Source: Spirosoma spitsbergense DSM 19989 (GTDB taxonomy: Bacteria; Bacteroidota; Bacteroidia; Cytophagales; Spirosomataceae). From it: a stretch of DNA of 64,000 bases. The notes beneath the pieces were generated by a model. That model did no database searches and was not told the origin of the DNA. It saw only the letters and a program-made list of their open reading frames with translations. Positions within the stretch are counted from its first letter, which is position 1. Each line of letters opens with the position of its first letter. The stretch covers positions 1-64,000 of the forward strand of contig NZ_KB893581.1 of the NCBI RefSeq assembly GCF_000374085.1. The letters run 5' to 3'. The position numbers and the translations under genes are program-made. This document shows, piece by piece, positions 1-64,000 of this stretch.

Positions 1-1
1 G

Positions 2-223
2 AACACGGGCTACGGGGCATCCCCGGCGCACACGGTTCGTAGTCAAAGCAACCATTTGTTTTTGGTGATGCTGGCCTTTGTTAAGTGGGAAGCCTTACGG
101 CTGTCCACATCAAAAAATCATTTTGCTTTAAAGAAATTGCTGACGCTAAATGCAACTAAGTTGGCTTTGCAGGAACTCAACAGCCTCAAAAGTCAATCTA
201 CTCTATTGGCCAAGGCTGCGTAA
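2..223 (+). CDS. IS4/IS701-like transposase, C-terminal part (cut by window start)
   Basis: An open frame runs from the first bases to a TAA at 221-223 and gives 73 residues with no start in view. The residues GYGASPAHTVRSQSNHLFL followed by a KNHFALKKLL-like stretch match the C-terminal end of IS4/IS701-type DDE transposases, where NASxxKSPTxTVxTQSNHxF and NHFALK are usual. The catalytic residues would lie before the window. The stop falls only a few bases before homology to a Uma2 gene resumes, so the right end of the element must be at about 221-230. I could not identify a terminal inverted repeat from one end alone. Family is assigned by motif recall; whether the element is complete cannot be told. 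Confidence 0.65.
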   Translation, partial: NTGYGASPAHTVRSQSNHLFLVMLAFVKWEALRLSTSKNHFALKKLLTLNATKLALQELNSLKSQSTLLAKAA

Positions 224-225
224 CA

Positions 226-546
226 TCAGTTATTAAAGGAAAACCAGAATATCAGGGTAAATCACGCTCGATTATTACCAACCCCTATCTGGTTGTAGAA
301 GTACTTTCTGAATCGACATTCAACTATGATTTGGGGGCTAAACGCTGGAAATACGAAGAGATGAGTACCGTACAGGAAATTATTTTTGTTGACCCGCTTG
401 ACCGGGCAGTTATCGCCTGCCGTCGTACCGAACGACCCAACATTTGGACGGAGACGCTGTATAGCCAACCGGATGAGTCAGTAAACATAGACGGTTTCAC
501 AATTGCCTTAACCGAAATTTTTGCCAATCTACCCGAAGAAGAGTAA
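226..546 (+). pseudogene. Uma2-family PD-(D/E)XK nuclease, 3' remnant cut by the insertion sequence
   Basis: The frame reads VIKGKPEYQGKSR, then NPYLVVEVLSEST, then WKYEEMSTVQEIIFVDP and ends in TAA at 544-546. These are the central and C-terminal Uma2 blocks (PDVVVxxGxPEY, NPxLVVEVLSxST, YRxIxSLxEYVLVD). The N-terminal third is missing, and upstream in its place is the transposase end. A TTG at 331 could in principle start a 71-residue product, but that would lose the core nuclease strand, so I call it a broken gene. Uma2 proteins are abundant, mostly uncharacterised nuclease-fold proteins. A second, intact copy lies at 36064-36543. Confidence 0.7.
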
Positions 547-552
547 TTACTA

Positions 553-774
553 ATGAACCAGTACGATTTCCGAAGTTACCACTACCGTTCCATCAACGCA
601 GCTACTGATGCCGAACGGGCCGCCATCAATCAGGAACTGAAAGATTTGTATGCCGCTCTCCCAGACGAGGAAAAGCCCGAATTCAATCGTCAATTGCAGA
701 CGTTTCTAACCAAAGAGATGGGAAAGTTGAAATCCAATTACGAATCTGTAAAAGGCAACCTGGGCGACAACTAA
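553..774 (+). CDS. Small hypothetical protein, 73 aa
   Basis: An ATG-started frame of 73 residues begins 6 bp after the Uma2 remnant and overlaps the stop of the convergent DUF58 gene by 4 bp. The product is charged and looks wholly helical (INQELKDLYAALPDEEKPEFNRQLQ), with no signal peptide, membrane segment or cysteine. I do not recognise a family. Its tight spacing after the Uma2 remnant suggests it was once translationally coupled to that gene. It is probably real because of length, composition and spacing, but no function can be given. Confidence 0.5.
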   Translation: MNQYDFRSYHYRSINAATDAERAAINQELKDLYAALPDEEKPEFNRQLQTFLTKEMGKLKSNYESVKGNLGDN

Positions 775-2132
775 ATCATACCCCGTGCTTTCAGTTCAAG
801 GTACTTGTTTACCGTATCGGCGGTCAGGTTCTGCGGAGCAGTCAGGATGGTTTGAATACCGTACAGGCCCAACTCCTTCACAATCTGCCTTTTCTCGAAA
901 GTAAATTTCTCGCCAATCGTTTTCAGGTAAATCTGCTCGGTGTCCGTAGCGGGTTTATCGAGTAAGCTCCGTAGTTCGGTGTTCTCGAAGAAAATAACCA
1001 GCAACAGATGGTCTTTCGCCAAACGGCGCAGGTACGGCAACTGTCGTTGCATAGCGCCAACCGTTTCAAAATTCGTGAACAGGAGCAGTAAACTCCGCTG
1101 ACGGATATGGGCTTTCACACTGACATACAGGCTTTCGTAATCCGTTTCCAGAAAGCGGGTTTTCTGTCGATATAGCAACTCCAGAATCTTTAGCATATGT
1201 CCAGCCCTACGGTCGGCGGGCAGCAATTGACCAATGCGGTCGGAGAAAGTCAGGATACCGGCCCGGTCCTGTTTTAACAGGGCTATATTGCTAAGCACTA
1301 AACTGGCATTGATGGCATAATCGAGCAGCGTTAACCCATCAAACGGCGACTGCATTACGCGACCTTTATCAATCAGGCAATAAACCGGCTGGGAGCGTTC
1401 GTCCTGATACGCATTAATCATCAGGGATGCTCCCTGCGCATCAGCCCGGCGCGAGGTAGCTTTCCAGTTAATCGTCCGCACATCATCGCCCGTGTTATAG
1501 GGACGCACCTGCTCAAATTCCATGCTATGGCCAAGGCGCCGGATACGTTTCACGCCCACCTCGTTCAGACGATTGGTAGCGGCCAGGAGTTCGTACTGAC
1601 GCATCTGCAAAAATGATGGATAAACAGCTACCATTTTTCCCTGCTCAAACTGAAAACGGCGTTTCAGTAATCCCAATGGCGAAAGCACAAACACGTTAAC
1701 GGCACCAAAGTTGTACTCACCCCGTTTGGTAGGGCGGAGGTCGTACCGTATAGCCTGCGTTTCTCGGGGTTTCAGCCGGGCGCGAAACAGCACGTCCCGA
1801 CGCTGGAACTGAAAAGGAATTTCGTCGATGACCTCAACATCAGACCGGAATGAATACCGGTTTTCCAGATAAATAGTAATTGAATTTTCGTCCCCGTTAG
1901 ATAAACGGTCGGGTACTTCCCGGCGGGCAAAAAAGGCCCGACCGGGCTGCTGCCTGGCCATACCAAACAGCAACCAGCCGTCAAGCCCAATCAGGATAGC
2001 GAACCCAACAAAGAGTATCCTCACCAGCGGAAACAACACAGGAAAGGCATATGCCGCCACAAAGAGCAGCACCATACCTACCAGGGTCAACCACAGGCGT
2101 GTAGCTACGAAAAGAGGACGTAGGAATTTCAA
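771..2132 (-). CDS. DUF58 domain protein of a MoxR cluster
   Basis: 453 residues. Two N-terminal membrane segments (about 14-55) are followed by a beta-rich part and then the DUF58 signature near 200-235, readable as MEFEQVRPYNTGDDVRTINW followed by KATSRR. The C-terminal part has the vWA-like fold usual for the family. DUF58 proteins are found next to MoxR ATPases and are thought to be membrane-anchored partners or substrates of the ATPase; the exact role is not established. The start is TTG, chosen because MKFLRPLF fits the usual family N-terminus and no upstream ATG was found. It is the last gene of the minus-strand cluster, 63 bp after moxR, and its stop overlaps a convergent small gene. 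Confidence 0.85.
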   Translation of the reverse strand: MKFLRPLFVATRLWLTLVGMVLLFVAAYAFPVLFPLVRILFVGFAILIGLDGWLLFGMARQQPGRAFFARREVPDRLSNGDENSITIYLENRYSFRSDVEVIDEIPFQFQRRDVLFRARLKPRETQAIRYDLRPTKRGEYNFGAVNVFVLSPLGLLKRRFQFEQGKMVAVYPSFLQMRQYELLAATNRLNEVGVKRIRRLGHSMEFEQVRPYNTGDDVRTINWKATSRRADAQGASLMINAYQDERSQPVYCLIDKGRVMQSPFDGLTLLDYAINASLVLSNIALLKQDRAGILTFSDRIGQLLPADRRAGHMLKILELLYRQKTRFLETDYESLYVSVKAHIRQRSLLLLFTNFETVGAMQRQLPYLRRLAKDHLLLVIFFENTELRSLLDKPATDTEQIYLKTIGEKFTFEKRQIVKELGLYGIQTILTAPQNLTADTVNKYLELKARGMI

Positions 2133-2195
2133 CGATTTTAGTTTTTAAGCAGATAAAATTCCCTGTTGACTACAGGACCATTAAACGGGATGTTA

Positions 2196-3170
2196 CTATC
2201 GGGGCACTTCAACTTTCTGCACCAGTTGAGCGATAACTTCATCAGCGGTGCCGCCTTCCATTTCGCGTTCGGGTGTTAACAGGATACGGTGGCGCAGTAC
2301 GGATGGGGCTAGTTCCCGCACATCTTCGGGGGTGATGAAGTCGCGGCCACGTAGCGTGGCCAGCGCTTTGGCACTGTTCAGCAGCGCTACCGAAGCCCGG
2401 GGCGATGCACCCAGATACAGTGATTTATTAGCCCGGGTAGCCTGCACAATCTGTGCTATGTAGGTAAACAGATTTTCTTCTACATGCACCTGATGCACCT
2501 GCCCGCGCAGGGCAATTAACTGGTCGGCAGTTAAAACAGCAGTTACCGCATCGAGTGCATCGGCAAGGTTTCGACGCTGGTGGTGCCCGCGCAGAATAGC
2601 GATCTCTTCATCACCAACCGGGTAACCAATGACTATTTTAAACAGGAAACGGTCTAGTTGAGCTTCGGGCAATCGGTACGTGCCTTCCTGCTCGATGGGG
2701 TTCTGGGTAGCCAGCACCATGAAGGGGTCATCGAGCATATAGGTTGTGCCATCATTCGTAACCTGCCGTTCTTCCATCACCTCGAACAAGGCAGCCTGCG
2801 TTTTGGCCGGTGCCCGGTTAATCTCATCGATCAGGACAAGGTTGGAAAAAATCGGTCCCTGCCGAAAGGCAAAATCGCCGGTTTTGGGCTGAAACACTGA
2901 TGTTCCCAGCACATCAGAAGGCATCAGGTCGGGGGTGAACTGAATACGACTAAAGCCCACCGACATTGTTTTAGCCAGCAGTTTAGCCGTGAGGGTTTTG
3001 GCCACTCCCGGCACGCCCTCGATAAGCACGTGGCCATCGGCCAAAAGTGCCGTCAGCAATAAATCGACGGTTTGCTGTTGGCCAACAATAACTTTACCGA
3101 CCTCCGCCCGGATGGCATCGACGGAAGCAGTAAGCGACGTCAGGTCTAATCGGGTATCAAAATTTTCCAT
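2196..3170 (-). CDS. MoxR-family AAA+ ATPase
   Basis: 324 residues. Walker A GVPGVAKT is at 52-59 and Walker B LVLIDEINR at 111-119. Sensor-1 region ATQNPIEQEGTYRLPEAQLD is followed by a C-terminal lid with SPRASVALLNSAKALA. This is a full-length MoxR protein, a soluble hexameric ATPase thought to act as a chaperone in assembly or activation of partners that carry vWA or DUF58 domains. The cluster order (DUF4350 upstream, DUF58 downstream, short gaps of 23 and 63 bp) is the usual one, so co-transcription is likely. All ATPase motifs appear intact. Confidence 0.92.
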   Translation of the reverse strand: MENFDTRLDLTSLTASVDAIRAEVGKVIVGQQQTVDLLLTALLADGHVLIEGVPGVAKTLTAKLLAKTMSVGFSRIQFTPDLMPSDVLGTSVFQPKTGDFAFRQGPIFSNLVLIDEINRAPAKTQAALFEVMEERQVTNDGTTYMLDDPFMVLATQNPIEQEGTYRLPEAQLDRFLFKIVIGYPVGDEEIAILRGHHQRRNLADALDAVTAVLTADQLIALRGQVHQVHVEENLFTYIAQIVQATRANKSLYLGASPRASVALLNSAKALATLRGRDFITPEDVRELAPSVLRHRILLTPEREMEGGTADEVIAQLVQKVEVPR

Positions 3171-3193
3171 ATAAGGCGTCTGGATAGGGATAC

Positions 3194-4381
3194 TCAGACC
3201 GTTTCGTGTTTAAAATTTTCAATGGCCCGGTTTAGGGTGAGCAAATCAAATTCTGAGAGCGAAATGCTTTTCTGGGCATCGCGCAGGAGTCGCACCAACT
3301 GGGTTGTTTCGTCGGGAGAAGACCCACTTTTCCGGGCCAGTGTTTCGACAAACGTTTTATCCAGCACTGTTGTGTCCAGTCCGTATCGTTCGCGAATATC
3401 GGCCAGGAAGTACTGGATTTTCTTACGGGCCATGTTGTCGTGGTCGCCCCGCTGAAAATACAGTCGACCTACGTTCTTTACGAAATCCAGTGAAGTGTTT
3501 TTAGGAGGCTCCAAAACGGGGATAATACGCTGGGTACGTTTTCCGGCAAAGATGGCGTATAAAATTAAGCCGAACACAACCAGATAATACGCCCAGTTCA
3601 ACGGCGGCTGTGAGCGTATATAGCGGAAAATAGATTGCTGGCCCTCATCAAACCGCCCCTGTTTCTGGTACTCATCCCAGTACGTGGGCAACGCGGGCAG
3701 GTACGAAAGGGCTTTAAAAGCATAGTCCGACGACTTGGTGTCGAGCACGTAATAATTGGTGAACGCCAGGGGAAGATTATGCACAAAAAACTGCCCTTTC
3801 CCGTACTGAATCCGGATAAAAACAGGCTCTTTCCGGGCATTACGTCCCAACACGGTTACGTGTCGCGCGTCTTTTATTTTAAGATAATTCCGTCCATCAT
3901 CATGGAAAAAGTTGTAGCCTTTTGGAGAACGTAGCTGCGGATTGGTGAAATTCTGACGCAGGGTGGTGTCTGCCTTATCAGATGCTTTTTCATCAGCCTT
4001 GAAACCCAGCACCTTTCCCAGCGTATCGGGCAGGGAATAGGCCGAAATAAAAACGTTATTCCCCCGCCGGACGTAGGTCAGCAGTGGTTTTAAATCGTTT
4101 TCATCGGCGGTAAAACTCTGATTGATAAATACGTAGTTGCTGCGACTGGGCAATTTTGTTTCGGTCAGGAAATTATATGCTGGTAAACGCACCGACTCAA
4201 TCGCCGATTTGGGCATTACGTCGGGAAGCAGCTCAAATAATGCCTGCGTACCAAATGGAATTTTTTCGCTGTTCTTATACGTAGCCTGCCAGTCGATGGG
4301 CTTCGGGCGGTAGTACTCAAAGAGCATATACGCCACCACCGTTGTCAGCAGAACAAGAAGGTATTTGTTGGGCTTCGGCAA
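3194..4381 (-). CDS. DUF4350 domain membrane protein
   Basis: 395 residues. An N-terminal membrane anchor (about 7-22) is followed by an extracytoplasmic domain of the DUF4350/glutamine-amidotransferase-like type. There is a second membrane segment near 265-283 (WAYYLVVFGLILYAIFAGKR) and a C-terminal cytoplasmic helical region. The two-anchor layout and position just before moxR are typical of these MoxR clusters. The start is TTG; the frame upstream reaches a TAA within about 12 codons without an ATG, and the next Met would remove part of the anchor. Function unknown; presumably a membrane component working with the MoxR/DUF58 pair. Confidence 0.78.
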   Translation of the reverse strand: MPKPNKYLLVLLTTVVAYMLFEYYRPKPIDWQATYKNSEKIPFGTQALFELLPDVMPKSAIESVRLPAYNFLTETKLPSRSNYVFINQSFTADENDLKPLLTYVRRGNNVFISAYSLPDTLGKVLGFKADEKASDKADTTLRQNFTNPQLRSPKGYNFFHDDGRNYLKIKDARHVTVLGRNARKEPVFIRIQYGKGQFFVHNLPLAFTNYYVLDTKSSDYAFKALSYLPALPTYWDEYQKQGRFDEGQQSIFRYIRSQPPLNWAYYLVVFGLILYAIFAGKRTQRIIPVLEPPKNTSLDFVKNVGRLYFQRGDHDNMARKKIQYFLADIRERYGLDTTVLDKTFVETLARKSGSSPDETTQLVRLLRDAQKSISLSEFDLLTLNRAIENFKHETV

Positions 4382-4563
4382 AATCGACTTCGTGGAATAG
4401 TAAGTGGCAAGTTATCGAAAAACGGGTTTCGGTCAAACGAAAAAAAGCCTGCTTCCCGGGAATTTGGGCAAGTTATCCACTGGAATTGGCCCCACCTATT
4501 TTTAATGAACCGTTAACTAACGAAACGGTATTTTTTGAGTTACGTTAATAAATAGCGAGTTAT

Positions 4564-4926
4564 ATGAACCAGATTCTGTTGTTACTTCTCCTCGGCCTGC
4601 TGGCCGGTGTTCTGAGCGGACTAATTGGTATTGGTGGGGGCATTATCATCGTACCGGCATTAGTCTTATTATTCGGCTTCTCCCAACAAATGGCGCAGGG
4701 CACTACGCTTGCCACGCTCATTCCGCCAGTTGGCCTGTTGGCGGCCTACTCCTATTATCGCCAAGGCGATATTGATGTCCGGGCTGCCATCTGGATTGCG
4801 GCTGGCTTTCTGATTGGTGGCTTTTTTGGTGCCCGATTAGCGACGATACTGCCCACGGTCGTGCTGACGAAGGTTTTTGCCGGGATATTAGTGTTAATTG
4901 CTGTACGAATGTGGTTTACCCATTGA
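4564..4926 (+). CDS. TauE/SafE family membrane protein, half-size (120 aa)
   Basis: 120 hydrophobic residues with four likely membrane segments. The N-terminus GVLSGLIGIGGGIIIVPALV is the glycine-rich signature of the DUF81/TauE/SafE family of sulfite or sulfonate exporters. Most members have two such repeats and about 250 residues; this is a single repeat, a form also known as a stand-alone, presumably dimeric, protein. It sits on the opposite strand inside the minus-strand MoxR cluster, and its last 33 bp overlap the 3' end of the DUF4129 gene. The substrate cannot be predicted. Confidence 0.82.
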   Translation: MNQILLLLLLGLLAGVLSGLIGIGGGIIIVPALVLLFGFSQQMAQGTTLATLIPPVGLLAAYSYYRQGDIDVRAAIWIAAGFLIGGFFGARLATILPTVVLTKVFAGILVLIAVRMWFTH

Positions 4927-5679
4927 TTCTGCGCTGACGCCGAACTGTCGGAACTCGTTTCGTATGGTGGTAAACTGGGAATCATCTACCGGGAAATCGC
5001 CGTACCAGACAAACTCAAACCAACGCGTCAGCTTCTCAAAATCGGCTTGTAACGCCGTGTTTGCTAATTCCTGTACATACTGCCGATTGGTTTTGTCGGG
5101 TTTGTACCCAATGTGGCCCGCGTTGGTCAATTGCTTGAGTGTTTGCAGGTAAAGAAGGCGAACCGTCAGCCGGAAGTTTCGTACAGCAATAGCTTCGTCG
5201 ATGGCCGCATTAAAGTCGATTTCCTGAATATCTTCGGCCAGGTTTTCATAATCCATACCGGTTGCCTGCGCTTTTTTGGGGAAAAGAAATCCAAGCACTT
5301 CCGCTCTGGCGAGCAGATAGATAGCAAATCCGGCAACCGCGGCCAAAATCACGTACTGCCAGACATTTTCGTATGCTTTACTCCGCAGAAACTGGCCTAA
5401 TTTTCCGAAAAGCCACGAAAAGAAACGAGCCACCGGATTCTCAGGTGGTGGTGCATCGCGCCCATACTGATAATCGTGGTCGGTTTGTAAATCGTGCAGG
5501 TGTTCGGTTTCCGGATAGCGTACGCGGATGGGTGTCCGGTCGTCGCTAACGGCTGGAGCTGCTTTTGCCGGGGGTGATTGCGCCCGTGAAACGGGTACCC
5601 ACGTCGCTACCAGCCACAGCAGGCCCAGCACGAAGCACACCCGATGAAAGGCAAAACCGGTATCAATACGTTTCTTCAT
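4894..5679 (-). CDS. DUF4129 domain protein
   Basis: 261 residues. An N-terminal signal or anchor (about 10-32, ending near VSRAQS) is followed by a short extracytoplasmic linker, a membrane segment near 107-127, and a C-terminal cytoplasmic DUF4129 region with LYLQTLKQL and TNRQYVQEL. DUF4129 proteins occur in MoxR-DUF58 and transglutaminase-like clusters; no biochemical role is established. The start overlaps the preceding membrane gene by 17 bp, so the two are translationally coupled. Its 3' end overlaps the convergent TauE/SafE gene by 33 bp. Confidence 0.75.
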   Translation of the reverse strand: MKKRIDTGFAFHRVCFVLGLLWLVATWVPVSRAQSPPAKAAPAVSDDRTPIRVRYPETEHLHDLQTDHDYQYGRDAPPPENPVARFFSWLFGKLGQFLRSKAYENVWQYVILAAVAGFAIYLLARAEVLGFLFPKKAQATGMDYENLAEDIQEIDFNAAIDEAIAVRNFRLTVRLLYLQTLKQLTNAGHIGYKPDKTNRQYVQELANTALQADFEKLTRWFEFVWYGDFPVDDSQFTTIRNEFRQFGVSAESMGKPHSYSN

Positions 5680-6583
5680 TCGATGACCGGGATTGGGTTG
5701 GGTTGGTACCGATAGAGTCGATGGCGGAAAGGAGTCCCCGCCCTTCCTGCCGCTCTACCAGATTGGTGTACTGGAAGCCCAGGGCAATATAAATGATGGA
5801 ACGTAACAGGGTGCCCCCAACCGTAGCCAGCACATTTCCCACCACCACCCAGAATCCACCCACATCGGGCAATAGTTTTGAGCCAATCAAAAAACTGATA
5901 ACACCGGCAGGCAGGGTAAAAACGAGGCCTACCAACCCTGATATGATACCCATTACGATGAGCAGGCCAAAGGTAGACCACCATTTATCCCGGATAAGTG
6001 TAAAACAGCGATTCCAGGTCTGGCTAAAATCGGTGCTTTCAAAAACGACAACGGCTATTGCCAGCGAAAAGACGATACCGACGTAAATACCCGGAAGAAC
6101 GAAAAAGAAGGTGGCAACCACCGTAACAATGGAACTGAGCACACTAACAACCAGTGCCCGACCAATATGGGCCTGCATCTCTTCCCACACTTCGGCAACG
6201 CTGATTGGAACCGGCTCCTGACTAGTTTCCATACGTTGCGCGGTTTTTCGACCGTACACTTTCATGTGAGCGTACGTGGCCAGACTAACCACCAGTATAG
6301 CCAGCAAACTAAAAAGGGCAGCAAGCCCAAAAGCAGGTGAAACTATATTCTGCATCATCCGAAACACAGCCGTCGGGTCTGAACCGGAGTCGGCATCGCC
6401 AGATAATTTGGCCAGATCGAATAAGTTGGACTGCATAATACCCGAAGCGATACCCGCCACCAGTGCTACCGGCCCTACAATGTACAGCAACGACAAACTT
6501 AGACTTCGAAAATTCTGGGTGATGTACTGGAAGGTAGCGTTAATCTTGTCGCCAAAATCACGTTGTTGAAAAAGCTGAATCAT
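5663..6583 (-). CDS. Multi-pass membrane protein of the MoxR cluster
   Basis: 306 residues with about six membrane segments. The N-terminus (QRDFGDKINATFQYITQNFR) precedes the first segment, and a poorly conserved cytoplasmic loop lies near 125-150. The pattern of long hydrophobic blocks rich in Gly, Ile and Phe resembles YciC/DUF975-like or GDPD-membrane-domain proteins, but I cannot assign a family firmly. It overlaps the SpoIIM-like gene by 26 bp and the DUF4129 gene by 17 bp, so these three genes form one tightly coupled unit. Likely a membrane part of the same complex; function unknown. Confidence 0.7.
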   Translation of the reverse strand: MIQLFQQRDFGDKINATFQYITQNFRSLSLSLLYIVGPVALVAGIASGIMQSNLFDLAKLSGDADSGSDPTAVFRMMQNIVSPAFGLAALFSLLAILVVSLATYAHMKVYGRKTAQRMETSQEPVPISVAEVWEEMQAHIGRALVVSVLSSIVTVVATFFFVLPGIYVGIVFSLAIAVVVFESTDFSQTWNRCFTLIRDKWWSTFGLLIVMGIISGLVGLVFTLPAGVISFLIGSKLLPDVGGFWVVVGNVLATVGGTLLRSIIYIALGFQYTNLVERQEGRGLLSAIDSIGTNPTQSRSSNEETY

Positions 6584-7523
6584 GTTGCAGTTTTCGGTTT
6601 AGTTGAATAGGGTAAACAACGAAATACCAGCCGATGAACGTAGCTGATAGCAGGATAATCAACCCGCTAATGAGGGGGGGCAGGGTAAGGCGGGTAATGA
6701 AGCTTTCCAGAAAACCAGCCATAATAAAAATGGGCACCAGCCCAATGGCAATTTTGAGGCCCTGTTTCATACCCCGTTTGAAGGACTCCAGCCGGGAGAA
6801 AGTACCGGGAAACAGCAGACTATTCCCCACCGTCAGGCCTGCGCAACCGGCAATGACGATAGCCGATATTTCGAGCGTACCGTGAATCCAGATTTTCAGC
6901 ACCGATTCGAGCAACAGGCCGCGCTCATGGAAGAAATACTGAAACGCGCCCAGCATCACCCCGTTGTAAAACAGCATCGCCATCGTACCGAACGATGCAA
7001 ACAGCCCGAATACGAACGTCCGGAACGCAACGTAAATGTTGTTCAGGGTAATCTGCACGAACATAGTGGCCTGGTCGCGGCTGTTGTAAACGCCTAGCGG
7101 GTCACCTTTTTTGATGTTTTCGAGCGTCATGTTCACGTAGCCATCGCCCAGAATCAACTGAACAAAGGTGTTATCGTGAGCCGCCGACACCCATCCCAGA
7201 ATGCAGGCAGCCAGAAAAATGCCGGCCGAAAGAGCCAGCAACCGGTGCGACTGTTTAAACAGCAGGGGCAGTTCGTAGAGCCAGAACGTACGCACCCGTC
7301 CCCGGTCGTCGCGCCGGTTTTGCATCAGGCCCCGGTGCATCTGGCCGGCCAGCCCGTTCAGGTAGCGCGTTACGCTGGAATCCGGGTAAAAGGTGCGGGC
7401 ATACGATAAATCATCCGTCAGTTCCACGAAGCGATTTGTCAACTCGTCGGGGTCACGGCTGGGATTCTGTTCAATATCACGCCACTTGTCGGCGTTTCGT
7501 TTTACAAAAAGGGCTTCGCGCAT
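6558..7523 (-). CDS. Stage II sporulation protein M (SpoIIM/DUF95)-like membrane protein
   Basis: 321 residues. A soluble N-terminal region of about 100 residues begins REALFVKRNADKWRDIE. A set of membrane segments follows, with the DUF95 blocks GVMLGAFQYFFHERGL and IWIHGTLEISAIVIAGCAGL. In non-sporulating bacteria such proteins sit with MoxR, DUF58, DUF4129 and RDD genes, so a sporulation role should not be read from the name. It is the first gene of the minus-strand cluster, divergent from the RDD gene across a 140 bp spacer, so the cluster promoter is probably there. Confidence 0.85.
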   Translation of the reverse strand: MREALFVKRNADKWRDIEQNPSRDPDELTNRFVELTDDLSYARTFYPDSSVTRYLNGLAGQMHRGLMQNRRDDRGRVRTFWLYELPLLFKQSHRLLALSAGIFLAACILGWVSAAHDNTFVQLILGDGYVNMTLENIKKGDPLGVYNSRDQATMFVQITLNNIYVAFRTFVFGLFASFGTMAMLFYNGVMLGAFQYFFHERGLLLESVLKIWIHGTLEISAIVIAGCAGLTVGNSLLFPGTFSRLESFKRGMKQGLKIAIGLVPIFIMAGFLESFITRLTLPPLISGLIILLSATFIGWYFVVYPIQLNRKLQHDSAFSTT

Positions 7524-7604
7524 CGGGAACGATTTAGCATCAGTGGCGGATAGCCGGATGCTGAAAATTGGTCATTTCTGCATAAAGAACCAAAGAAAGG
7601 GTGT

Positions 7605-7612
7605 TATTTTTG
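7605..7612 (+). promoter_or_regulatory. Possible Bacteroidota -7 element before the RDD gene
   Basis: TATTTTTG fits the TAnnTTTG -7 element of Bacteroidota and lies 52 bp before the RDD start codon in the divergent spacer. No TTG is seen at the proper 17-23 bp distance upstream, so support is partial. Confidence 0.3.
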
Positions 7613-7663
7613 ACGAATATCTCAATTCAGTAATTACGGCGAATAGCCTGTAACCAACACTGC

Positions 7664-8359
7664 ATGTCCGTTGCCATCCGCACCTCCCAAAATGTTCTGC
7701 TGGAATACGAACCCGCCAGTCTGGGCGAACGGATTCTGGGCGCTATGCTCGACTATCTGGTTCTGTTTGGCTGGTTTATTCTGGTACTGGCCCTTCCCAG
7801 TTCGCTGGGATTCCGCCCTAACACCTTCTACACCATTCTGGTCATGCTGCCGGTGCTTTTTTACGACCTGGCCAGCGAGTGGCTATTGAATGGGCAGAGT
7901 GCGGGTAAGATTGCCATGAAAACACGGGTTGTTATGCTCGACGGTTCCTCGCCACAGTTAGGAGCTTATTTGCTCCGGTGGGTGTTTCGTATTGTCGAAT
8001 CGGTCGCTTTTCTGGGTGGCATCGTACCAATCATTACCGTAGCCGCCAACGGAAAAGGGCAGCGGCTGGGCGACCTTGCGGCTGGCACATCGGTGGTCCG
8101 GCTGAAACCCGCTGTTTCGCTGGACGATGTACTCATCCAGCCGCAGGTTGAAAATTATACCGTTCAATTCCCCGATGTCCGGTTGCTCTCCGACCGCGAT
8201 ATGGTGGTTATCCGGGCGGTTATTCAGCAAAATAGTGTCGATACATTACAACGCACTGCCGACAAAATAAAGGCGGTAACGGGCGTTACCAGTACACTTG
8301 ATGACCGAATGTTTCTGCAAACGGTTATCAATGACTATCAGTTTATCACGTCGCAATAA
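7664..8359 (+). CDS. RDD family membrane protein
   Basis: 231 residues. The N-terminus reads VLLEYEPASLGERILGAMLDYLVLFGW, the usual RDD opening with Arg and Asp in the first membrane helix. Three membrane segments lie between about 20 and 135, with GQSAGKIAMKTRVV and GQRLGDLAAGTSVVR as the other two signature blocks. The C-terminal 90 residues are soluble. It is divergent from the SpoIIM-like gene, the usual neighbour in Bacteroidota, so it likely belongs functionally to that cluster. RDD proteins have unclear roles; ion antiport has been shown for some members only. Confidence 0.88.
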   Translation: MSVAIRTSQNVLLEYEPASLGERILGAMLDYLVLFGWFILVLALPSSLGFRPNTFYTILVMLPVLFYDLASEWLLNGQSAGKIAMKTRVVMLDGSSPQLGAYLLRWVFRIVESVAFLGGIVPIITVAANGKGQRLGDLAAGTSVVRLKPAVSLDDVLIQPQVENYTVQFPDVRLLSDRDMVVIRAVIQQNSVDTLQRTADKIKAVTGVTSTLDDRMFLQTVINDYQFITSQ

Positions 8360-8430
8360 CGGCAGAACGCTGGCATTGCTATCCTATATCACTGTTTAAA
8401 CGGGTCAGCCCAAGTTGCCCCCCGATTTAT

Positions 8431-9615
8431 ATGCTCGACTCCATTAAATCACTCGCCCATCAATACGCGGCCGACATTGTCAATACCCGCCGTCACCTTC
8501 ACGCGCACCCGGAATTGTCATTTCAGGAACGAAATACCGCCCGTTTCGTGGCCGACCAGTTGAAAGCCATCGGCATAACGCCCCGGGAAGGTGTAGCAGA
8601 TACGGGCCTGACTGCGATTATTGAAGGTAAAAATCCGGCTAGCCGTGTTATAGCACTGCGGGCCGATATGGACGCGCTGCCTATCCACGAAGCGAATGAG
8701 GTACCGTACAAATCGACCGTTGAGGGCGTTATGCACGCCTGCGGGCACGACGCACACACGGCCAGTCTGCTCGGCGTTGCGCGTATTCTGCACGTACTGC
8801 GCGACCAATTCGACGGCACCGTGAAGCTGGTTTTTCAGCCAGGGGAGGAGAAAGCGCCCGGTGGTGCTTCCCTGATGATTAAGGAAGGTGTACTGGAAAA
8901 TCCGACACCCGCCAGCATGATTGGGCAGCATGTAGCCCCTAATATTCCGGTGGGCAAAATCGGCTTCCGCGAGGGCATGTACATGGCCAGTACAGACGAA
9001 TTATACCTCACCGTTCGGGGCAAAGGGGGCCATGCCGCCATGCCCGATAACCTGGTTGACCCAGTCCTGATTGCCTCGCACATCATCGTGGCTTTGCAAC
9101 AGGTTATTAGCCGCAACCGTCCCCCAGCCAGCCCATCGGTGCTGTCGTTCGGGCGGTTCATTGCGGATGGTGTAACGAATGTTATCCCGAATGAAGTAAC
9201 CATTCAGGGCACATTTCGGTGCATGAATGAAGAGTGGCGAGCCGAAGGCAAACGGCGCATGGTAAAACTAGCCGAGGGTATAGCCGAAGCCATGGGCGGC
9301 TCCTGCGAATTCACCATTGTACATGGTTACCCATTCCTGAAAAACCACCCCGAACTAACCCGACGCGTACGGGCGCAGGCCGTTGAATACATGGGTGCCG
9401 ATAATGTGGTTGACCTGGACCTGTGGATGGCGGGCGAAGATTTTGCGTTTTATTCGCAGGTAGTCGATTCCTGTTTCTATAGATTAGGTACCCGCAATGA
9501 AGAACGGGGCATCGTTTCCGGTGTTCACACACCTACCTTCGACATTGATGAAGCCGCCCTGGAAACTGGCGCGGGCCTGATGAGCTGGCTAGCCATTCGG
9601 GAGTTGATGGTGTAA
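8431..9615 (+). CDS. M20 family amidohydrolase (N-acyl-amino-acid / hippurate hydrolase type)
   Basis: 394 residues, full length. Metal-site residues are visible: RRHLHAHPELSF at 20-31, HACGHDAH with Cys104 and His106, FQPGEE with Glu139 and Glu140, His167 in IGQHVAP, and the C-terminal MAGEDFAFY. The Cys of the HACGHDAH block marks the M20D branch (hippurate, IAA-amino acid and N-acyl-amino acid hydrolases) rather than classical dipeptidases. No signal peptide, so cytosolic. It removes acyl groups from N-acyl amino acids; the true substrate cannot be read from sequence. It stands 71 bp after the RDD gene and 39 bp before a serine hydrolase. Confidence 0.9.
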   Translation: MLDSIKSLAHQYAADIVNTRRHLHAHPELSFQERNTARFVADQLKAIGITPREGVADTGLTAIIEGKNPASRVIALRADMDALPIHEANEVPYKSTVEGVMHACGHDAHTASLLGVARILHVLRDQFDGTVKLVFQPGEEKAPGGASLMIKEGVLENPTPASMIGQHVAPNIPVGKIGFREGMYMASTDELYLTVRGKGGHAAMPDNLVDPVLIASHIIVALQQVISRNRPPASPSVLSFGRFIADGVTNVIPNEVTIQGTFRCMNEEWRAEGKRRMVKLAEGIAEAMGGSCEFTIVHGYPFLKNHPELTRRVRAQAVEYMGADNVVDLDLWMAGEDFAFYSQVVDSCFYRLGTRNEERGIVSGVHTPTFDIDEAALETGAGLMSWLAIRELMV

Positions 9616-9654
9616 GTTTCCGACATTTCCGTTCATGCACTAAATTTTATTCCA

Positions 9655-10935
9655 ATGCGCTTACTCCTTCTCCTGCTCGTTACATACACGATTCATGCTC
9701 AGTCACTTCCGCAAACATTTACGACCACTAAATCACCCGAAGAGGCTGGTTTTTCGGGCGAGCGGTTGAAACGCCTGGATAATTGGCTACAGGGGTTAAT
9801 CGATAAAGATATTGCTCCCAATGCGGTTACGTTTGTGGCGCACCGGGGCAAAATAGTGCATTACAAAGCGTTTGGGTACAGCAACATGGCAAAAAAAACG
9901 CCGGTAAAACGGGATGATTTGTACCGGATTGCATCGCAGTCGAAAGCGATCACGACGGTTACATTGATGACGCTGTTTGAAGAAGAGAAATTCCTGCTCG
10001 ATGAGCCTATTTCGAAGTATATACCGGCATTTAGGAACCCAAAAGTGCTGGTTCGCTACAACAAAAAAGACCCTGTCGGTGGTAGTTACGAAACCCGCCC
10101 GGCCAGAAGTGAAATCACCATCCGCCAACTCCTGAGCCACAACGCGGGCATCCCGTACGAACATCCACTCGACCAGCGACCCGAATTTAAAGTCCCCTTC
10201 TTCAATTCCACCGCGCCCGATAAACTCGAAGATGTCATAAACAAACTCGCCACCCGCCCCCTCCTCCTCGATCCTGGTACGGACTCAACCGGTACAGGCT
10301 TCACCTATGGACTTAATATCGACGTTATTGGGCGATTGATTGAAATTTTGTCCGGCAAACCCTTCGATGTGGCCATGCGGGAGCGGGTGCTGGAACCGCT
10401 GGGTATGACGGATACCTATTTTTATCTGCCCGATACGAAAGCCAGCCGTCTGGTTGAGCTATACAGCAAGGAGAGCATGGACAAACCGCTGACGCTGCAT
10501 GCCAACAACGACTATCGGAACTTTGCCACGTCGGGTGCCAGAACGTACTTTTCGGGCGGGGCCGGGTTGGTTAGCTCGGCGGAAAACTACGCCCGGTTTT
10601 GCCAGATGATGCTGAATGGCGGCACCTTCAATAACCACCGGATTATTGGTCGAAAAACGGTGGATATGATGCTTCGTAACCAGATTGGAACGGCTGAAGT
10701 CTGGGACCGGAAAGACAAATTCGGACTTGGTTTCCAGTTGATTACGGAGAATTCGCATTATGGCGATCTGGCAACGCCCGGTTCTTACACCTGGGGCGGC
10801 ATGTATTGCTCCGAATTTACCATCGACCCAAAAGAAGAACTCATTCTGCTTATTTTCACCAATGTTCATCCCTACGCATATTACGGCGATTTTGTCAGGA
10901 AGTTCCGCATTGGGGTGTATCAGGCGTTGAAATAA
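9655..10935 (+). CDS. Secreted serine hydrolase, beta-lactamase/class C-like
   Basis: 426 residues. A signal peptide occupies about 1-16 (MRLLLLLLVTYTIHAQS). The catalytic SxxK is SQSK at 94-97 within YRIASQSKAITT, the typical block of the class C beta-lactamase/DD-peptidase/esterase fold. YGLN near residue 220 occupies the place of the Tyr-x-Asn motif, and a glycine-rich WGG block lies near the end. Such proteins are exported esterases or peptidases; antibiotic resistance should not be assumed. It is followed by a 95 bp spacer with a weak hairpin. Confidence 0.87.
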   Translation: MRLLLLLLVTYTIHAQSLPQTFTTTKSPEEAGFSGERLKRLDNWLQGLIDKDIAPNAVTFVAHRGKIVHYKAFGYSNMAKKTPVKRDDLYRIASQSKAITTVTLMTLFEEEKFLLDEPISKYIPAFRNPKVLVRYNKKDPVGGSYETRPARSEITIRQLLSHNAGIPYEHPLDQRPEFKVPFFNSTAPDKLEDVINKLATRPLLLDPGTDSTGTGFTYGLNIDVIGRLIEILSGKPFDVAMRERVLEPLGMTDTYFYLPDTKASRLVELYSKESMDKPLTLHANNDYRNFATSGARTYFSGGAGLVSSAENYARFCQMMLNGGTFNNHRIIGRKTVDMMLRNQIGTAEVWDRKDKFGLGFQLITENSHYGDLATPGSYTWGGMYCSEFTIDPKEELILLIFTNVHPYAYYGDFVRKFRIGVYQALK

Positions 10936-10951
10936 CCGGCAAGTTCACTTC

Positions 10952-10969
10952 TGAAAACACACGTTTTCA
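10952..10969 (+). terminator. Weak hairpin after the serine hydrolase
   Basis: TGAAAAC and GTTTTCA are perfect 7-base arms around a 4-base loop, followed by a T-rich stretch. It lies 17 bp after the stop. The stem is A/T-rich, so termination would be weak at best. Confidence 0.3.
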
Positions 10970-11030
10970 TCTCTGTCTTTATCCGCCCTGTTCTAACGCA
11001 GCGGTAATTTTCGATAAGTCATTCCAACCC

Positions 11031-12077
11031 ATGCTCAAAAAAACAGGTCTTATTATCGTCGTGATGCTGGTGACACTAGCCATCTGGCAGCGGGAGTTGG
11101 TAAGTTATGGCTGGATGCAGGCCCGGGGACAACTGCACATTCTGTGGAATACCCAACCTGTTGACGAAATACTGGCTGACCCGGCTTATCCAGATTCATT
11201 GAAGAAAAAAATAGAACTAATCCGTGAAATAAAGCGTTTTTCTGTAGATTCACTTGGATTAGAACCGTCGGGAAGTTACGAATCCTTCTATGACCAGCAT
11301 GGGAAGCCAATTTTATGGGTAATTACGGCTTGCGAACCTTACCAACTGATTGCCAGAAAATGGCATTTTCCTATAATCGGTACGTTCTCATACAAAGGTT
11401 TTTTTGAGAAAGACCGAGCCGATACGCTGGTAGCTGAGTTGAAAAAGGAAGGACTGGATACCCGAATTGGGGAGGTGTCGGCCTGGTCGACATTAGGATT
11501 TTTGAATGATCCAATTCTGTCCAGTTTTCTTGACCGGTCAGAAGGGAGTCTGGCCGAGTTGATCATTCATGAACTGACGCATGGCACGCTGTTTATAAAA
11601 AATAATCTGGAGTACAACGAAAACCTGGCCGATTTCGTAGGTGAGTATGGAGCACTCCGGTTTCTGGCCTGGAAGTACGGTACAAACGCTGGTCAGTACA
11701 AAAACTATCTGGCCACAAAAGCGTTTTACGAACGATACGACGAACATATCCTGCACGGGACCCGGTTACTGGATAGTTTATATCACTCGTTTAAACCTGA
11801 AACGCCCCTGGTTGTCAAAGATTCGTTGAAGTGGAAAACCATTCAGCAAATCGTCGATTCGTCGGATACACTAACCGATCAGCGGATTACATCAGCCGTA
11901 CGTCTAGTAAAAAAACGACGGCTTAGCAAACTAAACCTACCCAATAATGCGTATTTTATTGGGTACCTTACCTACCGAAAGCAACAGAATCGGTTTCGGC
12001 AGGAATTTGAAACCCGGTTTGGAAGCAATTTTAGACGGTATCTGACGTACCTGAAAGAAACGTATCCATCCCTATAA
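11031..12077 (+). CDS. Putative aminopeptidase (HELTH zinc-protease family)
   Basis: 348 residues from the ATG at 11031, where an uncleaved or signal anchor (LIIVVMLVTLAIW) begins; the longer open frame upstream runs through the end of the previous gene and is not used. The zinc motif is HELTH in AELIIHELTHGTLF, and ENLADFVGEYGA about 20 residues later provides the third ligand Glu. This matches the predicted aminopeptidase family COG4324/PF10023. Probably anchored and facing the periplasm. DUF3108 follows 30 bp later on the same strand, so the two may be co-transcribed. Confidence 0.85.
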   Translation: MLKKTGLIIVVMLVTLAIWQRELVSYGWMQARGQLHILWNTQPVDEILADPAYPDSLKKKIELIREIKRFSVDSLGLEPSGSYESFYDQHGKPILWVITACEPYQLIARKWHFPIIGTFSYKGFFEKDRADTLVAELKKEGLDTRIGEVSAWSTLGFLNDPILSSFLDRSEGSLAELIIHELTHGTLFIKNNLEYNENLADFVGEYGALRFLAWKYGTNAGQYKNYLATKAFYERYDEHILHGTRLLDSLYHSFKPETPLVVKDSLKWKTIQQIVDSSDTLTDQRITSAVRLVKKRRLSKLNLPNNAYFIGYLTYRKQQNRFRQEFETRFGSNFRRYLTYLKETYPSL

Positions 12078-12107
12078 ACGAAGCCCGACAGACGGGCGGT
12101 TGTTCTT

Positions 12108-12899
12108 ATGAAAAAGGTTATAACAGGCATCAGTATTGTTTTTTTTCTATGTACGGGCTTTGTTGCTCTGAACAGTTACCGGCGTGTGGTCAATAATAGT
12201 TTTGGGCCGGGAGAACACCTTGAATTCCGGGTTCACTACGGTTTTATCAATGCTGCCGAAGCCATTGTGGAGGTTAGCCCTTCGCTGTATAAAGTGAATG
12301 AACGCCCCTGCTACCGGGTCAATGTAGATGCCCGAACGCTGGGTGCTTTTGATCTCGTTACCCGGATTCGGGACACCTGGCGGTCCTACATCGATACATC
12401 GGCTATTTTACCGCAGAAATTTTACACCAGCCTTCAGGAAAACAAGTACCGGAAAGAAGAGAACGTTACGTTCAACCACGCAACGAATACTGTAAAGGCT
12501 GAAGAACGTACGGAGAAAGACGTTTTTAAAGTACCTGATAACGTCCATGACCTGATTAGTGGCTACTATTTTCTGAGAACCATTGATTTTAGCCACGTAA
12601 GTAATGGGCAGGTCATTGAAGTACCCGCTTTTTACGACGATACCATTTATAACATGAAAGTTCGGTATCGGGGTAAAGACGTTATCAAGACTAAATTTGG
12701 TAAGATTAACGTCATTAAGCTGAACCCGGTTTTGCCACCGGGCAATGCACTCTTTAAAGAGGAAGAATCCATCCGTATTTTCGTTTCCGACGATGTCAAT
12801 AAAGTCCCCGTTAAAGTAGAAGTTGATTTCTGGGTTGGGGCTATGGTGATGGATTTGAGACAGAATGGTGGATTAAAGCAGCCGCTGAAGTTTTACTGA
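12108..12899 (+). CDS. DUF3108 domain protein
   Basis: 263 residues. A signal peptide or anchor (about 5-22) is followed by the DUF3108 start GPGEHLEFRVHYGFINAAEA, then a beta-rich domain to the end. The family is secreted or periplasmic, often described as ATP-dependent-exoDNAse-like in databases without support; function is unknown. Spacing of 30 bp after the aminopeptidase suggests one transcript. The 3' end overlaps the convergent acyltransferase gene by 7 bp. Confidence 0.85.
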   Translation: MKKVITGISIVFFLCTGFVALNSYRRVVNNSFGPGEHLEFRVHYGFINAAEAIVEVSPSLYKVNERPCYRVNVDARTLGAFDLVTRIRDTWRSYIDTSAILPQKFYTSLQENKYRKEENVTFNHATNTVKAEERTEKDVFKVPDNVHDLISGYYFLRTIDFSHVSNGQVIEVPAFYDDTIYNMKVRYRGKDVIKTKFGKINVIKLNPVLPPGNALFKEEESIRIFVSDDVNKVPVKVEVDFWVGAMVMDLRQNGGLKQPLKFY

Positions 12900-13894
12900 T
12901 TGTAGCCAGTCAGCCAGTTTCTGACCTTGACGAGTGTTTTTTCTACCAGGCTGAGCCGGTTCCAGCGCATGGTCCAGAGAGGGGTTTCAACAGCGCCAAA
13001 ACTCTGGTAGAAACCACGGATAGATTGTTTTGCCGGGCTTTCGAAATCAAGAACGAGTTGCTGTCCGGCCTTTTCCTGTAATAACCGGTCGATAAGTAAT
13101 GTTCGGGCATTCCCGCGCCGGCCCGATTCCGATGCCGCGTTGAACAGGTAGATGATTCGGTTTCCCTGTTGCACAAATAAGGCCCCGGCTTCAATTTGGC
13201 CGTTATGAAGCGCATACCGTAGCGTTATCAGCCCCCGCTCTGCCAGTTCGCCCGTTAGATTCCTGAAAATAGCATACGCCCAGTCGGCCACTCCCCCATC
13301 AATCGTTTGGGCATGGTTGTTCCTGAATAAAGCCACTAATGGTTCTATATCGGCAGATTCTACTATTGTCCAGTTCGCCCTGGTGGCCCGGCGCAGATTG
13401 GCCTTGCGGTCACCGGTATAGCCTTGATAGATGGTTGGGTAACCAATAGAAAGGTTGAGCGTGTGAGTCGAACTGGAATAAACTACATCGAAAGGGAGGC
13501 ATTCATCAGGTTTCTGCCATACGCAAAGCTGGGAGCCGTACCGAAATTGTTCCAGTACCTGCTGAAAAAAAGGACCTGAGTCGATCAGGTTGTCGCGGCT
13601 GAAAACGCCCAGAAACTGGCAGAAGAACGGCTGGTGTACAACCCATGCGTAGGGTATCCCCACCACCGTTTTCCGGCGTAACGGAACGGGCATTACTGCC
13701 CTATACCGCCCGGTTTCATCCAGCAACACAATACCCACCCACTTCCACATGGGTGCGGGCAATACCGCATCCAGATACCAGGAATAGGCGTATAGCACTG
13801 GCTCGACAGAAGCCGCTATGCAAGCATCCCACAACCTGAGGTCCAGTTGAGCACGGGGAATAAATTGGAGGGCCGGAAGATGGGGAACAGGCAC
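12893..13894 (-). CDS. GNAT/FemAB-like acyltransferase
   Basis: 333 residues. The order of blocks fits the FemAB-like GNAT fold: an N-terminal half with YSWYLDAVLP, then RKANLRRATRA, then GALFVQQGNRIIYLFNAAS and a C-terminal DFESPAKQSIRGFYQSFGA. Such enzymes transfer aminoacyl or acyl groups to peptidoglycan or lipid precursors; the substrate here is unknown. The start codon is GTG; no ATG lies upstream before the dnaA reading frame and the next Met would cut deeply into the domain. It begins 20 bp after dnaA on the same strand and may be read through from it. Confidence 0.75.
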   Translation of the reverse strand: MPVPHLPALQFIPRAQLDLRLWDACIAASVEPVLYAYSWYLDAVLPAPMWKWVGIVLLDETGRYRAVMPVPLRRKTVVGIPYAWVVHQPFFCQFLGVFSRDNLIDSGPFFQQVLEQFRYGSQLCVWQKPDECLPFDVVYSSSTHTLNLSIGYPTIYQGYTGDRKANLRRATRANWTIVESADIEPLVALFRNNHAQTIDGGVADWAYAIFRNLTGELAERGLITLRYALHNGQIEAGALFVQQGNRIIYLFNAASESGRRGNARTLLIDRLLQEKAGQQLVLDFESPAKQSIRGFYQSFGAVETPLWTMRWNRLSLVEKTLVKVRNWLTGYNQ

Positions 13895-13913
13895 CGGACT
13901 TTGGGTATAAAGC

Positions 13914-15323
13914 CTACTTGAACAATGCTTTCAGTTTATCGACAGCCGCGCGGGTTTCGGCACTTTTAGCCACTAAATCACTGACAGTCTGCACCGCATG
14001 AATAACGGTGCTGTGGTCGCGTCCGCCAAAATGATAGCCAATTGATTTGAGGGATAAATCCGTTTTTTCCTTGGCCAGGTACATAGCAATCTGCCGGGGA
14101 TGCACCAGTTCCCGTTTGCGGCTTTTCGCTTTCAGGTCGGCAATCGTTACATTGAAGAAATCGGCTACGGCTTCCTGCACCGTATCGATAGTAACTTCCC
14201 GTTCCGAATCGACCACAATATTCCGTAGTGTGTGCTTGGCTAATTCGAGGTCAATATCCCGCCGGTTCAGTGATGCCTGCGCCATCAATGATACAATGAC
14301 CCCCTCCAGTTCCCGAACGTTGGTATTCACACTGTGGGCGAGGTATTCAATAACGTTGTTCTCGATGTAAATACCTTCAGCCTGTAATTTTTTCTGGATG
14401 ATGGCAATCCGCGTTTCGAGGTCAGGTGTTTGCAAATCAGCCGAGAGCCCCCATTTAAAGCGCGACAGGAGCCGGTCTTCCAGCCCGTCCAGCGCGCGGG
14501 GAGCGCGGTCGGACGTCATGATAATCTGCTTCCCGGACTGGTGAAGGTGGTTGAAAATGTGGAAGAAGATTTCCTGCGTTTTTTCCTTCTTCTGCAAAAA
14601 CTGTACATCGTCAATCACCAGCACATCTACCTGCATATAAAACGATGTGAAGTCGCGGATACCGTCTGACCGAACGGCGTTGAGAAACTGGTTTGTAAAC
14701 TTTTCAGACGTAACGTAGAGGACGAATTTATTCTGATTATTATTTTTGATGTAGTTGCCAATGGCCTGCACCAGGTGCGTTTTACCCAGACCAACGCCCC
14801 CATACACCATAAGCGGGTTGAACGAGGTAATACCCGGCCGCTCCGCTACGGCGTACCCCGCCGACCGGGCCAGCCGGTTACAGTCGCCCTCCACGTAATT
14901 GTCGAACGTATAACTCGGGTTCAGGTATGAATCGAGCGTGAGCGAATCGAGGTCTTTGAAAATAAACGGGCTTTTAACCAAATCGGGGCTAACATTGTCC
15001 GGTTTGGATGTTTGCGTGGATTTGGTAGTCGGGATGTTTACCGTGAGCGGACGATTTTTTTCGTTGCCTTTATCAACAATAATCGAGTACTCTAACTGCC
15101 CATTGGGACCAATAGCCGTATCGAGAGCTTTACGGAGGGCATGAACAAAGTTTTCTTCCAGCCACTCGTAGAAAAACTCACTTGGTACCTGAATCGTCAG
15201 TACATGGCCGTTGAGTTTGAGGGGCACAATCGGCTCAAACCAAGTATTAAAACTCTGTTCGGGTACAATCTCCCGGATAACGTTCAGACAGCGATTCCAC
15301 ACCGTCGTTATTTCACGCTGCAT
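13914..15323 (-). CDS. dnaA: Chromosomal replication initiator DnaA
   Basis: 469 residues from the ATG at 15323; a longer frame begins with GTG at 15347 but the family N-terminus (VWNRCLNVIREIVPEQSFNT) fits the ATG. Domain I is followed by a linker with Ser/Thr/Pro, then the AAA+ domain with Walker A GGVGLGKTH near 180 and Walker B VLVIDDVQFLQ near 243, and the C-terminal DNA-binding helix-turn-helix with GGRDHSTVIHAV. It binds DnaA boxes and opens the origin. All motifs are intact. No cluster of DnaA boxes is seen on either side, so the origin is not evident in the window. Confidence 0.97.
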   Translation of the reverse strand: MQREITTVWNRCLNVIREIVPEQSFNTWFEPIVPLKLNGHVLTIQVPSEFFYEWLEENFVHALRKALDTAIGPNGQLEYSIIVDKGNEKNRPLTVNIPTTKSTQTSKPDNVSPDLVKSPFIFKDLDSLTLDSYLNPSYTFDNYVEGDCNRLARSAGYAVAERPGITSFNPLMVYGGVGLGKTHLVQAIGNYIKNNNQNKFVLYVTSEKFTNQFLNAVRSDGIRDFTSFYMQVDVLVIDDVQFLQKKEKTQEIFFHIFNHLHQSGKQIIMTSDRAPRALDGLEDRLLSRFKWGLSADLQTPDLETRIAIIQKKLQAEGIYIENNVIEYLAHSVNTNVRELEGVIVSLMAQASLNRRDIDLELAKHTLRNIVVDSEREVTIDTVQEAVADFFNVTIADLKAKSRKRELVHPRQIAMYLAKEKTDLSLKSIGYHFGGRDHSTVIHAVQTVSDLVAKSAETRAAVDKLKALFK

Positions 15324-15628
15324 GCCGATCTGAGAGGTTATATTCACGGGAAGACATTTTTGTCACGGTTGGGGTCGCAAAAAAGGGAGACAAATATGAG
15401 GATAATATTTGACCCGTCCACACCGGGATTATCACGTTTTTTGTAAAAACCCGTATGTTGCTTTCCAATGTTAAGCTAAAATTACGCCATTCCATCGGAA
15501 CGTCAAGGCTCAAATTAAATCCCTTTGAATAATGCAATCGGGACGGCAGCTGCGTTGTAATGAGCGTACTTTTCCCCCGAAAAGAGAAAAAGAGTACATT
15601 TACCACCCTATCATCTCAACCGTATCCG
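15324..15628. other. Divergent spacer between dnaA and mutA
   Basis: A 305 bp spacer with no supported gene. It must hold the promoters of dnaA and the mutase operon. I find no TTATCCACA-type DnaA box, and only a near match to the -7 element (TACATTTA, 15594-15601) before the chosen mutA start. Confidence 0.5.
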
Positions 15629-16957
15629 ATGGAACCACTTTTCTCATCTACCTTCCCCCCTTCCACTAAGCTGGACTGGATAACCCAGGTTCAGAAAGAA
15701 GCAAAGAACGCAGATGCCCATGAACGAATGCGCTGGCAAACGGATAAAGCCTTTACGCTGGAACCTTATTATACGGTTGATGACCTGAACCAACTGCCCC
15801 TTGCCAGCATACAGGATGCCCAAAAACAGGTTCCAGGATGGCTCAACGCACCGGAGTATCTGATCTCCAGCGAAAAAGCCGATAACGTAGCCCTTCGGGA
15901 TGCACTCACCCGCGGAGCCGATGCACTGGTACTTACGCTGGCGACTAAGCCTGACTTATCCCTCTTGTTGAATGGAATCAAACTGAGCGAAACGCCCGTT
16001 TTTTTTCGTTTCAACACCAGACAGCAATCTATCAATATCGTTGACTTCGTGCAGGCACTAAAGACTATTGCGCCCTATCAGCTCAAAGGTGGCTTACTAA
16101 CGGATGCCAACGACTACACTGCCGACGTTACCCGTCAAACGGCAGACTCTCCCCTATTCAGGACTATTTGTATCAGCAGTCACGCGTTCCACAATGCCGG
16201 TGCTACGGCTACGCAGGAACTGGCTTTTACGCTGGCCATGCTGGCGGATGCTTACGACAGTCTCACGGATGATGGCTTATTGATAGACCAACTCGTTGCC
16301 AAAACGATGCTGTCTGTTTCCATCGGGACGAGCTACTTTATGGAAATTGCTAAACTCCGCGCCCTGCGCGTATTATCCCGGCGGTTTGTTAGCGCCTTTC
16401 ACTCTTCCCCTGTTTCCCCTTTATTCCAGATCCACGCCCAAACCTCAACCTTTTACGATGCGGTTGCCTCTCCGTACACCAATCTGTTGCGGTCAACAAC
16501 CGAAGCTATGACGTCTGTGATGGGTGGCTGTGATGCGCTGACTATCCACCCATACAACGCCGTTTCGGGCCGGATGCCGGACCGGGCTTTCGGTGAGCGT
16601 ATTGCCAGAAATATATCTGTGCTGCTGCGGGAAGAAAGTCATTTAGACAAAGTTGCCGACCCTTCGGCCGGGTCTTATTACGTTGAAACCCTGACGCATG
16701 AACTAGTAGAATCTACCTGGGCATTGTTTCTGGCTGTCGAAAAACAGGGAGGTTACAAAGCCGCACTGAACGACGGATTCATTCAGCGCGAAATTGATCG
16801 GTCCTATCAGGCCAAAGTAGAAGCGGTAAAAAAAGGGAAGGTGCTGGTTGGCGTCACGAAGTACCGGTCGGATGATGGAATCAACAAACCGGAGGAAACT
16901 ACACAGAACGATGCTGGCATACTTCCCAATCGCCGATTGGCCGAAGAATTTGACTAG
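15629..16957 (+). CDS. mutA: Methylmalonyl-CoA mutase small subunit, short form
   Basis: 442 residues from the ATG at 15629 (MEPLFSSTFPPSTKLDWITQ); an upstream in-frame ATG at 15560 adds 23 residues of low-complexity sequence that do not look conserved. The TIM-barrel domain is present, with PYTNLLRSTTEAMTSVMGG and the ADPSAGSYYVE-like block. The chain stops shortly after VTKYR, so the C-terminal B12-domain-like half found in about 600-residue small subunits is missing. The small subunit does not bind cobalamin and supports the catalytic subunit, encoded 72 bp downstream. Together they interconvert methylmalonyl-CoA and succinyl-CoA. Confidence 0.88.
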   Translation: MEPLFSSTFPPSTKLDWITQVQKEAKNADAHERMRWQTDKAFTLEPYYTVDDLNQLPLASIQDAQKQVPGWLNAPEYLISSEKADNVALRDALTRGADALVLTLATKPDLSLLLNGIKLSETPVFFRFNTRQQSINIVDFVQALKTIAPYQLKGGLLTDANDYTADVTRQTADSPLFRTICISSHAFHNAGATATQELAFTLAMLADAYDSLTDDGLLIDQLVAKTMLSVSIGTSYFMEIAKLRALRVLSRRFVSAFHSSPVSPLFQIHAQTSTFYDAVASPYTNLLRSTTEAMTSVMGGCDALTIHPYNAVSGRMPDRAFGERIARNISVLLREESHLDKVADPSAGSYYVETLTHELVESTWALFLAVEKQGGYKAALNDGFIQREIDRSYQAKVEAVKKGKVLVGVTKYRSDDGINKPEETTQNDAGILPNRRLAEEFD

Positions 16958-17029
16958 ATGATTGTGCATCCGATTTAAAGACGAAATTCCGCGAACCACT
17001 CAACTACTTCATCAACGACTTCCCTAACC

Positions 17030-19174
17030 ATGCGCCCTGACTTCACCAACATACAGAATCAACAAACATCCGACCAGGGGTTACCTGCGGCCGGCAAGTC
17101 GTTTACTACGTCGGAAGGTATTAAACTCAAACCTCGTTTTACAATCGCCGAGGTGGCAGGGGCCGAACACCTGGATTATGCGGCCGGCATTCCGCCTTAC
17201 CTGCGCGGGCCGTATGCCAGTATGTACACGCAACGGCCCTGGACCATCCGGCAATACGCGGGTTTCTCAACGGCGGAGGAATCCAACGCGTTTTACCGGC
17301 GTAACCTGGCCGCCGGCCAGAAAGGGCTGTCTGTCGCGTTTGATTTGGCTACGCACCGAGGGTACGATTCCGACCATCCCCGCGTAGTGGGCGATGTGGG
17401 CAAGGCAGGCGTCGCCATCGACACGGTAGAGGATATGAAGATTCTATTCGACCAGATTCCGCTGGACGAAATGTCTGTGAGCATGACCATGAACGGGGCC
17501 GTCCTGCCCATTATGGCCTTTTATATTGTAGCCGCCGAAGAACAGGGCGTATCCCCCGAAAAGCTGTCGGGCACGATTCAGAACGATATTTTGAAGGAGT
17601 TCATGGTGCGGAACACCTATATCTACCCGCCGGAGCCGAGTATGCGGATTGTAGGGGATATTTTCGCCTACACCAGCCAGCACATGCCGAAGTTCAACTC
17701 TATCAGCATCAGCGGCTATCACATGCACGAAGCGGGCGCACCGGCCCATCTGGAGTTGGCTTATACGCTGGCCGATGGGCTTGAGTACATCCGAACGGGT
17801 ATGCGGGCGGGCATGGGTATTGATGATTTTGCCCCGCGCTTATCGTTTTTCTGGGGTATCGGCATGAATCACTTCATGGAAATTGCCAAACTGCGGGCCG
17901 GGCGGTTACTATGGGCGAAAATCGTGCAGCAGTTTGCCCCGAAAAATACTAAGTCGCTGATGCTGCGGACCCATTGTCAAACCTCCGGCTACAGCCTCAC
18001 GGAACAGGACCCATTCAACAACGTAGCCCGTACGACAATAGAAGCCTTAGCCGCCGTACTGGGCGGAACGCAGAGCCTGCACACCAACTCACTGGACGAA
18101 GCTATTGCCCTCCCCACCGATTTTTCGGCCCGGATTGCCCGGAATACGCAACTGTATCTGCAACACGAAACGGACATAACCCTCGCCGTCGACCCCTGGG
18201 GAGGCTCCTACTACGTCGAGTTTTTAACGGAAGAACTGGCTGAAAAAGCCTGGCTACTCATTGAGGAAGTAGAGCAGTTGGGCGGCATGACCAAAGCCAT
18301 TGAAACAGGATTGCCCAAACTACGTATCGAAGAAGCAGCAGCACGCAAACAGGCCCGAATCGACGCAGGGAAAGATGTCATTGTCGGCGTGAACCGGTAC
18401 AAGCCTGATGCTGAGACAGACATAGAACTACTCGATATCGATAATCAGGCCGTTCGGGAAAGTCAGCTCGCCCGCTTGAAACAGGTACGGGAAAAACGCG
18501 ACGAGAAAAAAGTAAAACAGGCATTGAAAGCCATTACGGAAGCGGCCATCAACCCCACCGAAACATCGGACCGCCCTGCTACTAACCTCCTTGCCCTGGC
18601 CATAGAAGCGGCCCGCCACCGCGCCACACTGGGCGAAATTTCTGACGCTATGGAGAACGCATTCGGTCGGCACAAAGCCACCATTCGGGCCGTATCCGGT
18701 ATCTATTCGGCCGAAGTATCGGACGATGAAAACTTCCGCCTGGCCCGCGAAATGAGCGATCGCTTTGCCGAACTCGATGGACGAAGGCCGCGTATTCTAG
18801 TTGCCAAGATGGGCCAGGATGGCCACGACCGGGGTGCCAAAGTGATTGCCACAAGCTTTGCAGATTTAGGCTTCGATGTCGATATGGGACCACTGTTTCA
18901 AACCCCGGCCGAAGTAGCCCGGCAAGCAGCCGAAAACGATGTACATATCGTAGGCGTATCGAGTCTGGCAGCTGGCCACAAAACCCTGGTACCGCAACTG
19001 ATTGAGGAGCTAACCAACATAGGGCGTAGCGATATTCTGGTTATTGCCGGGGGCGTCATTCCCGCGCAGGACTATCAGTTCCTGTACGATGCCGGGGTGA
19101 AAGGCATTTTTGGTCCCGGAACCGTGATCTCGATAGCCGCGCAGAAAATTTTACAGACATTACTGGCTGCCTAG
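17030..19174 (+). CDS. mutB: Methylmalonyl-CoA mutase large (catalytic) subunit
   Basis: 714 residues, full length. The substrate TIM barrel carries [20 protein letters not shown] and [16 protein letters not shown]. The C-terminal cobalamin domain has the DxHxxG motif as [13 protein letters not shown] near residue 595, with the lower-axial His in it. It catalyses adenosylcobalamin-dependent rearrangement of (R)-methylmalonyl-CoA and succinyl-CoA in propionate metabolism. It follows mutA by 72 bp and is surely co-transcribed. Its stop lies 2 bp from that of the convergent secreted protein. No MeaB-like GTPase or epimerase is encoded nearby. Confidence 0.96.
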
Positions 19175-19176
19175 TT

Positions 19177-20946
19177 CTACTTGACGCAGTCCTGGCATAG
19201 CAACAGGCTAACATTTTTGACCTTTGGCGGGAGTGACATAGTGGCCCGACCCAGATAAATCTCGTCACCCGTCAGGTTAATTTCCGTCGTAAACTGGTAG
19301 TTATTGTCGATGTACCGAACCATCAACGACGTCTTTTTATCGGCGGCCACATAGGGAGCCGTTGCCGCAATCAGAATCTGGTTGCCGTTTACCATGGCCC
19401 GGGCAAAAGGCAGGTTTTTCCGTTTCAGATCACCAGCGTTGTATTTATGCCAGGTAAGCCCTTTATCGAATGAGCATTCAGTTTCCTGATTCAGGTACCG
19501 CTCCCGACCGTTGAACATATCTTTATGGTGGTTGAACAAGCGCCAGGTCCCATGGATATAGTGTTCATAGCAGGCATAATTCCGGTCACTGCCCAGTCCT
19601 TTGTTTGGATCACCGGGAGGAAGTGAATTGCGATTAGGCGTCAAATTAACCTCATCATCCCAGAATAATACGCCGTCCGCTCCTGTGAGCCAGTAGAAAA
19701 TAGCATGTCCTTCGGCCATAACCGGCGGAACGGGATAATCGGCATTTGGACTGTTAGGGTAATCCGGGCTTTGGGTATTGAACATCCACTGCCACGCAAT
19801 ACGTTTCTTGGGCGAGAGTGCGCTGTTTATCTCCTGCTCGCCCAGTACGCTGGCCAGCCAGTGCGTATCCATCTCCCCATTGTGCGGATAACTATAATCG
19901 AATGCCATCGAGGTGTAATAAACGCCGGGCATCTGAAAATCGACATAATCGGAAAAGGATTTTCCCACAATAGCGTCGGGCATACCCCGCTGCCTGGATG
20001 ATAGTACTCCCAAATCGGGTACAGCATCTGTATGCTGGGCCGGCATACTCCAACCCCAGTCAACGCCTGCGTCATAATCAGCATAGCGGGTAAAACCGAA
20101 GTTGTTGTGCGGAACGGGTCCAATTGATCCAATTTGAGTTGCGGGACTACAAGCCTTGCGTAAGGTGTACATCATGTAGGCATACAGGTTCACGTTCTGC
20201 TGTCTGTTCTCGAAATAGGTATAGTCGTTTTCTATATCCATGAATATGTGGCCAAACGTATTCAGCGGTGCGCCTTGACAATCCCCAAAAGCGGCACATT
20301 CGTAAGCCATATGATCCATGGCTGCCCCCACGCTGTTCAGAATGTATGGGTCGCCGGGCGGGCGCCTGAAATACGTATAGGGTGCGTACGAATCCCGCCG
20401 TGCCCACAGTAAGTTGAAGGGATTGTCGGGTGGGTAATAAAGGTAGTTCTGATAAACAATCAACGCCCGCTGACTCTGCTTGAGCGGACTCGTCCAGCCC
20501 GGTGGTTTGGCACTTTCGGGTCCCGATATTTTCTCATCAATCGTCATCCGGCTAGCTTCTATAGCAGTGAAACCACGCCGGAATAACTTCTCCCGGTCCT
20601 GATTAGCATGCAGGTTTCGGCCCGCTCCGCAAAAAGTCATCGTTTTGCTGGCAGGCAAAGAAAAATCACCCACTACATCTGCATTCCAGTATCCCTTCTG
20701 TTCTGGAGGAGTGGGGGTGAAGTTGGCTCGGGGGGTGGGGGTCAGCGAACTTAGGTATGGAGTCTGGCTTTTTGCCTGGAAAGTTATCGTTTGTAGCAGG
20801 GTAACCAGACTAACGACAGCAACGTAAAACGGATTACCTATCGACGAAAATGAGCGATGGACCGGTTTACTCAATTTATTAATACCCGTTTGTTTACTAG
20901 TAGATAGTTTATCTGGAAAATTCGGTAGTGAGTAGTCAAATACCAT
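19177..20946 (-). CDS. Secreted protein of unknown function, possible TIM-barrel glycosidase
   Basis: 589 residues. A long N-terminal tail precedes a hydrophobic segment near 41-58 (FYVAVVSLVTLLQTITF), so it is exported or anchored. The body is rich in Trp, Tyr and Asp: FMDIENDYTY, WGWSMPAQHTDA, IAWQWMF and GADGVLFWDDE. Acidic residues at ends of predicted strands (DIEND, FWDDE) recall glycoside-hydrolase barrels, but I recognise no family, so this is inference. I see no type IX secretion C-terminal domain; the chain ends in LLCQDCVK. The gene stands alone with its own upstream inverted repeat. Confidence 0.7.
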   Translation of the reverse strand: MVFDYSLPNFPDKLSTSKQTGINKLSKPVHRSFSSIGNPFYVAVVSLVTLLQTITFQAKSQTPYLSSLTPTPRANFTPTPPEQKGYWNADVVGDFSLPASKTMTFCGAGRNLHANQDREKLFRRGFTAIEASRMTIDEKISGPESAKPPGWTSPLKQSQRALIVYQNYLYYPPDNPFNLLWARRDSYAPYTYFRRPPGDPYILNSVGAAMDHMAYECAAFGDCQGAPLNTFGHIFMDIENDYTYFENRQQNVNLYAYMMYTLRKACSPATQIGSIGPVPHNNFGFTRYADYDAGVDWGWSMPAQHTDAVPDLGVLSSRQRGMPDAIVGKSFSDYVDFQMPGVYYTSMAFDYSYPHNGEMDTHWLASVLGEQEINSALSPKKRIAWQWMFNTQSPDYPNSPNADYPVPPVMAEGHAIFYWLTGADGVLFWDDEVNLTPNRNSLPPGDPNKGLGSDRNYACYEHYIHGTWRLFNHHKDMFNGRERYLNQETECSFDKGLTWHKYNAGDLKRKNLPFARAMVNGNQILIAATAPYVAADKKTSLMVRYIDNNYQFTTEINLTGDEIYLGRATMSLPPKVKNVSLLLCQDCVK

Positions 20947-20972
20947 ACTATATGTAAATAAAGAGCAGATAA

Positions 20973-21039
20973 TAAGTAATAAAAACAGAACAATGGAAAC
21001 ATGTCAATAAGTATGCCATTCTGTTTTAAGCTTACTTAA
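20973..21039. repeat. Long imperfect inverted repeat upstream of the secreted-protein gene
   Basis: Left arm 20973-20996 (TAAGTAATAAAAACAG plus ATGG) and right arm 21015-21039 (CCATTCTGTTTTAAGC and CTTACTTAA) pair over about 20 bases with small bulges around an 18-base loop. It lies 27-93 bp upstream of the minus-strand start at 20946, in the leader or promoter. Confidence 0.5.
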
Positions 21040-21090
21040 TACAGGCGGCATGTTAATCTTGTTGATATATGGTAACTTGTACAAATAAAA

Positions 21091-21117
21091 AACCCGCCCC
21101 AGTTGGGGGCGGGTTTT
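21091..21117 (-). terminator. Rho-independent terminator of the TMTC-like gene
   Basis: CCCGCCCC (21093-21100) and GGGGCGGG (21106-21113) form a perfect 8-bp GC stem, extended by AA/TT, with a 5-base loop. A-run on one side and T-run on the other make it work in both directions. It sits 28 bp after the stop at 21145. Confidence 0.9.
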
Positions 21118-21144
21118 TCTTATAAGACCAGCCTGGTATCGTAT

Positions 21145-23322
21145 CTAATATTTATTGACAATCGAATCGGGCAATATTTTCACATCAATACCATACGCCT
21201 TGAGCAAACTGGCGCGGTTATTCTGGCCATCCACATAGGCCGGGTTCACCACCATAGACCGGTTGTAATAGTACGAAGCCAGTTCCAGTTTTTGCCGGTT
21301 ATTCTCTGCCTGTCCTTCTCCCTGATAAATAACGCCAAGGTTATTATAAGCTGGCGCATACGCATTGGCGGCCCGGATTGTTTGCTTATAGTAGTACTTG
21401 GCCGAATCGACGTTAGGGGTAATTTTCTGAAATACGTAAGCCATAGAGAAGTAGGCCTCTCCAAAGTTTGGATAAATCCGGGTCGATTCCTGTAAATGAT
21501 CGAGTGCCCAGCGGCCGTGCTTGTTGGCATGGGCAATATTGGTATCAATCACTACCTGCGCCTTCTTTACCTGCTCCAGCGATGGTTTTGGCTTGATCGC
21601 GTTTGTAGCGTTGGCTATTGAATCCGCTTTGGCGCGGTCTTTCAACCCTTTCTCGATCCACTCATTCGCTACGTGCCGTTGTACCTGGCAGCTATTGGGT
21701 GCGTAGGGCAGGGCCGAGTTAAAAAGGACAAAGTTGTTCTCCCAATCCTGGTTACGTTCTACGGTTTTGAACGAGTAAAAACCAGCGACCACCACCATCA
21801 GGCCCAGCAAAGGAGCATACCGGACTAACAACGGTTTTGTCGAACTTTCCGGCTCACGAACGAGCAATTTCTGCAATGCCCATACCAGCACAAAGCTAAA
21901 ACCCATCACGGCAGCGTACGTAAAACGTTCGGCAAAAATACCGCCCCGAATCCAGATGAAGCCAAGACCCGGTGCCATCGTTACGAAGAACCAGAAGATA
22001 CCGAAGCCCCAGAGTGTGCGCTTGACAAATCCTTTCCAGGCCAGCCAGATTAGTCCAATGAACGTAAAAAAGCCCGCCCAGGTCAATACATCTCCCTTGC
22101 CCCCCGACGGAATAACATTGTATGAATAATCATAAACAAGGGGGTGGGGTAAAATAAGTAGCCGCAGGTAGTACTCCAGAAATTTAAACATCGTCGACTT
22201 CTGGGTTTTTTCAATGGCATAGGGGTAGTTAGCCCAGTCAACTGGTGGCGTACCGCTCAGCGTACCAATCATTTTTTGTTTCTGGTAGAAAAACAGGGCC
22301 GTAACAATCAGGAAAGGCCATAAACTAATCAGTGATTGCCAGACATTCCGACGGGCAAACCAGTACTGCATAGCCGGAATCAACGCCAGACTAACGATGG
22401 AGGATTCCTTGGACAGGAAAGCAAAGTAGAGCGATGCACAGGCGAGGCCAAGCCAGCTACCCGACAGCGCCCCCATGATGAGTACGCCTATTACGCCACC
22501 AACCGTACTCCCCATCAGACTGCTACCGATTACCCATCCCCCCACCAGGGAAAATAGGCCCAGCATCCCACCGAGTGGCCAGTCGGAAGGCGGACCTTTA
22601 AACCAGTAGGTGGCGTCCGATTCCAGATGCTTCCAGTACGAAAGGAGCATCAGCGCAATAAACAGGAAACTCAGTATTTCGTCGCGCCCTTTAATGTTGG
22701 CAACAATTTCGGTATGAAGGGGATGTGCAATAAAGACCAGCCCGATCAGGAAGGCCAGAATGGCATTACCGGTGAGCCATTTTTGAAGTAGTACCCCAAT
22801 GACCAGCCCCGTCAGCCCATACAAACCAGCGTTTATCATGTGGCTGATATTCGGATTGTCCTTAAAGTACTCCTGCTCCATGGCAAACGTAATAAGCGAC
22901 AGGGGCCGGTAGTATCCCAGCGATATATTACTAAAGTGCCAGAACTCTGTCCGGAGCAGGTCGGGAATGCCCGCAATGCCTTTTTTTACGAACAGATTCT
23001 GCCCAACAGCGGCAATATCATCCAGCGCATATTGATGACCGAATGTGTTGATATATAGCGCGAAGCCCAGTAAGGCCAGCACCGCCGGTGGCCACCACTC
23101 AACCGGCCGTTTGTCGATGGGTAAGTCGGATTGGGCGGCAGGAAGCGTTGTTTTTTCGGCCGCCGGGCGAGTGACCGGGCGCTGCGCCGTGTCGGCTGTC
23201 CGACTGGCACCAGAACGGGCCTGGCTGCCACCAGACGTACTAGGAGCAGGCTTGGATGTTACTACCTTCGCCGGTGTCGTGCGCGGGTTCTCGTAGCCCT
23301 GAGATTGCTTTTTTTTAGCCAT
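21145..23322 (-). CDS. Membrane glycosyltransferase with C-terminal TPRs (TMTC-like)
   Basis: 725 residues. A cytoplasmic Pro/Thr/Ser/Lys-rich tail (1-70) is followed by about ten membrane segments starting near residue 78 (PPAVLALLGFALYINTF). The first lumenal loop has YALDD, the acidic pair of GT-C glycosyltransferases, and HPLHTEIVANIKGRDEIL matches the TMTC family. The last 130 residues hold TPR units (AYFSMAYVFQKITP, AYNNLGVIYQGEGQ, ASYYYNRSMVVNP). TMTC proteins are O-mannosyltransferases in animals; the bacterial role is not known. It stands alone with a strong terminator. Confidence 0.8.
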   Translation of the reverse strand: MAKKKQSQGYENPRTTPAKVVTSKPAPSTSGGSQARSGASRTADTAQRPVTRPAAEKTTLPAAQSDLPIDKRPVEWWPPAVLALLGFALYINTFGHQYALDDIAAVGQNLFVKKGIAGIPDLLRTEFWHFSNISLGYYRPLSLITFAMEQEYFKDNPNISHMINAGLYGLTGLVIGVLLQKWLTGNAILAFLIGLVFIAHPLHTEIVANIKGRDEILSFLFIALMLLSYWKHLESDATYWFKGPPSDWPLGGMLGLFSLVGGWVIGSSLMGSTVGGVIGVLIMGALSGSWLGLACASLYFAFLSKESSIVSLALIPAMQYWFARRNVWQSLISLWPFLIVTALFFYQKQKMIGTLSGTPPVDWANYPYAIEKTQKSTMFKFLEYYLRLLILPHPLVYDYSYNVIPSGGKGDVLTWAGFFTFIGLIWLAWKGFVKRTLWGFGIFWFFVTMAPGLGFIWIRGGIFAERFTYAAVMGFSFVLVWALQKLLVREPESSTKPLLVRYAPLLGLMVVVAGFYSFKTVERNQDWENNFVLFNSALPYAPNSCQVQRHVANEWIEKGLKDRAKADSIANATNAIKPKPSLEQVKKAQVVIDTNIAHANKHGRWALDHLQESTRIYPNFGEAYFSMAYVFQKITPNVDSAKYYYKQTIRAANAYAPAYNNLGVIYQGEGQAENNRQKLELASYYYNRSMVVNPAYVDGQNNRASLLKAYGIDVKILPDSIVNKY

Positions 23323-23452
23323 AACAGCAGGTTCTCAACTGGATTTAGATGTGCTGACTCTCGATTCCACAAGTACATGGACAATGCAGAGAATCACTAC
23401 ATTTATGGTTTGATTGTAAAGTTCAACAAGAATGTCAGTAAAATCAATTAAG

Positions 23453-24313
23453 ATGCGTTTTCAACTGAAAACAATTGTTCTAGCAACCGGACTCGGACTG
23501 CTTATCAATAGTTGCGTTACCGTTCGTCCAGCGGCAACAACAGTTCGTTATCCTGATTTGAATCGGGTCGACAACCTGGCCTTGGGCAACCCAAGCGGAG
23601 CCTCAACGAGCGACCCAAATAATTACCTCATCAGTCGATCTCAGTATGTACTTTCCTACAATCGAAGCCGGGGTATTGCCAACTGGGTTAGCTGGCGGCT
23701 CAGTCCGTCCTGGAAAGGCGATGCCAAACGAAGTGATAATTTCCGACCCGATCCCGAAATCCCTTCCGGCTGGTATGCGGCCCGTACTTCCGACTACACC
23801 AACACAGGCTTTGACCGGGGGCACCTTTGCCCCTCCGACGACCGGGATGCAACGCCGGAAGATAATGCTGCTACGTTTCTTCTAACCAACATCGTGCCAC
23901 AAGCTCCGCGCCATAACCGGGAAGTCTGGAAATCTGTGGAAGAGTACGAACGGCAACTGATGACCAACGGCAATGATGTCTATATTATTGCGGGGGCAAG
24001 TGGCTCAGGGGGTACCGGGCAAAACGGCTACGCTACTTCACTGGCCAACGGTAAATTAACCGTTCCAGCTACGCTCTGGAAAATAATGATTCTCGTGCCA
24101 GCCGGTAGTGACAATACCTTTCAGATCAATGAGAACACGCGGGTTATTGCCATCAATATACCCAACGACCAGTTAGCCGCGGATAAACCCTGGCGGGCGT
24201 ATCTAACCAGTGTCGATGCATTAGAAAATCTAACCGGCTATGACTTTATGTCTAATTTATCCGTAGACGTACAACGCATTATTGAGATGCGTATTGACGG
24301 AGGGAATAGCTGA
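23453..24313 (+). CDS. Secreted DNA/RNA non-specific endonuclease, lipoprotein
   Basis: 286 residues from the ATG at 23453, which puts a lipoprotein signal ([12 protein letters not shown], Cys near 24) at the N-terminus; an upstream ATG at 23432 is less likely. The NUC/NucA catalytic signature is [13 protein letters not shown] with DRGH near 121-124, followed by [13 protein letters not shown] with the metal-binding Asn further on ([11 protein letters not shown]). His is the general base and Asn binds Mg. It degrades DNA and RNA without sequence preference, likely in the periplasm or on the surface. The stop lies 8 bp from the convergent desaturase gene. Confidence 0.9.
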
Positions 24314-24322
24314 TCCGTAGCG

Positions 24323-25408
24323 TTACGCAGCCATAGCACGGCGTTCCGGCATCGGCACTACTTCGCTGGGTGCAGTAATACGTCTTGTCCGATATCGCAG
24401 AAGTTCTATTGCATCGGCATCGTTGGCGAATGCGCCGTTTACATTGACCATGTGTCGGGCCAGTACATCGTATTTTCCGCGCATCAGCAGGAAGAAAATT
24501 TGCAGAAAGTCCAGACCGTCGAAGATAACCGCCCGATTCTGAGCGTATTTATCGATAGTTTTAAGAAAAAAAGTGGGATGTTCGGTCCAGTGCATCGCTG
24601 GCCGCACGTGGTGACTGATGTGATAGCCATCATTCCAGCACTTTTTGTTGTACTTTACATTAATACAGGTAATGCTGTTTTTGTAGGCATTGCCCGGATC
24701 ATTGGCATCCACAAAGGCGTGCTGCGTCCAGTTGCCCAGCATGGCAATAAGGCGGTAGATAACGAGTGGTAACAGAAAAACCATTACCGTGGCAGGCCAG
24801 CTTATAAACCATAACCCGACGCAAACAACCCCGAATACGATTTCTCCGGCCAGCGCACGAGTCGCCAGTTTAGGGCGATTTTTCAGCCGCAGATAATCCA
24901 GCAGATTCCGAACACCCAAGACGAAAAAGCGTCCGAAATACGCCAGGAAACTCCGAAAGCTATCACGCTGGAACGCCATAGTACTGCTATCGTCATCTTC
25001 GAGATTGTTTTCGGGGTGGTGCATCCCAATATGGTGGCTGTAGTAGGTTTCGGGCGTGTGGCCAAAAAATGGGGCTACTATCCAGGGTATGTACTTATTC
25101 ATCCAATCATATTCCGACTTAAAAAACTGCCGGTGACTGGTACAATGAAGCATGAGCCCAAAAGGGCCTTTGAATCGGAAGTTCGTAATAAAGAGATGGA
25201 CAGCCGCCACCGCCCACCAAATCCAGCCCGCAACGAAGGGCATAAACAGTAGGACGCTGAGTGGTATAACGGTCAGACTGATTTGGATGGTAAGGTAAAT
25301 AAAGGGCAGATCACGCTCGTCTTTGATATACTGGAGAAAAAACTTGTCAAGGCGGCTATAATCGCGCCCCGTAAACGTGGGATCCTGGATTGTGCTCAGT
25401 ACCTTCAT
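24323..25408 (-). CDS. Fatty acid desaturase
   Basis: 361 residues. The three histidine boxes are HCTSH at 88-92, HHIGMHH at 125-131, and HISHH near 268 followed by MHWTEHP. Four membrane segments bracket them (about 38-60, 62-78, and two in the middle). This is the membrane-bound di-iron desaturase/hydroxylase fold; it introduces a double bond into an acyl chain, but regiospecificity or a hydroxylase or carotenoid substrate cannot be excluded. It is transcribed alone, and a 19-bp imperfect inverted repeat lies 34-82 bp upstream of the start. Confidence 0.87.
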   Translation of the reverse strand: MKVLSTIQDPTFTGRDYSRLDKFFLQYIKDERDLPFIYLTIQISLTVIPLSVLLFMPFVAGWIWWAVAAVHLFITNFRFKGPFGLMLHCTSHRQFFKSEYDWMNKYIPWIVAPFFGHTPETYYSHHIGMHHPENNLEDDDSSTMAFQRDSFRSFLAYFGRFFVLGVRNLLDYLRLKNRPKLATRALAGEIVFGVVCVGLWFISWPATVMVFLLPLVIYRLIAMLGNWTQHAFVDANDPGNAYKNSITCINVKYNKKCWNDGYHISHHVRPAMHWTEHPTFFLKTIDKYAQNRAVIFDGLDFLQIFFLLMRGKYDVLARHMVNVNGAFANDADAIELLRYRTRRITAPSEVVPMPERRAMAA

Positions 25409-25441
25409 GTAGGTGTACGGTGGTTGAGAAAAAAAGAAAAA

Positions 25442-25490
25442 GGCTCAAACAGTTTCGATTTTACTATTGACAATCGAAACTGTCTGAACC
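25442..25490. repeat. Inverted repeat upstream of the desaturase
   Basis: GGCTCAAACAGTTTCGATT (25442-25460) and AATCGAAACTGTCTGAACC (25472-25490) match as inverted arms with 2 mismatches in 19, around an 11-base spacer. It lies in the leader or promoter of the minus-strand desaturase. No T-run follows, so an operator or leader hairpin is more likely than a terminator. Confidence 0.7.
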
Positions 25491-25677
25491 TTCGTGTAAT
25501 ACTAACGAAAAAAAATGAATTGGATTGACCAACTACCCTATATAGCTAAATATATTTTTCTAAAGGCGGTGACTGTTTAACTTTCCTTCTCTGTTTGCAA
25601 CCTTTACTTCCACACGGGTAGCCAGTTGCAATTATGAGCACTAGATAAAGCCGATTGGGGCGGTTATTCGCACGAAA

Positions 25678-26037
25678 CTAAGAGATGCTTTCCGGGAACA
25701 GCCGTTGCCAGAAAATGGCTAGCCCAACACCCAGTGCCGCTCCAACACAGTCGGCTACTACATCTTTCCAGTCGGCACTGCGGTTAATGGGTAACGCATA
25801 CTGTAACACTTCAATCAGTAGCCCAAAAAGCAATCCGGCTACCAGCGCATAACCCGCCCGTAAACCCGTCAGCATCCACAGTAGGGTGAACGGAGCGAAT
25901 ATGAGAACATGCAGGGATTTGTCGTTCCAGGTATTTAATTCACTCGGTATCTGGTCGTGAGGAGTCAGGCAGCCAATCAGCATAATGATCGTCCAGGCAA
26001 TAGCCAGCAAGCGCCATACGGTATGGGAAATTCTCAT
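25678..26037 (-). CDS. VanZ family membrane protein
   Basis: 119 residues with four membrane segments. TPHDQIP, NDKSLHVLIF and the charged block SADWKDVVADCVGAALG are the usual VanZ-like core. The name comes from a teicoplanin-resistance gene; no resistance role is implied here. Its ATG overlaps the stop of gldF by 4 bp, so the two are translationally coupled. Confidence 0.85.
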   Translation of the reverse strand: MRISHTVWRLLAIAWTIIMLIGCLTPHDQIPSELNTWNDKSLHVLIFAPFTLLWMLTGLRAGYALVAGLLFGLLIEVLQYALPINRSADWKDVVADCVGAALGVGLAIFWQRLFPESIS

Positions 26038-26759
26038 AAAGTTGCTTTCAACCGGTTGGTGGTTAAAATCAGAAACAAAACGGCTAAACTAAGTAAATAA
26101 ATAACATTCCGACTGTCGATTACGCCCCGGCCCAATGCCCGGTATTGTTCATCCAATGCCAGCAACGACAGGTAATAGTCTATTCCGCCCAGCGCGGCTA
26201 GACCCGCCAGTGCGCTGAGTCCATTATACAATAGGAAACAGCAAAATACCCCCAGTACGAAGGCCACTACCTGATTGTCGTTAAACGAAGAGGCCCACAG
26301 GCCAACGGCCACAAATACACCCGCCAGCAGGAATAAGCCGATATAAGCGCCAAACACACCCGCCGAGTCGATGTTGCCAACGGGAGCGCCAAGCTGATAC
26401 AACGTAACGTAATACAGGAGCGTTGGCAGTAGCGTAATGATAACCAGCAACCAGCTTGCCAAAAACTTCCCCCCTACTATGCCCCACCGACTAACGGGCT
26501 TGCTCAACAGCCACTCCAGCGTTCCCGAGCGAACTTCATCGGCAATAGAGCGCATCGTGATGGCTGGTACCAGAAACAGGAGTAAATAAGGAGTTAGGTT
26601 AAAGAAAGTCCCCATATCGGCGTACCCATTTTCGAGCAGGCTGGTATCCGGGAATATCCACAACATCAGCCCCATGGCCGTAAGAAACACCCCCATAATA
26701 ATGTAGGCAATGGGAGACGAGAAGAACTGATTGATTTCTTTGCGAAAAATGGCCAGCAT
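26034..26759 (-). CDS. gldF: Gliding-motility ABC transporter permease GldF
   Basis: 241 residues with six membrane segments. The N-terminus FRKEINQFFSSPIAYIIMGV is nearly the GldF consensus, and MRSIADEVRSGTLEWLLSKP matches the ABC2-type permease block. GldF works with GldA (ATPase) and GldG; gldG is often next to gldF but here the next gene is vanZ, so a GldG partner must be elsewhere or missing. Whether this strain glides cannot be told. It is the first gene of a two-gene unit with vanZ. Confidence 0.88.
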   Translation of the reverse strand: MLAIFRKEINQFFSSPIAYIIMGVFLTAMGLMLWIFPDTSLLENGYADMGTFFNLTPYLLLFLVPAITMRSIADEVRSGTLEWLLSKPVSRWGIVGGKFLASWLLVIITLLPTLLYYVTLYQLGAPVGNIDSAGVFGAYIGLFLLAGVFVAVGLWASSFNDNQVVAFVLGVFCCFLLYNGLSALAGLAALGGIDYYLSLLALDEQYRALGRGVIDSRNVIYLLSLAVLFLILTTNRLKATL

Positions 26760-26871
26760 GGAGGCAGTTTATAGTAATCGGGGTGGTTTTTTTAGTTTTG
26801 GGTTTAGGCTTCCTAGTCCCCCTGTATGGTAAGAACCAAAAACCCTGGACCAAAAACTATAAACCAGGTGC

Positions 26872-27393
26872 CTATTCAAACGGATTGGTTTTGTTCCGGC
26901 GTATAAAAGCGGCAATAATCAGGGAGAGAACTACACCAATCAGAATAGTACCGAGCAGGCCAAACATAAACTGTAAGCCAGGCGACTGGAATTTCTGCAT
27001 CCACTCAATTGCCTGGTCAATCTGTTCGTCAGACATCTTCCCCTGTTGCTCCATTTGATCACGAACCTGCCCGACGATACGTTCCTGAAAACCGGGATCG
27101 ATAATCTGGGTATAGAAAACAGTGAACGCTGATGATAATAATCCGGCAATGGCGGATAGCAATGCTCCTAAACCCATTCCTTCACCATAGGTCATGTACC
27201 CACCGTTATTGGTGCGGTACTCACGCATGCCCACTATCAGACCTCCAATCAGGATGCCGTAAATGACCAGGCTCAATGCCCCGTTCGTTGTCTGGTCAAG
27301 TGTGTAGAGAATGATTGAATACACAACCAGGGCTATACCGGTTATGAGTCCCCATTTCAGAGCCGTACGAGCGGTAGTCGTCTGATTATCCAT
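26872..27393 (-). CDS. DUF4199 domain membrane protein (second of a pair)
   Basis: 173 residues from the ATG at 27393 (MDNQTTTARTALKWGL); a GTG at 27414 gives a longer frame but is less likely. Four membrane segments; a cytoplasmic or periplasmic amphipathic middle with MSDEQIDQAIEWMQKFQSPG before the last one. DUF4199 is a Bacteroidota-specific family of unknown role that often sits after pyrC-like genes. It follows the first DUF4199 gene by 27 bp and is likely in the same transcript. Confidence 0.78.
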   Translation of the reverse strand: MDNQTTTARTALKWGLITGIALVVYSIILYTLDQTTNGALSLVIYGILIGGLIVGMREYRTNNGGYMTYGEGMGLGALLSAIAGLLSSAFTVFYTQIIDPGFQERIVGQVRDQMEQQGKMSDEQIDQAIEWMQKFQSPGLQFMFGLLGTILIGVVLSLIIAAFIRRNKTNPFE

Positions 27394-27420
27394 ACTAGTA
27401 AGTGGTTTGAACACGTAATA

Positions 27421-27972
27421 TTACCGCAAAACACTATAATCCTGTTTGCGGAAGATAAGCGAAATAACGAGCACGGGCAAAACTGCCAGCGCTGTTTTTT
27501 TGGTCAGCTCATCGGGAAGCAACACGCCGGGCTGCATAGTACTTACTTTATTCCACTGCTCGGCAAAGGTTTCTGGCCCAAATTGATCCGTAATCTGTGC
27601 TTTGCCCTCCAGCAGTAGTTTCTTCGAGTTAACAACATACTCAGCAAAAACGCCCGGATCAACCTGCGTCACAAACAGGTATACGAGCCAGCTCGTTACC
27701 AATGCCGCTATCGTATTCAGAACGTAACCAATGGTTAACCCCTCCCACAAATGCAGATGACCGTGTCCAATGTATTTTCGATAATACCATACCGCAGCAA
27801 CCATAACAATAATGTGAATCCCAAAATCCAGTACCCGAATATTCCCCAGCGCCGGTACGCCAATGGCATAAAGTGCCAGAAAGTAAAGAAAGCACAAGAC
27901 GCCCGTTGCCAATCCAGCCAGCAGGGGGATTTTTAACAACGGATGACTGAAATAATTAATGATACTTTTCAT
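27421..27972 (-). CDS. DUF4199 domain membrane protein (first of a pair)
   Basis: 183 residues with four membrane segments and the typical layout of the family. It resembles its neighbour in topology but differs widely in sequence (here VWYYRKYIGHGHLHLWEGL; there VGMREYRTNNGGYMTYGEG), so the pair is an old duplication. The start codon overlaps the stop of the dihydroorotase-like gene by 4 bp (ATGA-type coupling). Function unknown. Confidence 0.78.
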   Translation of the reverse strand: MKSIINYFSHPLLKIPLLAGLATGVLCFLYFLALYAIGVPALGNIRVLDFGIHIIVMVAAVWYYRKYIGHGHLHLWEGLTIGYVLNTIAALVTSWLVYLFVTQVDPGVFAEYVVNSKKLLLEGKAQITDQFGPETFAEQWNKVSTMQPGVLLPDELTKKTALAVLPVLVISLIFRKQDYSVLR

Positions 27973-29288
27973 GTAGTCGGGTTAAATAAGCCGCGATGGA
28001 TTATTCCCACTACGCGCCCTGTGAATGTTTGGCCCAAAAATGGTGAGTTTTTCGATTTCGAGACGGTTCGTTCGTACGTCCACTCGTCCGTCGGATCAAA
28101 AAGTGTTACGGTAGCAGCCTGTCCCTCGGCAATACGAATAGCCGGAAGGCGTAAAATTTGCCGGGGCCGGGCAGTGAATTTCCCGATAAGTTTCGATAAG
28201 GACAACATCCGGTTATGGGTAATGCTGGCTGCAAAGACCGTTTCCAGCCCTATCATGCCAAACTCAGCCTGATCGAATTCCAGATTTTTACTTTCCGCAT
28301 CCTGGGGCGAATGATCCGATACGATGGCATCAATCGTATCGTCGGCAAGGCCCGCCCAGAGTGCAGCCAAATCATCAGGCGACCGGAACGGCGGATTGAC
28401 TTTCAGATTCGTGTCAAAACCGGCCAGAGCCGAGTCATCAAAAATAAGCTGATGAACGGCCACGTCGCAACTCACCGGCAAACCGGCGGCTTTCGCCTGC
28501 CGAATAAGTTCAACCGAACGGGCGGTAGAAATGGTAGAGAAGTGGAGCAATGACCCTGGGGCATCAATAGTCCCCCCAGACTCAAGGCCCTCCGCCCCGG
28601 TTCTCTCCCCCAGCACATAATCCAGTAGCCGTATGTCTCGCTCGATGAATAGTTCTTCGGCCAGAGCCGGTATTCCTTTCAGGCCGAGTAACGTGCTTTG
28701 CCTTCCCTCGTGCATCTGCCCGAAACGGGTCAGTAACTGCTCTTCGGGCCGGTTCATAAGCAACCCGTTAATTGGCTGAAGGTACTGCAGGGTTTTAAGC
28801 AGTAAATCGGGATTCTGGAGCGGATGCGTTCCGTCGGAGAAAGCAACGGCCCCGGCATGATGCAGGTCGAGCATTTCCGTAAAATCCTCACCAACCGCTT
28901 TCCTGGTGACAGCGGCAATAATATGAACACTTACCGGTTGCCCTTCGGCCATACGCCGTACATAGCCAAGTATTCCTTTATCGTCTACAACGGGCAGCGT
29001 ATTGGGTAATAGGGCAATATCCGTAAATCCACCGGCGGCAGCGGCCCGGCAAACACTGCTTATGTCTTCCTTATGCTCATACCCTGGGTCCTGCGCCAGT
29101 ACGCGCATGTCGACCCAACCCGGTGATACATGCAGATTGGCTGATTCAATGACCCGGCTATCGGCAGGAGCAGACAGGTCCTGACCAATCTGCTGAATCA
29201 CCCCGTTTTCGACGAGGATGTCCACTACCTGCCCATCAAACGATGAGGCAGCATCAATAATATGGGCTGAACGGATTAGAAATTGCAT
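27969..29288 (-). CDS. Dihydroorotase-like protein lacking metal ligands
   Basis: 439 residues with the full amidohydrolase fold. The place of the HxH metal motif (PGxVDxHVHxREPG) reads PGWVDMRVLAQDPG, so both histidines are replaced (Arg62 and Leu64). The later H-E-D region is MNRPEEQ, also without the usual His. The C-terminal SDHSPQ block keeps its Asp. This matches the inactive dihydroorotase homologues that support aspartate transcarbamoylase assembly in some bacteria; catalysis is not expected from this chain. First gene of a unit with two DUF4199 genes. A hairpin just before the ATG may affect translation. Confidence 0.85.
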   Translation of the reverse strand: MQFLIRSAHIIDAASSFDGQVVDILVENGVIQQIGQDLSAPADSRVIESANLHVSPGWVDMRVLAQDPGYEHKEDISSVCRAAAAGGFTDIALLPNTLPVVDDKGILGYVRRMAEGQPVSVHIIAAVTRKAVGEDFTEMLDLHHAGAVAFSDGTHPLQNPDLLLKTLQYLQPINGLLMNRPEEQLLTRFGQMHEGRQSTLLGLKGIPALAEELFIERDIRLLDYVLGERTGAEGLESGGTIDAPGSLLHFSTISTARSVELIRQAKAAGLPVSCDVAVHQLIFDDSALAGFDTNLKVNPPFRSPDDLAALWAGLADDTIDAIVSDHSPQDAESKNLEFDQAEFGMIGLETVFAASITHNRMLSLSKLIGKFTARPRQILRLPAIRIAEGQAATVTLFDPTDEWTYERTVSKSKNSPFLGQTFTGRVVGIIHRGLFNPTT

Positions 29289-29297
29289 AAAAAAACT

Positions 29298-29317
29298 CCC
29301 TTCTTTTACTGGAAGGG
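29298..29317 (-). promoter_or_regulatory. Hairpin in the leader of the dihydroorotase-like gene
   Basis: On the minus strand CCCTTC and GAAGGG pair around an 8-base loop, and the second arm runs directly into GAAGGGAG followed by T6 and the ATG at 29288. GGGAG could be the ribosome-binding site, so folding would hide it; a run of T also follows, so weak termination is possible. Confidence 0.4.
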
Positions 29318-29336
29318 TTGCAGATAGTGTAGTTAT

Positions 29337-29365
29337 CTGAAAAAAGGCCCCTTTCGGAGCCTTTT
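29337..29365 (-). terminator. Rho-independent terminator after gcvH
   Basis: On the minus strand AAAAGGCTCC and GGGGCCTTTT form a 10-bp stem with one G-T pair closed by a GAAA tetraloop and followed by six T. It lies 19 bp after the gcvH stop and 49 bp before the next gene, the dihydroorotase-like gene. Confidence 0.9.
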
Positions 29366-29383
29366 ACTAATCGAGTTACTGTA

Positions 29384-29767
29384 TCAGGCACCTACCAGCT
29401 CGCGGTAGGCATCGGCCGACAGCAATCCATCCTGTTGCCCGCTACTGGCAGGTTTCAGGCGAACAATCCAGCCTTCACCATAGGGGTCACTGTTTAGCAG
29501 TTCCGGTTTTTTTTCAATAGCCGGATTCAGTTCAAGCACTTCACCTTCTATCGGCAGAAAGAGATCCGACACGGTTTTAACGGCCTCAACAGCGCCAAAC
29601 ACGTCGCCTTTACCCAGCGATTGCCCAACGGTGTTGACATCGATAAAAATAATATCACCCAGTTCATGCTGAGCAAATTCGGTGATGCCCACTACCGCAG
29701 TACCATCTTCTTCTACCCGAATCCACTCGTGGTCTTCTGTATAGCTTAGTTCTGTTGGGAAATTCAT
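29384..29767 (-). CDS. gcvH: Glycine cleavage system protein H
   Basis: 127 residues, full length. The lipoyl-lysine site is [11 protein letters not shown] with Lys64; the N-terminal [20 protein letters not shown] and the C-terminal [10 protein letters not shown] are standard. It shuttles the aminomethyl group between P, T and L proteins. No gcvP, gcvT or lipoylation gene lies nearby, as is usual in Bacteroidota. Two strong inverted repeats precede it and a strong terminator follows. Confidence 0.95.
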
Positions 29768-29794
29768 TGCAGGAGATTAACTAGAATATGCACA

Positions 29795-29819
29795 AAATAC
29801 GGTAGACGATACCGTATTT
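29795..29819. repeat. Perfect inverted repeat at the gcvH leader
   Basis: AAATACGGTA (29795-29804) and TACCGTATTT (29810-29819) are perfect 10-base arms around 5 bases. It lies 28-52 bp upstream of the gcvH ATG. It could be an operator or a leader hairpin; in the minus direction T4 follows the stem. Confidence 0.7.
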
Positions 29820-29830
29820 GCAAACAGTAC

Positions 29831-29869
29831 GCTCGGTTGAGCTGTCTTTAATACGTCGCTCAACCGAGC
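29831..29869. repeat. Perfect 12-bp inverted repeat between aldo/keto reductase and gcvH
   Basis: GCTCGGTTGAGC (29831-29842) and GCTCAACCGAGC (29858-29869) are perfect arms around a 15-base loop. It lies 8 bp after the reductase stop. No T-run follows on the minus strand, so it may stabilise or partly end the upstream message. Confidence 0.8.
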
Positions 29870-29876
29870 CCCCGCC

Positions 29877-30944
29877 CTATTTGGATGTTGTGGCCGCTGC
29901 CGGTTGATTCGGCGAAAAATTATACGTCCCCAGCCGGTCGCTGCTTTGCCGCTGAATCATCCACTGCGGATATGGTTTCGTAGTAGCACTCACTTCGTCC
30001 AGTTGCTCCAGTTGCTCCATTGTCAGGCTAAGGTCTACGGCCTTAATATTATCCATCAACTGATCCGTGTTTTTCGCCCCGATAATCATGCTGGTTACCC
30101 CGGGTTTAGCCAGCACCCAGGCCAGTGCAATACGGGCAACCGATACACCATGCGCTTCGGCAATAGTTTCCATCACGTCGATGATGTCGTATGCCCTTTC
30201 CTGATTGACTGGCGGAAAGTCGAAGTTCAGACGGCGGGAATCCCCTTCCGGCTGGTTATTTCGGGTGTATTTCCCCGATAGAAACCCACCCGCCAGCGGA
30301 CTCCAGGGCAGAATACCCATCTGCTGATCCTGCACCATCGGCACCAGCTCGTTTTCGAGATCGCGCCCGGCAATGGAGTAGTAGTTCTGGGTCGAAACGA
30401 ATTTTGTCCAGCCATTTTTCTCGGCAATACCGTTGGCTTTCATTACCTGCCAGGCCGCCAGATTGGAGCAGCCAATGTAGCGCACTTTTCCGCTTCTGAC
30501 TACGTCTTCCAGGCCCCGCATAGTCTCTTCGAGGGGTGTAATGGGATCGAAGCCGTGAATCTGATAGAGGTCAACGTGGTCCATTTGCAGGCGTTTCAGG
30601 CTGTCTTCCAGCTGCTGCATAATTTGCAGCCGACCCAGACCAACCTGATTTTTCCCTTCGCCCATACGGCCACGGACTTTGGTGGCGATAATCAGTTCGC
30701 TCCGCGTCAGACCGAGCGATTTCATCGACTGACCCAGTAATCGTTCCGATTCACCGAATGAATAAACATTGGCAGTATCGATAAAATTAACCCCATTATC
30801 AACGGCGGTTTTCAGGATGTCGTTTACCGCGTTTTGCTGGAGTTCGCCCATCGCTTTCCAGTAGCCATTGCCACCAAAGGTCATGGTGCCGAGGCAGATT
30901 TCAGAGACTAAAACGCCGGTATTTCCAAGTGGGTTGTACTTCAT
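29877..30944 (-). CDS. Aldo/keto reductase
   Basis: 355 residues. The catalytic tetrad is visible: Asp in FIDTANVYSFGESE and its Tyr, Lys in IATKVRG, and His in YQIHGFDP. The NADPH-site end IIGAKNTDQLMDNIKA is intact. This is the YakC/Tas-like branch that reduces aldehydes and ketones; the substrate cannot be read off. It ends with an N-rich tail. Monocistronic, with a perfect hairpin 8 bp downstream. Confidence 0.9.
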   Translation of the reverse strand: MKYNPLGNTGVLVSEICLGTMTFGGNGYWKAMGELQQNAVNDILKTAVDNGVNFIDTANVYSFGESERLLGQSMKSLGLTRSELIIATKVRGRMGEGKNQVGLGRLQIMQQLEDSLKRLQMDHVDLYQIHGFDPITPLEETMRGLEDVVRSGKVRYIGCSNLAAWQVMKANGIAEKNGWTKFVSTQNYYSIAGRDLENELVPMVQDQQMGILPWSPLAGGFLSGKYTRNNQPEGDSRRLNFDFPPVNQERAYDIIDVMETIAEAHGVSVARIALAWVLAKPGVTSMIIGAKNTDQLMDNIKAVDLSLTMEQLEQLDEVSATTKPYPQWMIQRQSSDRLGTYNFSPNQPAAATTSK

Positions 30945-31017
30945 GTGCTTATTCGTTGTGGTTTATTAGTTCAACCGGTAAACAGCCGGATTGTTGATTT
31001 GATTGATAGTATGCAGG

Positions 31018-31827
31018 CTAATTAAAAAACAAATTATCTATCCCCGCCCTGAATGTTTCATCGCCAACCGCCAATCGTCGGGCATACATAGCTTTGGCAT
31101 CTTCCCCGGCCACATACCGTAGCTGGGTTTTGCCATCGGTGGCAGCTTCGTATACTACTTCGGCAATTTGCTCTGCCGTTGAGTAATTGATGGCCCGGCC
31201 CGGGTCCCCAAATACACTCATTACCTTCCCAACCAGTTCATCATACGCATCATGTTGCGTCAGCACCAGCGAACGACTGGCAAAATCGGTCGCTATCCCA
31301 CCCGGCGAAACGGTTTTTATACCGATGCCAAATTTAGCCAGTTCGAACGCCATACTTTCGCTCCAGCCTTCCAATGCCCATTTGGTCGCGTGGTAAACCG
31401 AGTTGAACGGTAGTGCTATCAGCCCTCCGATGGACGTAGTGCTGATAAACAAGCCCGATTTTTTCTCCCGAAAATGGGGAATAAACGCTTTCGTTACCCG
31501 GATAACGCCCAACAGATTCGTGTCGAGTTCGGCAATGAGTTGTTCGTCGGTTGTCCCTTCCAGTGGCCCGGCCAGGCCGTAGCCTGCGTTGTTGAATACC
31601 ACATCGACACCGCCCGATTCAAGTACCTGACCGGCCGTTGCCTCTATCTGTTCCAGACTGGTAACGTCCAGCGGCATGACCGTGACGTTCGGAATATGGG
31701 TTAATTCGGTTTCCTTTTCAGGCTTCCGCATCGTAGCGATTACGTTCCAGCCCTTGTTGGCAAATAAAATGGCGGCCGCTTTGCCTAAACCGCTCGATGC
31801 TCCGGTAATAAAAATTGTTTTGGTCAT
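31018..31827 (-). CDS. Short-chain dehydrogenase/reductase
   Basis: 269 residues. TGASSGLGKA at about 7-16 is the NAD(P)-binding motif, NNAG is present in VVFNNAGYG, and the catalytic Ser-Tyr-Lys reads STTSIGG and YHATKWA. TISTTS-type sequence and a C-terminal region typical of the retinol-dehydrogenase-like SDR group. Substrate unknown. It is divergent from a MerR regulator across an 80 bp spacer that holds a clear dyad, so it may be under MerR control. Confidence 0.9.
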   Translation of the reverse strand: MTKTIFITGASSGLGKAAAILFANKGWNVIATMRKPEKETELTHIPNVTVMPLDVTSLEQIEATAGQVLESGGVDVVFNNAGYGLAGPLEGTTDEQLIAELDTNLLGVIRVTKAFIPHFREKKSGLFISTTSIGGLIALPFNSVYHATKWALEGWSESMAFELAKFGIGIKTVSPGGIATDFASRSLVLTQHDAYDELVGKVMSVFGDPGRAINYSTAEQIAEVVYEAATDGKTQLRYVAGEDAKAMYARRLAVGDETFRAGIDNLFFN

Positions 31828-31864
31828 TGGTCGGAATGAGTTGATATTCGTACAGGGAACAAAT

Positions 31865-31878
31865 TGGAGTAGACTCCA
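31865..31878. promoter_or_regulatory. Candidate MerR operator between SDR and merR-like genes
   Basis: TGGAGT and ACTCCA are perfect inverted arms around 2 bases, 29 bp before the MerR ATG and 37 bp before the divergent SDR ATG. MerR regulators bind such short dyads; here one dyad could serve both directions. Confidence 0.5.
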
Positions 31879-31907
31879 GAATTCCCTTTACCCCAACTTT
31901 TTACACC

Positions 31908-32273
31908 ATGTTTATCAGCGAACTATCTGCCCGAACCGGATTCACCCCGGACACCATCCGGTTTTACGAAAAAATGAAGCTGGTGCAGGGGGTACGACAA
32001 CAGCGGCAAAGTCACCGGCAGTACGACGAATCGCACGTTGCTGCGCTGCTACAGATTAAGTTTGCCAAAGCGATGGGCTTTACGCTCAAAGACATACAGG
32101 AGAAACTGAGCGACTGGGATCAACTGACCGAAGCCGAAAAGCAAGGTATTCTAACGGCTCAGCTCAAAAAAATGGATGAGGCAGCGGCAGAGATCAATCA
32201 GGTGCGGGCCTATCTACAAAAAAAGATTGCCCGCCTGAGTGAGCAGACCCGTTCGAATGAACTGGTTTGTTGA
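31908..32273 (+). CDS. MerR family transcriptional regulator
   Basis: 121 residues. The winged helix is at about 1-70 (ISELSARTGFTPDTIRFYEK, then HVAALLQIKFAKAMGFTLKDI), and a coiled-coil dimer helix follows. The C-terminal part has no Cys cluster except a terminal one (LVC), so metal sensing is not supported. It is divergent from the SDR gene and the nitrilase-like gene starts 23 bp after it, so it likely controls both. Confidence 0.9.
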   Translation: MFISELSARTGFTPDTIRFYEKMKLVQGVRQQRQSHRQYDESHVAALLQIKFAKAMGFTLKDIQEKLSDWDQLTEAEKQGILTAQLKKMDEAAAEINQVRAYLQKKIARLSEQTRSNELVC

Positions 32274-32296
32274 TACCCGTCTGAACAGAAAAAGGA

Positions 32297-33025
32297 ATGA
32301 AACTTTGTGTAGCCCAAATAAAGCCCGTATCGGGTGCCGTTCAGCGCAACATCGACCAGCATAGAAAGCTACTGGCACTGGCCATCACGCAGGGTGCTGA
32401 TGTGGTTGTTTTCCCGGAATTATCCCTCACGGGGTACGAACCGAACCTGGCCAGTCAACTGGCGACCGGGCAGAACGATAGTCGGTTCGATACGTTCCAG
32501 CAGCTTGCCGATGCCCATTCCCTAACGATAGGCATTGGCGCACCCACAAAAAGTGAGACCGGTATCTGCATTAGCCTGATCATTTTCCAGCCAGTCAAAG
32601 CCCGGCAAACCTACTCGAAGCAATACCTGCACCCGGACGAAGAAGCATTTTTCGTGAACGCCCAGCGGTTTTCGGGATTAATTGGCCCCGAAGCCAACAT
32701 TGCCCTGGCGATATGCTACGAATTATCCGTCCCTGAGCATCTGGCGAATGCCTGCAAAAACGGCGCAGAAATATATCTGGCCAGCGTAGCCAAATCCAGC
32801 GAAGGCGTTAAGAAAGCCAACGAACAACTGATGGCTATTGCCCGCCAGAAGTCGATGCTTGTTTTGATGACCAACTGCATCGGCCCGTGCGACAATTTTG
32901 TGGGAGCCGGTCAATCCGCCATCTGGACCAATACGGGCACCCTGGCCGGTCAGCTAAACGACACCCACGAAGGTATTCTGCTCGTAGACACCACTACGCA
33001 GGAAGCCATGGCGCTATATCTATAA
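32297..33025 (+). CDS. Carbon-nitrogen hydrolase (nitrilase superfamily)
   Basis: 242 residues. The Glu-Lys-Cys triad is Glu41 in FPELSLTGYEP, Lys108 in YSKQYLHPDE, and Cys140 in LAICYELSVPEH. This is the amidase branch of the superfamily; it hydrolyses a carbon-nitrogen bond in an amide. The substrate is unknown. It starts 23 bp after the MerR gene, so one transcript is likely. The stop is 63 bp from the convergent VOC gene. Confidence 0.88.
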   Translation: MKLCVAQIKPVSGAVQRNIDQHRKLLALAITQGADVVVFPELSLTGYEPNLASQLATGQNDSRFDTFQQLADAHSLTIGIGAPTKSETGICISLIIFQPVKARQTYSKQYLHPDEEAFFVNAQRFSGLIGPEANIALAICYELSVPEHLANACKNGAEIYLASVAKSSEGVKKANEQLMAIARQKSMLVLMTNCIGPCDNFVGAGQSAIWTNTGTLAGQLNDTHEGILLVDTTTQEAMALYL

Positions 33026-33088
33026 ATCAATAGGTATCTTTTGCCAGGAACAGCCGGTACGGGTGATGGACAGAGGTTGATGTTTGCA

Positions 33089-33484
33089 TCAGTTTTGCCG
33101 CTCGCCATAACAGAAACAAAGGCCATCGGGTGCTACGACGAAAAAGACCTTCCATTTTGTCTCACCGTATTTTTGATAATCAAAGTCGGGGTTCTCTTTA
33201 TCAAAGCCATTGGTCTTCAGTTCGGCAAATGCCTTTTCAACATCATCGACTTCAAAAAAACAACCGTCCTGGGTGGGATCACCGCCGTTTTCGGCCAGTC
33301 CAAGCTGCATGTCATTGCGCTCAATCGTAGCTGACTTAAAAGGCGCATCGCTTCGGGACACGACCCGGAAGCCCATAACCGTTTCGTAAAAAGGAATAGC
33401 CGTTTCCAGATCCTCGACGGGTAGCTTCATTTTATCCTTCTGGTAAGGCCAGGCATCTTTTAGTGTTGCTCTCATCTCGTCCAT
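33089..33484 (-). CDS. VOC family protein (glyoxalase/bleomycin-resistance fold)
   Basis: 131 residues. A first beta-alpha unit reads VEDLETAIPFYETVMGFRVV, a second FEVDDVEKAFAELKTNGFDK, and the end VVAPDGLCFCYG. These are the two halves of one VOC chain, which would form a dimer with metal-binding or substrate sites. No enzyme activity can be assigned. It is convergent with the nitrilase-like gene. Confidence 0.83.
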   Translation of the reverse strand: MDEMRATLKDAWPYQKDKMKLPVEDLETAIPFYETVMGFRVVSRSDAPFKSATIERNDMQLGLAENGGDPTQDGCFFEVDDVEKAFAELKTNGFDKENPDFDYQKYGETKWKVFFVVAPDGLCFCYGERQN

Positions 33485-33605
33485 GATTTTTCGTATTATC
33501 GTTTTACCCGCAAGCTAAAGCCACCAGAACATAACCTTTTTACGTTGTTCGATTCACCTCACAAAAATCACCACGACAGGCAGATGGGGGCCTAGAAACC
33601 CTTGA

Positions 33606-36020
33606 TCACTCACTCCGCAGTGACTTCACCGGATTCATCATCGCAGCTCTCACGCTCTGGAAACTCACCGTCAGCAGGGCAATACTCACCGCCAACAGAC
33701 CCGCACCGGCAAACATCCACCACTCGATGTCAATTTTATAGGCGAAGTCCTGCAACCAGCGATTCATGGCATACCAGGCCAGCGGACTGGCGATAACAAT
33801 AGCGATGAGTACCAACCGCAGGAAATCTTTGGAGAGTAAGGTAACAATACTACTCACACTGGCACCCAGCACCTTTCGGATGCCGATTTCCTTTGTTCGC
33901 TGCTCAGCCGTGAAGGTGACCAGCCCGAACAGACCCAGACACGATACAAAAATTGACAGAATCGAGAAATACAGAATGATGCGGCCCGTGCGCTGTTCGG
34001 CGCGGTACTGCGCATCCAGCTCCTGATCGACGAAGCCATAACTAATGGGGTTGTTTGGTTCATACTTTTTGTAGAGCGATGCTATATCGGCAATGGTACG
34101 CGGCACCTGACCGGGGGTAGTTTTGACCAGCAAGTTGAAATACGGATTGTCGGGGCGAAACCGGAAAATAAACGGCTCGATAGCATCACGCAGCGGGCGG
34201 AAGTGAAAATCTTTCAACACACCCACGATAAGGCCCGATGGTCCCCAGAACTTTACGCGCTTACCAATGGCCTGCGCCGGGGTCCAGCCCATCCGTTTGG
34301 CCGCTGTTTCGTTAATCATGAACGCACCCATTATCGAGGATGTATCGGATCGAATTTTCCATGAGAAATTCCGCCCGGCCGCCAGTTGCATCCCGGTCGT
34401 ATTCATGAAATCAGCGTCGATGTTCATGTTCGTAATCAAAAACTGGTTGTCAGGCCGTTGCCCTTCCCACTCAATAGTTGAGGAGTTAATCATGTCGACC
34501 AGCGCACCGGTTGTGGCCGAAGCAACCGCTACGCCGGGGAGTTGCTGAACATCGCGTTTGAGTCGAAGAGCATTATTCCGCAGGTCGCCTTTCATCCGGA
34601 TGTACAATAACTGCGACTGATCGAAACCCAGCTTCCGGTGTTGCATGAACGCTAACTGCCGGTAAATGACCACGCTGCCAATGGTCAGTACTACCGCCAG
34701 CGCGAACTGCCCCACCACCAGCGACTGCCGGAACGTGCGGCCTGATTTTACCGCTAACCCCAGCGAGTTAACCGTTCCTTTCAGTACCTGCGCCGGTCGG
34801 AACGATGAGAGGAAAAACGCCGGGTATAGACCTGCCAATAAACCGACAACTCCCGTCAGTAAGGTAAGTGCCAGCCAGAACAGAGGTTCGCCAGTAGGAA
34901 CGACTAATGTCTTGCCCGACAGATCATTGAAAAGCGGCAGCAAGGTTTGTAGCAACAACAACGACACCGAAACCGCTAGGCTTGTCATCAGCAATGATTC
35001 GCCCAGAAACTGCCCAATCAAGCCGGACCGGCTGGCCCCAACCGTTTTCCGAACGCCCACTTCACGCGCTCGATGCGACGCGCGTGCGGTGGCCAGGTTG
35101 ATGAAATTGACGACTGCAATGAGCAGCACAATCAGCCCGACGGTCAGGAAAATGCGGACATACAGCATATCGTTGCGGGTGCCCCAGTCGGTGGCGAAAT
35201 CGAATTTCGACTTGAGGTAAATATCGCTCAGGGGTTGCAGGTAAAGGACAGCATCGTTTTCAGTATTGTAGCGTTTGATCTGCCCGCTCAGTTTGGCGGT
35301 AAAAGCGACTATATCAATGGGAGAATCGGCCCGGTCGGGTTTCAGGAGTACGTACGTATGGTAGCTATTACTACTCCATTTCTGGCTCCATTCGTCGGTT
35401 TTCTCCAGCCACTTATACGGCAGCAGTACATCGAACTGGATGTGCGACCGGACGGGTGGTTTTTTGGCCACGCCTACCAGCGTAAAGGGTTGCTGGTTGT
35501 TGAACGACAGCGGTTTGCCAATAATACCCAGCCGCCCCCAGTTAGCACCAAACAGCCGTTCGGCCATCGTTTCGCTAATGACCACATCGTTAGGGCTAAT
35601 CAACGCTTTTTGTATGTTACCAGCCACCAATGGAAAATTGAACAGGTCAAAAAACGACGGATCGACAATGAGCATATCCTGAGCCTCAACGGTTTTCTGT
35701 TTTTGGCTCAGCGTTCCCGACCACCGCCCAACGCGGGTTGTCTGCTGCACTTCGGGGAAGTCTTTAGTCAGCGTAGCTGCTAAAGGACCGGGCGTAACGG
35801 CCACGTTGAAGATACCACCGGGTTGTTTCTGCCGTTCGACCACGCGGTAAATCCGGTCATAGTTGGTATGGAACTTATCGTATTGAAGCTCATCCAACAC
35901 GTATAGGCCGATGGCCGTGCAACAGGTTATTCCCAGTGCCAGTCCTGTGATATTAACCAGCGAATAAACCTTACTTTTCCACAGGTTCCGGAGGGCGATT
36001 TTGAGGTAGTTACCGAACAT
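33606..36020 (-). CDS. FtsX/MacB-type ABC permease, two-half fused form (array member 1)
   Basis: 804 residues. TM1 is at 20-42, followed by a MacB_PCD-like extracytoplasmic domain (about 45-285). TM2-TM4 lie at 289-311, 342-362 and 380-404, then TM5 at 433-455 starts a second half, with a second extracytoplasmic domain to about 675 and three more segments (680-702, 732-751, 766-786). The cytoplasmic loop motif occurs twice: EVGVRKTVGAS near 320 and EIGIRKVLGAS at 711-721. Such a chain equals a fused dimer of four-helix MacB halves. No ATP-binding motif is present, so it depends on a separate ATPase. It is separated from the other three permeases of this group by a Uma2 gene on the other strand. 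Confidence 0.88.
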   Translation of the reverse strand: MFGNYLKIALRNLWKSKVYSLVNITGLALGITCCTAIGLYVLDELQYDKFHTNYDRIYRVVERQKQPGGIFNVAVTPGPLAATLTKDFPEVQQTTRVGRWSGTLSQKQKTVEAQDMLIVDPSFFDLFNFPLVAGNIQKALISPNDVVISETMAERLFGANWGRLGIIGKPLSFNNQQPFTLVGVAKKPPVRSHIQFDVLLPYKWLEKTDEWSQKWSSNSYHTYVLLKPDRADSPIDIVAFTAKLSGQIKRYNTENDAVLYLQPLSDIYLKSKFDFATDWGTRNDMLYVRIFLTVGLIVLLIAVVNFINLATARASHRAREVGVRKTVGASRSGLIGQFLGESLLMTSLAVSVSLLLLQTLLPLFNDLSGKTLVVPTGEPLFWLALTLLTGVVGLLAGLYPAFFLSSFRPAQVLKGTVNSLGLAVKSGRTFRQSLVVGQFALAVVLTIGSVVIYRQLAFMQHRKLGFDQSQLLYIRMKGDLRNNALRLKRDVQQLPGVAVASATTGALVDMINSSTIEWEGQRPDNQFLITNMNIDADFMNTTGMQLAAGRNFSWKIRSDTSSIMGAFMINETAAKRMGWTPAQAIGKRVKFWGPSGLIVGVLKDFHFRPLRDAIEPFIFRFRPDNPYFNLLVKTTPGQVPRTIADIASLYKKYEPNNPISYGFVDQELDAQYRAEQRTGRIILYFSILSIFVSCLGLFGLVTFTAEQRTKEIGIRKVLGASVSSIVTLLSKDFLRLVLIAIVIASPLAWYAMNRWLQDFAYKIDIEWWMFAGAGLLAVSIALLTVSFQSVRAAMMNPVKSLRSE

Positions 36021-36063
36021 CGTTTTGAAATTTTGGTATCTTTAAAGAAAAACTCGATCTGCT

Positions 36064-36543
36064 ATGGAAGCCATGATTGACCAGGACGTATCGGCCTACG
36101 AACGAGAGCGAAACAAACCTATACCAACGCTACTGCACGGTGCCATTCAATTTAATATTGGGTTTGAACTTAAGATCGCTTATCCTAACCGGTTTCGGAT
36201 TGCCAGCGAGGTACTGCTTGATACCAAGCCAGTGGGTAGTACACCCGACGTGGTTTTATATCCACTAACTGAGCTCGATTTTAAACATGATCCATCCCGT
36301 CGGTCCGATGCTCCGTTACTGGTAGTTGAGATTCAATCTGCATCACAAAGCACCAAAGAGATGGTTGATAAACTAGACGCTTATTTCGATTTTGGTGTCT
36401 CGTCGTGCTGGATTGTTTTGCCCGATATTCGGGCGATATTGGTGTATGATAGCCCATCGCATTATAAGTTTTTCCATGATGATGTCGTTCTAACTGACCA
36501 AAAATTAGCTGTCGAACTGAGTTTGAAGAACATTTTTTCGTAA
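36064..36543 (+). CDS. Uma2 family PD-(D/E)XK nuclease-fold protein (complete)
   Basis: 159 residues. The nuclease-fold core is STPDVVLYPLTEL followed by PLLVVEIQSASQST, where Asp and Glu-x-Gln/Ser hold the PD-(D/E)XK positions. The N-terminus has LHGAIQFNIGFELK, the usual helix before the core. Length is close to the family norm of about 180. The cellular role of Uma2 proteins is unknown. It sits on the plus strand between two minus-strand permeases, starting 43 bp from one and ending 62 bp from the other, and so splits the array. Confidence 0.83.
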   Translation: MEAMIDQDVSAYERERNKPIPTLLHGAIQFNIGFELKIAYPNRFRIASEVLLDTKPVGSTPDVVLYPLTELDFKHDPSRRSDAPLLVVEIQSASQSTKEMVDKLDAYFDFGVSSCWIVLPDIRAILVYDSPSHYKFFHDDVVLTDQKLAVELSLKNIFS

Positions 36544-36556
36544 GATGTTTACCGTT

Positions 36557-36591
36557 AAATGACGTAGTGGATATACGGTGATCGGTCATTT
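36557..36591. terminator. Possible bidirectional hairpin between Uma2 and permease 2
   Basis: AAATGAC (36557-36563) and GTCATTT (36585-36591) are perfect 7-base arms around a 21-base loop, between convergent genes. The long loop makes it weak. Confidence 0.28.
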
Positions 36592-36605
36592 TGGAGGACT
36601 CAGAA

Positions 36606-38996
36606 TCATTCGCTTCGTAAACTCTTTACCGGATTCATCAGCGCAGCTTTTATACTCTGAAAACTCACCGTCAGCAGGGCAATTCCAATGGCCAGTAAAC
36701 CCGCTCCGGCAAAGACCCACCAGGCAATGTCGACATGGTAGGCGAAGTTTTGCAGCCACTGCCCGGTGAGGTACCAGGCCAGCGGTAAGCCAATGATGAT
36801 GGCTATACCAACTAATTTCAGAAAGTCTTTGGACAATAGTGTAACTACGCTGCCGATAGATGCGCCCAGCACTTTGCGAATTCCGATTTCCTTCGTTCGG
36901 GCTTCGGCGGCAAAAGCGGCCAGCCCAAACAGACCCAGGCAGGCAATCAGCACGGCCAGAATGGTGAAGGAAAGGAGTATGTAGCCCTGTTTCTGTTCGG
37001 CCTGGTACTGTTGCGAAAAGTTCTCGTCCAGAAAATGGAACGTGGGTGTATCGGCCGCATCGAATTTATGGTAAACCTGACTGATGGTGGCCAGGGCTTC
37101 GGTCGTTTTTTCGGGGCGTATACGCACGTAGAGGTTATCCTTTTCTAAGGGAGCGGGCATCTGTATGACGAGCGGCTCAATCTTGTGCTGGAGCGAGTAC
37201 GTATGAAAATCGGCTACTACCCCAATCACCCTCGCTTCGGCGGTTTCGTCTTTCCCCACAAAATACTTAACGCGCTTACCGATGGGGTCCTGCCAGCCCA
37301 TTTTCTTTACCAATGCCTCATTTACCAGGACGGCACTCGTAGAATCAGTAGGGAAGGCTTCGGAAAAATTACGTCCCCTAAGCAGTTTAATCTGCATGGT
37401 ACTCAGAAAATCGGCATCGACAGAAAACTGTTGAACAACCTGCGTAGCCGTTGACATAACACCATCCTGCTCGAAGAACAGCCCATTGCTGCCAATATTG
37501 TTGTTGCCGATGGGGTTAGTAGCTGCCGAGGTAGCTTCGATAAACGGACTCTTGTTCAGTTCATCTTTCAGGGCGTTTACCTGTTGCCTCGACTCGTTGT
37601 TATTGAGGTGAAATGTTAGCACCTGCTCTTTGTTGAAGCCCAGATTTTCCTGCTGCACATAATTCATCTGCCGATAAATCATGGCCGAACAGGCGATCAG
37701 GGCAACGGCAGCTGCAAACTGAAACACCACCAGCGATTGCCGGAAACGAACCTTTCCCAGCTGATTGCCCAATTGCCCCTTGAGGGCCACAACTGGCCGA
37801 AAGCCGGACAGGACCAGGGCCGGATACAACCCGCTACCCACGCCCAGGAGTCCTACGAACAAAACGGCTAAGCCAACCGTCACAATCGGGCCGTACTGCG
37901 TGAGCGACAACGACCGACCCGCCAATTCATTGAACCACGGCAGTAAACCATTGGCCAGAAGCGTCGCCAGTACCCCGGCGAATAATGCCATCAGCAATGA
38001 TTCGGTCATAAACTGGCCAATAAGCTGCCCTCGCCGGGAGCCAATAGCTTTTCGAACGCCTACCTCACGGGTGCGGGTGACGGACCGGGCAATGTACAGA
38101 TTCACGTAGTTGATACCAGCCATAAACAGCACCAACGCAGCAATGATGGCAAAAACCGCCACTGTTTTAGCATCGCCGTTCGGGCCGATCTCGTAGTCGA
38201 GGTGCGAGTGCAGGTGAATGGAGGTAAGGGGCTGAAGTTCCATTCGGTAGTCCATACCACCTTTCGTTTCTTTTTCGAGGTATTTCGCGTAAAAACCAGT
38301 GAGTTTACCCTCCAGCGTTTTAGGGGTACTGCCTTTTGACAGTAGCAGATAGGTGTAGAGGTTGAAGTTTTGCCAGCCATCGGTATAGTTAGCGGGCAAC
38401 GACCGCAGGGCACTGAATTGCAAATGCGAGTTGGCGGGCACATCGGCGATAACACCGGTTACCCTATTGACGAAATGATTGCTGAACTCGATGGGTTGAC
38501 CAACTGCCTTGCGGGCATCACCAAACAGTTTTTCGGCCAGCGTTTCGGTCAGCACAATGCTCTCCGGCCGGGCCAGCGCGGTAGTTGGGGAGCCGTACAG
38601 GAACGGAAACGTGAATACATCGAATACCGTGTTGTCCGTAAAGAAAATGTCGCCGGCTTCAATCTTCTTATCACGGTACGTGATTATACCACCGCCTTCG
38701 GTCGAGAAACGGACCGTTTTTTCAACCTCCGGGTAATCGCTTTTGAGAGCAGCCGCAAACGGGGCCGAGGTAGGGGCCAGTTGCAGGTTGCCACCGGGCC
38801 ACGTTGCGTACTGCACCACCCGTACAATGCGGTCGGCGTTGGCGTGGAACCGGTCGTAGCTTAATTCGTGCGCGATGTACAAGCCCATGAGAGCAACGGC
38901 GGTCATGCCAATGCCCATGCCCACAATATTCAGCGAACTGAAGAGTCGGTTCTTCCACAAATTGCGGAAAGCGATTTTGAGATAGTTGGTGAGCAT
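36606..38996 (-). CDS. FtsX/MacB-type ABC permease (array member 2)
   Basis: 796 residues with eight predicted membrane segments. It opens MLTNYLKIAFRNLWKNRLFS, and coupling motifs are EVGVRKAIGS near 320 and EIGIRKVLGAS near 703. The tail VDIAWWVFAGAGLLAIGIAL leads to NPVKSLRSE. The extracytoplasmic parts differ from its neighbours and carry IVRVVQYATWPGG, QVVQQFSVDADF and DPIGKRVKYFVGK. Last gene of a three-gene unit (43853 to 36606); the gap to permease 3 is 12 bp. Confidence 0.87.
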   Translation of the reverse strand: MLTNYLKIAFRNLWKNRLFSSLNIVGMGIGMTAVALMGLYIAHELSYDRFHANADRIVRVVQYATWPGGNLQLAPTSAPFAAALKSDYPEVEKTVRFSTEGGGIITYRDKKIEAGDIFFTDNTVFDVFTFPFLYGSPTTALARPESIVLTETLAEKLFGDARKAVGQPIEFSNHFVNRVTGVIADVPANSHLQFSALRSLPANYTDGWQNFNLYTYLLLSKGSTPKTLEGKLTGFYAKYLEKETKGGMDYRMELQPLTSIHLHSHLDYEIGPNGDAKTVAVFAIIAALVLFMAGINYVNLYIARSVTRTREVGVRKAIGSRRGQLIGQFMTESLLMALFAGVLATLLANGLLPWFNELAGRSLSLTQYGPIVTVGLAVLFVGLLGVGSGLYPALVLSGFRPVVALKGQLGNQLGKVRFRQSLVVFQFAAAVALIACSAMIYRQMNYVQQENLGFNKEQVLTFHLNNNESRQQVNALKDELNKSPFIEATSAATNPIGNNNIGSNGLFFEQDGVMSTATQVVQQFSVDADFLSTMQIKLLRGRNFSEAFPTDSTSAVLVNEALVKKMGWQDPIGKRVKYFVGKDETAEARVIGVVADFHTYSLQHKIEPLVIQMPAPLEKDNLYVRIRPEKTTEALATISQVYHKFDAADTPTFHFLDENFSQQYQAEQKQGYILLSFTILAVLIACLGLFGLAAFAAEARTKEIGIRKVLGASIGSVVTLLSKDFLKLVGIAIIIGLPLAWYLTGQWLQNFAYHVDIAWWVFAGAGLLAIGIALLTVSFQSIKAALMNPVKSLRSE

Positions 38997-39008
38997 AATT
39001 ATACGCGT

Positions 39009-41429
39009 TTATTCAGATCGTAAACTCTTTACCGGGTTCATCAGGGCGGCTTTTACACTCTGGAAACTCACCGTCAACAAGGCAATCCCCACAGCCAGTA
39101 AACCGGCCAGCGCAAACATCCACCATTCGATAGCGACTTTGTATTCGATGTCTTTCAGCCAGTTGCTCATCACATACCAGGCTACGGGCGACGCAATGAC
39201 GAGGGCAATGGCGACTAACTTGATAAAGTCGAAGGAAAACAATCCGAAAATATTGGCCATCGACGCGCCCAGTACTTTCCGAATGCCTACCTCCTTGGTG
39301 CGGGCTTCGGCCATAAACGCCACCACACCGTAAAGTCCTAAACAGCCGATGAAAATAGCAATGCCCGCCAGCAATCGGAACAGGGCGAACAGCCGTTCTT
39401 CGTTTCGGTAGAAATTATTGACGGCTTTATCCACAAACTCATACTTGAACACAAAATCGGGGAAAGCAGCGGTCCACACTTTCTCAACCGTCTTCAACAA
39501 CCCGCTGATAGCCGCAGCGTTAGTGGCCTGTGGGGTAAGCTTAATGTTCATCAGGCGATAAGTATCCCGAACAGTGGTGATGACGCAGGGTTGCGTGCGC
39601 TGATGCAGCGAGAAGGTATTGAAGTCGCGAACAACGCCCACAATGGGAATTTTAACTTTACTCCCGTTCAGCCCCGATAGCGTTTTGCCCAGTAGTTTCT
39701 GTGGGTCGGGGATACCTATTTTTTTAGCAAACGATTCGTTGACAACCAGTTCGCGGATGGTATCGGCGGGCAGGGGTTTGCGACCCGCTATTAGTTTCAG
39801 CCCGTAGGTTTGAAAATACGACGTGTCGGCCGGGCGCATCACCACCGCAAAATCCGCTTCTTTATCCGCATTCTCAAACCGGAAACTGGTCCACCAGTTG
39901 CCCTTTGCCGAAGGCGTAGACAAACTATAACTCATTGACTGAATAGCGGGTTGCCCCAGTAGTTTGGCCGAGAGCGATTCCAACTGACCCGGTTTCTTTC
40001 CATCGGGCAGCGGAATAGTAACAACGGCTTCTTTGGTGTAGCCGAGGTCGGCGGAGCGGAAATGCTGCATCTGACTATAGGCCACGATGGTGCCGATAAT
40101 GAGCATCTGCGAAATGGCAAACTGCCCCACAATCAAACTCCGGCGTAAGGTCAACTGCCCTTTCCCTACCGACCTGATTTTCCCTTTCAGAGCCAGCACG
40201 GGCTGATAACCCGAAAGCACCAAAGCTGGATAGAAACCCGCCAGTATAGTGGTACATACAGCTAGAAACAGCAAAAAACCGAGGATGGGTGCATGGAAAA
40301 GAGCTACCTGCTCCAGCTTTATATCGAGCAGCGTAACAACATAAGGCAAGGCACAATACGCAACAAACAGGGCTAGTACGACAGACAAGCCCGTCAGCAG
40401 GCCGGTTTCGCCCAGAAACTGCCGCACCAACTGCCCCTGCGAACTACCCAGCGTTTTACGGATACCTACTTCTTTAGCCCGCCGAATGGCCTGGGCAGTG
40501 GCTAAATTAATGAAGTTGACACAGGCTGTAACAAGGATAAACAGGCCAATCAGCGCCATCACCCAAATCGTTTGTTTACTCACGGTACGATTGGCAAAAT
40601 TGGCCGAGTGCGTATCGAAGTGAATTTGCGTCAGGGGTTGCAGTTCGTAGCGAATATTTTTGGCATCGTCCGGCTTTTGGTATTTGTTCACAAACCCAAC
40701 GAGTTGCCGCTCCATCGCCTGTGGCGTTTGGGCTTCGGGCAGCATCAGGTAAATCTGGGCCTGACTGGAGTTCGACTGCCAGTCGTCCCACGAGGTATTG
40801 GCCCCGAACTGTTTCAGGGAGGCAAATGACAGCAGCACCTCAAACGGCATACTGCTCGTAACGGGCGGGTCCTGCACGATGCCCGTTACGACAAAATCCA
40901 TTTTGTTCTCCACCCGAATCCGTTTGCCCATCGGATTGGCACTGCCGAAGTATTTGCGAGCCATCGACGCCGACAGTACCACCGTATTCGGGTTGCTGAG
41001 CGACGTTTCGGGGCTCCCCGCTTGCCAGTTGAAGTCGAACAGGCGAAAATAGGCCGGTTCGACAAACGCCATTACGCCCTCTTCTTCCTCAAATTTCTTT
41101 TGAGCATCGGTACGCACCACGCCCTCGGCTTCATGAACGAGCGTCACCTGCCGTTTAATAGCCGGAAAATCGGTGCGCAGTGCCGCCAGGGCTGGCAACG
41201 GAATACCTACGTTCCGCCCGTCACTTTCGGCGTTTTTATAAGCCGTAACCAACCGGTAAATGCGGTCGGCTTGAGTGTTGTGCCGGTCATAGCTCAGTTC
41301 GTAGCGAATAGCCAGAAACAGCAACAGGCAGCAGGCCAGCCCAAAAGTGAGGCCCACTACATTGATAACCGTATAATTCCAATTGCGCCGAAGGGTGCGT
41401 AGGGCCGTTGTGAAATAGCTTTTCAGCAT
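39009..41429 (-). CDS. FtsX/MacB-type ABC permease (array member 3)
   Basis: 806 residues with eight predicted membrane segments. Start MLKSYFTTALRTLRRNWNYT is less like the MLTNYLKIA type of others. Motifs are EVGIRKTLGS and EVGIRKVLGAS. The second extracytoplasmic domain has RELVVNESFAKKIGIPDP. The C-terminal IEWWMFALAGLLAVGIAL and NPVKSLRSE match the common tail. Middle gene of the three-gene unit, 12 bp from each neighbour, so coupled translation is likely. Confidence 0.87.
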   Translation of the reverse strand: MLKSYFTTALRTLRRNWNYTVINVVGLTFGLACCLLLFLAIRYELSYDRHNTQADRIYRLVTAYKNAESDGRNVGIPLPALAALRTDFPAIKRQVTLVHEAEGVVRTDAQKKFEEEEGVMAFVEPAYFRLFDFNWQAGSPETSLSNPNTVVLSASMARKYFGSANPMGKRIRVENKMDFVVTGIVQDPPVTSSMPFEVLLSFASLKQFGANTSWDDWQSNSSQAQIYLMLPEAQTPQAMERQLVGFVNKYQKPDDAKNIRYELQPLTQIHFDTHSANFANRTVSKQTIWVMALIGLFILVTACVNFINLATAQAIRRAKEVGIRKTLGSSQGQLVRQFLGETGLLTGLSVVLALFVAYCALPYVVTLLDIKLEQVALFHAPILGFLLFLAVCTTILAGFYPALVLSGYQPVLALKGKIRSVGKGQLTLRRSLIVGQFAISQMLIIGTIVAYSQMQHFRSADLGYTKEAVVTIPLPDGKKPGQLESLSAKLLGQPAIQSMSYSLSTPSAKGNWWTSFRFENADKEADFAVVMRPADTSYFQTYGLKLIAGRKPLPADTIRELVVNESFAKKIGIPDPQKLLGKTLSGLNGSKVKIPIVGVVRDFNTFSLHQRTQPCVITTVRDTYRLMNIKLTPQATNAAAISGLLKTVEKVWTAAFPDFVFKYEFVDKAVNNFYRNEERLFALFRLLAGIAIFIGCLGLYGVVAFMAEARTKEVGIRKVLGASMANIFGLFSFDFIKLVAIALVIASPVAWYVMSNWLKDIEYKVAIEWWMFALAGLLAVGIALLTVSFQSVKAALMNPVKSLRSE

Positions 41430-41441
41430 GGTTTCAGGGGT

Positions 41442-43853
41442 TTATTCGGAACGAAGTGATTTAACTGGATTCATCAGGGCCGCTTTCACGCTCTGGAAAC
41501 TCACCGTTAGCAGGGCTATCAGCATCGTCAGGCCACCGGCCAGCAGGAACACCCACCAGTGAATACCGGTGCGGTAGGCAAAATCATTCAGCCAGGTGTG
41601 CATGGCGTACCAGGCTACGGGGGCGGCAATGACCAGGGCCACGAACACCAGCTTTACAAAGTCTTTGGAAAACAGGGTTACCAAACTCATTTCCGACGCG
41701 CCCAGTACTTTGCGGATACCAATCTCCTTGGTGCGTACTTCGGCCATGAACATGGATAAACCAAACAAACCCAGGCACGAAATAAGAATGGCAATGCCCG
41801 CAAAAATACTGAACAGGGTTTGCTGCGTCTGCTCGCGGGCATACAGCCGGTCGAACCGTTCATCCAGAAACTGGTAGTTGAAAGGCTGCTCCGGGAAAAA
41901 CTGTTTCCAGACCGACTCAACCCGCTGCACACCCGCCGGAATATTGCCTTTGAGGGGAACAGACAGCCAGTTGAGCTGGCGGGGAGTCAGGATCATCGCC
42001 AGTGCCGCCATCTGCTGATGCAGCGACTCGAAGTGAAAATCTTTCGTCACGCCAATAACCTGTCCGCTGGCAGGACCATACTGAAACGGTTTACCAATGG
42101 CCTGTTCGGGTGTCCAGCCCAGCAACCGCACGGCGGTTTCGTTCAGCACCACCATCGCCGTATCGGTTGGATAGGCGCGGGAGAAATTACGGCCGGCCGC
42201 CATGGCAATCTGATAGGTCGGGATGAAATCGTGGTCGATTCGCAGTGCCCGCAGGTTAATATTGACGGGAGCCATACTGTCGCCCGTCATGGTACGGGCA
42301 TTGTACGAGTCGAGCAATCGGCCGGACGGTATGCGCGACGACCGTCCTATATCCCGGACAATACCGGTCTGTACCAGTTGCTGCCTGAGGGTTTCATAAT
42401 TCGTGGTCGAATCGCCTACATCCGGCAGGAGCAGCATTTGTTCTTTCTGGTAGCCCAACCGATAATCCTGAATATACTTCATCTGGCTATACACCACTAC
42501 TGTACTGATGATAAGCACGATAGCAATGGCGAACTGCGTTACAACCAGCGCCTGCCGCAGTTTACCCGTGCGCATGGCCGAAGCAATCTGCCCTTTCAGC
42601 ACGCCCAATGGCCGAAAAGAGGTCAGAAAGAACGCCGGGTAGCTACCCGCTACCAGGGCGGTCAGCAACGTAACACCCACCAGAATACTCAGGAAAACCG
42701 GATTGAGCAGTTGGTTGAACGATACCTGTTTGTGCGTAAACTCATTCAGTGTCGGCAGGCAGAGCATAACCAGCAGGATGGCAATACCGAGCGCAAACAG
42801 AACCAGCAGCAGCGATTCGCTCAGGAACTGACCAATGAGCTGGGCGCGTAAAGCCCCTACAACCTTACGCATCCCAACCTCTTTGGCCCGCCCCGCCGAA
42901 CGGGCTGTGGCTAAGTTCATGTAGTTGATACAGGCAATCAGCAAAATGAACAGACCGATGGCCGAAAATAAATAAATGTAGCTTATATCCCCGGCGGGTT
43001 CCAACTCCGAATCGGTGTGCGAACGCAGGTGGATATCCGTTAATTTTTGTAGGTTCAGCACCGAAAAGGAGGAAGCTTTCCTACCATCATTGGCCGGAAC
43101 GTGCCTATCCTGAAAGGCCGGAAAGGCCGCTTCCAGGCGCTGCGGATCGCCGGACCGCCCCGCCTTCAGGAGCAGGTACGTATTGAAGGAATTGTTCCCC
43201 CAGTTACTTCGCAGGCCTTCGGCTCCATACACACGCGGGTCGTTCAGGGTTGAAAACGAGATAAGAAAAGTGGGGTGAAAATGCGCCTGAGCGGGCAACG
43301 GCTCAAACACCCCCGTAACGGTCATATCAAATTGATTATTCAGCCGAACGGTTTTGCCGATGGGTGATTCGGTGCCAAAATACTTTTCGGCCATTGGTCG
43401 CGAGAACAGAATAGCAAACGGGTTAACCAACGCCAGATCAGGATTCCCGTTAACGAGCTTAATATCAAATACGTTGAACAAATTAGCTTCGGCAAAATAT
43501 ATATCCTCCTCATTAAAGGAGTGCTCGCCATAGCGTATCAGGCCATTGTTATCGAGGGTTCTCACCATTTGCTCCACTCCCGGGAAATCCTGCTTGATCA
43601 GCGGACCAAAGGGTGGTGCCGCCTGCGCCAGTTTCAGCGACGGTGTCCCGTCCGTAGAGAGGAACGTTCGGGCCACCCGGTAAATCCGGTCGGCGTTGGT
43701 GTTGTAGCGGTCGTAGCTCAGCTCATCAGCCACATAAAGTGCAATGAGCAGAAAACACGCCAGCCCAACGGCCACGCCCGTAATATTGATGAAACTGAAC
43801 GTCTTGTGTTTACGCAGATTCCGAATGGCGATAAGCAGGTAGTTTCGTAGCAT
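41442..43853 (-). CDS. FtsX/MacB-type ABC permease (array member 4, first in its operon)
   Basis: 803 residues from the ATG at 43853 (MLRNYLLIAIRNLRKHKTFS), the start that fits all paralogues; an open frame runs 78 bp further up without support. Motifs are EVGMRKVVGA and EIGIRKVLGAS. The tail reads TGIHWWVFLLAGGLTMLIAL and ends NPVKSLRSE. Eight predicted membrane segments. This gene heads a three-gene unit and has a 442 bp spacer upstream that carries a sigma-54-like element and phased GGACA half-sites. Confidence 0.87.
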   Translation of the reverse strand: MLRNYLLIAIRNLRKHKTFSFINITGVAVGLACFLLIALYVADELSYDRYNTNADRIYRVARTFLSTDGTPSLKLAQAAPPFGPLIKQDFPGVEQMVRTLDNNGLIRYGEHSFNEEDIYFAEANLFNVFDIKLVNGNPDLALVNPFAILFSRPMAEKYFGTESPIGKTVRLNNQFDMTVTGVFEPLPAQAHFHPTFLISFSTLNDPRVYGAEGLRSNWGNNSFNTYLLLKAGRSGDPQRLEAAFPAFQDRHVPANDGRKASSFSVLNLQKLTDIHLRSHTDSELEPAGDISYIYLFSAIGLFILLIACINYMNLATARSAGRAKEVGMRKVVGALRAQLIGQFLSESLLLVLFALGIAILLVMLCLPTLNEFTHKQVSFNQLLNPVFLSILVGVTLLTALVAGSYPAFFLTSFRPLGVLKGQIASAMRTGKLRQALVVTQFAIAIVLIISTVVVYSQMKYIQDYRLGYQKEQMLLLPDVGDSTTNYETLRQQLVQTGIVRDIGRSSRIPSGRLLDSYNARTMTGDSMAPVNINLRALRIDHDFIPTYQIAMAAGRNFSRAYPTDTAMVVLNETAVRLLGWTPEQAIGKPFQYGPASGQVIGVTKDFHFESLHQQMAALAMILTPRQLNWLSVPLKGNIPAGVQRVESVWKQFFPEQPFNYQFLDERFDRLYAREQTQQTLFSIFAGIAILISCLGLFGLSMFMAEVRTKEIGIRKVLGASEMSLVTLFSKDFVKLVFVALVIAAPVAWYAMHTWLNDFAYRTGIHWWVFLLAGGLTMLIALLTVSFQSVKAALMNPVKSLRSE

Positions 43854-43888
43854 AAGACAACGTTCATAAACGTAATTTAAAACGTTCT

Positions 43889-43903
43889 CCAAATGCTGTA
43901 CCA
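43889..43903 (-). promoter_or_regulatory. Sigma-54-like -24/-12 element
   Basis: On the minus strand TGGTACAGCATTTGG has GG and GG exactly 12 apart, as in TGGCACG-N4-TTGC. The -12 box reads TTGG where GC is usual, so this is a partial match. It lies about 35 bp before the permease 4 start. Confidence 0.35.
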
Positions 43904-43956
43904 AAAAGGCAACCTGTTCATTATCAAACAAGAAGCAGAAGAATTATTTTTGACGG

Positions 43957-44013
43957 TGTCCGCTAATGGACAATAGGCGTACAGTTGCGGACAGGTATAT
44001 GAGTAAATGGACA
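43957..44013. promoter_or_regulatory. Phased TGTCC/GGACA half-sites
   Basis: GGACA occurs at 43968-43972, 43989-43993 and 44009-44013, spaced 21 and 20 bp, that is two helical turns; TGTCC at 43957-43961 forms an inverted pair with the first, 6 bases apart. The group lies about 65-125 bp upstream of the sigma-54-like element, where an enhancer-binding protein would sit. Confidence 0.5.
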
Positions 44014-44236
44014 CTGTATATTCACCTGACACCACCCTTTCTGAAAGAGATTACCCTTTTCTTACCAATTTAGCGGGCTTCAGCAAGACGATTTCCACAC
44101 GCTGAAAAAGGGCTACCGGTAACCTCGTCTGGTGTGTAACGCCGGGCGACGCAGACATCATCCCCGTTGACAAGCCAATGCCCTGGTGGAATAAAACGGG
44201 CGTTCGGCAACTTCCTGGCTTCACTGTCAGGGCACA

Positions 44237-44273
44237 AAAAATCGGCACGAAATCACTGGTGGTTTCGTGCCGA
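44237..44273 (-). terminator. Rho-independent terminator of the formaldehyde dehydrogenase gene
   Basis: TCGGCACGAAA (44242-44252) and TTTCGTGCCGA (44263-44273) form a perfect 11-bp stem with a 10-base loop. On the minus strand the stem is followed by T6. It starts 23 bp after the stop at 44296. Confidence 0.9.
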
Positions 44274-44295
44274 CTAGGTCATACCAAAAAGGGAA

Positions 44296-45486
44296 TCAAT
44301 TCGGAATCAGGCCGTGTGGGTCGATTACGAATTTCTTGGCGGCTCCTTTGTCGAAATCCTGGTAGCCTTTGGGGGCTTTGTCCAGGCTGATAACTTCCAC
44401 GTTTACGGCTTTGGCAATCTGTACTTTGTCGTACAGGATCGCATTCATCAACTGCCGGTGGTATTTCATTACCGGACACTGACCGGTGTAGAATGAGTGC
44501 GATTTGGCCCAGCCCAAACCAATACGAATAGAAAGATTCCCTTCCTTGGCGTCCTCCGTAGAAGCACCCGGATCGCCAGTTACGTAAAGGCCCGGAATGC
44601 CAATGGCACCCCCCGCCCGCGTTACGGTCATGGCTGCATTCAGCACGGTGGCCGGTTGTTCTTTACCCGAATCGGAACCGTGTCCGTGAGCCTCGAAACC
44701 AACACAATCGACAGCGGAGTCTACCTCCGGCACGCCAATAATTTCGGCAATCTGGTCGGCTAGTGGAGTATCCTTACGCAGGTCGACGGTTTCACAGCCA
44801 AAACTCCTGGCCTGCTCCAGCCGCTCCGGAATCATGTCGCCTACGATAACGACGGCGGCACCCAGCAAATGGCAGGAAACGGCACAGGCCAGCCCAACCG
44901 GACCCGCGCCCGCTACGTACACAATGGAACCCGGACCAACACCCGCCGTAACGGCTCCGTGGTAACCCGTCGGGAAAATATCGGATAGCAGCGTCAGGTC
45001 CCGGATTTTGGCCATCGCCTGATCTTTATCGGGGAATTTCAGCAGGTTAAAATCAGCGTAAGGGACCATGACGTACTCGGCCTGACCACCAACCCAGCCG
45101 CCCATGTCCACGTAGCCATAAGCGGCACCGGGCCGGGCGGGGTTAACATTCAGGCAAATACCGGTCTGGCCAACCTTACAATTCCGGCATCGTCCGCAGG
45201 CAATATTGAACGGTACCGATACCAGATCACCTTCTTTGATAAACTCCACATCGCGCCCGGCTTCAATGACCAATCCGGTTATTTCGTGGCCCAGCACCAG
45301 CCCGGCGGGGGCTGTTGTCCGGCCCCGAACCATGTGCTGATCGCTGCCGCAAATGTTGGTCGAAACGATTTGCAAAATAACCCCATGCTCGCATTTACGA
45401 TCGCCAAGGGCCAGTTTAGGGTACTCAATTTCCTGTACTTCAACCACGCCGGGGCTGATGTAGGCAACACCATGATTATGACACAT
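44296..45486 (-). CDS. fdhA: Glutathione-independent formaldehyde dehydrogenase (zinc alcohol dehydrogenase family)
   Basis: 396 residues, the usual length. Catalytic zinc ligands are Cys46 in NICGSDQHM, and His67-Glu68 in GHEITG; the structural zinc set is Cys97, 100, 103 and 111 in ACGRCRNCKVGQTGIC. The NAD motif GAGPVGLACAVS and the VDCVGFEAHGHG block point to the Pseudomonas-type enzyme that oxidises or dismutates formaldehyde without glutathione. It follows the HbpS-like gene by 103 bp and ends in a strong terminator. An AraC regulator is divergent just upstream of that pair. Confidence 0.92.
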   Translation of the reverse strand: MCHNHGVAYISPGVVEVQEIEYPKLALGDRKCEHGVILQIVSTNICGSDQHMVRGRTTAPAGLVLGHEITGLVIEAGRDVEFIKEGDLVSVPFNIACGRCRNCKVGQTGICLNVNPARPGAAYGYVDMGGWVGGQAEYVMVPYADFNLLKFPDKDQAMAKIRDLTLLSDIFPTGYHGAVTAGVGPGSIVYVAGAGPVGLACAVSCHLLGAAVVIVGDMIPERLEQARSFGCETVDLRKDTPLADQIAEIIGVPEVDSAVDCVGFEAHGHGSDSGKEQPATVLNAAMTVTRAGGAIGIPGLYVTGDPGASTEDAKEGNLSIRIGLGWAKSHSFYTGQCPVMKYHRQLMNAILYDKVQIAKAVNVEVISLDKAPKGYQDFDKGAAKKFVIDPHGLIPN

Positions 45487-45589
45487 AGTTTTAGGGGTTT
45501 AGACGAATGCGAAAGTTATTGATTGTCCTGTACCAGGCGTCATTTTTGGTCATTGATTGACCTTAAACGAGCCGGGCACAGGATAAACG

Positions 45590-45991
45590 CTACTGTAATG
45601 CATCCACACCCGCCTGGGCTACGGTGTGGTCATTTTCGACGGAACTGCCCGATACGCCGATGGCGCCGATGATTTCGCCCGACGCATTTTTGATGGGGAT
45701 GCCACCCGGAAAGGTAATCAGCCCACCGTTGGAATGCTCGATGTTGAACAATGAACCGCCGGGTTGGGATAACTTGCCGATTTCGCCCGTTGGCATATCG
45801 AAGTAGCGGGCTGTACGCGCCTTCTTCTGGGCAATATCGAGCGAACCTAACCAGGCGCCATCCATGCGGGCAAAAGCTACCAGATTGGCACCGGCATCAA
45901 CGATGGCAATATTCATCAGGGTATCAATGTCAGATGCTTTAGCTTTGGCCGCCTGTACAGCCGTTTCGGCTTGTTTTAATGTAATGCTCAT
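45590..45991 (-). CDS. HbpS/GlcG-like heme-binding protein
   Basis: 133 residues from the ATG at 45991 ([20 protein letters not shown]); an upstream extension of 30 residues has no support and crosses the likely promoter. The family blocks [31 protein letters not shown] and GGIPI are present. GlcG/HbpS proteins bind heme in one studied case, and others are of unknown role. It precedes fdhA on the same strand, and the divergent AraC gene starts 185 bp away, so the pair is likely induced together. Confidence 0.87.
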
Positions 45992-46044
45992 GCGTTTTTT
46001 GGTAAGTTGTTTGTCAAACCAGACCCTTGTGTTGAGTCTATGAA

Positions 46045-46052
46045 CAAAACTA
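46045..46052 (-). promoter_or_regulatory. Possible -7 element of the HbpS-fdhA unit
   Basis: On the minus strand TAGTTTTG fits TAnnTTTG, about 54 bp before the ATG at 45991. A TTG lies 26 bases upstream, a little beyond the usual 17-23. It supports the shorter start of the HbpS-like gene. Confidence 0.4.
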
Positions 46053-46133
46053 AGGGATGCAGGATGGCCGTATTTGCACAATAATACTAAGAAATATTAC
46101 GATTGTCCAACTTTACCGAATGGGTCAGTAACT

Positions 46134-46152
46134 AACGTAGCTGGATTACGTT
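46134..46152. repeat. Small dyad before the AraC gene
   Basis: AACGTA and TACGTT are perfect 6-base arms around 7 bases, 25 bp before the AraC start. It could be an operator for the divergent pair of units; support is thin. Confidence 0.3.
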
Positions 46153-46176
46153 TTATAAAGAATAAGCGATAAATTA

Positions 46177-47103
46177 ATGACGAACGGCTATCCTCTACAG
46201 GGTATCAACTTATCCGACACGCGGGAACTGGACTCGCTGGTCGAGCATCGGCGGGTATTTACTCTAAACCACTGTGAGTTAAACATTTTTGAGACGTACC
46301 GGCAGTGTTCCGATGTGGTGTTATCCTACGATGGGCTGGTTATTACCAGTATGTTGCGGGGAAGGAAGGTGATGCACCTATCCAAAAATCCTGGTTTCGA
46401 CTTTCTGCCCGGCGAAACCGTCATCCTGCCCGAAGGCATATCCATGAAAGTAGACTTCCCGGAGGCCGACGAACGACATCCGGTTCAATGCGCTACCATT
46501 GCCCTCAACTGGCCCGTAGTGACCAGTATGCTGGATTTCCTGAACGAAACCTATCCTCGGCAGGATGGTTCGGCCGAATGGAAGCTGAATTTCAATCAGT
46601 ACCATTTTTACAATAATCGGGAACTGGCCAACGTCATGAACAAGCTGATCAGCATCAGTATGGAAGATGATCTGGCCAAGGACGCCCTGGCCGATCTGAC
46701 GCTCAAATCATTACTGATTCGGGTGATTCAAACCCAGAACATGGCGTTGGCAGAAGATGGCCTGCCAACGAATAATCGGTTTGCCACGGTGGTCGAGTAC
46801 ATCAGAGAACACCTGACCGAAAAGATTGGCATCGACACGCTTTGCCGGAAAGCGTGCATGAGCAAGTCCGGCTTTTTTCGCTCGTTCAAAGAAGCCTTCG
46901 GGCTGTCGCCAATGGAGTTTGTCATCCGGGAACGGATTAACCTGGCGAAACGGCTATTAATGAATCCGGCGGCTACGGTTAGTGACGTGTGCTATCAGGC
47001 AGGCTTCAATAACCTGCACTACTTCTCCCGTCTGTTCAAGATGCTGGAAGGCGTAACGCCAACTGCCTACCGCCAGCATACGACCGGATCAGGGCTGGCG
47101 TAA
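46177..47103 (+). CDS. AraC family transcriptional regulator
   Basis: 308 residues. An N-terminal cupin-like sensor (about 20-190, with GFDFLPGETVILPEGISM) is followed by a two-helix-turn-helix domain from about 200: IGIDTLCRKACMSKSGFFRS, FKEAFGLSPMEFVIRERI, then VSDVCYQAGFNNLHYFSRLF. The sensor resembles the N-terminal domain seen in regulators of aldehyde or alcohol metabolism. It is divergent from the HbpS-fdhA pair and is their likely regulator. Its stop lies 4 bp from the convergent LytTR gene. Confidence 0.9.
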   Translation: MTNGYPLQGINLSDTRELDSLVEHRRVFTLNHCELNIFETYRQCSDVVLSYDGLVITSMLRGRKVMHLSKNPGFDFLPGETVILPEGISMKVDFPEADERHPVQCATIALNWPVVTSMLDFLNETYPRQDGSAEWKLNFNQYHFYNNRELANVMNKLISISMEDDLAKDALADLTLKSLLIRVIQTQNMALAEDGLPTNNRFATVVEYIREHLTEKIGIDTLCRKACMSKSGFFRSFKEAFGLSPMEFVIRERINLAKRLLMNPAATVSDVCYQAGFNNLHYFSRLFKMLEGVTPTAYRQHTTGSGLA

Positions 47104-47107
47104 ATTT

Positions 47108-47812
47108 TTATGCCGTATTCAACCGGGTACGGATGGTAGTGACGGCATCTTCGTACGATGCGCCGATTGGAATAACGTGGCTGCCCAGCGTGATCTCCTG
47201 TCGGCCCAGCACATCGATTTTATGGATGGCCACGCAAAACGACCGGTGTACGCGAATGAACCGGTCGGGGGGTAACTGCTCAATCAGATCGGCCATGGTC
47301 TGGCGACTGAGCAGTTTTCGGTTAGGCAGGACGAACGACAGGTAATTCCCTTCGGCTTCAATGTATAGGATATCGTCGAACCGTACTTTTTCTTCCTCAT
47401 AGCCGGTCTTTACGAAGAGAAAATCTGGTACGTCGGGGGAACGGAGCGTGTGCAGGTCGAGGGCTTTGGTGCAGGCTTTAAGAAAACGGGCCAGCGAGAA
47501 AGGCTTCAGCAGATAATCGACGGCATCGAGTTCGAAACCCTGTACGGCGAAGTCGGAATAGGCCGTGGTGAAGATCACCATCGGTGGTTTGGGCAAGCAG
47601 TTAACAACCTCCGTACCTAAAATATCCGGCATTTTTATATCTAGAAATAGCAGGTCGACACGGTTGGTCTGGAGCCATGCAATAGCCTCGATAGCATCGG
47701 TAAAACGTGCTTTTATTTCCAGAAACGGCACTTTGGCGGCATGAAGCTTTATGACCTCCAGCGCCTGTGGTTCGTCGTCGATAGCAATAGCGGTGAGGGG
47801 TTTAGCGGTCAT
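47108..47812 (-). CDS. LytR/AlgR-type response regulator
   Basis: 234 residues. The receiver domain has IDDEP at 11-15, phosphoacceptor Asp58 in LLFLDIKMPD, and Lys in YLLKPF. A LytTR DNA-binding domain follows, with LYIEAEGNYLSFVL and RFIRVHRSFCVAI. It would be paired with the LytS-type kinase at 49897. Its start overlaps the stop of the serine hydrolase by 4 bp, so it is made together with that enzyme, not directly with the kinase. Confidence 0.92.
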   Translation of the reverse strand: MTAKPLTAIAIDDEPQALEVIKLHAAKVPFLEIKARFTDAIEAIAWLQTNRVDLLFLDIKMPDILGTEVVNCLPKPPMVIFTTAYSDFAVQGFELDAVDYLLKPFSLARFLKACTKALDLHTLRSPDVPDFLFVKTGYEEEKVRFDDILYIEAEGNYLSFVLPNRKLLSRQTMADLIEQLPPDRFIRVHRSFCVAIHKIDVLGRQEITLGSHVIPIGASYEDAVTTIRTRLNTA

Positions 47813-49266
47813 TTTACGCGGGTCCAGCGGTCGTGGCCAAAAGCGAGCAGGGTGTTGATTGTGCCGTCGGCCGCGGTTTCAAACGTAAACGGTCCACCTT
47901 CGTCTTTAACGAAAAAGCTCAGATCCGATTCGGGCAGCAGGGTGAACGAGTGGTTGTCCCAGGTTTGCCGAACCTGTAGCCCTGCATCCTGGCGGGTAAT
48001 TTCCAGCACCGGTTTTTTGTCGCCGTAGCCTTCGTACCTACCCACCAGCTTATCCAGTTGGTCGGGTTGCACCGTCGCTACCTTTCTGGTAACGGACTTG
48101 AAGTCGGGCCAGTTGTAAACATACGCGATGCTGCGCAGGATATCGTTGATCACATCCATGCCATTATCCGAGTTGGTCATGATAACCGCTCCCTGTCCCG
48201 ATTCTGAAAAGGCGTACAGAAAGCACCGATACCCCATATTGCCACCGCCGTGTCCAAAACTGGCCGTGCTGTTTTCGCCGTTGAGACCGGGTCCAAGCCC
48301 CTGATTGCCGAGCTGCCGGGTCAGCATAGTTTTCGTCATCGACGCCGATAACACGTGATTGGCATTCCCCCGTATCGACTGCTGAACTTCCAGTATGTAC
48401 AGGGCCAGGTCGGACGGGGTTGTCCACAGGCCGGCCGGTGCCGTTTCGGGGTAGGTATTCCAGTCGCCCGCTAGTTTTCTGCCGGTACTCCAGTGCGCAA
48501 CGCTGACGTTTTTACCCATCGCTTCGGGCAGCGGCTGCGCGTAGGTGCTGTGACGCATGCCGAGGGACGACAGCACCGTTTCCTGCATGAAGGTGGCGAA
48601 CGGCTTTCCCGTTACGTCCTCCACAGCCTGCTGCATCACTACATAGCCACCGCCCGAATACTCGTTGCGAGCACCGGGTACGGTATCCGACACTACGGCC
48701 GGGGAGTTCGCGGGTTTTTCGCCGTTCAGGATCTGCGCCGTTGTCGGCAGTTGTCTGCCTTTGGGGTAGCCCGGAAAACCGTGTACCGTCAGGCCGGCCG
48801 TATGGGAGAGCAGACCCCGCAGGGTTACGGGTTTCTGCGCCGTAAAGCGCGACGGTTTTATCTTCCAGCTTGTCAGGTACTGGTTAATGTCGGTATCCAG
48901 ACTCAGCTTTCCCTGCTCCACCAGTTTCAGGGCACCCAGTGCCGAAACGGGTTTGCTGATCGATGCGGCCTGAAACAACGTTTCGGTATCGGCTTTCCGG
49001 GTGCTGTCGATACTCAGATACCCGTAGGCATTTGCCCATTCGAGTTTACCGTTGTTGACCACGGCAATACTTACGGCCGGCACCTTAAACTGGCGCATCC
49101 GTTCGGCTATAGTGTACCGAACGGGTGGTTTGTCGGCCAGTTGAACCGCAGGCATCAGACTGGTTTCTACCTGCTTCATTTTTTTGGCTACTTCGGGTGA
49201 TACCGACTGACTGAACGAAGCGGAGATCAGCCACAGCAGGAGGAGAGTAGTGAACGTGTATTTCAT
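47809..49266 (-). CDS. Secreted serine hydrolase, beta-lactamase-like, with extra C-terminal domain
   Basis: 485 residues. A signal peptide covers about 1-19 (LLLLWLISASFSQS). The catalytic SxxK is SISK at 102-105; EYSGGGYVVMQQ carries the Tyr motif and FGHGGGNMGY the third block. After about residue 385 a separate beta-rich domain (VGRYEGYGDKKPVLEITRQD) follows, as in several class C-like esterases and peptidases. Exported. The stop overlaps the LytTR gene start, so enzyme and regulator are co-translated. Confidence 0.88.
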   Translation of the reverse strand: MKYTFTTLLLLWLISASFSQSVSPEVAKKMKQVETSLMPAVQLADKPPVRYTIAERMRQFKVPAVSIAVVNNGKLEWANAYGYLSIDSTRKADTETLFQAASISKPVSALGALKLVEQGKLSLDTDINQYLTSWKIKPSRFTAQKPVTLRGLLSHTAGLTVHGFPGYPKGRQLPTTAQILNGEKPANSPAVVSDTVPGARNEYSGGGYVVMQQAVEDVTGKPFATFMQETVLSSLGMRHSTYAQPLPEAMGKNVSVAHWSTGRKLAGDWNTYPETAPAGLWTTPSDLALYILEVQQSIRGNANHVLSASMTKTMLTRQLGNQGLGPGLNGENSTASFGHGGGNMGYRCFLYAFSESGQGAVIMTNSDNGMDVINDILRSIAYVYNWPDFKSVTRKVATVQPDQLDKLVGRYEGYGDKKPVLEITRQDAGLQVRQTWDNHSFTLLPESDLSFFVKDEGGPFTFETAADGTINTLLAFGHDRWTRVK

Positions 49267-49357
49267 GGATGTAAAAGGTATAAGGGTGATTGTAAGGTAT
49301 GAGCTATTGTGTGGATTTAAGGGTTTTTAGGCATCTATATCCAAAGTAGGAATCAAC

Positions 49358-49930
49358 ATGAAAGCACATCGCCAACGCCGTCAGCTCCCGCGTGTCGACC
49401 TGACACCGTTCGTTAGTATTGCCCTGTTACTGATCACTTTTTTTATCTGGATGAAGCAGCTTCAGCGACCTGTAGTACTAAAAAGTTCAACACCTTTAGA
49501 GAGACGATTTTGTGGTGAACCGCTGTATTTCTCTGCTACCATCTTTCTGTTAGGCAATGACCGGATTGGTTATCTATCCTTCATCCGCGATAAATCCAGC
49601 GCCGACTATGTTGAAACCGACTATTCGATCAATGGACTGCGTACGCAACTGCTCTTTACGGAACTGGAACAATACCCAGTAGTGCTGATCGCTCCCACGC
49701 CACAATCGACGGTCAAAAACCTGATCGATGTCATCGATGAGTTAACCATCAACGGGAAGGTTCTGTACACCCTGGGTTACGAAATTACCGATGGCGAAAA
49801 CCAGCTGCTGGCGAGCTACCGTCACTACAGAAACGAGAACCCGTATCGGCCCGCTTTTTTCCGGGTACTCCCTCACTACCGGCGTGACCAGACCCTTTAC
49901 CCGTACACCAGCGAGAGCGAGACGAAATAA
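49358..49930 (+). CDS. ExbD/TolR-like protein without the membrane Asp
   Basis: 190 residues. The N-terminus RRQLPRVDLTPFVSIALLLI is the ExbD/TolR signature (PxVDLTPMVDxxFLLITFF), with one membrane helix at 16-33. At the place of the essential proton-path Asp stands Ser20. A periplasmic part of about 155 residues follows, somewhat longer than usual. No exbB, tonB or tolQ gene is near. It sits alone on the plus strand between kinase and serine hydrolase, and its 3' end overlaps the kinase gene by 34 bp. Energy coupling by this chain alone is unlikely. Confidence 0.8.
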   Translation: MKAHRQRRQLPRVDLTPFVSIALLLITFFIWMKQLQRPVVLKSSTPLERRFCGEPLYFSATIFLLGNDRIGYLSFIRDKSSADYVETDYSINGLRTQLLFTELEQYPVVLIAPTPQSTVKNLIDVIDELTINGKVLYTLGYEITDGENQLLASYRHYRNENPYRPAFFRVLPHYRRDQTLYPYTSESETK

Positions 49931-51543
49931 TCCTGCTCCGATTGCTGAATGTCAAGCTGATGCCGGCCGGGATAGATCAATGCCAGCCGCTTGCGCACAT
50001 TGTCCAGTCCCACACCCGATTGAACCGCTTCGGGGTCGTGATGACCATTCATGTCGGGTGATCGGGTATGCCGGGAGTTGTGCACCTTAAAATACAGTCG
50101 GGAATCATCCAGCGTCAGCGTAATGTAAATCCATGATGCATGCCGAAGACTGATTCCATACTTAAAGGCATTTTCTACGAAGGGTGTCAGCAGCATGGGC
50201 GCGATGTAGAGGACGCGATTCGGCTCCTGAATGGTGACCCGGATCTCAATATTGTGCGATTCGTCGATGCGCATCCGCTGAATCCCGATGTAGTTGCGCA
50301 GGTACTCGATCTCCTTGTCGAGCGGAATGCGGTCGCGGTTGTTTTCCTGCAGCATGAACCGCATCATATCGCCGAGTTTCTGGATGCCATCGGCGGTTTT
50401 TTCACTGTTCTCTTTCAGGGCCGTAGCGTACAGACTATTCAGGGCATTGAACAGAAAGTGCGGATTGATCTGCGCCCGCAGACTCGCCAGTTCGGCCGCC
50501 CCCGTCGACACCTGCGTTTGCAATACCGTTTTCTCCTGCGTGAACGCCTGCCTGCCGTAGGCTACTGAAACGGATGCAATCAGGACAATAGCCATGAGCA
50601 GAAGCGGGTCGCGGTTATCGTAATGGAACGCAGTTGTGGCTCCCCATAAAATCAGCGTGGTAACAAAAATTGTCAGCAGGTACGTGGCTACGCGCCTGGC
50701 CAGCAGTACTTCCGGCACTGACGACGACTGTAGAAAGGGCAGAACAAAAAACAGGTAAGTACCCGTACGAGCGGCTCTCATAGTTTCCGTCGTCAGCGAT
50801 CCTCTCAGCAGCGGCAGAATATACGAATAGATATAGCCCTGTAACGCCAGTATCTGAAGACCGAGTCCCGATAGCATCAGGACGTTGCGGGAGCCTCGTT
50901 GATTCCACAAGAACAAGGGCGGCTCCGCTTTGAGCGCAGCCATAAGTGCACCCATCACCAGGCCACCCAACAGCAGGTAGCTGACCAGTCGGAAATGCCG
51001 CGTCGAATCCTGCGCAATCTTTCGGGACAGGTAGGCATAATACTGAAAGGTTGCTTCATACACGCCCAGCACGATACCCAGTCCAACAGCATCGGCCAGT
51101 ATGGTGCGCTTGCGGTAAAGCGAATAGGTTGTCAGCCCGATAACATTGCCCGCCTGATCGTGCTGGTAGCGCGGGTATAGTTTCAGGTAATGATACACAA
51201 ACATCGCGGCCAGCAGCAGCAAAACGGTCAGTCCGGTTACTAGCCAGCCCGTTGGGTTATCGGGCCGTTCCTGAAGCTTCGGATAAGCCTGATTATGAAA
51301 AACATACCAGGACGTCAGGAAGATTCCCATGCCCGCAATGAGTGGTGCGTTGTTGTTCAGCAGGTAATTGTAATCTCCCGGATTTTGTTGGATACCAGCT
51401 GACGGAACCCTGTTCCAGCCAGCCCGTTCGGTCATAGTATCCAGCCTCGCTACTTCGATAACTAATCGCTGGACGACGTACAGGATTGCCACTCCAACAA
51501 AGAACCATGGTTCGTATCGCCGGATAAAAGAATTGTTGCGCAT
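49897..51543 (-). CDS. LytS-type sensor histidine kinase
   Basis: 548 residues from the ATG at 51543 (MRNNSFIRRYEPWFFVGVAI); a longer frame to 51591 has no support. An N-terminal membrane sensor with about 8-9 segments takes up residues 10-330. The phosphoacceptor region is INPHFLFNALNSLYATAL (His_kinase family), followed by an ATP-binding part with LLTPFVENAFKYGI and GVGLDNVRKRL. It pairs with the LytTR regulator at 47108. It starts 90 bp after permease 5 and is separated from its regulator by an opposite-strand gene and a serine hydrolase. Confidence 0.9.
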   Translation of the reverse strand: MRNNSFIRRYEPWFFVGVAILYVVQRLVIEVARLDTMTERAGWNRVPSAGIQQNPGDYNYLLNNNAPLIAGMGIFLTSWYVFHNQAYPKLQERPDNPTGWLVTGLTVLLLLAAMFVYHYLKLYPRYQHDQAGNVIGLTTYSLYRKRTILADAVGLGIVLGVYEATFQYYAYLSRKIAQDSTRHFRLVSYLLLGGLVMGALMAALKAEPPLFLWNQRGSRNVLMLSGLGLQILALQGYIYSYILPLLRGSLTTETMRAARTGTYLFFVLPFLQSSSVPEVLLARRVATYLLTIFVTTLILWGATTAFHYDNRDPLLLMAIVLIASVSVAYGRQAFTQEKTVLQTQVSTGAAELASLRAQINPHFLFNALNSLYATALKENSEKTADGIQKLGDMMRFMLQENNRDRIPLDKEIEYLRNYIGIQRMRIDESHNIEIRVTIQEPNRVLYIAPMLLTPFVENAFKYGISLRHASWIYITLTLDDSRLYFKVHNSRHTRSPDMNGHHDPEAVQSGVGLDNVRKRLALIYPGRHQLDIQQSEQDYFVSLSLVYG

Positions 51544-51563
51544 CGCTTTCGCTGATTTTTGAC

Positions 51564-51571
51564 CAAAGCTA
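51564..51571 (-). promoter_or_regulatory. Possible -7 element of the kinase gene
   Basis: On the minus strand TAGCTTTG fits TAnnTTTG, 20 bp before the ATG at 51543. No TTG is seen at the right distance. It would allow expression of the kinase independent of the permeases and supports the shorter start. Confidence 0.3.
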
Positions 51572-51633
51572 TTGAAGATGATCAGACGCATGGCGAAAAT
51601 GGGATGAACTGGCCGAAAAAAGGGATGAATCCC

Positions 51634-54090
51634 TTACTCACTCCGTAGTGACTTCACCGGGTTCATCAGGGCGGCTTTGATACTCTGAAAGCTCACCGTC
51701 AATAGAGCAATGACGATGGCCAGCAAGCCCGCTCCGGCAAACATCCACCACTCGATGTCAATCTTGTAGGCGAAATCTTTCAGCCATTGACTCATGGCGT
51801 ACCAGGCCAGCGGACTGGCAATAACGATGGAAATCAACACTAAGCGCAGAAAATCTTTGGAAAGCAGGCCGATAATGCTCGTTATACTGGCACCCAATAC
51901 TTTGCGAACGCCTATTTCTTTGGTCCTCTGTTCGGCCATGAAGGCGGCCAGGCCAAACAGCCCCAGGCAGGCAATCAGAATAGCCAGGGCGGCAAACGTC
52001 AGCGCAATGGTGCCAATACGCTGCTCGGCCCGGTACATATCCTCGAAACTATCGTCCATAAACCGGTAACTGAACGGCTGGCCGGGGGCAATCTGTTTCC
52101 ATTTGGCTTCGATCTGCTTCACTAATGCGGGTACATTTGTCCCACTGAGCCGGAACGAAGCCGCGCCCGAATTAGCACTGAGGGTGAGCGATAAGGCACC
52201 GATGTTGCGCCGGAGTGACTCAAAATGGAAGTCTTTGATGACACCGATAATCGTGAACATTTTCCGGATTTTACCCTGATTATCATCGTATCGCCAGACT
52301 TGCCTGCCAATCGGGTCTTTATAGCCCAATACGCGAACAGCCGCCTGGTTCAGGATAACACCCGTTGAGTCGGCACCGAAAGACGTGGAGAAATTCCGCC
52401 CCTGTACCAGTTGAATACCCAGCGTTTTGAGGTAGTCATAATCGACGCCCCAGTTCTGCATGTTGATCCCCTTGTTGATATCGGCCTTGCCTTCGGGAAA
52501 AAATGCGTTATCACTCCGGCTGGACGGTATTGGCAAATACCCCGAAATACTGCCACTCACTACGCCCGGCAACCGCAGCACCTCCTGCCGGAAGGTTTCG
52601 GCCTGCTTCCCAATGGCATATACATCATTGACAATCAGCACCTGATTCCGGTCGAAGCCTACGTTTTTGGTCTGGATGTACGTGATTTGCCGGTAGATGA
52701 TGATCGTTCCCACGATAAGTACAATCGACATCATGAACTGAAACACTACCAGACCACTCCGTAACCCCACACTTCGGAAACTCATGGTTAGTTTTCGGGA
52801 GGTTGCCCCCCGGAATGCCGTACCACCTTTGAGTACGGCAATTGGCTGGAAAGACGACAGGAAAAAGGCCGGATAACTCCCTGCGAGTAAGCCCACAATA
52901 AGGGGCACAATCAGGAGCATTGGCAATAGAGCCGGTGAGAAAAAAGGACGCAGACTCAGGGATTTGGCTGCAATGATATTGAAGCCGGGCAACGCTACGG
53001 CTACGATCAACAAGCCCAGCATCATAGCCAGACTGGTGGTCAGGATGGATTCGGTCATGAATTGCCCAATCAGTTGCTGCCGTTCGGAACCCAGCACTTT
53101 CCGGACGCCAACTTCTTTCGCCCGATTAGACGACCGGGCGGTGGCCAGATTCATGAAGTTGATGCACGCAATGAGGAGAATAAACAGGGCCACCGCCGAA
53201 AAAATATAGACGTACTGGATGTCGCCGTTGGGTTCAAGTTCGATCTGTTGCCGGGAGTGAAGGTGTATATCCGTAATTGGAATGAGCCAGTAAGACAGCG
53301 TATTGCCCGCTTTTTCGAAATCGCCCATCGACGAACCGGTAAACTGCAACACCTGCGGACCAACGTACTTTTCGATGACGGTATCAAAGTTTTTGGCAAA
53401 CGCCTTACCATCAATACCCGGCTTCATCAACAGGTACGTATAGTGGTTGTTGCTGAGCCAGCTTCCCCACTCATAGTCGTCGTTGAGCATCGTCAGGAAA
53501 AAATCAGTGTGGAAATGGGCATTGGTGGGCATATCGCGCATCACGCCCGATACGGTATAGGTCGTCTTGTTGTCGAACACCAGCGTCTGCCCCATTGGGT
53601 TCTGGCTCCCAAAATGCCGCCTGGCCGCCGACTCGCTGATAACGGCGGTATTGGGCTCGGCCAGTGCCCGTTTGGCATTTCCCGCAATCAGCGGCAGGGT
53701 GAACACATCGAACAGGGTCGAATCGGCAAAGATGATATGATCTTCGCGCAGGTTGATTGATTCGCCCGTTCGTTTTACCAGCCACGTGCCGCGTTCGTGT
53801 AGCCGTACGAACTGCTCTACCTGTGGGTAGTCATTTTTGAGCGTCGGGCCAACGGGGTCGGGCGAAACGGCAAGGTGCGTGTCGTTACCCCCGAACTTGA
53901 TGTCGGACTGGACGCGGTAAATCCGGTCGGCTTTGGTATTGTATCGGTCGTAGCTCAGTTCATCCAGAATGTAGAGCATGATGATCATACAGCAGGCCAG
54001 ACCAACGGCCAGACCGAAGACATTGATAAACGTAAAGCCTTGCTGCTTACGGAGCGTTCGCCAGGCCATTTTGAGGTAGTTGGTGAGCAT
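51634..54090 (-). CDS. FtsX/MacB-type ABC permease (array member 5)
   Basis: 818 residues, the longest member. Start MLTNYLKMAWRTLRKQQGFT; motifs are EVGVRKVLGS and EIGVRKVLGAS; the tail IEWWMFAGAGLLAIVIALLT ends NPVKSLRSE and is almost the same as in members 1 and 8. An insertion-like stretch (GGTAFRGATSRKLTMSFRS) lies before TM5, shared with member 8. The second extracytoplasmic domain has SFGADSTGVILNQAAVRVLG. Last of the five-gene group; the spacer before its ATG is a run of G-tracts on the plus strand. Confidence 0.88.
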   Translation of the reverse strand: MLTNYLKMAWRTLRKQQGFTFINVFGLAVGLACCMIIMLYILDELSYDRYNTKADRIYRVQSDIKFGGNDTHLAVSPDPVGPTLKNDYPQVEQFVRLHERGTWLVKRTGESINLREDHIIFADSTLFDVFTLPLIAGNAKRALAEPNTAVISESAARRHFGSQNPMGQTLVFDNKTTYTVSGVMRDMPTNAHFHTDFFLTMLNDDYEWGSWLSNNHYTYLLMKPGIDGKAFAKNFDTVIEKYVGPQVLQFTGSSMGDFEKAGNTLSYWLIPITDIHLHSRQQIELEPNGDIQYVYIFSAVALFILLIACINFMNLATARSSNRAKEVGVRKVLGSERQQLIGQFMTESILTTSLAMMLGLLIVAVALPGFNIIAAKSLSLRPFFSPALLPMLLIVPLIVGLLAGSYPAFFLSSFQPIAVLKGGTAFRGATSRKLTMSFRSVGLRSGLVVFQFMMSIVLIVGTIIIYRQITYIQTKNVGFDRNQVLIVNDVYAIGKQAETFRQEVLRLPGVVSGSISGYLPIPSSRSDNAFFPEGKADINKGINMQNWGVDYDYLKTLGIQLVQGRNFSTSFGADSTGVILNQAAVRVLGYKDPIGRQVWRYDDNQGKIRKMFTIIGVIKDFHFESLRRNIGALSLTLSANSGAASFRLSGTNVPALVKQIEAKWKQIAPGQPFSYRFMDDSFEDMYRAEQRIGTIALTFAALAILIACLGLFGLAAFMAEQRTKEIGVRKVLGASITSIIGLLSKDFLRLVLISIVIASPLAWYAMSQWLKDFAYKIDIEWWMFAGAGLLAIVIALLTVSFQSIKAALMNPVKSLRSE

Positions 54091-54129
54091 GGGGGTTTGG
54101 GGTTTGGGGTTTGGGGCTGAGTCAGCCCC
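54091..54129. repeat. G-tract repeat plus palindrome in the spacer before permease 5
   Basis: On the plus strand four G-tracts of 5, 4, 4 and 4 bases (54091-54116) are separated by exactly TTT each time. The last tract begins a palindrome, GGGGCTGA-G-TCAGCCCC (54113-54129). The C-rich strand is the message sense and directly precedes the ATG. Confidence 0.85.
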
Positions 54130-54133
54130 TGCC

Positions 54134-56521
54134 CTATTCGGAACGAAGTGATTTTACCGGGTTCATCAGGGCAGCTTTGATGCTCTGGAAACTCACGGTG
54201 GCCAGGCAGATAACCAGCGTAAGCAGACAGGTTACGATGAAAATCCAGGGACCTATATCGGTTTTATACGGAAAATCCTGTAACCATTTGTACATCGAAA
54301 ACCAGGCAATCGGGATAGCGATGGGAAAGGAAAACAAAACCAGTTTCGTGAAGTCTTTGGAAAGAAGCAGCACAACACTGCCGACACTCGCTCCCAGCAC
54401 TTTGCGAACCCCAATCTCTTTTACCCGTTGCTCGATGGTGAACGTAGCCAGGCCGAAAAGCCCCAGGCAGGCAATCAGAATGGTCAGGGCGGAGAACGCC
54501 GTAAAAATCCGTCCCCGCCGTTCATCTGCCCGGTAAGCCGACTCAAAATCCTGATCGAGAAAGCGGTATTCAAACAGCCGGTCGGGATAGGTTTCGCGCC
54601 ATTTCTGACCGATGAACGCGACCGTTTTCTCCACGTCTTTCGGCTGTATCTTAATGTGAATAACCGAATTGTAGGGCCGGTACAGAATAATCATCGGTTC
54701 AATGGGGCTGTAAAGCGACTGCTGGTGAAAGTCTTTTACCACGCCCACTACTTTGGCCTCAGGCGGAGAGGGGCGTCCTGCCTGAGGCAGGCCACCGAGA
54801 AGCACTTTTTTGCCCAGTGGTTCTTTCCAGTTCAGCCGCTCCACAGCGGCCTGATTGATAATGACCCCGTTGCTAGTATCGGCGGGGATATCGGCAGAAA
54901 AATCACGCCCGCTCGTCACCTTCATACCCATTGTTTTCAGATAATCCTGATCGATACCCATTGGCTTGAACCCCATCTCCTTCAGCCCGGCGTTGGTTTC
55001 TACCGCAAAAATGACCCGCCCGCCAATGTCGCTCGCTGGCGAAGAAGCCGTGGCTACTCGCCGGATGTTGGGGTTGGCCAGCAGCGATGATCGGAGTGCT
55101 CCATACCGGGCACGGGGCTGACTATCCTGGTAGTTGATGGTCATGACCTGCTCCCGGTCGTAGCCCAGATCATGATTACGCATAAATGCCAGTTGTTTGT
55201 ACACCACCCAGGTGCAGATGAGCATGATCAGAGAAATGGAAAACTGACCCACCACCAGCGTTTTCCGGAAGAAACTCCCACCTTTGCTATTGAACGAGCC
55301 TTTGAGCACAACCGCCGGTTCAAACGACGACAGATAAAAGGCCGGATAACTGCCGCTGATAAAGCCTGTGAAGACAACAATGGCGAAGGTAATGAGCAGA
55401 AACCGGGGCGTCAACAACGCCACAAACTGAATCTCCTTGCCCGAAACGGTATTAAAGAATGGCAGCAGGGCCAGAACCAGCAACAGGCTGGCGGCCAGGG
55501 CCAGGGCCGTCATGAGCACCGACTCGGTCAGAAACTGCCCCATCAATCGCCCGCGTTCCGACCCCAGCACTTTACGCAGGCCTACTTCTCTGGCCCGTTT
55601 GGCTGAGCGGGCCGTAGCCAGGTTCATGTAGTTGATACTGGCAATGAGCAGCATCAAAAACGCCACGGCACTGAACGTGTACACATAGCCAATGTTGCCA
55701 TTACTTTCTCCTTCCAGGTTAGAATGGAGGTGAATGCTGGTGAGTGGTTGCAACTCATACGTAACCTTGATGCCCATTTTCTTAAAAATAGGCCCGATAT
55801 ACTTGTCGTACACCTGCGGAAATTTGCTTACGAGCACCTTTGTATCGAAGTTTTCGGGCAGAACCAGGTAGCTGTATATGTAAAAACCACCCCAGTTGGT
55901 GTCCTGCCTCCGCTCGTTCTGGCCCGTAGAAATCAGGGCATTGAAGGTAAAGTGCGAGTTTTTGGGGACATCCTCCATTACGCCCGTTACTTCATAAAAC
56001 GTGGTGTCGTTCGTTTGGAGCGACTGCCCCAGGGCACTGCCTGATCCGAAGAATTTCTGCGCCGTTTTTTGGGTCAGAACCACGCTGCCGGGCTGGTCGA
56101 GGGCCGTTCGCGAATCGCCTTCTACGAATTTGTAGCTGAACACATCGAACACGGTAGAGTCGGCAGAATACACATCTTCTTCGTAAAACCGTTTCTCGCC
56201 CTGCCGGAACATGACCCGGCCGTAGGGAAAGAACCGTACGTAGTTTTTGACGAAGGGATAATCCTGCTTCAGTGTTTTGGCCAAAGGTGGTTGTGTGCTG
56301 CTCCACCGGTTGACTTTGTCCGGCTCGTTAATGTGCGAAACGATCCGATAAATCTGCGAAGCATTGGCCTGATAGCGGTCGTAGCTTAATTCATCCGTTA
56401 CGTACAGCAGCAACAGCAGGCCGCAGGTAACGCCGATGGTCAGCCCCAGAATATTTATCGCGCTGTAGAACTTGTCTTTGCGCAGATTTCGCCAGGCGAT
56501 TTTGATAAAGTTCGCTAACAT
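54134..56521 (-). CDS. FtsX/MacB-type ABC permease (array member 6)
   Basis: 795 residues with eight predicted membrane segments. Start MLANFIKIAWRNLRKDKFYS; motifs EVGLRKVLGS and EIGVRKVLGAS. The last membrane helix differs from most (IGPWIFIVTCLLTLVICL) though the end is again NPVKSLRSE. The second extracytoplasmic domain has ADTSNGVIINQAAVERLNW. It lies 43 bp upstream of permease 5 and 62 bp downstream of permease 7 in the transcription order. Confidence 0.87.
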   Translation of the reverse strand: MLANFIKIAWRNLRKDKFYSAINILGLTIGVTCGLLLLLYVTDELSYDRYQANASQIYRIVSHINEPDKVNRWSSTQPPLAKTLKQDYPFVKNYVRFFPYGRVMFRQGEKRFYEEDVYSADSTVFDVFSYKFVEGDSRTALDQPGSVVLTQKTAQKFFGSGSALGQSLQTNDTTFYEVTGVMEDVPKNSHFTFNALISTGQNERRQDTNWGGFYIYSYLVLPENFDTKVLVSKFPQVYDKYIGPIFKKMGIKVTYELQPLTSIHLHSNLEGESNGNIGYVYTFSAVAFLMLLIASINYMNLATARSAKRAREVGLRKVLGSERGRLMGQFLTESVLMTALALAASLLLVLALLPFFNTVSGKEIQFVALLTPRFLLITFAIVVFTGFISGSYPAFYLSSFEPAVVLKGSFNSKGGSFFRKTLVVGQFSISLIMLICTWVVYKQLAFMRNHDLGYDREQVMTINYQDSQPRARYGALRSSLLANPNIRRVATASSPASDIGGRVIFAVETNAGLKEMGFKPMGIDQDYLKTMGMKVTSGRDFSADIPADTSNGVIINQAAVERLNWKEPLGKKVLLGGLPQAGRPSPPEAKVVGVVKDFHQQSLYSPIEPMIILYRPYNSVIHIKIQPKDVEKTVAFIGQKWRETYPDRLFEYRFLDQDFESAYRADERRGRIFTAFSALTILIACLGLFGLATFTIEQRVKEIGVRKVLGASVGSVVLLLSKDFTKLVLFSFPIAIPIAWFSMYKWLQDFPYKTDIGPWIFIVTCLLTLVICLATVSFQSIKAALMNPVKSLRSE

Positions 56522-56583
56522 AGATGTAACGTGTTTAGAGTATTGTGGGTCATGATGCGGGTATCCCTATTCCCTTAGCTGCG

Positions 56584-59010
56584 CTATTCGGAACGAAGTG
56601 ACTTGACCGGGTTCATCAACGCCGTGGTAATCGTTTTACTACTAATGGACACTAGTACCAGAAACAGTACCGATAGGGCAGGTGCTGCGAAAAGCCACCA
56701 GCTTAGTTCGATGCGAACTGCATAATTGGCCAGCCAGTTGCTGACTAAAAAGTAGGTGATTGGCAGGCCAATGCCTATCGCAATAAGAACGGTTTTGATA
56801 AAATCGGTCGAGAGTAAAACCATCAGGTTGGCGGTGCTGGCCCCGATTACTTTGCGAATCCCAATTTCCTTCGTTCGTTTGGAAACGGTAAACGTCGCTA
56901 AACCGAACAGTCCCAGGCAGGAGATAAGAATGGCGAAGCCCGTCAATGCCCCAAACACCTGCTGAAAGCGGTCATCTGCTTTGTACTGTTTGTCGTACTC
57001 ACTATCCATGAAGAAATAGCTGAACGGCGAATACGGAAAATTAGCTTTATACACCTTTTTCAGCGTGGCGAGTTGGTCACTGGCGTTGCCCCCCGCAAAC
57101 TTGACACTGGCGAACGAATCGAAGTTGGGTGAGTACATATGGACGATGGGAATGTAGGCCGCCTTCGGTGATTCGTAGTGGTAGTTTTTAACAACGCCCC
57201 GAATCGTTGCCTGATGCCCCCAGAAATCTACCCGCTTGCCAATGGCTTCTTCGGGTGTTGGAATACCCCAGAGCCGGATGGTTTCTTCATTGACAATGAG
57301 TTGCCGGTTGGTGGTGTCCGAAAAACCCGGCCGGGTGGTAGCATCGAAGTTTTTACCCGCCAGCAGCTTGATGCCCATCAGGTCAATAAACGCCGTGTCT
57401 ATCCGGGTCAGGTAGTAATTATACGAGGTTTTCTTCGCGGCATCAGACAGATTGATGCCCGTCGTTGACGCCATTTGGGTCGATCCCAAGCCAGGTACGG
57501 TACCGGAAAGGGATACCGCTTTTACCTGAGCCTGATCGAGCAGCATCTGTCGAAACGCTCCGTAATCCTGCCGGGCATCACTTCCCACCGGAGCTTTCAC
57601 CACCAGGGTATGGTCGATGTTTACGCCTAAGTTTTGCTCCCGCAGAAAGTTGACCTGCCGATACACGGCGAAGGTTTGCACCAGCAGAATCAGGGTAATC
57701 GTAAATTGAAAAACCACCAGCGACTTTCGCAGTAGTGTGCCTTTAGTGGAGCGTGAGAAATTGCCTTTTAGGACCGTAACCGGATCGAAGGAAGACAGGA
57801 CAAAGGCCGGATAAAACCCCGACAGCAGAATGCTTAGTAACAGAAATGCCCCGGCGCTTTCCCAGAAAAACACGTCTCTGAATACGGTAAAGCCGTCCGG
57901 CAACCCTGCCACCTCCACAAACACCGGGCGAAAGGCAACTACCAACCCCACTGCCATGGCTCCGGCGACTAAATTTATCAGAACGGTTTCCGTGAAAATC
58001 TGCATTCTGATCTGTCCCTGGGTGGAGCCAACCACTTTTCTCATCCCAACTTCCCGCGCCCGGTCGAGGGCTTTGGCCGTGGTCAGATTCACGTAGTTGA
58101 CAAAGGCACTCAGAAGCACCAGAAACGCTACGCCCAGCAGAAAATACACCGACCGCGCTTCGCCATTGGGTTCAGTTTCAAAGGTTTTGTGGGAATACAG
58201 GTGAATGTCGCCAATCTTCTGGCCGATTACCCGCTCGTTTGTCATCTTTTTTTCGCTGACCAATCGGTCGCTGAAGGCCGCCAGCGATTTTATAAACCCT
58301 TCGTACCGGGTATTTTCGGCTAATTGTACATAGGTGTAGGTATTGTTGTTGTTCCAGTTGTCTTCCCATTCGCCAAAGTCCGACAGCATGGTCGGATAGG
58401 AAACAAGCATAGCAAATTTCAGGTGTGTATTGGCCGGGCTGTCCGGCACCACACCTACTATTTCCATCAGAACACTGCCTTCCGACTTGGGAATTTTCAG
58501 GGTTTTGCCCAGCACGTCGAGCGTCTTGAAATAGGTTAATGCCGTCTTTTCCGTCAGAATGACCTGCCTGGGTCTGGTAAAAAGACCCTGCTGACTTCCC
58601 CGTACAAGTGGGTAGTTGAACATGGAGAAAAAGGAAGAATCGACCGCATAGACGTTATTCATCAGGTAATAAGCCTCGTCAATCTGAACCGTCAAAGTAG
58701 GTCTCCGTAAGGGATAGACGCGGGTATAGTTGACTACCTCGTTCATTTCCCGTTTGGCTTTAGCCCCAGCCGGCGGATACATTTCGGCATCCTGCGCATC
58801 CACTGTGCCCCCGTTCATGTAGTCCGTGGTAAGCCTAACGATCCGGTCTGCCAGCGGATTTGATTGTTCGTAACTCAGCTCGAAGCGCACATACTGGATG
58901 ATGAGTAGTGCCACAGCCAGACCAGTGGCCAGACCAACTACGTTGATGAGCGAGAAGGTAGTGTCTTTCCTGATTATTCGCAGGGCAATTTTGAGGTAGT
59001 TGGTCAGCAT
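56584..59010 (-). CDS. FtsX/MacB-type ABC permease (array member 7)
   Basis: 808 residues. Start MLTNYLKIALRIIRKDTTFS; motifs EVGMRKVVGS and EIGIRKVIGAS. The C-terminal part is more diverged (SWWLFAAPALSVLFLVLVSI, then SSKTITTALMNPVKSLRSE) than in members 1, 2, 5 and 8, but the last nine residues are unchanged. The first extracytoplasmic domain carries DAQDAEMYPPAGAKAKREMN. The spacer before its ATG has G-tracts and a hairpin. Confidence 0.87.
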   Translation of the reverse strand: MLTNYLKIALRIIRKDTTFSLINVVGLATGLAVALLIIQYVRFELSYEQSNPLADRIVRLTTDYMNGGTVDAQDAEMYPPAGAKAKREMNEVVNYTRVYPLRRPTLTVQIDEAYYLMNNVYAVDSSFFSMFNYPLVRGSQQGLFTRPRQVILTEKTALTYFKTLDVLGKTLKIPKSEGSVLMEIVGVVPDSPANTHLKFAMLVSYPTMLSDFGEWEDNWNNNNTYTYVQLAENTRYEGFIKSLAAFSDRLVSEKKMTNERVIGQKIGDIHLYSHKTFETEPNGEARSVYFLLGVAFLVLLSAFVNYVNLTTAKALDRAREVGMRKVVGSTQGQIRMQIFTETVLINLVAGAMAVGLVVAFRPVFVEVAGLPDGFTVFRDVFFWESAGAFLLLSILLSGFYPAFVLSSFDPVTVLKGNFSRSTKGTLLRKSLVVFQFTITLILLVQTFAVYRQVNFLREQNLGVNIDHTLVVKAPVGSDARQDYGAFRQMLLDQAQVKAVSLSGTVPGLGSTQMASTTGINLSDAAKKTSYNYYLTRIDTAFIDLMGIKLLAGKNFDATTRPGFSDTTNRQLIVNEETIRLWGIPTPEEAIGKRVDFWGHQATIRGVVKNYHYESPKAAYIPIVHMYSPNFDSFASVKFAGGNASDQLATLKKVYKANFPYSPFSYFFMDSEYDKQYKADDRFQQVFGALTGFAILISCLGLFGLATFTVSKRTKEIGIRKVIGASTANLMVLLSTDFIKTVLIAIGIGLPITYFLVSNWLANYAVRIELSWWLFAAPALSVLFLVLVSISSKTITTALMNPVKSLRSE

Positions 59011-59047
59011 GGGTTTTATGGGTTTGGGGCGTGGGGTGCCCTACGCC
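59011..59047. repeat. G-tracts and hairpin in the spacer before permease 7
   Basis: On the plus strand GGG, GGG, GGGG and GGGG are separated by TTTTAT, TTT and CGT (59011-59036). GGCGTGGG (59028-59035) and CCTACGCC (59040-59047) pair as an 8-base stem with one G-T pair and reach the stop codon of permease 8. Confidence 0.7.
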
Positions 59048-61491
59048 TATTCGGAACGGAGTGATTTAACCGGGTTCATCAGGGCAGCTTTCACGCTCTG
59101 GAAACTTACCGTCATCAGGGCGATAACTACGGCCAGCAGACCTGCCCCGGCAAACATCCACCACTCGATATCAATCTTGTAAGCGAAATCGTCCAGCCAC
59201 TGACTCATGGCGTACCAGGCTATCGGTGATGCGATGAGGATGGCCAGCAGGACTAACTTCAGAAAGTCTTTCGATAACAGTGTTACAATACTGGCCACAC
59301 TCGCGCCCAATACTTTGCGAACGCCTATTTCTTTGGTGCGACTCTCAGCGGTAAAGATGGCCAGACCAAACAGACCCAGACAGGCAACGAAGATAGTAAG
59401 CCCGCTAAACAGCCCCAGTACCTGACCCGTTTGCTGCTCGGCCCGGTATACCGCGTTGAAATCATCGGCCAGAAACGAATACGCAAACGGCACATCGACG
59501 CCAGACGCGCTCCACTGACCACTAATCGTTTTCAGCAGACCTGCCACGTCACCCGTCTTCACGTTCACCAGGATGGTACCACTGTTGTCCCCCATCGTCA
59601 TCATCAGCGGGGTGATGCGCTCGTGCAACGACCTGAAGTGAAAGTCCCGCACAACGCCAATAACGCGGTACGTTTCTTTACTGCCATCATTGTTGGGTCT
59701 CGTAACGGTATGGCCAATGGCATCATTACCCCAGCCAAGTTGTTTGGCGGCCGTTTCATTGAGGATAATACCCGACGAATCGGTGCTGAAAGCCGGGGAG
59801 AAATTACGTCCGCCAGCCATCGTCATACCCAGCGTCGGAATGTATCGCTCATCCACATCGTACCGGATACCCTTAACATACTGCCCGGCCCTGTTGTCGC
59901 CGTAGACAAGGAAGTTATTGTTGTAGGAATGACCGGCTGGTACATAACCCGAAACGCTCGCGTTGATTACCCGAGAATCCTGTAAAAGTTGTTGCTGAAA
60001 CAAGGCCTCGTTTTTGCCCAGACGCCCCGTTTCATGCAGAACCAGTACCCGCTCTTTGTTGTAGCCGAGTTTGGTGTTTCGGATAAAGTTTAGCTGCTGC
60101 AAAACGACCACCGTACCAACAATGAGTACGAACGACAGACAAAACTGTATCACCACCAGCGCACTCCGCAGCGACACCCGCTGCCGACCTGCCGTAATCC
60201 GCCCCGCTCCCCGGAATGCCGTATCACCTTTCAGCACGGCAATCGGCTTAAACGACGACAGGAAAAAGGCCGGATAGCTACCGGCCAAAACACCTACCAC
60301 CAGCCCAAACAGCACTAAACCCGGCAACAGCCCCGGCAGGGTCAAAAAACTAAAGGTCAGATCATTACCTGTTATATCATTGAAGATAGGCAGACCCAGT
60401 AAAACCAGCCCAACGGCCAGCAGCAGAGCGATAGCCGTCAGCAATAGCGACTCGACCAGAAACTGCCAGACCAACGCGCTTCGTACCGACCCCATCACTT
60501 TACGAATGCCCACTTCAGCCGCCCGTTTGGTGGCCCCCGCCGTGCTGAGATTCATGAAGTTGAAAGCCGCAATCAGGAGCATGAACACGGCGATGGCACC
60601 AAACCCGTATACATACCGGATATCGCCCGACGGACTCAGGTCGTAGGCGAAATCGGAATGTAGGTGAATATCGGTCAGGGGTTGCAGTTTCAGGCCCAGG
60701 TCGTTGCCTGCCTCGCGAAATTTAATGAAAGGCATACCGAACGCCTGCTGAATTTCCGGCCCCATATACTTCTCAACGGCCTGGGGAAGTTTGGCCTCCA
60801 GTTGCTTATAGTCATACCCCACCGGCAACACGAGATAGGTGTAAAACTCCGACTGCATCCAGGAAGTCGCTTTAGCTTCGTCCAAACCCGCCATCGCCAT
60901 CAGGAAATCGAAATGCACGTGCGAATTATCGGGAAAATCGGCCATAACGCCAGTTATCTGTAGCGCCTGTTTACTGCCTTTCGGAGACAGCGTTTTGCCG
61001 ATAGGGTTCGCATCGCCAAAATATTTACGGGCCATCTTCTCCGTAATTACCACCGTGTTTGGCCGGAGCAGGGCAGTTTTGGGGTTGCCGTTCACCAGCG
61101 GAAAGCTAAAGACATCGAAAAAATTAGCGTCGGCGAAGGCAACGGCATTCTCCCGAACCAGGTCATTGCCTTTTTTCAGCAGGAGTTCGCCCGCGTGCCG
61201 AAGCCGGGTGGCTTCCAGCACTTCGGGATAGTCATGCAACAGGCTTTGGGCGGTTGGTGGCATCACATGGGCCTCGTTGATTTTGTTGCCGTTCATGTTG
61301 GCCCGGAACGTAACGCGCACAATACGGTCAGCTTTTGCATGAAACCGGTCGTAGCTCAGTTCATGATACACATACAGACCAATGAGCAGGCACGTAGCCA
61401 TGCCCAGCGCCAGTCCGGTAATGTTAATGAACGAGAAAACCTTGTTACGGAGCAGGTTCCTCCACGCAATTTTGATATAGTTACTCAACAT
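59047..61491 (-). CDS. FtsX/MacB-type ABC permease (array member 8)
   Basis: 814 residues with eight predicted membrane segments. Start MLSNYIKIAWRNLLRNKVFS; motifs EVGIRKVMGS and EIGVRKVLGAS. It shares with member 5 the GDTAFRGAG stretch before TM5 and with members 1 and 5 the tail IEWWMFAGAGLLAVVIALMT, so it is the closest relative of member 5. The second extracytoplasmic domain has SPAFSTDSSGIILNETAAKQ. It is 56 bp from permease 9. Confidence 0.88.
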   Translation of the reverse strand: MLSNYIKIAWRNLLRNKVFSFINITGLALGMATCLLIGLYVYHELSYDRFHAKADRIVRVTFRANMNGNKINEAHVMPPTAQSLLHDYPEVLEATRLRHAGELLLKKGNDLVRENAVAFADANFFDVFSFPLVNGNPKTALLRPNTVVITEKMARKYFGDANPIGKTLSPKGSKQALQITGVMADFPDNSHVHFDFLMAMAGLDEAKATSWMQSEFYTYLVLPVGYDYKQLEAKLPQAVEKYMGPEIQQAFGMPFIKFREAGNDLGLKLQPLTDIHLHSDFAYDLSPSGDIRYVYGFGAIAVFMLLIAAFNFMNLSTAGATKRAAEVGIRKVMGSVRSALVWQFLVESLLLTAIALLLAVGLVLLGLPIFNDITGNDLTFSFLTLPGLLPGLVLFGLVVGVLAGSYPAFFLSSFKPIAVLKGDTAFRGAGRITAGRQRVSLRSALVVIQFCLSFVLIVGTVVVLQQLNFIRNTKLGYNKERVLVLHETGRLGKNEALFQQQLLQDSRVINASVSGYVPAGHSYNNNFLVYGDNRAGQYVKGIRYDVDERYIPTLGMTMAGGRNFSPAFSTDSSGIILNETAAKQLGWGNDAIGHTVTRPNNDGSKETYRVIGVVRDFHFRSLHERITPLMMTMGDNSGTILVNVKTGDVAGLLKTISGQWSASGVDVPFAYSFLADDFNAVYRAEQQTGQVLGLFSGLTIFVACLGLFGLAIFTAESRTKEIGVRKVLGASVASIVTLLSKDFLKLVLLAILIASPIAWYAMSQWLDDFAYKIDIEWWMFAGAGLLAVVIALMTVSFQSVKAALMNPVKSLRSE

Positions 61492-61514
61492 AGCCGCATA
61501 GTTTTAGGGGTAGG

Positions 61515-61546
61515 GCGTGGGGCGGAACAATAGGTAAGCCCCACGC
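61515..61546. repeat. Inverted repeat in the spacer before permease 8
   Basis: GCGTGGGGC (61515-61523) and GCCCCACGC (61538-61546) are perfect 9-base arms around 14 bases, directly after the stop of permease 9. No T-run follows, so it may act as an mRNA-stability or partial-termination element. Confidence 0.75.
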
Positions 61547-61547
61547 T

Positions 61548-63965
61548 TTATTCACTGCGTAATGAGTTAGCCGGGTTTACCAGCGCAGCTTTATAGGCAA
61601 TAATGGCCACGATAAGCGCAGTAAGCATAAAGGCAAAAAAGCCGATAACAACAAATGGGAGTTGCTGTACAGTAATATGATAGGCGAAATTTTTTAGCCA
61701 TTCATTAATCACATACATCGCTACAGGCCAACTAATGAGCAGGGCAAATCCGATGAGATACACATACTCTTTCGTAGCTGACTGGACAATTGACAGAGCT
61801 GAAGCCCCCAGCACTTTGCGAATGCCGATTTCTTTGGTGCGGGCCACGGTCAAAAAAATGGTAATACCTGCAATGCCAATGCATGCCAGAAAAATGGCAA
61901 TCAGATTGAAGCAGAACAGGAGACTGGCTGTTTGGTGATCCTGTTTGTACAAACCGGCCAGTTGTTCGTCGAGGTAGTCTATTTCGAGCGGGCGTTGCTC
62001 GTTCAGGCCAGCGTATAGTTTCCGAATCCGGGCAACGGTTGCAGCCGTGGAGGTTGTGTCATACCAGACAATGGTTCGCCCGTCCATACGAAGACTGTCT
62101 ACTACGGTGATGAAGTAAGGCTCTACCTTTTCGTGCAGTGAAAAAACGTTAATGTCGTCAAAAATACCTGCTACCGTGAACGGCAGCCCGATCTGCCCGT
62201 TTTCACTGACGTACTCCGGCTCAGTAATAATGGTTTTGCCAATAACTGATTCGACCGGCAGCTGCTCTTTTGCCGCTATCTGTTCGGCTGCCGTTCGGTT
62301 AACAAGGGTAAACGTGGCGGGGCGGTTGCGGCCCGATGGCAGTGGGGTCGTTTTAAGACCGTAGGCGTTCAGCGCTGCCGGGTCTAGGTATAGCTGCCGG
62401 GCATCGTCAAACACTACGTCGGAGCCCTGAAGTTTATACGTCACCTGGTTGAAAGGGGCGATGCCAAAAGAAGACCCGTTTCCTACCAATTTAATGCCGG
62501 GAACCTGCCGTAGCTTTTCTTGAAACAGGGTCTGTTTACCGGGTGACGAGTAAGCGTATAAAATACCCTCTTTCCGAAAGCCAAGGTCTTTGCTTTCGAC
62601 GTACTTGATCTGCTTTATTATGAAATAAGAAACCGATGTGATGCCAATAAGAATCGAAAATTGACTTAGAATCAGGTATTTACGAATTGGGAAATTCTGG
62701 TACTGGTTGCTCCGCAGGTTCTCTTTGAACAAGGTAACTGCTTTCTTTCCGGCCAGATTGACTGCGGTAAAACTGCTGGCCAATGCCCCTGTGAACAGGG
62801 CCAGCAGTAGTAGGGCCAGAACCGCCAGCGGATCGTTGAACACATTTGCCGGAATAGCTACCCCCATCAGGTTATTGAACAGCGGGATGCACCCTGCAGT
62901 CAGGACAGCCACAAATGGCAGGGCCATCAGTGCCAGCAAAATCCCTTCTGTAATAAACTGAATGGCAATGGATGTTTGATGCGCTCCCAGTGCTTTTTGC
63001 ACCCCAATTGCTTTACTCTGTTTCGACTTGATAGCCAGTGAGAGATTGGCGTAGTTGAACAGCGTGATGATGCTGATGAACAGGGAAAATCCCCCAATTA
63101 GTAGTAGGTATAGCACGTTGCCAGGCGGCTTGAGTTCGTAAAGAATAGTGGAGTGCAGGTGAATAGCTGTAATAGGCTGCAAAAAATGCTGTTTGTAGAG
63201 CGGGTCGCGGACCAGGTTGGGATTGAAGGCCGCTATGGCCCCGTTAATGGCAGCCGTGACCCGTTCAGTATCCGCATTGTTGTCCGTCTGCACATACATC
63301 CGACTTCCCCAGTAGGGGATGCGCGGCTGGCTGACAGCCATACTGAAGTCAAAGTGTGACTGCTTCGAAATATCGTCGATAATAGCCGCTATGATATAGG
63401 TTTCTGATCCGACGGTTATCCGCTTTTGAATCACGTCCGGGTTGCTTAGTGCTTCATCGCCGAAGAGTTTGCGAGCAGTAGTAGCTGTTAGCATCACCTT
63501 ATTGGTCCCACTGGCGAAATTCTGAAAACTACCCTGCCGCAAGGCCCAGGTAAACAAGGCGCAGAAAGCCTGCGGAGTATTGGTTGTCAGTACGTTTCTC
63601 TCCTGAATCTTTCGGCCTTCAGCCTCTATAAATACGGGCACTTCCGAGGTGACAAACTGGGCCGCATCGGCAACGCCGGTTGCTTTTTTAAGGAATTCGA
63701 GCTGTAGTTGCTGCTCCTTGTCGGTGCTGGCATCCCAGCGGGCAAAACCAATGATGCTATAGTCCTGCGAGCGGTAGGTGCGAGCCAGTCGGTAGATCGA
63801 GCCGGCATTTCGATGAAATGAATCATACCCTAACTCAAACCGGATGTAGCTAATGGCTACGTAGGCCACGAAAAGTCCAATAATCAGGCTCAGCAAATTC
63901 AGGACCGTAAAGGAACGGTTTCGAACCAGGTTTCTGAAAGCGATTTTGAGGTAATTGGTAAACAT
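61548..63965 (-). CDS. FtsX/MacB-type ABC permease, diverged (array member 9)
   Basis: 805 residues. Start MFTNYLKIAFRNLVRNRSFT fits the array, but much of the chain is diverged. The first coupling motif reads AIGVQKALGA instead of EVGxRKxxGS; the second is the usual EIGIRKVLGAS. The C-terminus is NPANSLRSE, the only one of nine without VK. The first gene of the five in transcription order; only 35 bp upstream are in the window, so the promoter is not seen. Confidence 0.85.
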   Translation of the reverse strand: MFTNYLKIAFRNLVRNRSFTVLNLLSLIIGLFVAYVAISYIRFELGYDSFHRNAGSIYRLARTYRSQDYSIIGFARWDASTDKEQQLQLEFLKKATGVADAAQFVTSEVPVFIEAEGRKIQERNVLTTNTPQAFCALFTWALRQGSFQNFASGTNKVMLTATTARKLFGDEALSNPDVIQKRITVGSETYIIAAIIDDISKQSHFDFSMAVSQPRIPYWGSRMYVQTDNNADTERVTAAINGAIAAFNPNLVRDPLYKQHFLQPITAIHLHSTILYELKPPGNVLYLLLIGGFSLFISIITLFNYANLSLAIKSKQSKAIGVQKALGAHQTSIAIQFITEGILLALMALPFVAVLTAGCIPLFNNLMGVAIPANVFNDPLAVLALLLLALFTGALASSFTAVNLAGKKAVTLFKENLRSNQYQNFPIRKYLILSQFSILIGITSVSYFIIKQIKYVESKDLGFRKEGILYAYSSPGKQTLFQEKLRQVPGIKLVGNGSSFGIAPFNQVTYKLQGSDVVFDDARQLYLDPAALNAYGLKTTPLPSGRNRPATFTLVNRTAAEQIAAKEQLPVESVIGKTIITEPEYVSENGQIGLPFTVAGIFDDINVFSLHEKVEPYFITVVDSLRMDGRTIVWYDTTSTAATVARIRKLYAGLNEQRPLEIDYLDEQLAGLYKQDHQTASLLFCFNLIAIFLACIGIAGITIFLTVARTKEIGIRKVLGASALSIVQSATKEYVYLIGFALLISWPVAMYVINEWLKNFAYHITVQQLPFVVIGFFAFMLTALIVAIIAYKAALVNPANSLRSE

Positions 63966-64000
63966 GGTTACAAGAGCTTGGAGCTTAGTTTTTATCCTGA

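Follow-up and report, generated by a model that had tools for sequence, protein, structure and literature searches.

A tandem array of fused two-half FtsX/MacB permeases in Spirosoma spitsbergense that probably shares one DarD-like ATPase encoded elsewhere

How does a long row of ABC-type permeases work when no ATPase is encoded beside it? This question is raised by the window analysed here, the first 64,000 nucleotides of contig NZ_KB893581.1 (C194) of Spirosoma spitsbergense DSM 19989, for which the initial annotation had described nine minus-strand genes of two-half FtsX/MacB permeases at 33606–63965. The ORF list and domain search recovered all nine, located at 33606..36020 (804 aa), 36606..38996 (796 aa), 39009..41429 (806 aa), 41442..43931 (829 aa from a TTG, or 803 aa if translation started at the ATG 26 residues further in (MLRN...)), 51634..54090 (818 aa), 54134..56521 (795 aa), 56584..59010 (808 aa), 59047..61491 (814 aa) and 61548..63965 (805 aa, the most divergent copy). 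Each chain matches FtsX (PF02687) twice, MacB_PCD (PF12704) is found twice in seven of them and once in two, and the FtsX C-terminal and MacB-like periplasmic domains exceed the Pfam gathering scores in all nine, none of which matches ABC_tran.

The second-half cytoplasmic loop fits the previously noted motif E(I/V)G(I/V)RKV(L/I)GAS in every window permease, and the last nine residues read NPVKSLRSE in eight of them (33609..33635 on the minus strand in the first gene) and NPANSLRSE in that at 61548. The extracytoplasmic domains had been said to vary far more than this tail, which is borne out by the mean pairwise identity among 19 paralogues of the genome in 40-residue windows, amounting to 0.17–0.36 in these domains vs 0.50–0.60 in the last three full windows; divergence is thus not equal along the chain. 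Across 116 permeases the most conserved ten-residue windows are 702–711 and 784–793, which match the places of the predicted ATPase-docking coupling helices, their roles in MacB-type permeases being taken from passages of PMC5985334. The coupling-helix motif also occurs outside the array, as a single-half MacB-like permease on contig C114 carries EIGIRKSLGAT.

The count of nine holds for the window, while the array on the contig comprises 14 genes and reaches position 83498. Five further permeases, and no ATPase, lie directly beyond position 64,000, and all 14 permeases are full-length with 783–832 aa. Two blocks of other genes break up the array at 44–51.6 kb and 73.7–81 kb. Profile matches within the window assign a glutathione-independent formaldehyde dehydrogenase (44296..45486, minus strand; TIGR02819, above cut-off), an HbpS-like haem-degrading family protein (45590..46081, minus), an AraC-family regulator (46177..47103, plus), a LytTR response regulator (47108..47812, minus), a beta-lactamase-family serine hydrolase (PF00144; 47809..49266, minus), an ExbD-like protein (49358..49930, plus) and a histidine kinase (PF06580; 49897..51591, minus) located 42 bp downstream of the permease at 51634–54090. 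Judged by eye, genes resembling the dehydrogenase (by its N-terminal sequence, near 2468–2469 kb) and the HbpS-like protein occur in the array of the congener G001, which also has a near-identical N-terminus of the AraC-family regulator at 2466725–2467639. Genes resembling the LytTR regulator and the ExbD-like protein were seen by eye inside the array of congener G003, where a gene resembling the kinase also lies downstream of a permease, but not of the best match of that at 51634.

The reported absence of ATPase and TolC-like genes from the window proved correct, as C194 has no ABC_tran match before 135 kb and no OEP/TolC match before 154 kb. A candidate motor is encoded by the same genome on contig C173, where a DarC-like adaptor and a DarD-like ATPase (C173:16234-16911) are followed by four permeases of the same family; the separation of C173 from C194 rests on a draft assembly of 237 contigs. 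By E-value their best NCBIfam matches are the darobactin exporter proteins DarC (NF038010) with 200 bits and DarD (NF038007) with 279.6 bits, which is under the curated cut-offs of 450 and 375, so that the ATPase is DarD-like only. At the search thresholds used, no relative of either protein was detected in C194:1-97800, and since this contig has neither motor nor adaptor, its 14 permeases would have to be served in trans. A TolC partner is suggested by linkage neither on C173 nor near the C194 array; the genome holds 54 OEP domain matches, often two per gene, and the one closest to the array on C194 is found at 154.8 kb.

Upstream of its adaptor gene, C173 encodes a sigma-54 response regulator and a kinase. 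A sigma-54 regulon joining both contigs is unsupported by counts of −24/−12 sites against mononucleotide shuffles, which gave 4 vs 2.6 for C194:1-97800 and 0 vs 1.0 for the C173 stretch, with 3 (shuffled 2.2), 1 (0.6) and 2 (0.4) in G001, G006 and G011.

The arrangement seen on C173 recurs throughout the genus, as the best DarD-like ATPase is followed by an array-type permease on the same strand within 2 kb downstream in 13 of 13 genomes, i.e. the window genome and 12 congeners. In the closed genome of G001, 41 permeases on the same strand, spread over 124 kb, follow a single adaptor–ATPase pair, and 23 and 16 permeases stand behind one such pair in G006 and G011, respectively. Seven of the nine window permeases have reciprocal-best orthologs with 62–84 % identity inside these ATPase-headed arrays: 36606..38996 with 65–72 % (G001, G006, G011, G003), 39009..41429 with 69 % (G001, G006, G011), 41442..43931 with 75–81 % (G001, G006, G011), 51634..54090 with 72–81 % (G006, G001), 54134..56521 with 83 % (G001), 56584..59010 with 84 % (G011) and 59047..61491 with 62–65 % (G001, G006, G011, G003). 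The permease at 33606..36020 lacks a reciprocal-best ortholog among the five regions compared in congeners (best match 44 %), and that at 61548..63965, which forms the longest end branch of the permease tree, reaches 29 % at best. At any identity, 11 of the 14 C194 permeases have a reciprocal-best ortholog in these five regions.

In a tree of 110 permeases, genes of C194, C173 and the congeners are interleaved, and 14 label changes are required for the 14 rows of C194, with starred branches forcing 12 of them; this is a quick tree with 25 of 107 forks open and with long-branch warnings, including one for 61548. On these label changes recent tandem duplication in place was rejected, and the array is read as an assembly of old lineages, not as the product of a recent expansion at this site.

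Co-occurrence was followed over 118 genomes of the order Cytophagales, where a strong DarD-like ATPase, defined as E below 1e-78 by a cut chosen after the data had been seen, is present in 37 of the 38 genomes with at least two array-type permeases vs 5 of the 62 without a found one; these counts ignore shared ancestry and rest on seven permease candidates scored per genome. One of these five genomes, G088, has three permeases according to a custom model, while the fragmented G090 has three permeases and no strong DarD-like ATPase. An adaptor adjoins the strong ATPase in 20 of 20 sampled genomes, and permease genes lie downstream of it in 15, two of them partial. In G089, 27 of 30 permeases are more than 10 kb away from any ABC ATPase, and in G060 this holds for 23 of 26. 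A single motor is not universal, as some relatives have two: four congeners (G004, G005, G009 and G011) carry a second DarD-like ATPase at 265–267 bits, and G060 has one at 277 bits with its own permease.

The permease at 54134..56521 was chosen out of the nine for an AlphaFold2 model, which reached a mean pLDDT of 83.9. It contains eight long helices, read by eye from the DSSP string, and two periplasmic domains, with a large periplasmic domain placed between helices 1 and 2 of a four-helix half, no linking membrane helices between the halves at residues 398–416, and a helix at 788–794 formed by the tail. PDB fold matches comprise YbbP, MacB, LolCDE and BceB, the best being 9ge6 (YbbAP) with an E of 1.7e-18 and a TM-score of 0.46.

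Several known systems resemble parts of this picture. The ADOP family (acidobacterial duplicated orphan permease, TIGR03434) was, to our knowledge, defined on Acidobacteria without linked ATPases. All nine window permeases match its model over the full length, from position 5–8 to 803 of 803, and share with it two FtsX halves per chain, many paralogues and the lack of an adjoining ATPase for most copies. However, their 178.8–353.1 bits are far under the curated cut-off of 622.3, which is reached in none of the 118 genomes, and their family includes arrays headed by a motor and an adaptor. DarB (NF038008) is their second-best NCBIfam match with 67.5–183.4 bits vs a curated cut-off of 700. The Dar operon has one permease, whereas one adaptor–ATPase pair precedes 4 to 41 permeases here. 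ABC importers with MsmK, MceG or FhuC are described as having one ATPase that energises several transporters; ATPase sharing is thus already known from importers, while the present data suggest one ATPase energising several Type VII permeases, of which up to 41 are linked to it. E. coli YbbAP(-TesA), as presented in passages of PMC12646458, likewise has a duplicated single-chain Type VII permease and a separate ATPase in two copies, although YbbP has ten membrane helices, two of them linking, in contrast to the eight modelled here; a separate YbbAP-like pair is encoded on C172 of the window genome. MacAB-TolC shares the periplasmic domain, the four-helix half and the coupling helices, whereas MacB carries a fused N-terminal ATPase and works as a homodimer (passages of PMC5985334).

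Taken together, the best reading is that one motor–adaptor pair probably serves many exchangeable permeases. The earlier proposal of many permeases working with one ATPase encoded elsewhere is thereby backed by the neighbourhood in 13 of 13 genomes, by orthology, by order-wide co-occurrence and by coupling-helix conservation, and the likely motor of the C194 permeases is the C173 ATPase together with its adaptor. The genomic data show the architecture, the linkage in relatives, the orthology, the co-occurrence and the pattern of conservation, and from these we infer docking, ATP coupling, the use of the adaptor and a TolC channel, export function and substrate choice as follows. The window genes belong to a larger set of MacB/LolC-type (Type VII ABC) permeases, each made of one chain, that probably have a common motor; every chain is a pseudo-dimer whose halves each contribute four membrane helices and a periplasmic domain. 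Each would dock two copies of the DarD-like ATPase via two major coupling helices, E[IV]G[IV]RKV[LI]GAS in the second half and the corresponding one in the first, and the C-terminal NPVKSLRSE would act as minor coupling helix and third docking contact, a role predicted from the motif match, the model and passages of PMC5985334. Together with the DarC-like adaptor and one of the TolC-like channels of the genome, the permeases and their motor probably make up an efflux or envelope machine, in which the variable periplasmic domains of each permease probably determine what it handles.

Alternatively, the permeases could be sensors like BceAB that report envelope threats to histidine kinases, with the ATPase serving signalling flux. 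The kinase gene 42 bp behind one window permease, followed by the LytTR regulator, the similar kinase/ExbD/LytTR set inside the G003 array and the sigma-54 regulator and kinase upstream of the C173 adaptor would fit this view. We nevertheless consider it unlikely: only one embedded kinase was seen between the 14 permeases of C194, permeases of the Bce type contain a single periplasmic domain and two linking helices according to passages of PMC5985334, unlike the model described above with its eight helices and two domains, and a tripartite exporter is suggested by the constant presence of an HlyD-like adaptor.

A dedicated single motor could also be too narrow a view if the array permeases used several ATPases. 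Besides, or in place of, the C173 ATPase, two other DarD-like ATPases on C161 (243.8 bits) and C113 (241.6 bits) may be partners, as both are 48–50 % identical to it and well conserved (92.8 % and 91.5 % across congeners), and neither contig has an FtsX permease match. The C113 ATPase belongs to an ATPase–OEP–HlyD operon, and the C173 ATPase is the most conserved of the five Type-VII-like ATPases of the genome, with a mean of 94.9 % vs 85.5–92.8 % over five congeners. Against this option, which we regard as quite improbable, lone single-half permeases, which need ATPases too, are present in the genome as well, and DarD-like ATPases at E ≤ 1e-66 are present in 109 of the 118 genomes, including most without a found array permease, so that only the strong DarD-like type tracks the arrays.

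For the common tail and loop, the initial annotation had left selection or gene conversion as causes. Recent conversion between tandem copies would fit the C-terminal clustering of the 15 longest exact runs, 13 of which extend to residue 697 or further (the longest, 44 nt, is shared by two C173 genes), and the same-codon use over the last 24 codons of 0.452 vs 0.349 expected. A near-identical tail, however, also occurs in an unlinked gene on C237 and in other genera. Because the tail codons vary and the mean nucleotide identity over the last 30 codons is just 0.64 (maximum 0.86), selection is favoured and conversion is rejected as the main cause, being very improbable; rare local conversion near the C-terminus may occur. 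That the array merely stores ATP-independent or decaying orphans, as its lack of an ATPase and the decay of single copies elsewhere (one split gene and one with abnormal tail in G003, one with two stops in G060) might imply, is hardly credible given 14 of 14 full-length C194 permeases, coupling helices as their most conserved parts and the 62–84 % orthologs of seven of nine window genes across species.

Among openly licensed PMC papers, covered mostly by their listing, we found no report of ATPase sharing among Type VII permeases, and openly licensed PMC papers likewise yielded none on permease and gene duplication in Spirosoma or on ADOP in Acidobacteria. With the shared motor as preferred reading, a candidate motor can be named for permeases annotated as orphans of unknown function. 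If it is true, deletion of one gene should disable the whole repertoire, and the function of dozens of genes would become testable in a single strain. We further lean towards the view that Cytophagales possess a modular Type VII ABC machine of one motor and many heads, where dozens of exchangeable, anciently diverged permeases all work with a single DarD-like ATPase and one adaptor; this would explain the orphan duplicated permeases of this order and perhaps also the ADOP of Acidobacteria.

The nine minus-strand permease ORFs that occupy the bulk of window positions 33606-63965 carry loop motifs and tails in agreement with the initial annotation, and each is matched twice by FtsX and once or twice by MacB_PCD above the Pfam gathering scores. 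Among NCBIfam models, TIGR03434 (ADOP family duplicated permease) matches them best, over its full length and with 178.8-353.1 bits, below the cut-off of 622.3; DarB, the darobactin exporter permease, comes second. The closest named relatives of permease 54134 (54134-56521) are found in Spirosoma (80-84%), then in Larkinella and Dyadobacter. Where an ATPase directly past position 64000 was looked for, five further permeases were found instead, extending the array on this contig (C194) to 14 permeases and to C194:83498. Other genes are interspersed: a plus-strand Uma2-type putative nuclease gene between permeases (36064-36543), LytTR regulator and beta-lactamase-family hydrolase genes overlapping by 4 bp (47108-49266), and, in a second gap, genes for a TPR-CHAT protein (C194:75185-77992) and a sigma-70 region 2 protein (C194:79529-80140).

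The common ATPase that had been proposed to lie elsewhere has a candidate on contig C173 of the 7.5 Mb draft genome (237 contigs), where one strand carries genes for a DarC-like adaptor of the HlyD type, a DarD-like ATPase of 225 aa and four permeases whose coupling helix and tail are of the array kind; a kinase and a sigma-54 response regulator are encoded upstream. No relative of this ATPase or adaptor was found in C194:1-97800, and no DarD-like ATPase of the genome scores between 244 and 279 bits. The C173 ATPase shares 48-50% identity with the next two Type-VII-like ATPases, on C161 and C113. Of five similar ATPases in the host it shows the highest conservation (mean 94.9% versus 85.5-92.8% across five congeners), which fits a component serving many clients, although the margin over C161 is small.

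Several further components were seen in the course of this search. Contig C113 encodes an ATPase-OEP-HlyD operon (L018:4375-8422) and is devoid of any FtsX match; single-half MacB-like permeases standing alone on C114 and C232 are possible partners for it. A duplicated permease of 829 aa, whose tail differs (SNPVNALRDE), lies at the ends of C7, C42 and C52 (L007:9131-11620, L008:8781-11270, L009:41-2530) within a shared 2644-bp stretch (two pairs 100% identical over 2644 bp, the third 99.6% over 2682 bp), and is either a gene with several copies or an assembly repeat. C237 holds a solitary permease of the array type whose N-terminus carries a prefix domain (NF038404), identified by model in this gene only; the lengths of C194:66368-68734 and its ortholog G001:2475478-2478135 in a congener (80% identity, 788 versus 885 aa, ~97 residues apart) suggest gain or loss of such a domain.

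The ATPase-permease order of C173 recurs in the congeners searched. In the host and all 12 congeners (13/13, counted from match coordinates, with sequence read for five congeners), the best DarD-like ATPase (273-280 bits) is followed on the same strand by an ADOP-like permease at most 2 kb downstream. G001 encodes one adaptor, one ATPase and 41 permeases on one strand of 124 kb, plus at least eight permeases outside the array among the matches listed, while 23 and 16 array permeases follow the motor in G006 and G011. The G003 array has 16 matches above 300 bits, leaving out one weak opposite-strand match of 81 bits; two of these overlap as apparently one broken gene and a third is devoid of the usual tail. 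In G008, three permeases lie within the 20 kb examined. Four congeners (G004, G005, G009, G011) encode a second DarD-like ATPase of 265-267 bits. Seven of the nine window permeases have reciprocal-best orthologs in the array regions of G001, G006, G011, G003 and G008 (62-84% identity), and none was found there for 33606 and 61548. Judged by eye from N-terminal sequences, the AraC/HbpS/formaldehyde-dehydrogenase trio of the window array recurs within the G001 array and its kinase/ExbD/LytTR trio within that of G003. The arrays of C173, G001 and G003 also contain genes of 147-149 aa that resemble one another at their starts and run antiparallel to the permeases; the member from C173 had no Pfam match. 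Between ATPase and first permease, or between permeases, lie genes for small proteins whose starts resemble signal peptides and whose N-terminal regions, read by eye, show a similar pattern (L003:8934-9458, L120:1377-2006, L121:883-1497); the three gave no Pfam match when tested and are candidate accessory factors.

Against this background the 14-permease block appears to have moved. It is bounded by genes provisionally labelled dihydroorotase-like (27969-29288) and malate-dehydrogenase-like (C194:92382-93323), 63 kb apart, whose homologues lie ~8 kb from each other and distant from the arrays in G001 and G006, and are non-adjacent in G011, G004 and G008; in G003 the malate-dehydrogenase-like flank had no match at threshold. 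Since the C173 ATPase is 16 kb and the nearest C194 permease 33.6 kb from the nearer contig end, a correct draft assembly would put at least ~50 kb between them, and the 14 permeases, if functional, act in trans.

Across the order, we searched 118 evenly sampled genomes, scoring seven permease candidates per genome, a count of seven being a floor and zero meaning none among these at E <= 1e-50. A strong DarD-like ATPase (E <1e-78, a cut chosen after seeing the data) was present in 37 of 38 genomes with at least two permeases, 6 of 18 with exactly one and 5 of 62 with none (Fisher p = 9e-21 for at least two versus none, shared ancestry ignored). The sole exception in the first group, G090, is a fragmented assembly, and one of the last five, G088, has three permeases behind its ATPase by our own model. 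The ATPase model loses specificity at E <= 1e-66, where it matches 109 of 118 order genomes and 8 of 14 controls. Among 20 strong ATPase loci picked to span genera (19 from genomes with seven permease matches, plus G088), an adaptor adjoins the ATPase in all and same-strand array-type permeases follow in 15, with partial genes only in G029 (at a contig end) and G083. No permease lies within ~15 kb in G031, G040, G060 and G066, and the G055 contig ends too near the ATPase to show any. Most permeases (E <= 1e-40) of G089 (27/30) and G060 (23/26) have no ABC ATPase within 10 kb; one G060 permease has its own strong DarD-like ATPase (277 bits), giving this genome two motors.

Among 79 named loci from the best 80 of 289 matches to permease 54134, a DarD-like ATPase above 330 bits lies directly upstream in eight (L069, L079, L082, L086, L101, L109, L110, L112) and ~9 kb upstream, with permeases between, in L043; the other 70 showed no DarD-like ATPase above 300 bits in the DNA examined, which is short at some loci. 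All 15 Dyadobacter loci are devoid of it, the permease being alone in 13 and accompanied by one more in two. One permease family thus occurs in three settings: some members follow an adaptor-ATPase pair of their own, others belong to arrays headed by a motor, and others stand alone.

A review of MacB (PMC5985334) describes two elements that contact the ATPase: the major coupling helix, lying between helices 2 and 3, and the minor one at the C-terminus. The two most conserved ten-residue windows in 116 array permeases are 702-711 (EIGVRKVLGA) and 784-793 (ALMNPVKSLR); the coupling helix of the first half (309-318) ranks fourth. An AlphaFold2 model of 54134 (mean pLDDT 83.9; tail confidence low, last block mean 53) has eight long helices, two periplasmic domains and short helices at the coupling-helix places (310-319, 700-708, 788-794). 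Its first PDB match is YbbP and its second MacB, supporting the fold class and not the details, given a TM-score of just 0.46 to YbbP. As coupling elements are common in the superfamily and the C114 half-permease bears a similar loop, sharing of one ATPase cannot be concluded from the motif alone.

The initial annotation had attributed the fixed tail to selection or gene conversion. Conversion as the main cause did not hold up, as the tail varies in its synonymous codons; across the final 80 codons same-codon use is 0.434 versus 0.366 expected, slightly above other conserved stretches. The longest exact nucleotide runs reach at most 44 nt, most of them near the C-terminus. On these sequence comparisons, purifying selection is probably the main cause, and rare local conversion may have occurred in the tail.

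We propose that two copies of the shared ATPase would bind each permease chain, by analogy with YbbP, which binds two YbbA (PMC12646458). ATP-driven closure would then shift the two periplasmic domains, feeding the DarC-like adaptor, which we infer from gene neighbourhood only to belong with the permeases, and a TolC-like channel; no TolC gene is linked to the permease blocks. The divergence of the periplasmic domains fits differing substrates and also relaxed constraint. The component parts are of known kinds, and such permeases have been labelled orphans before. As far as our searches of the openly licensed literature reach, the large motor-headed arrays, a candidate common ATPase for orphan permeases and a permease block displaced from its motor are new.
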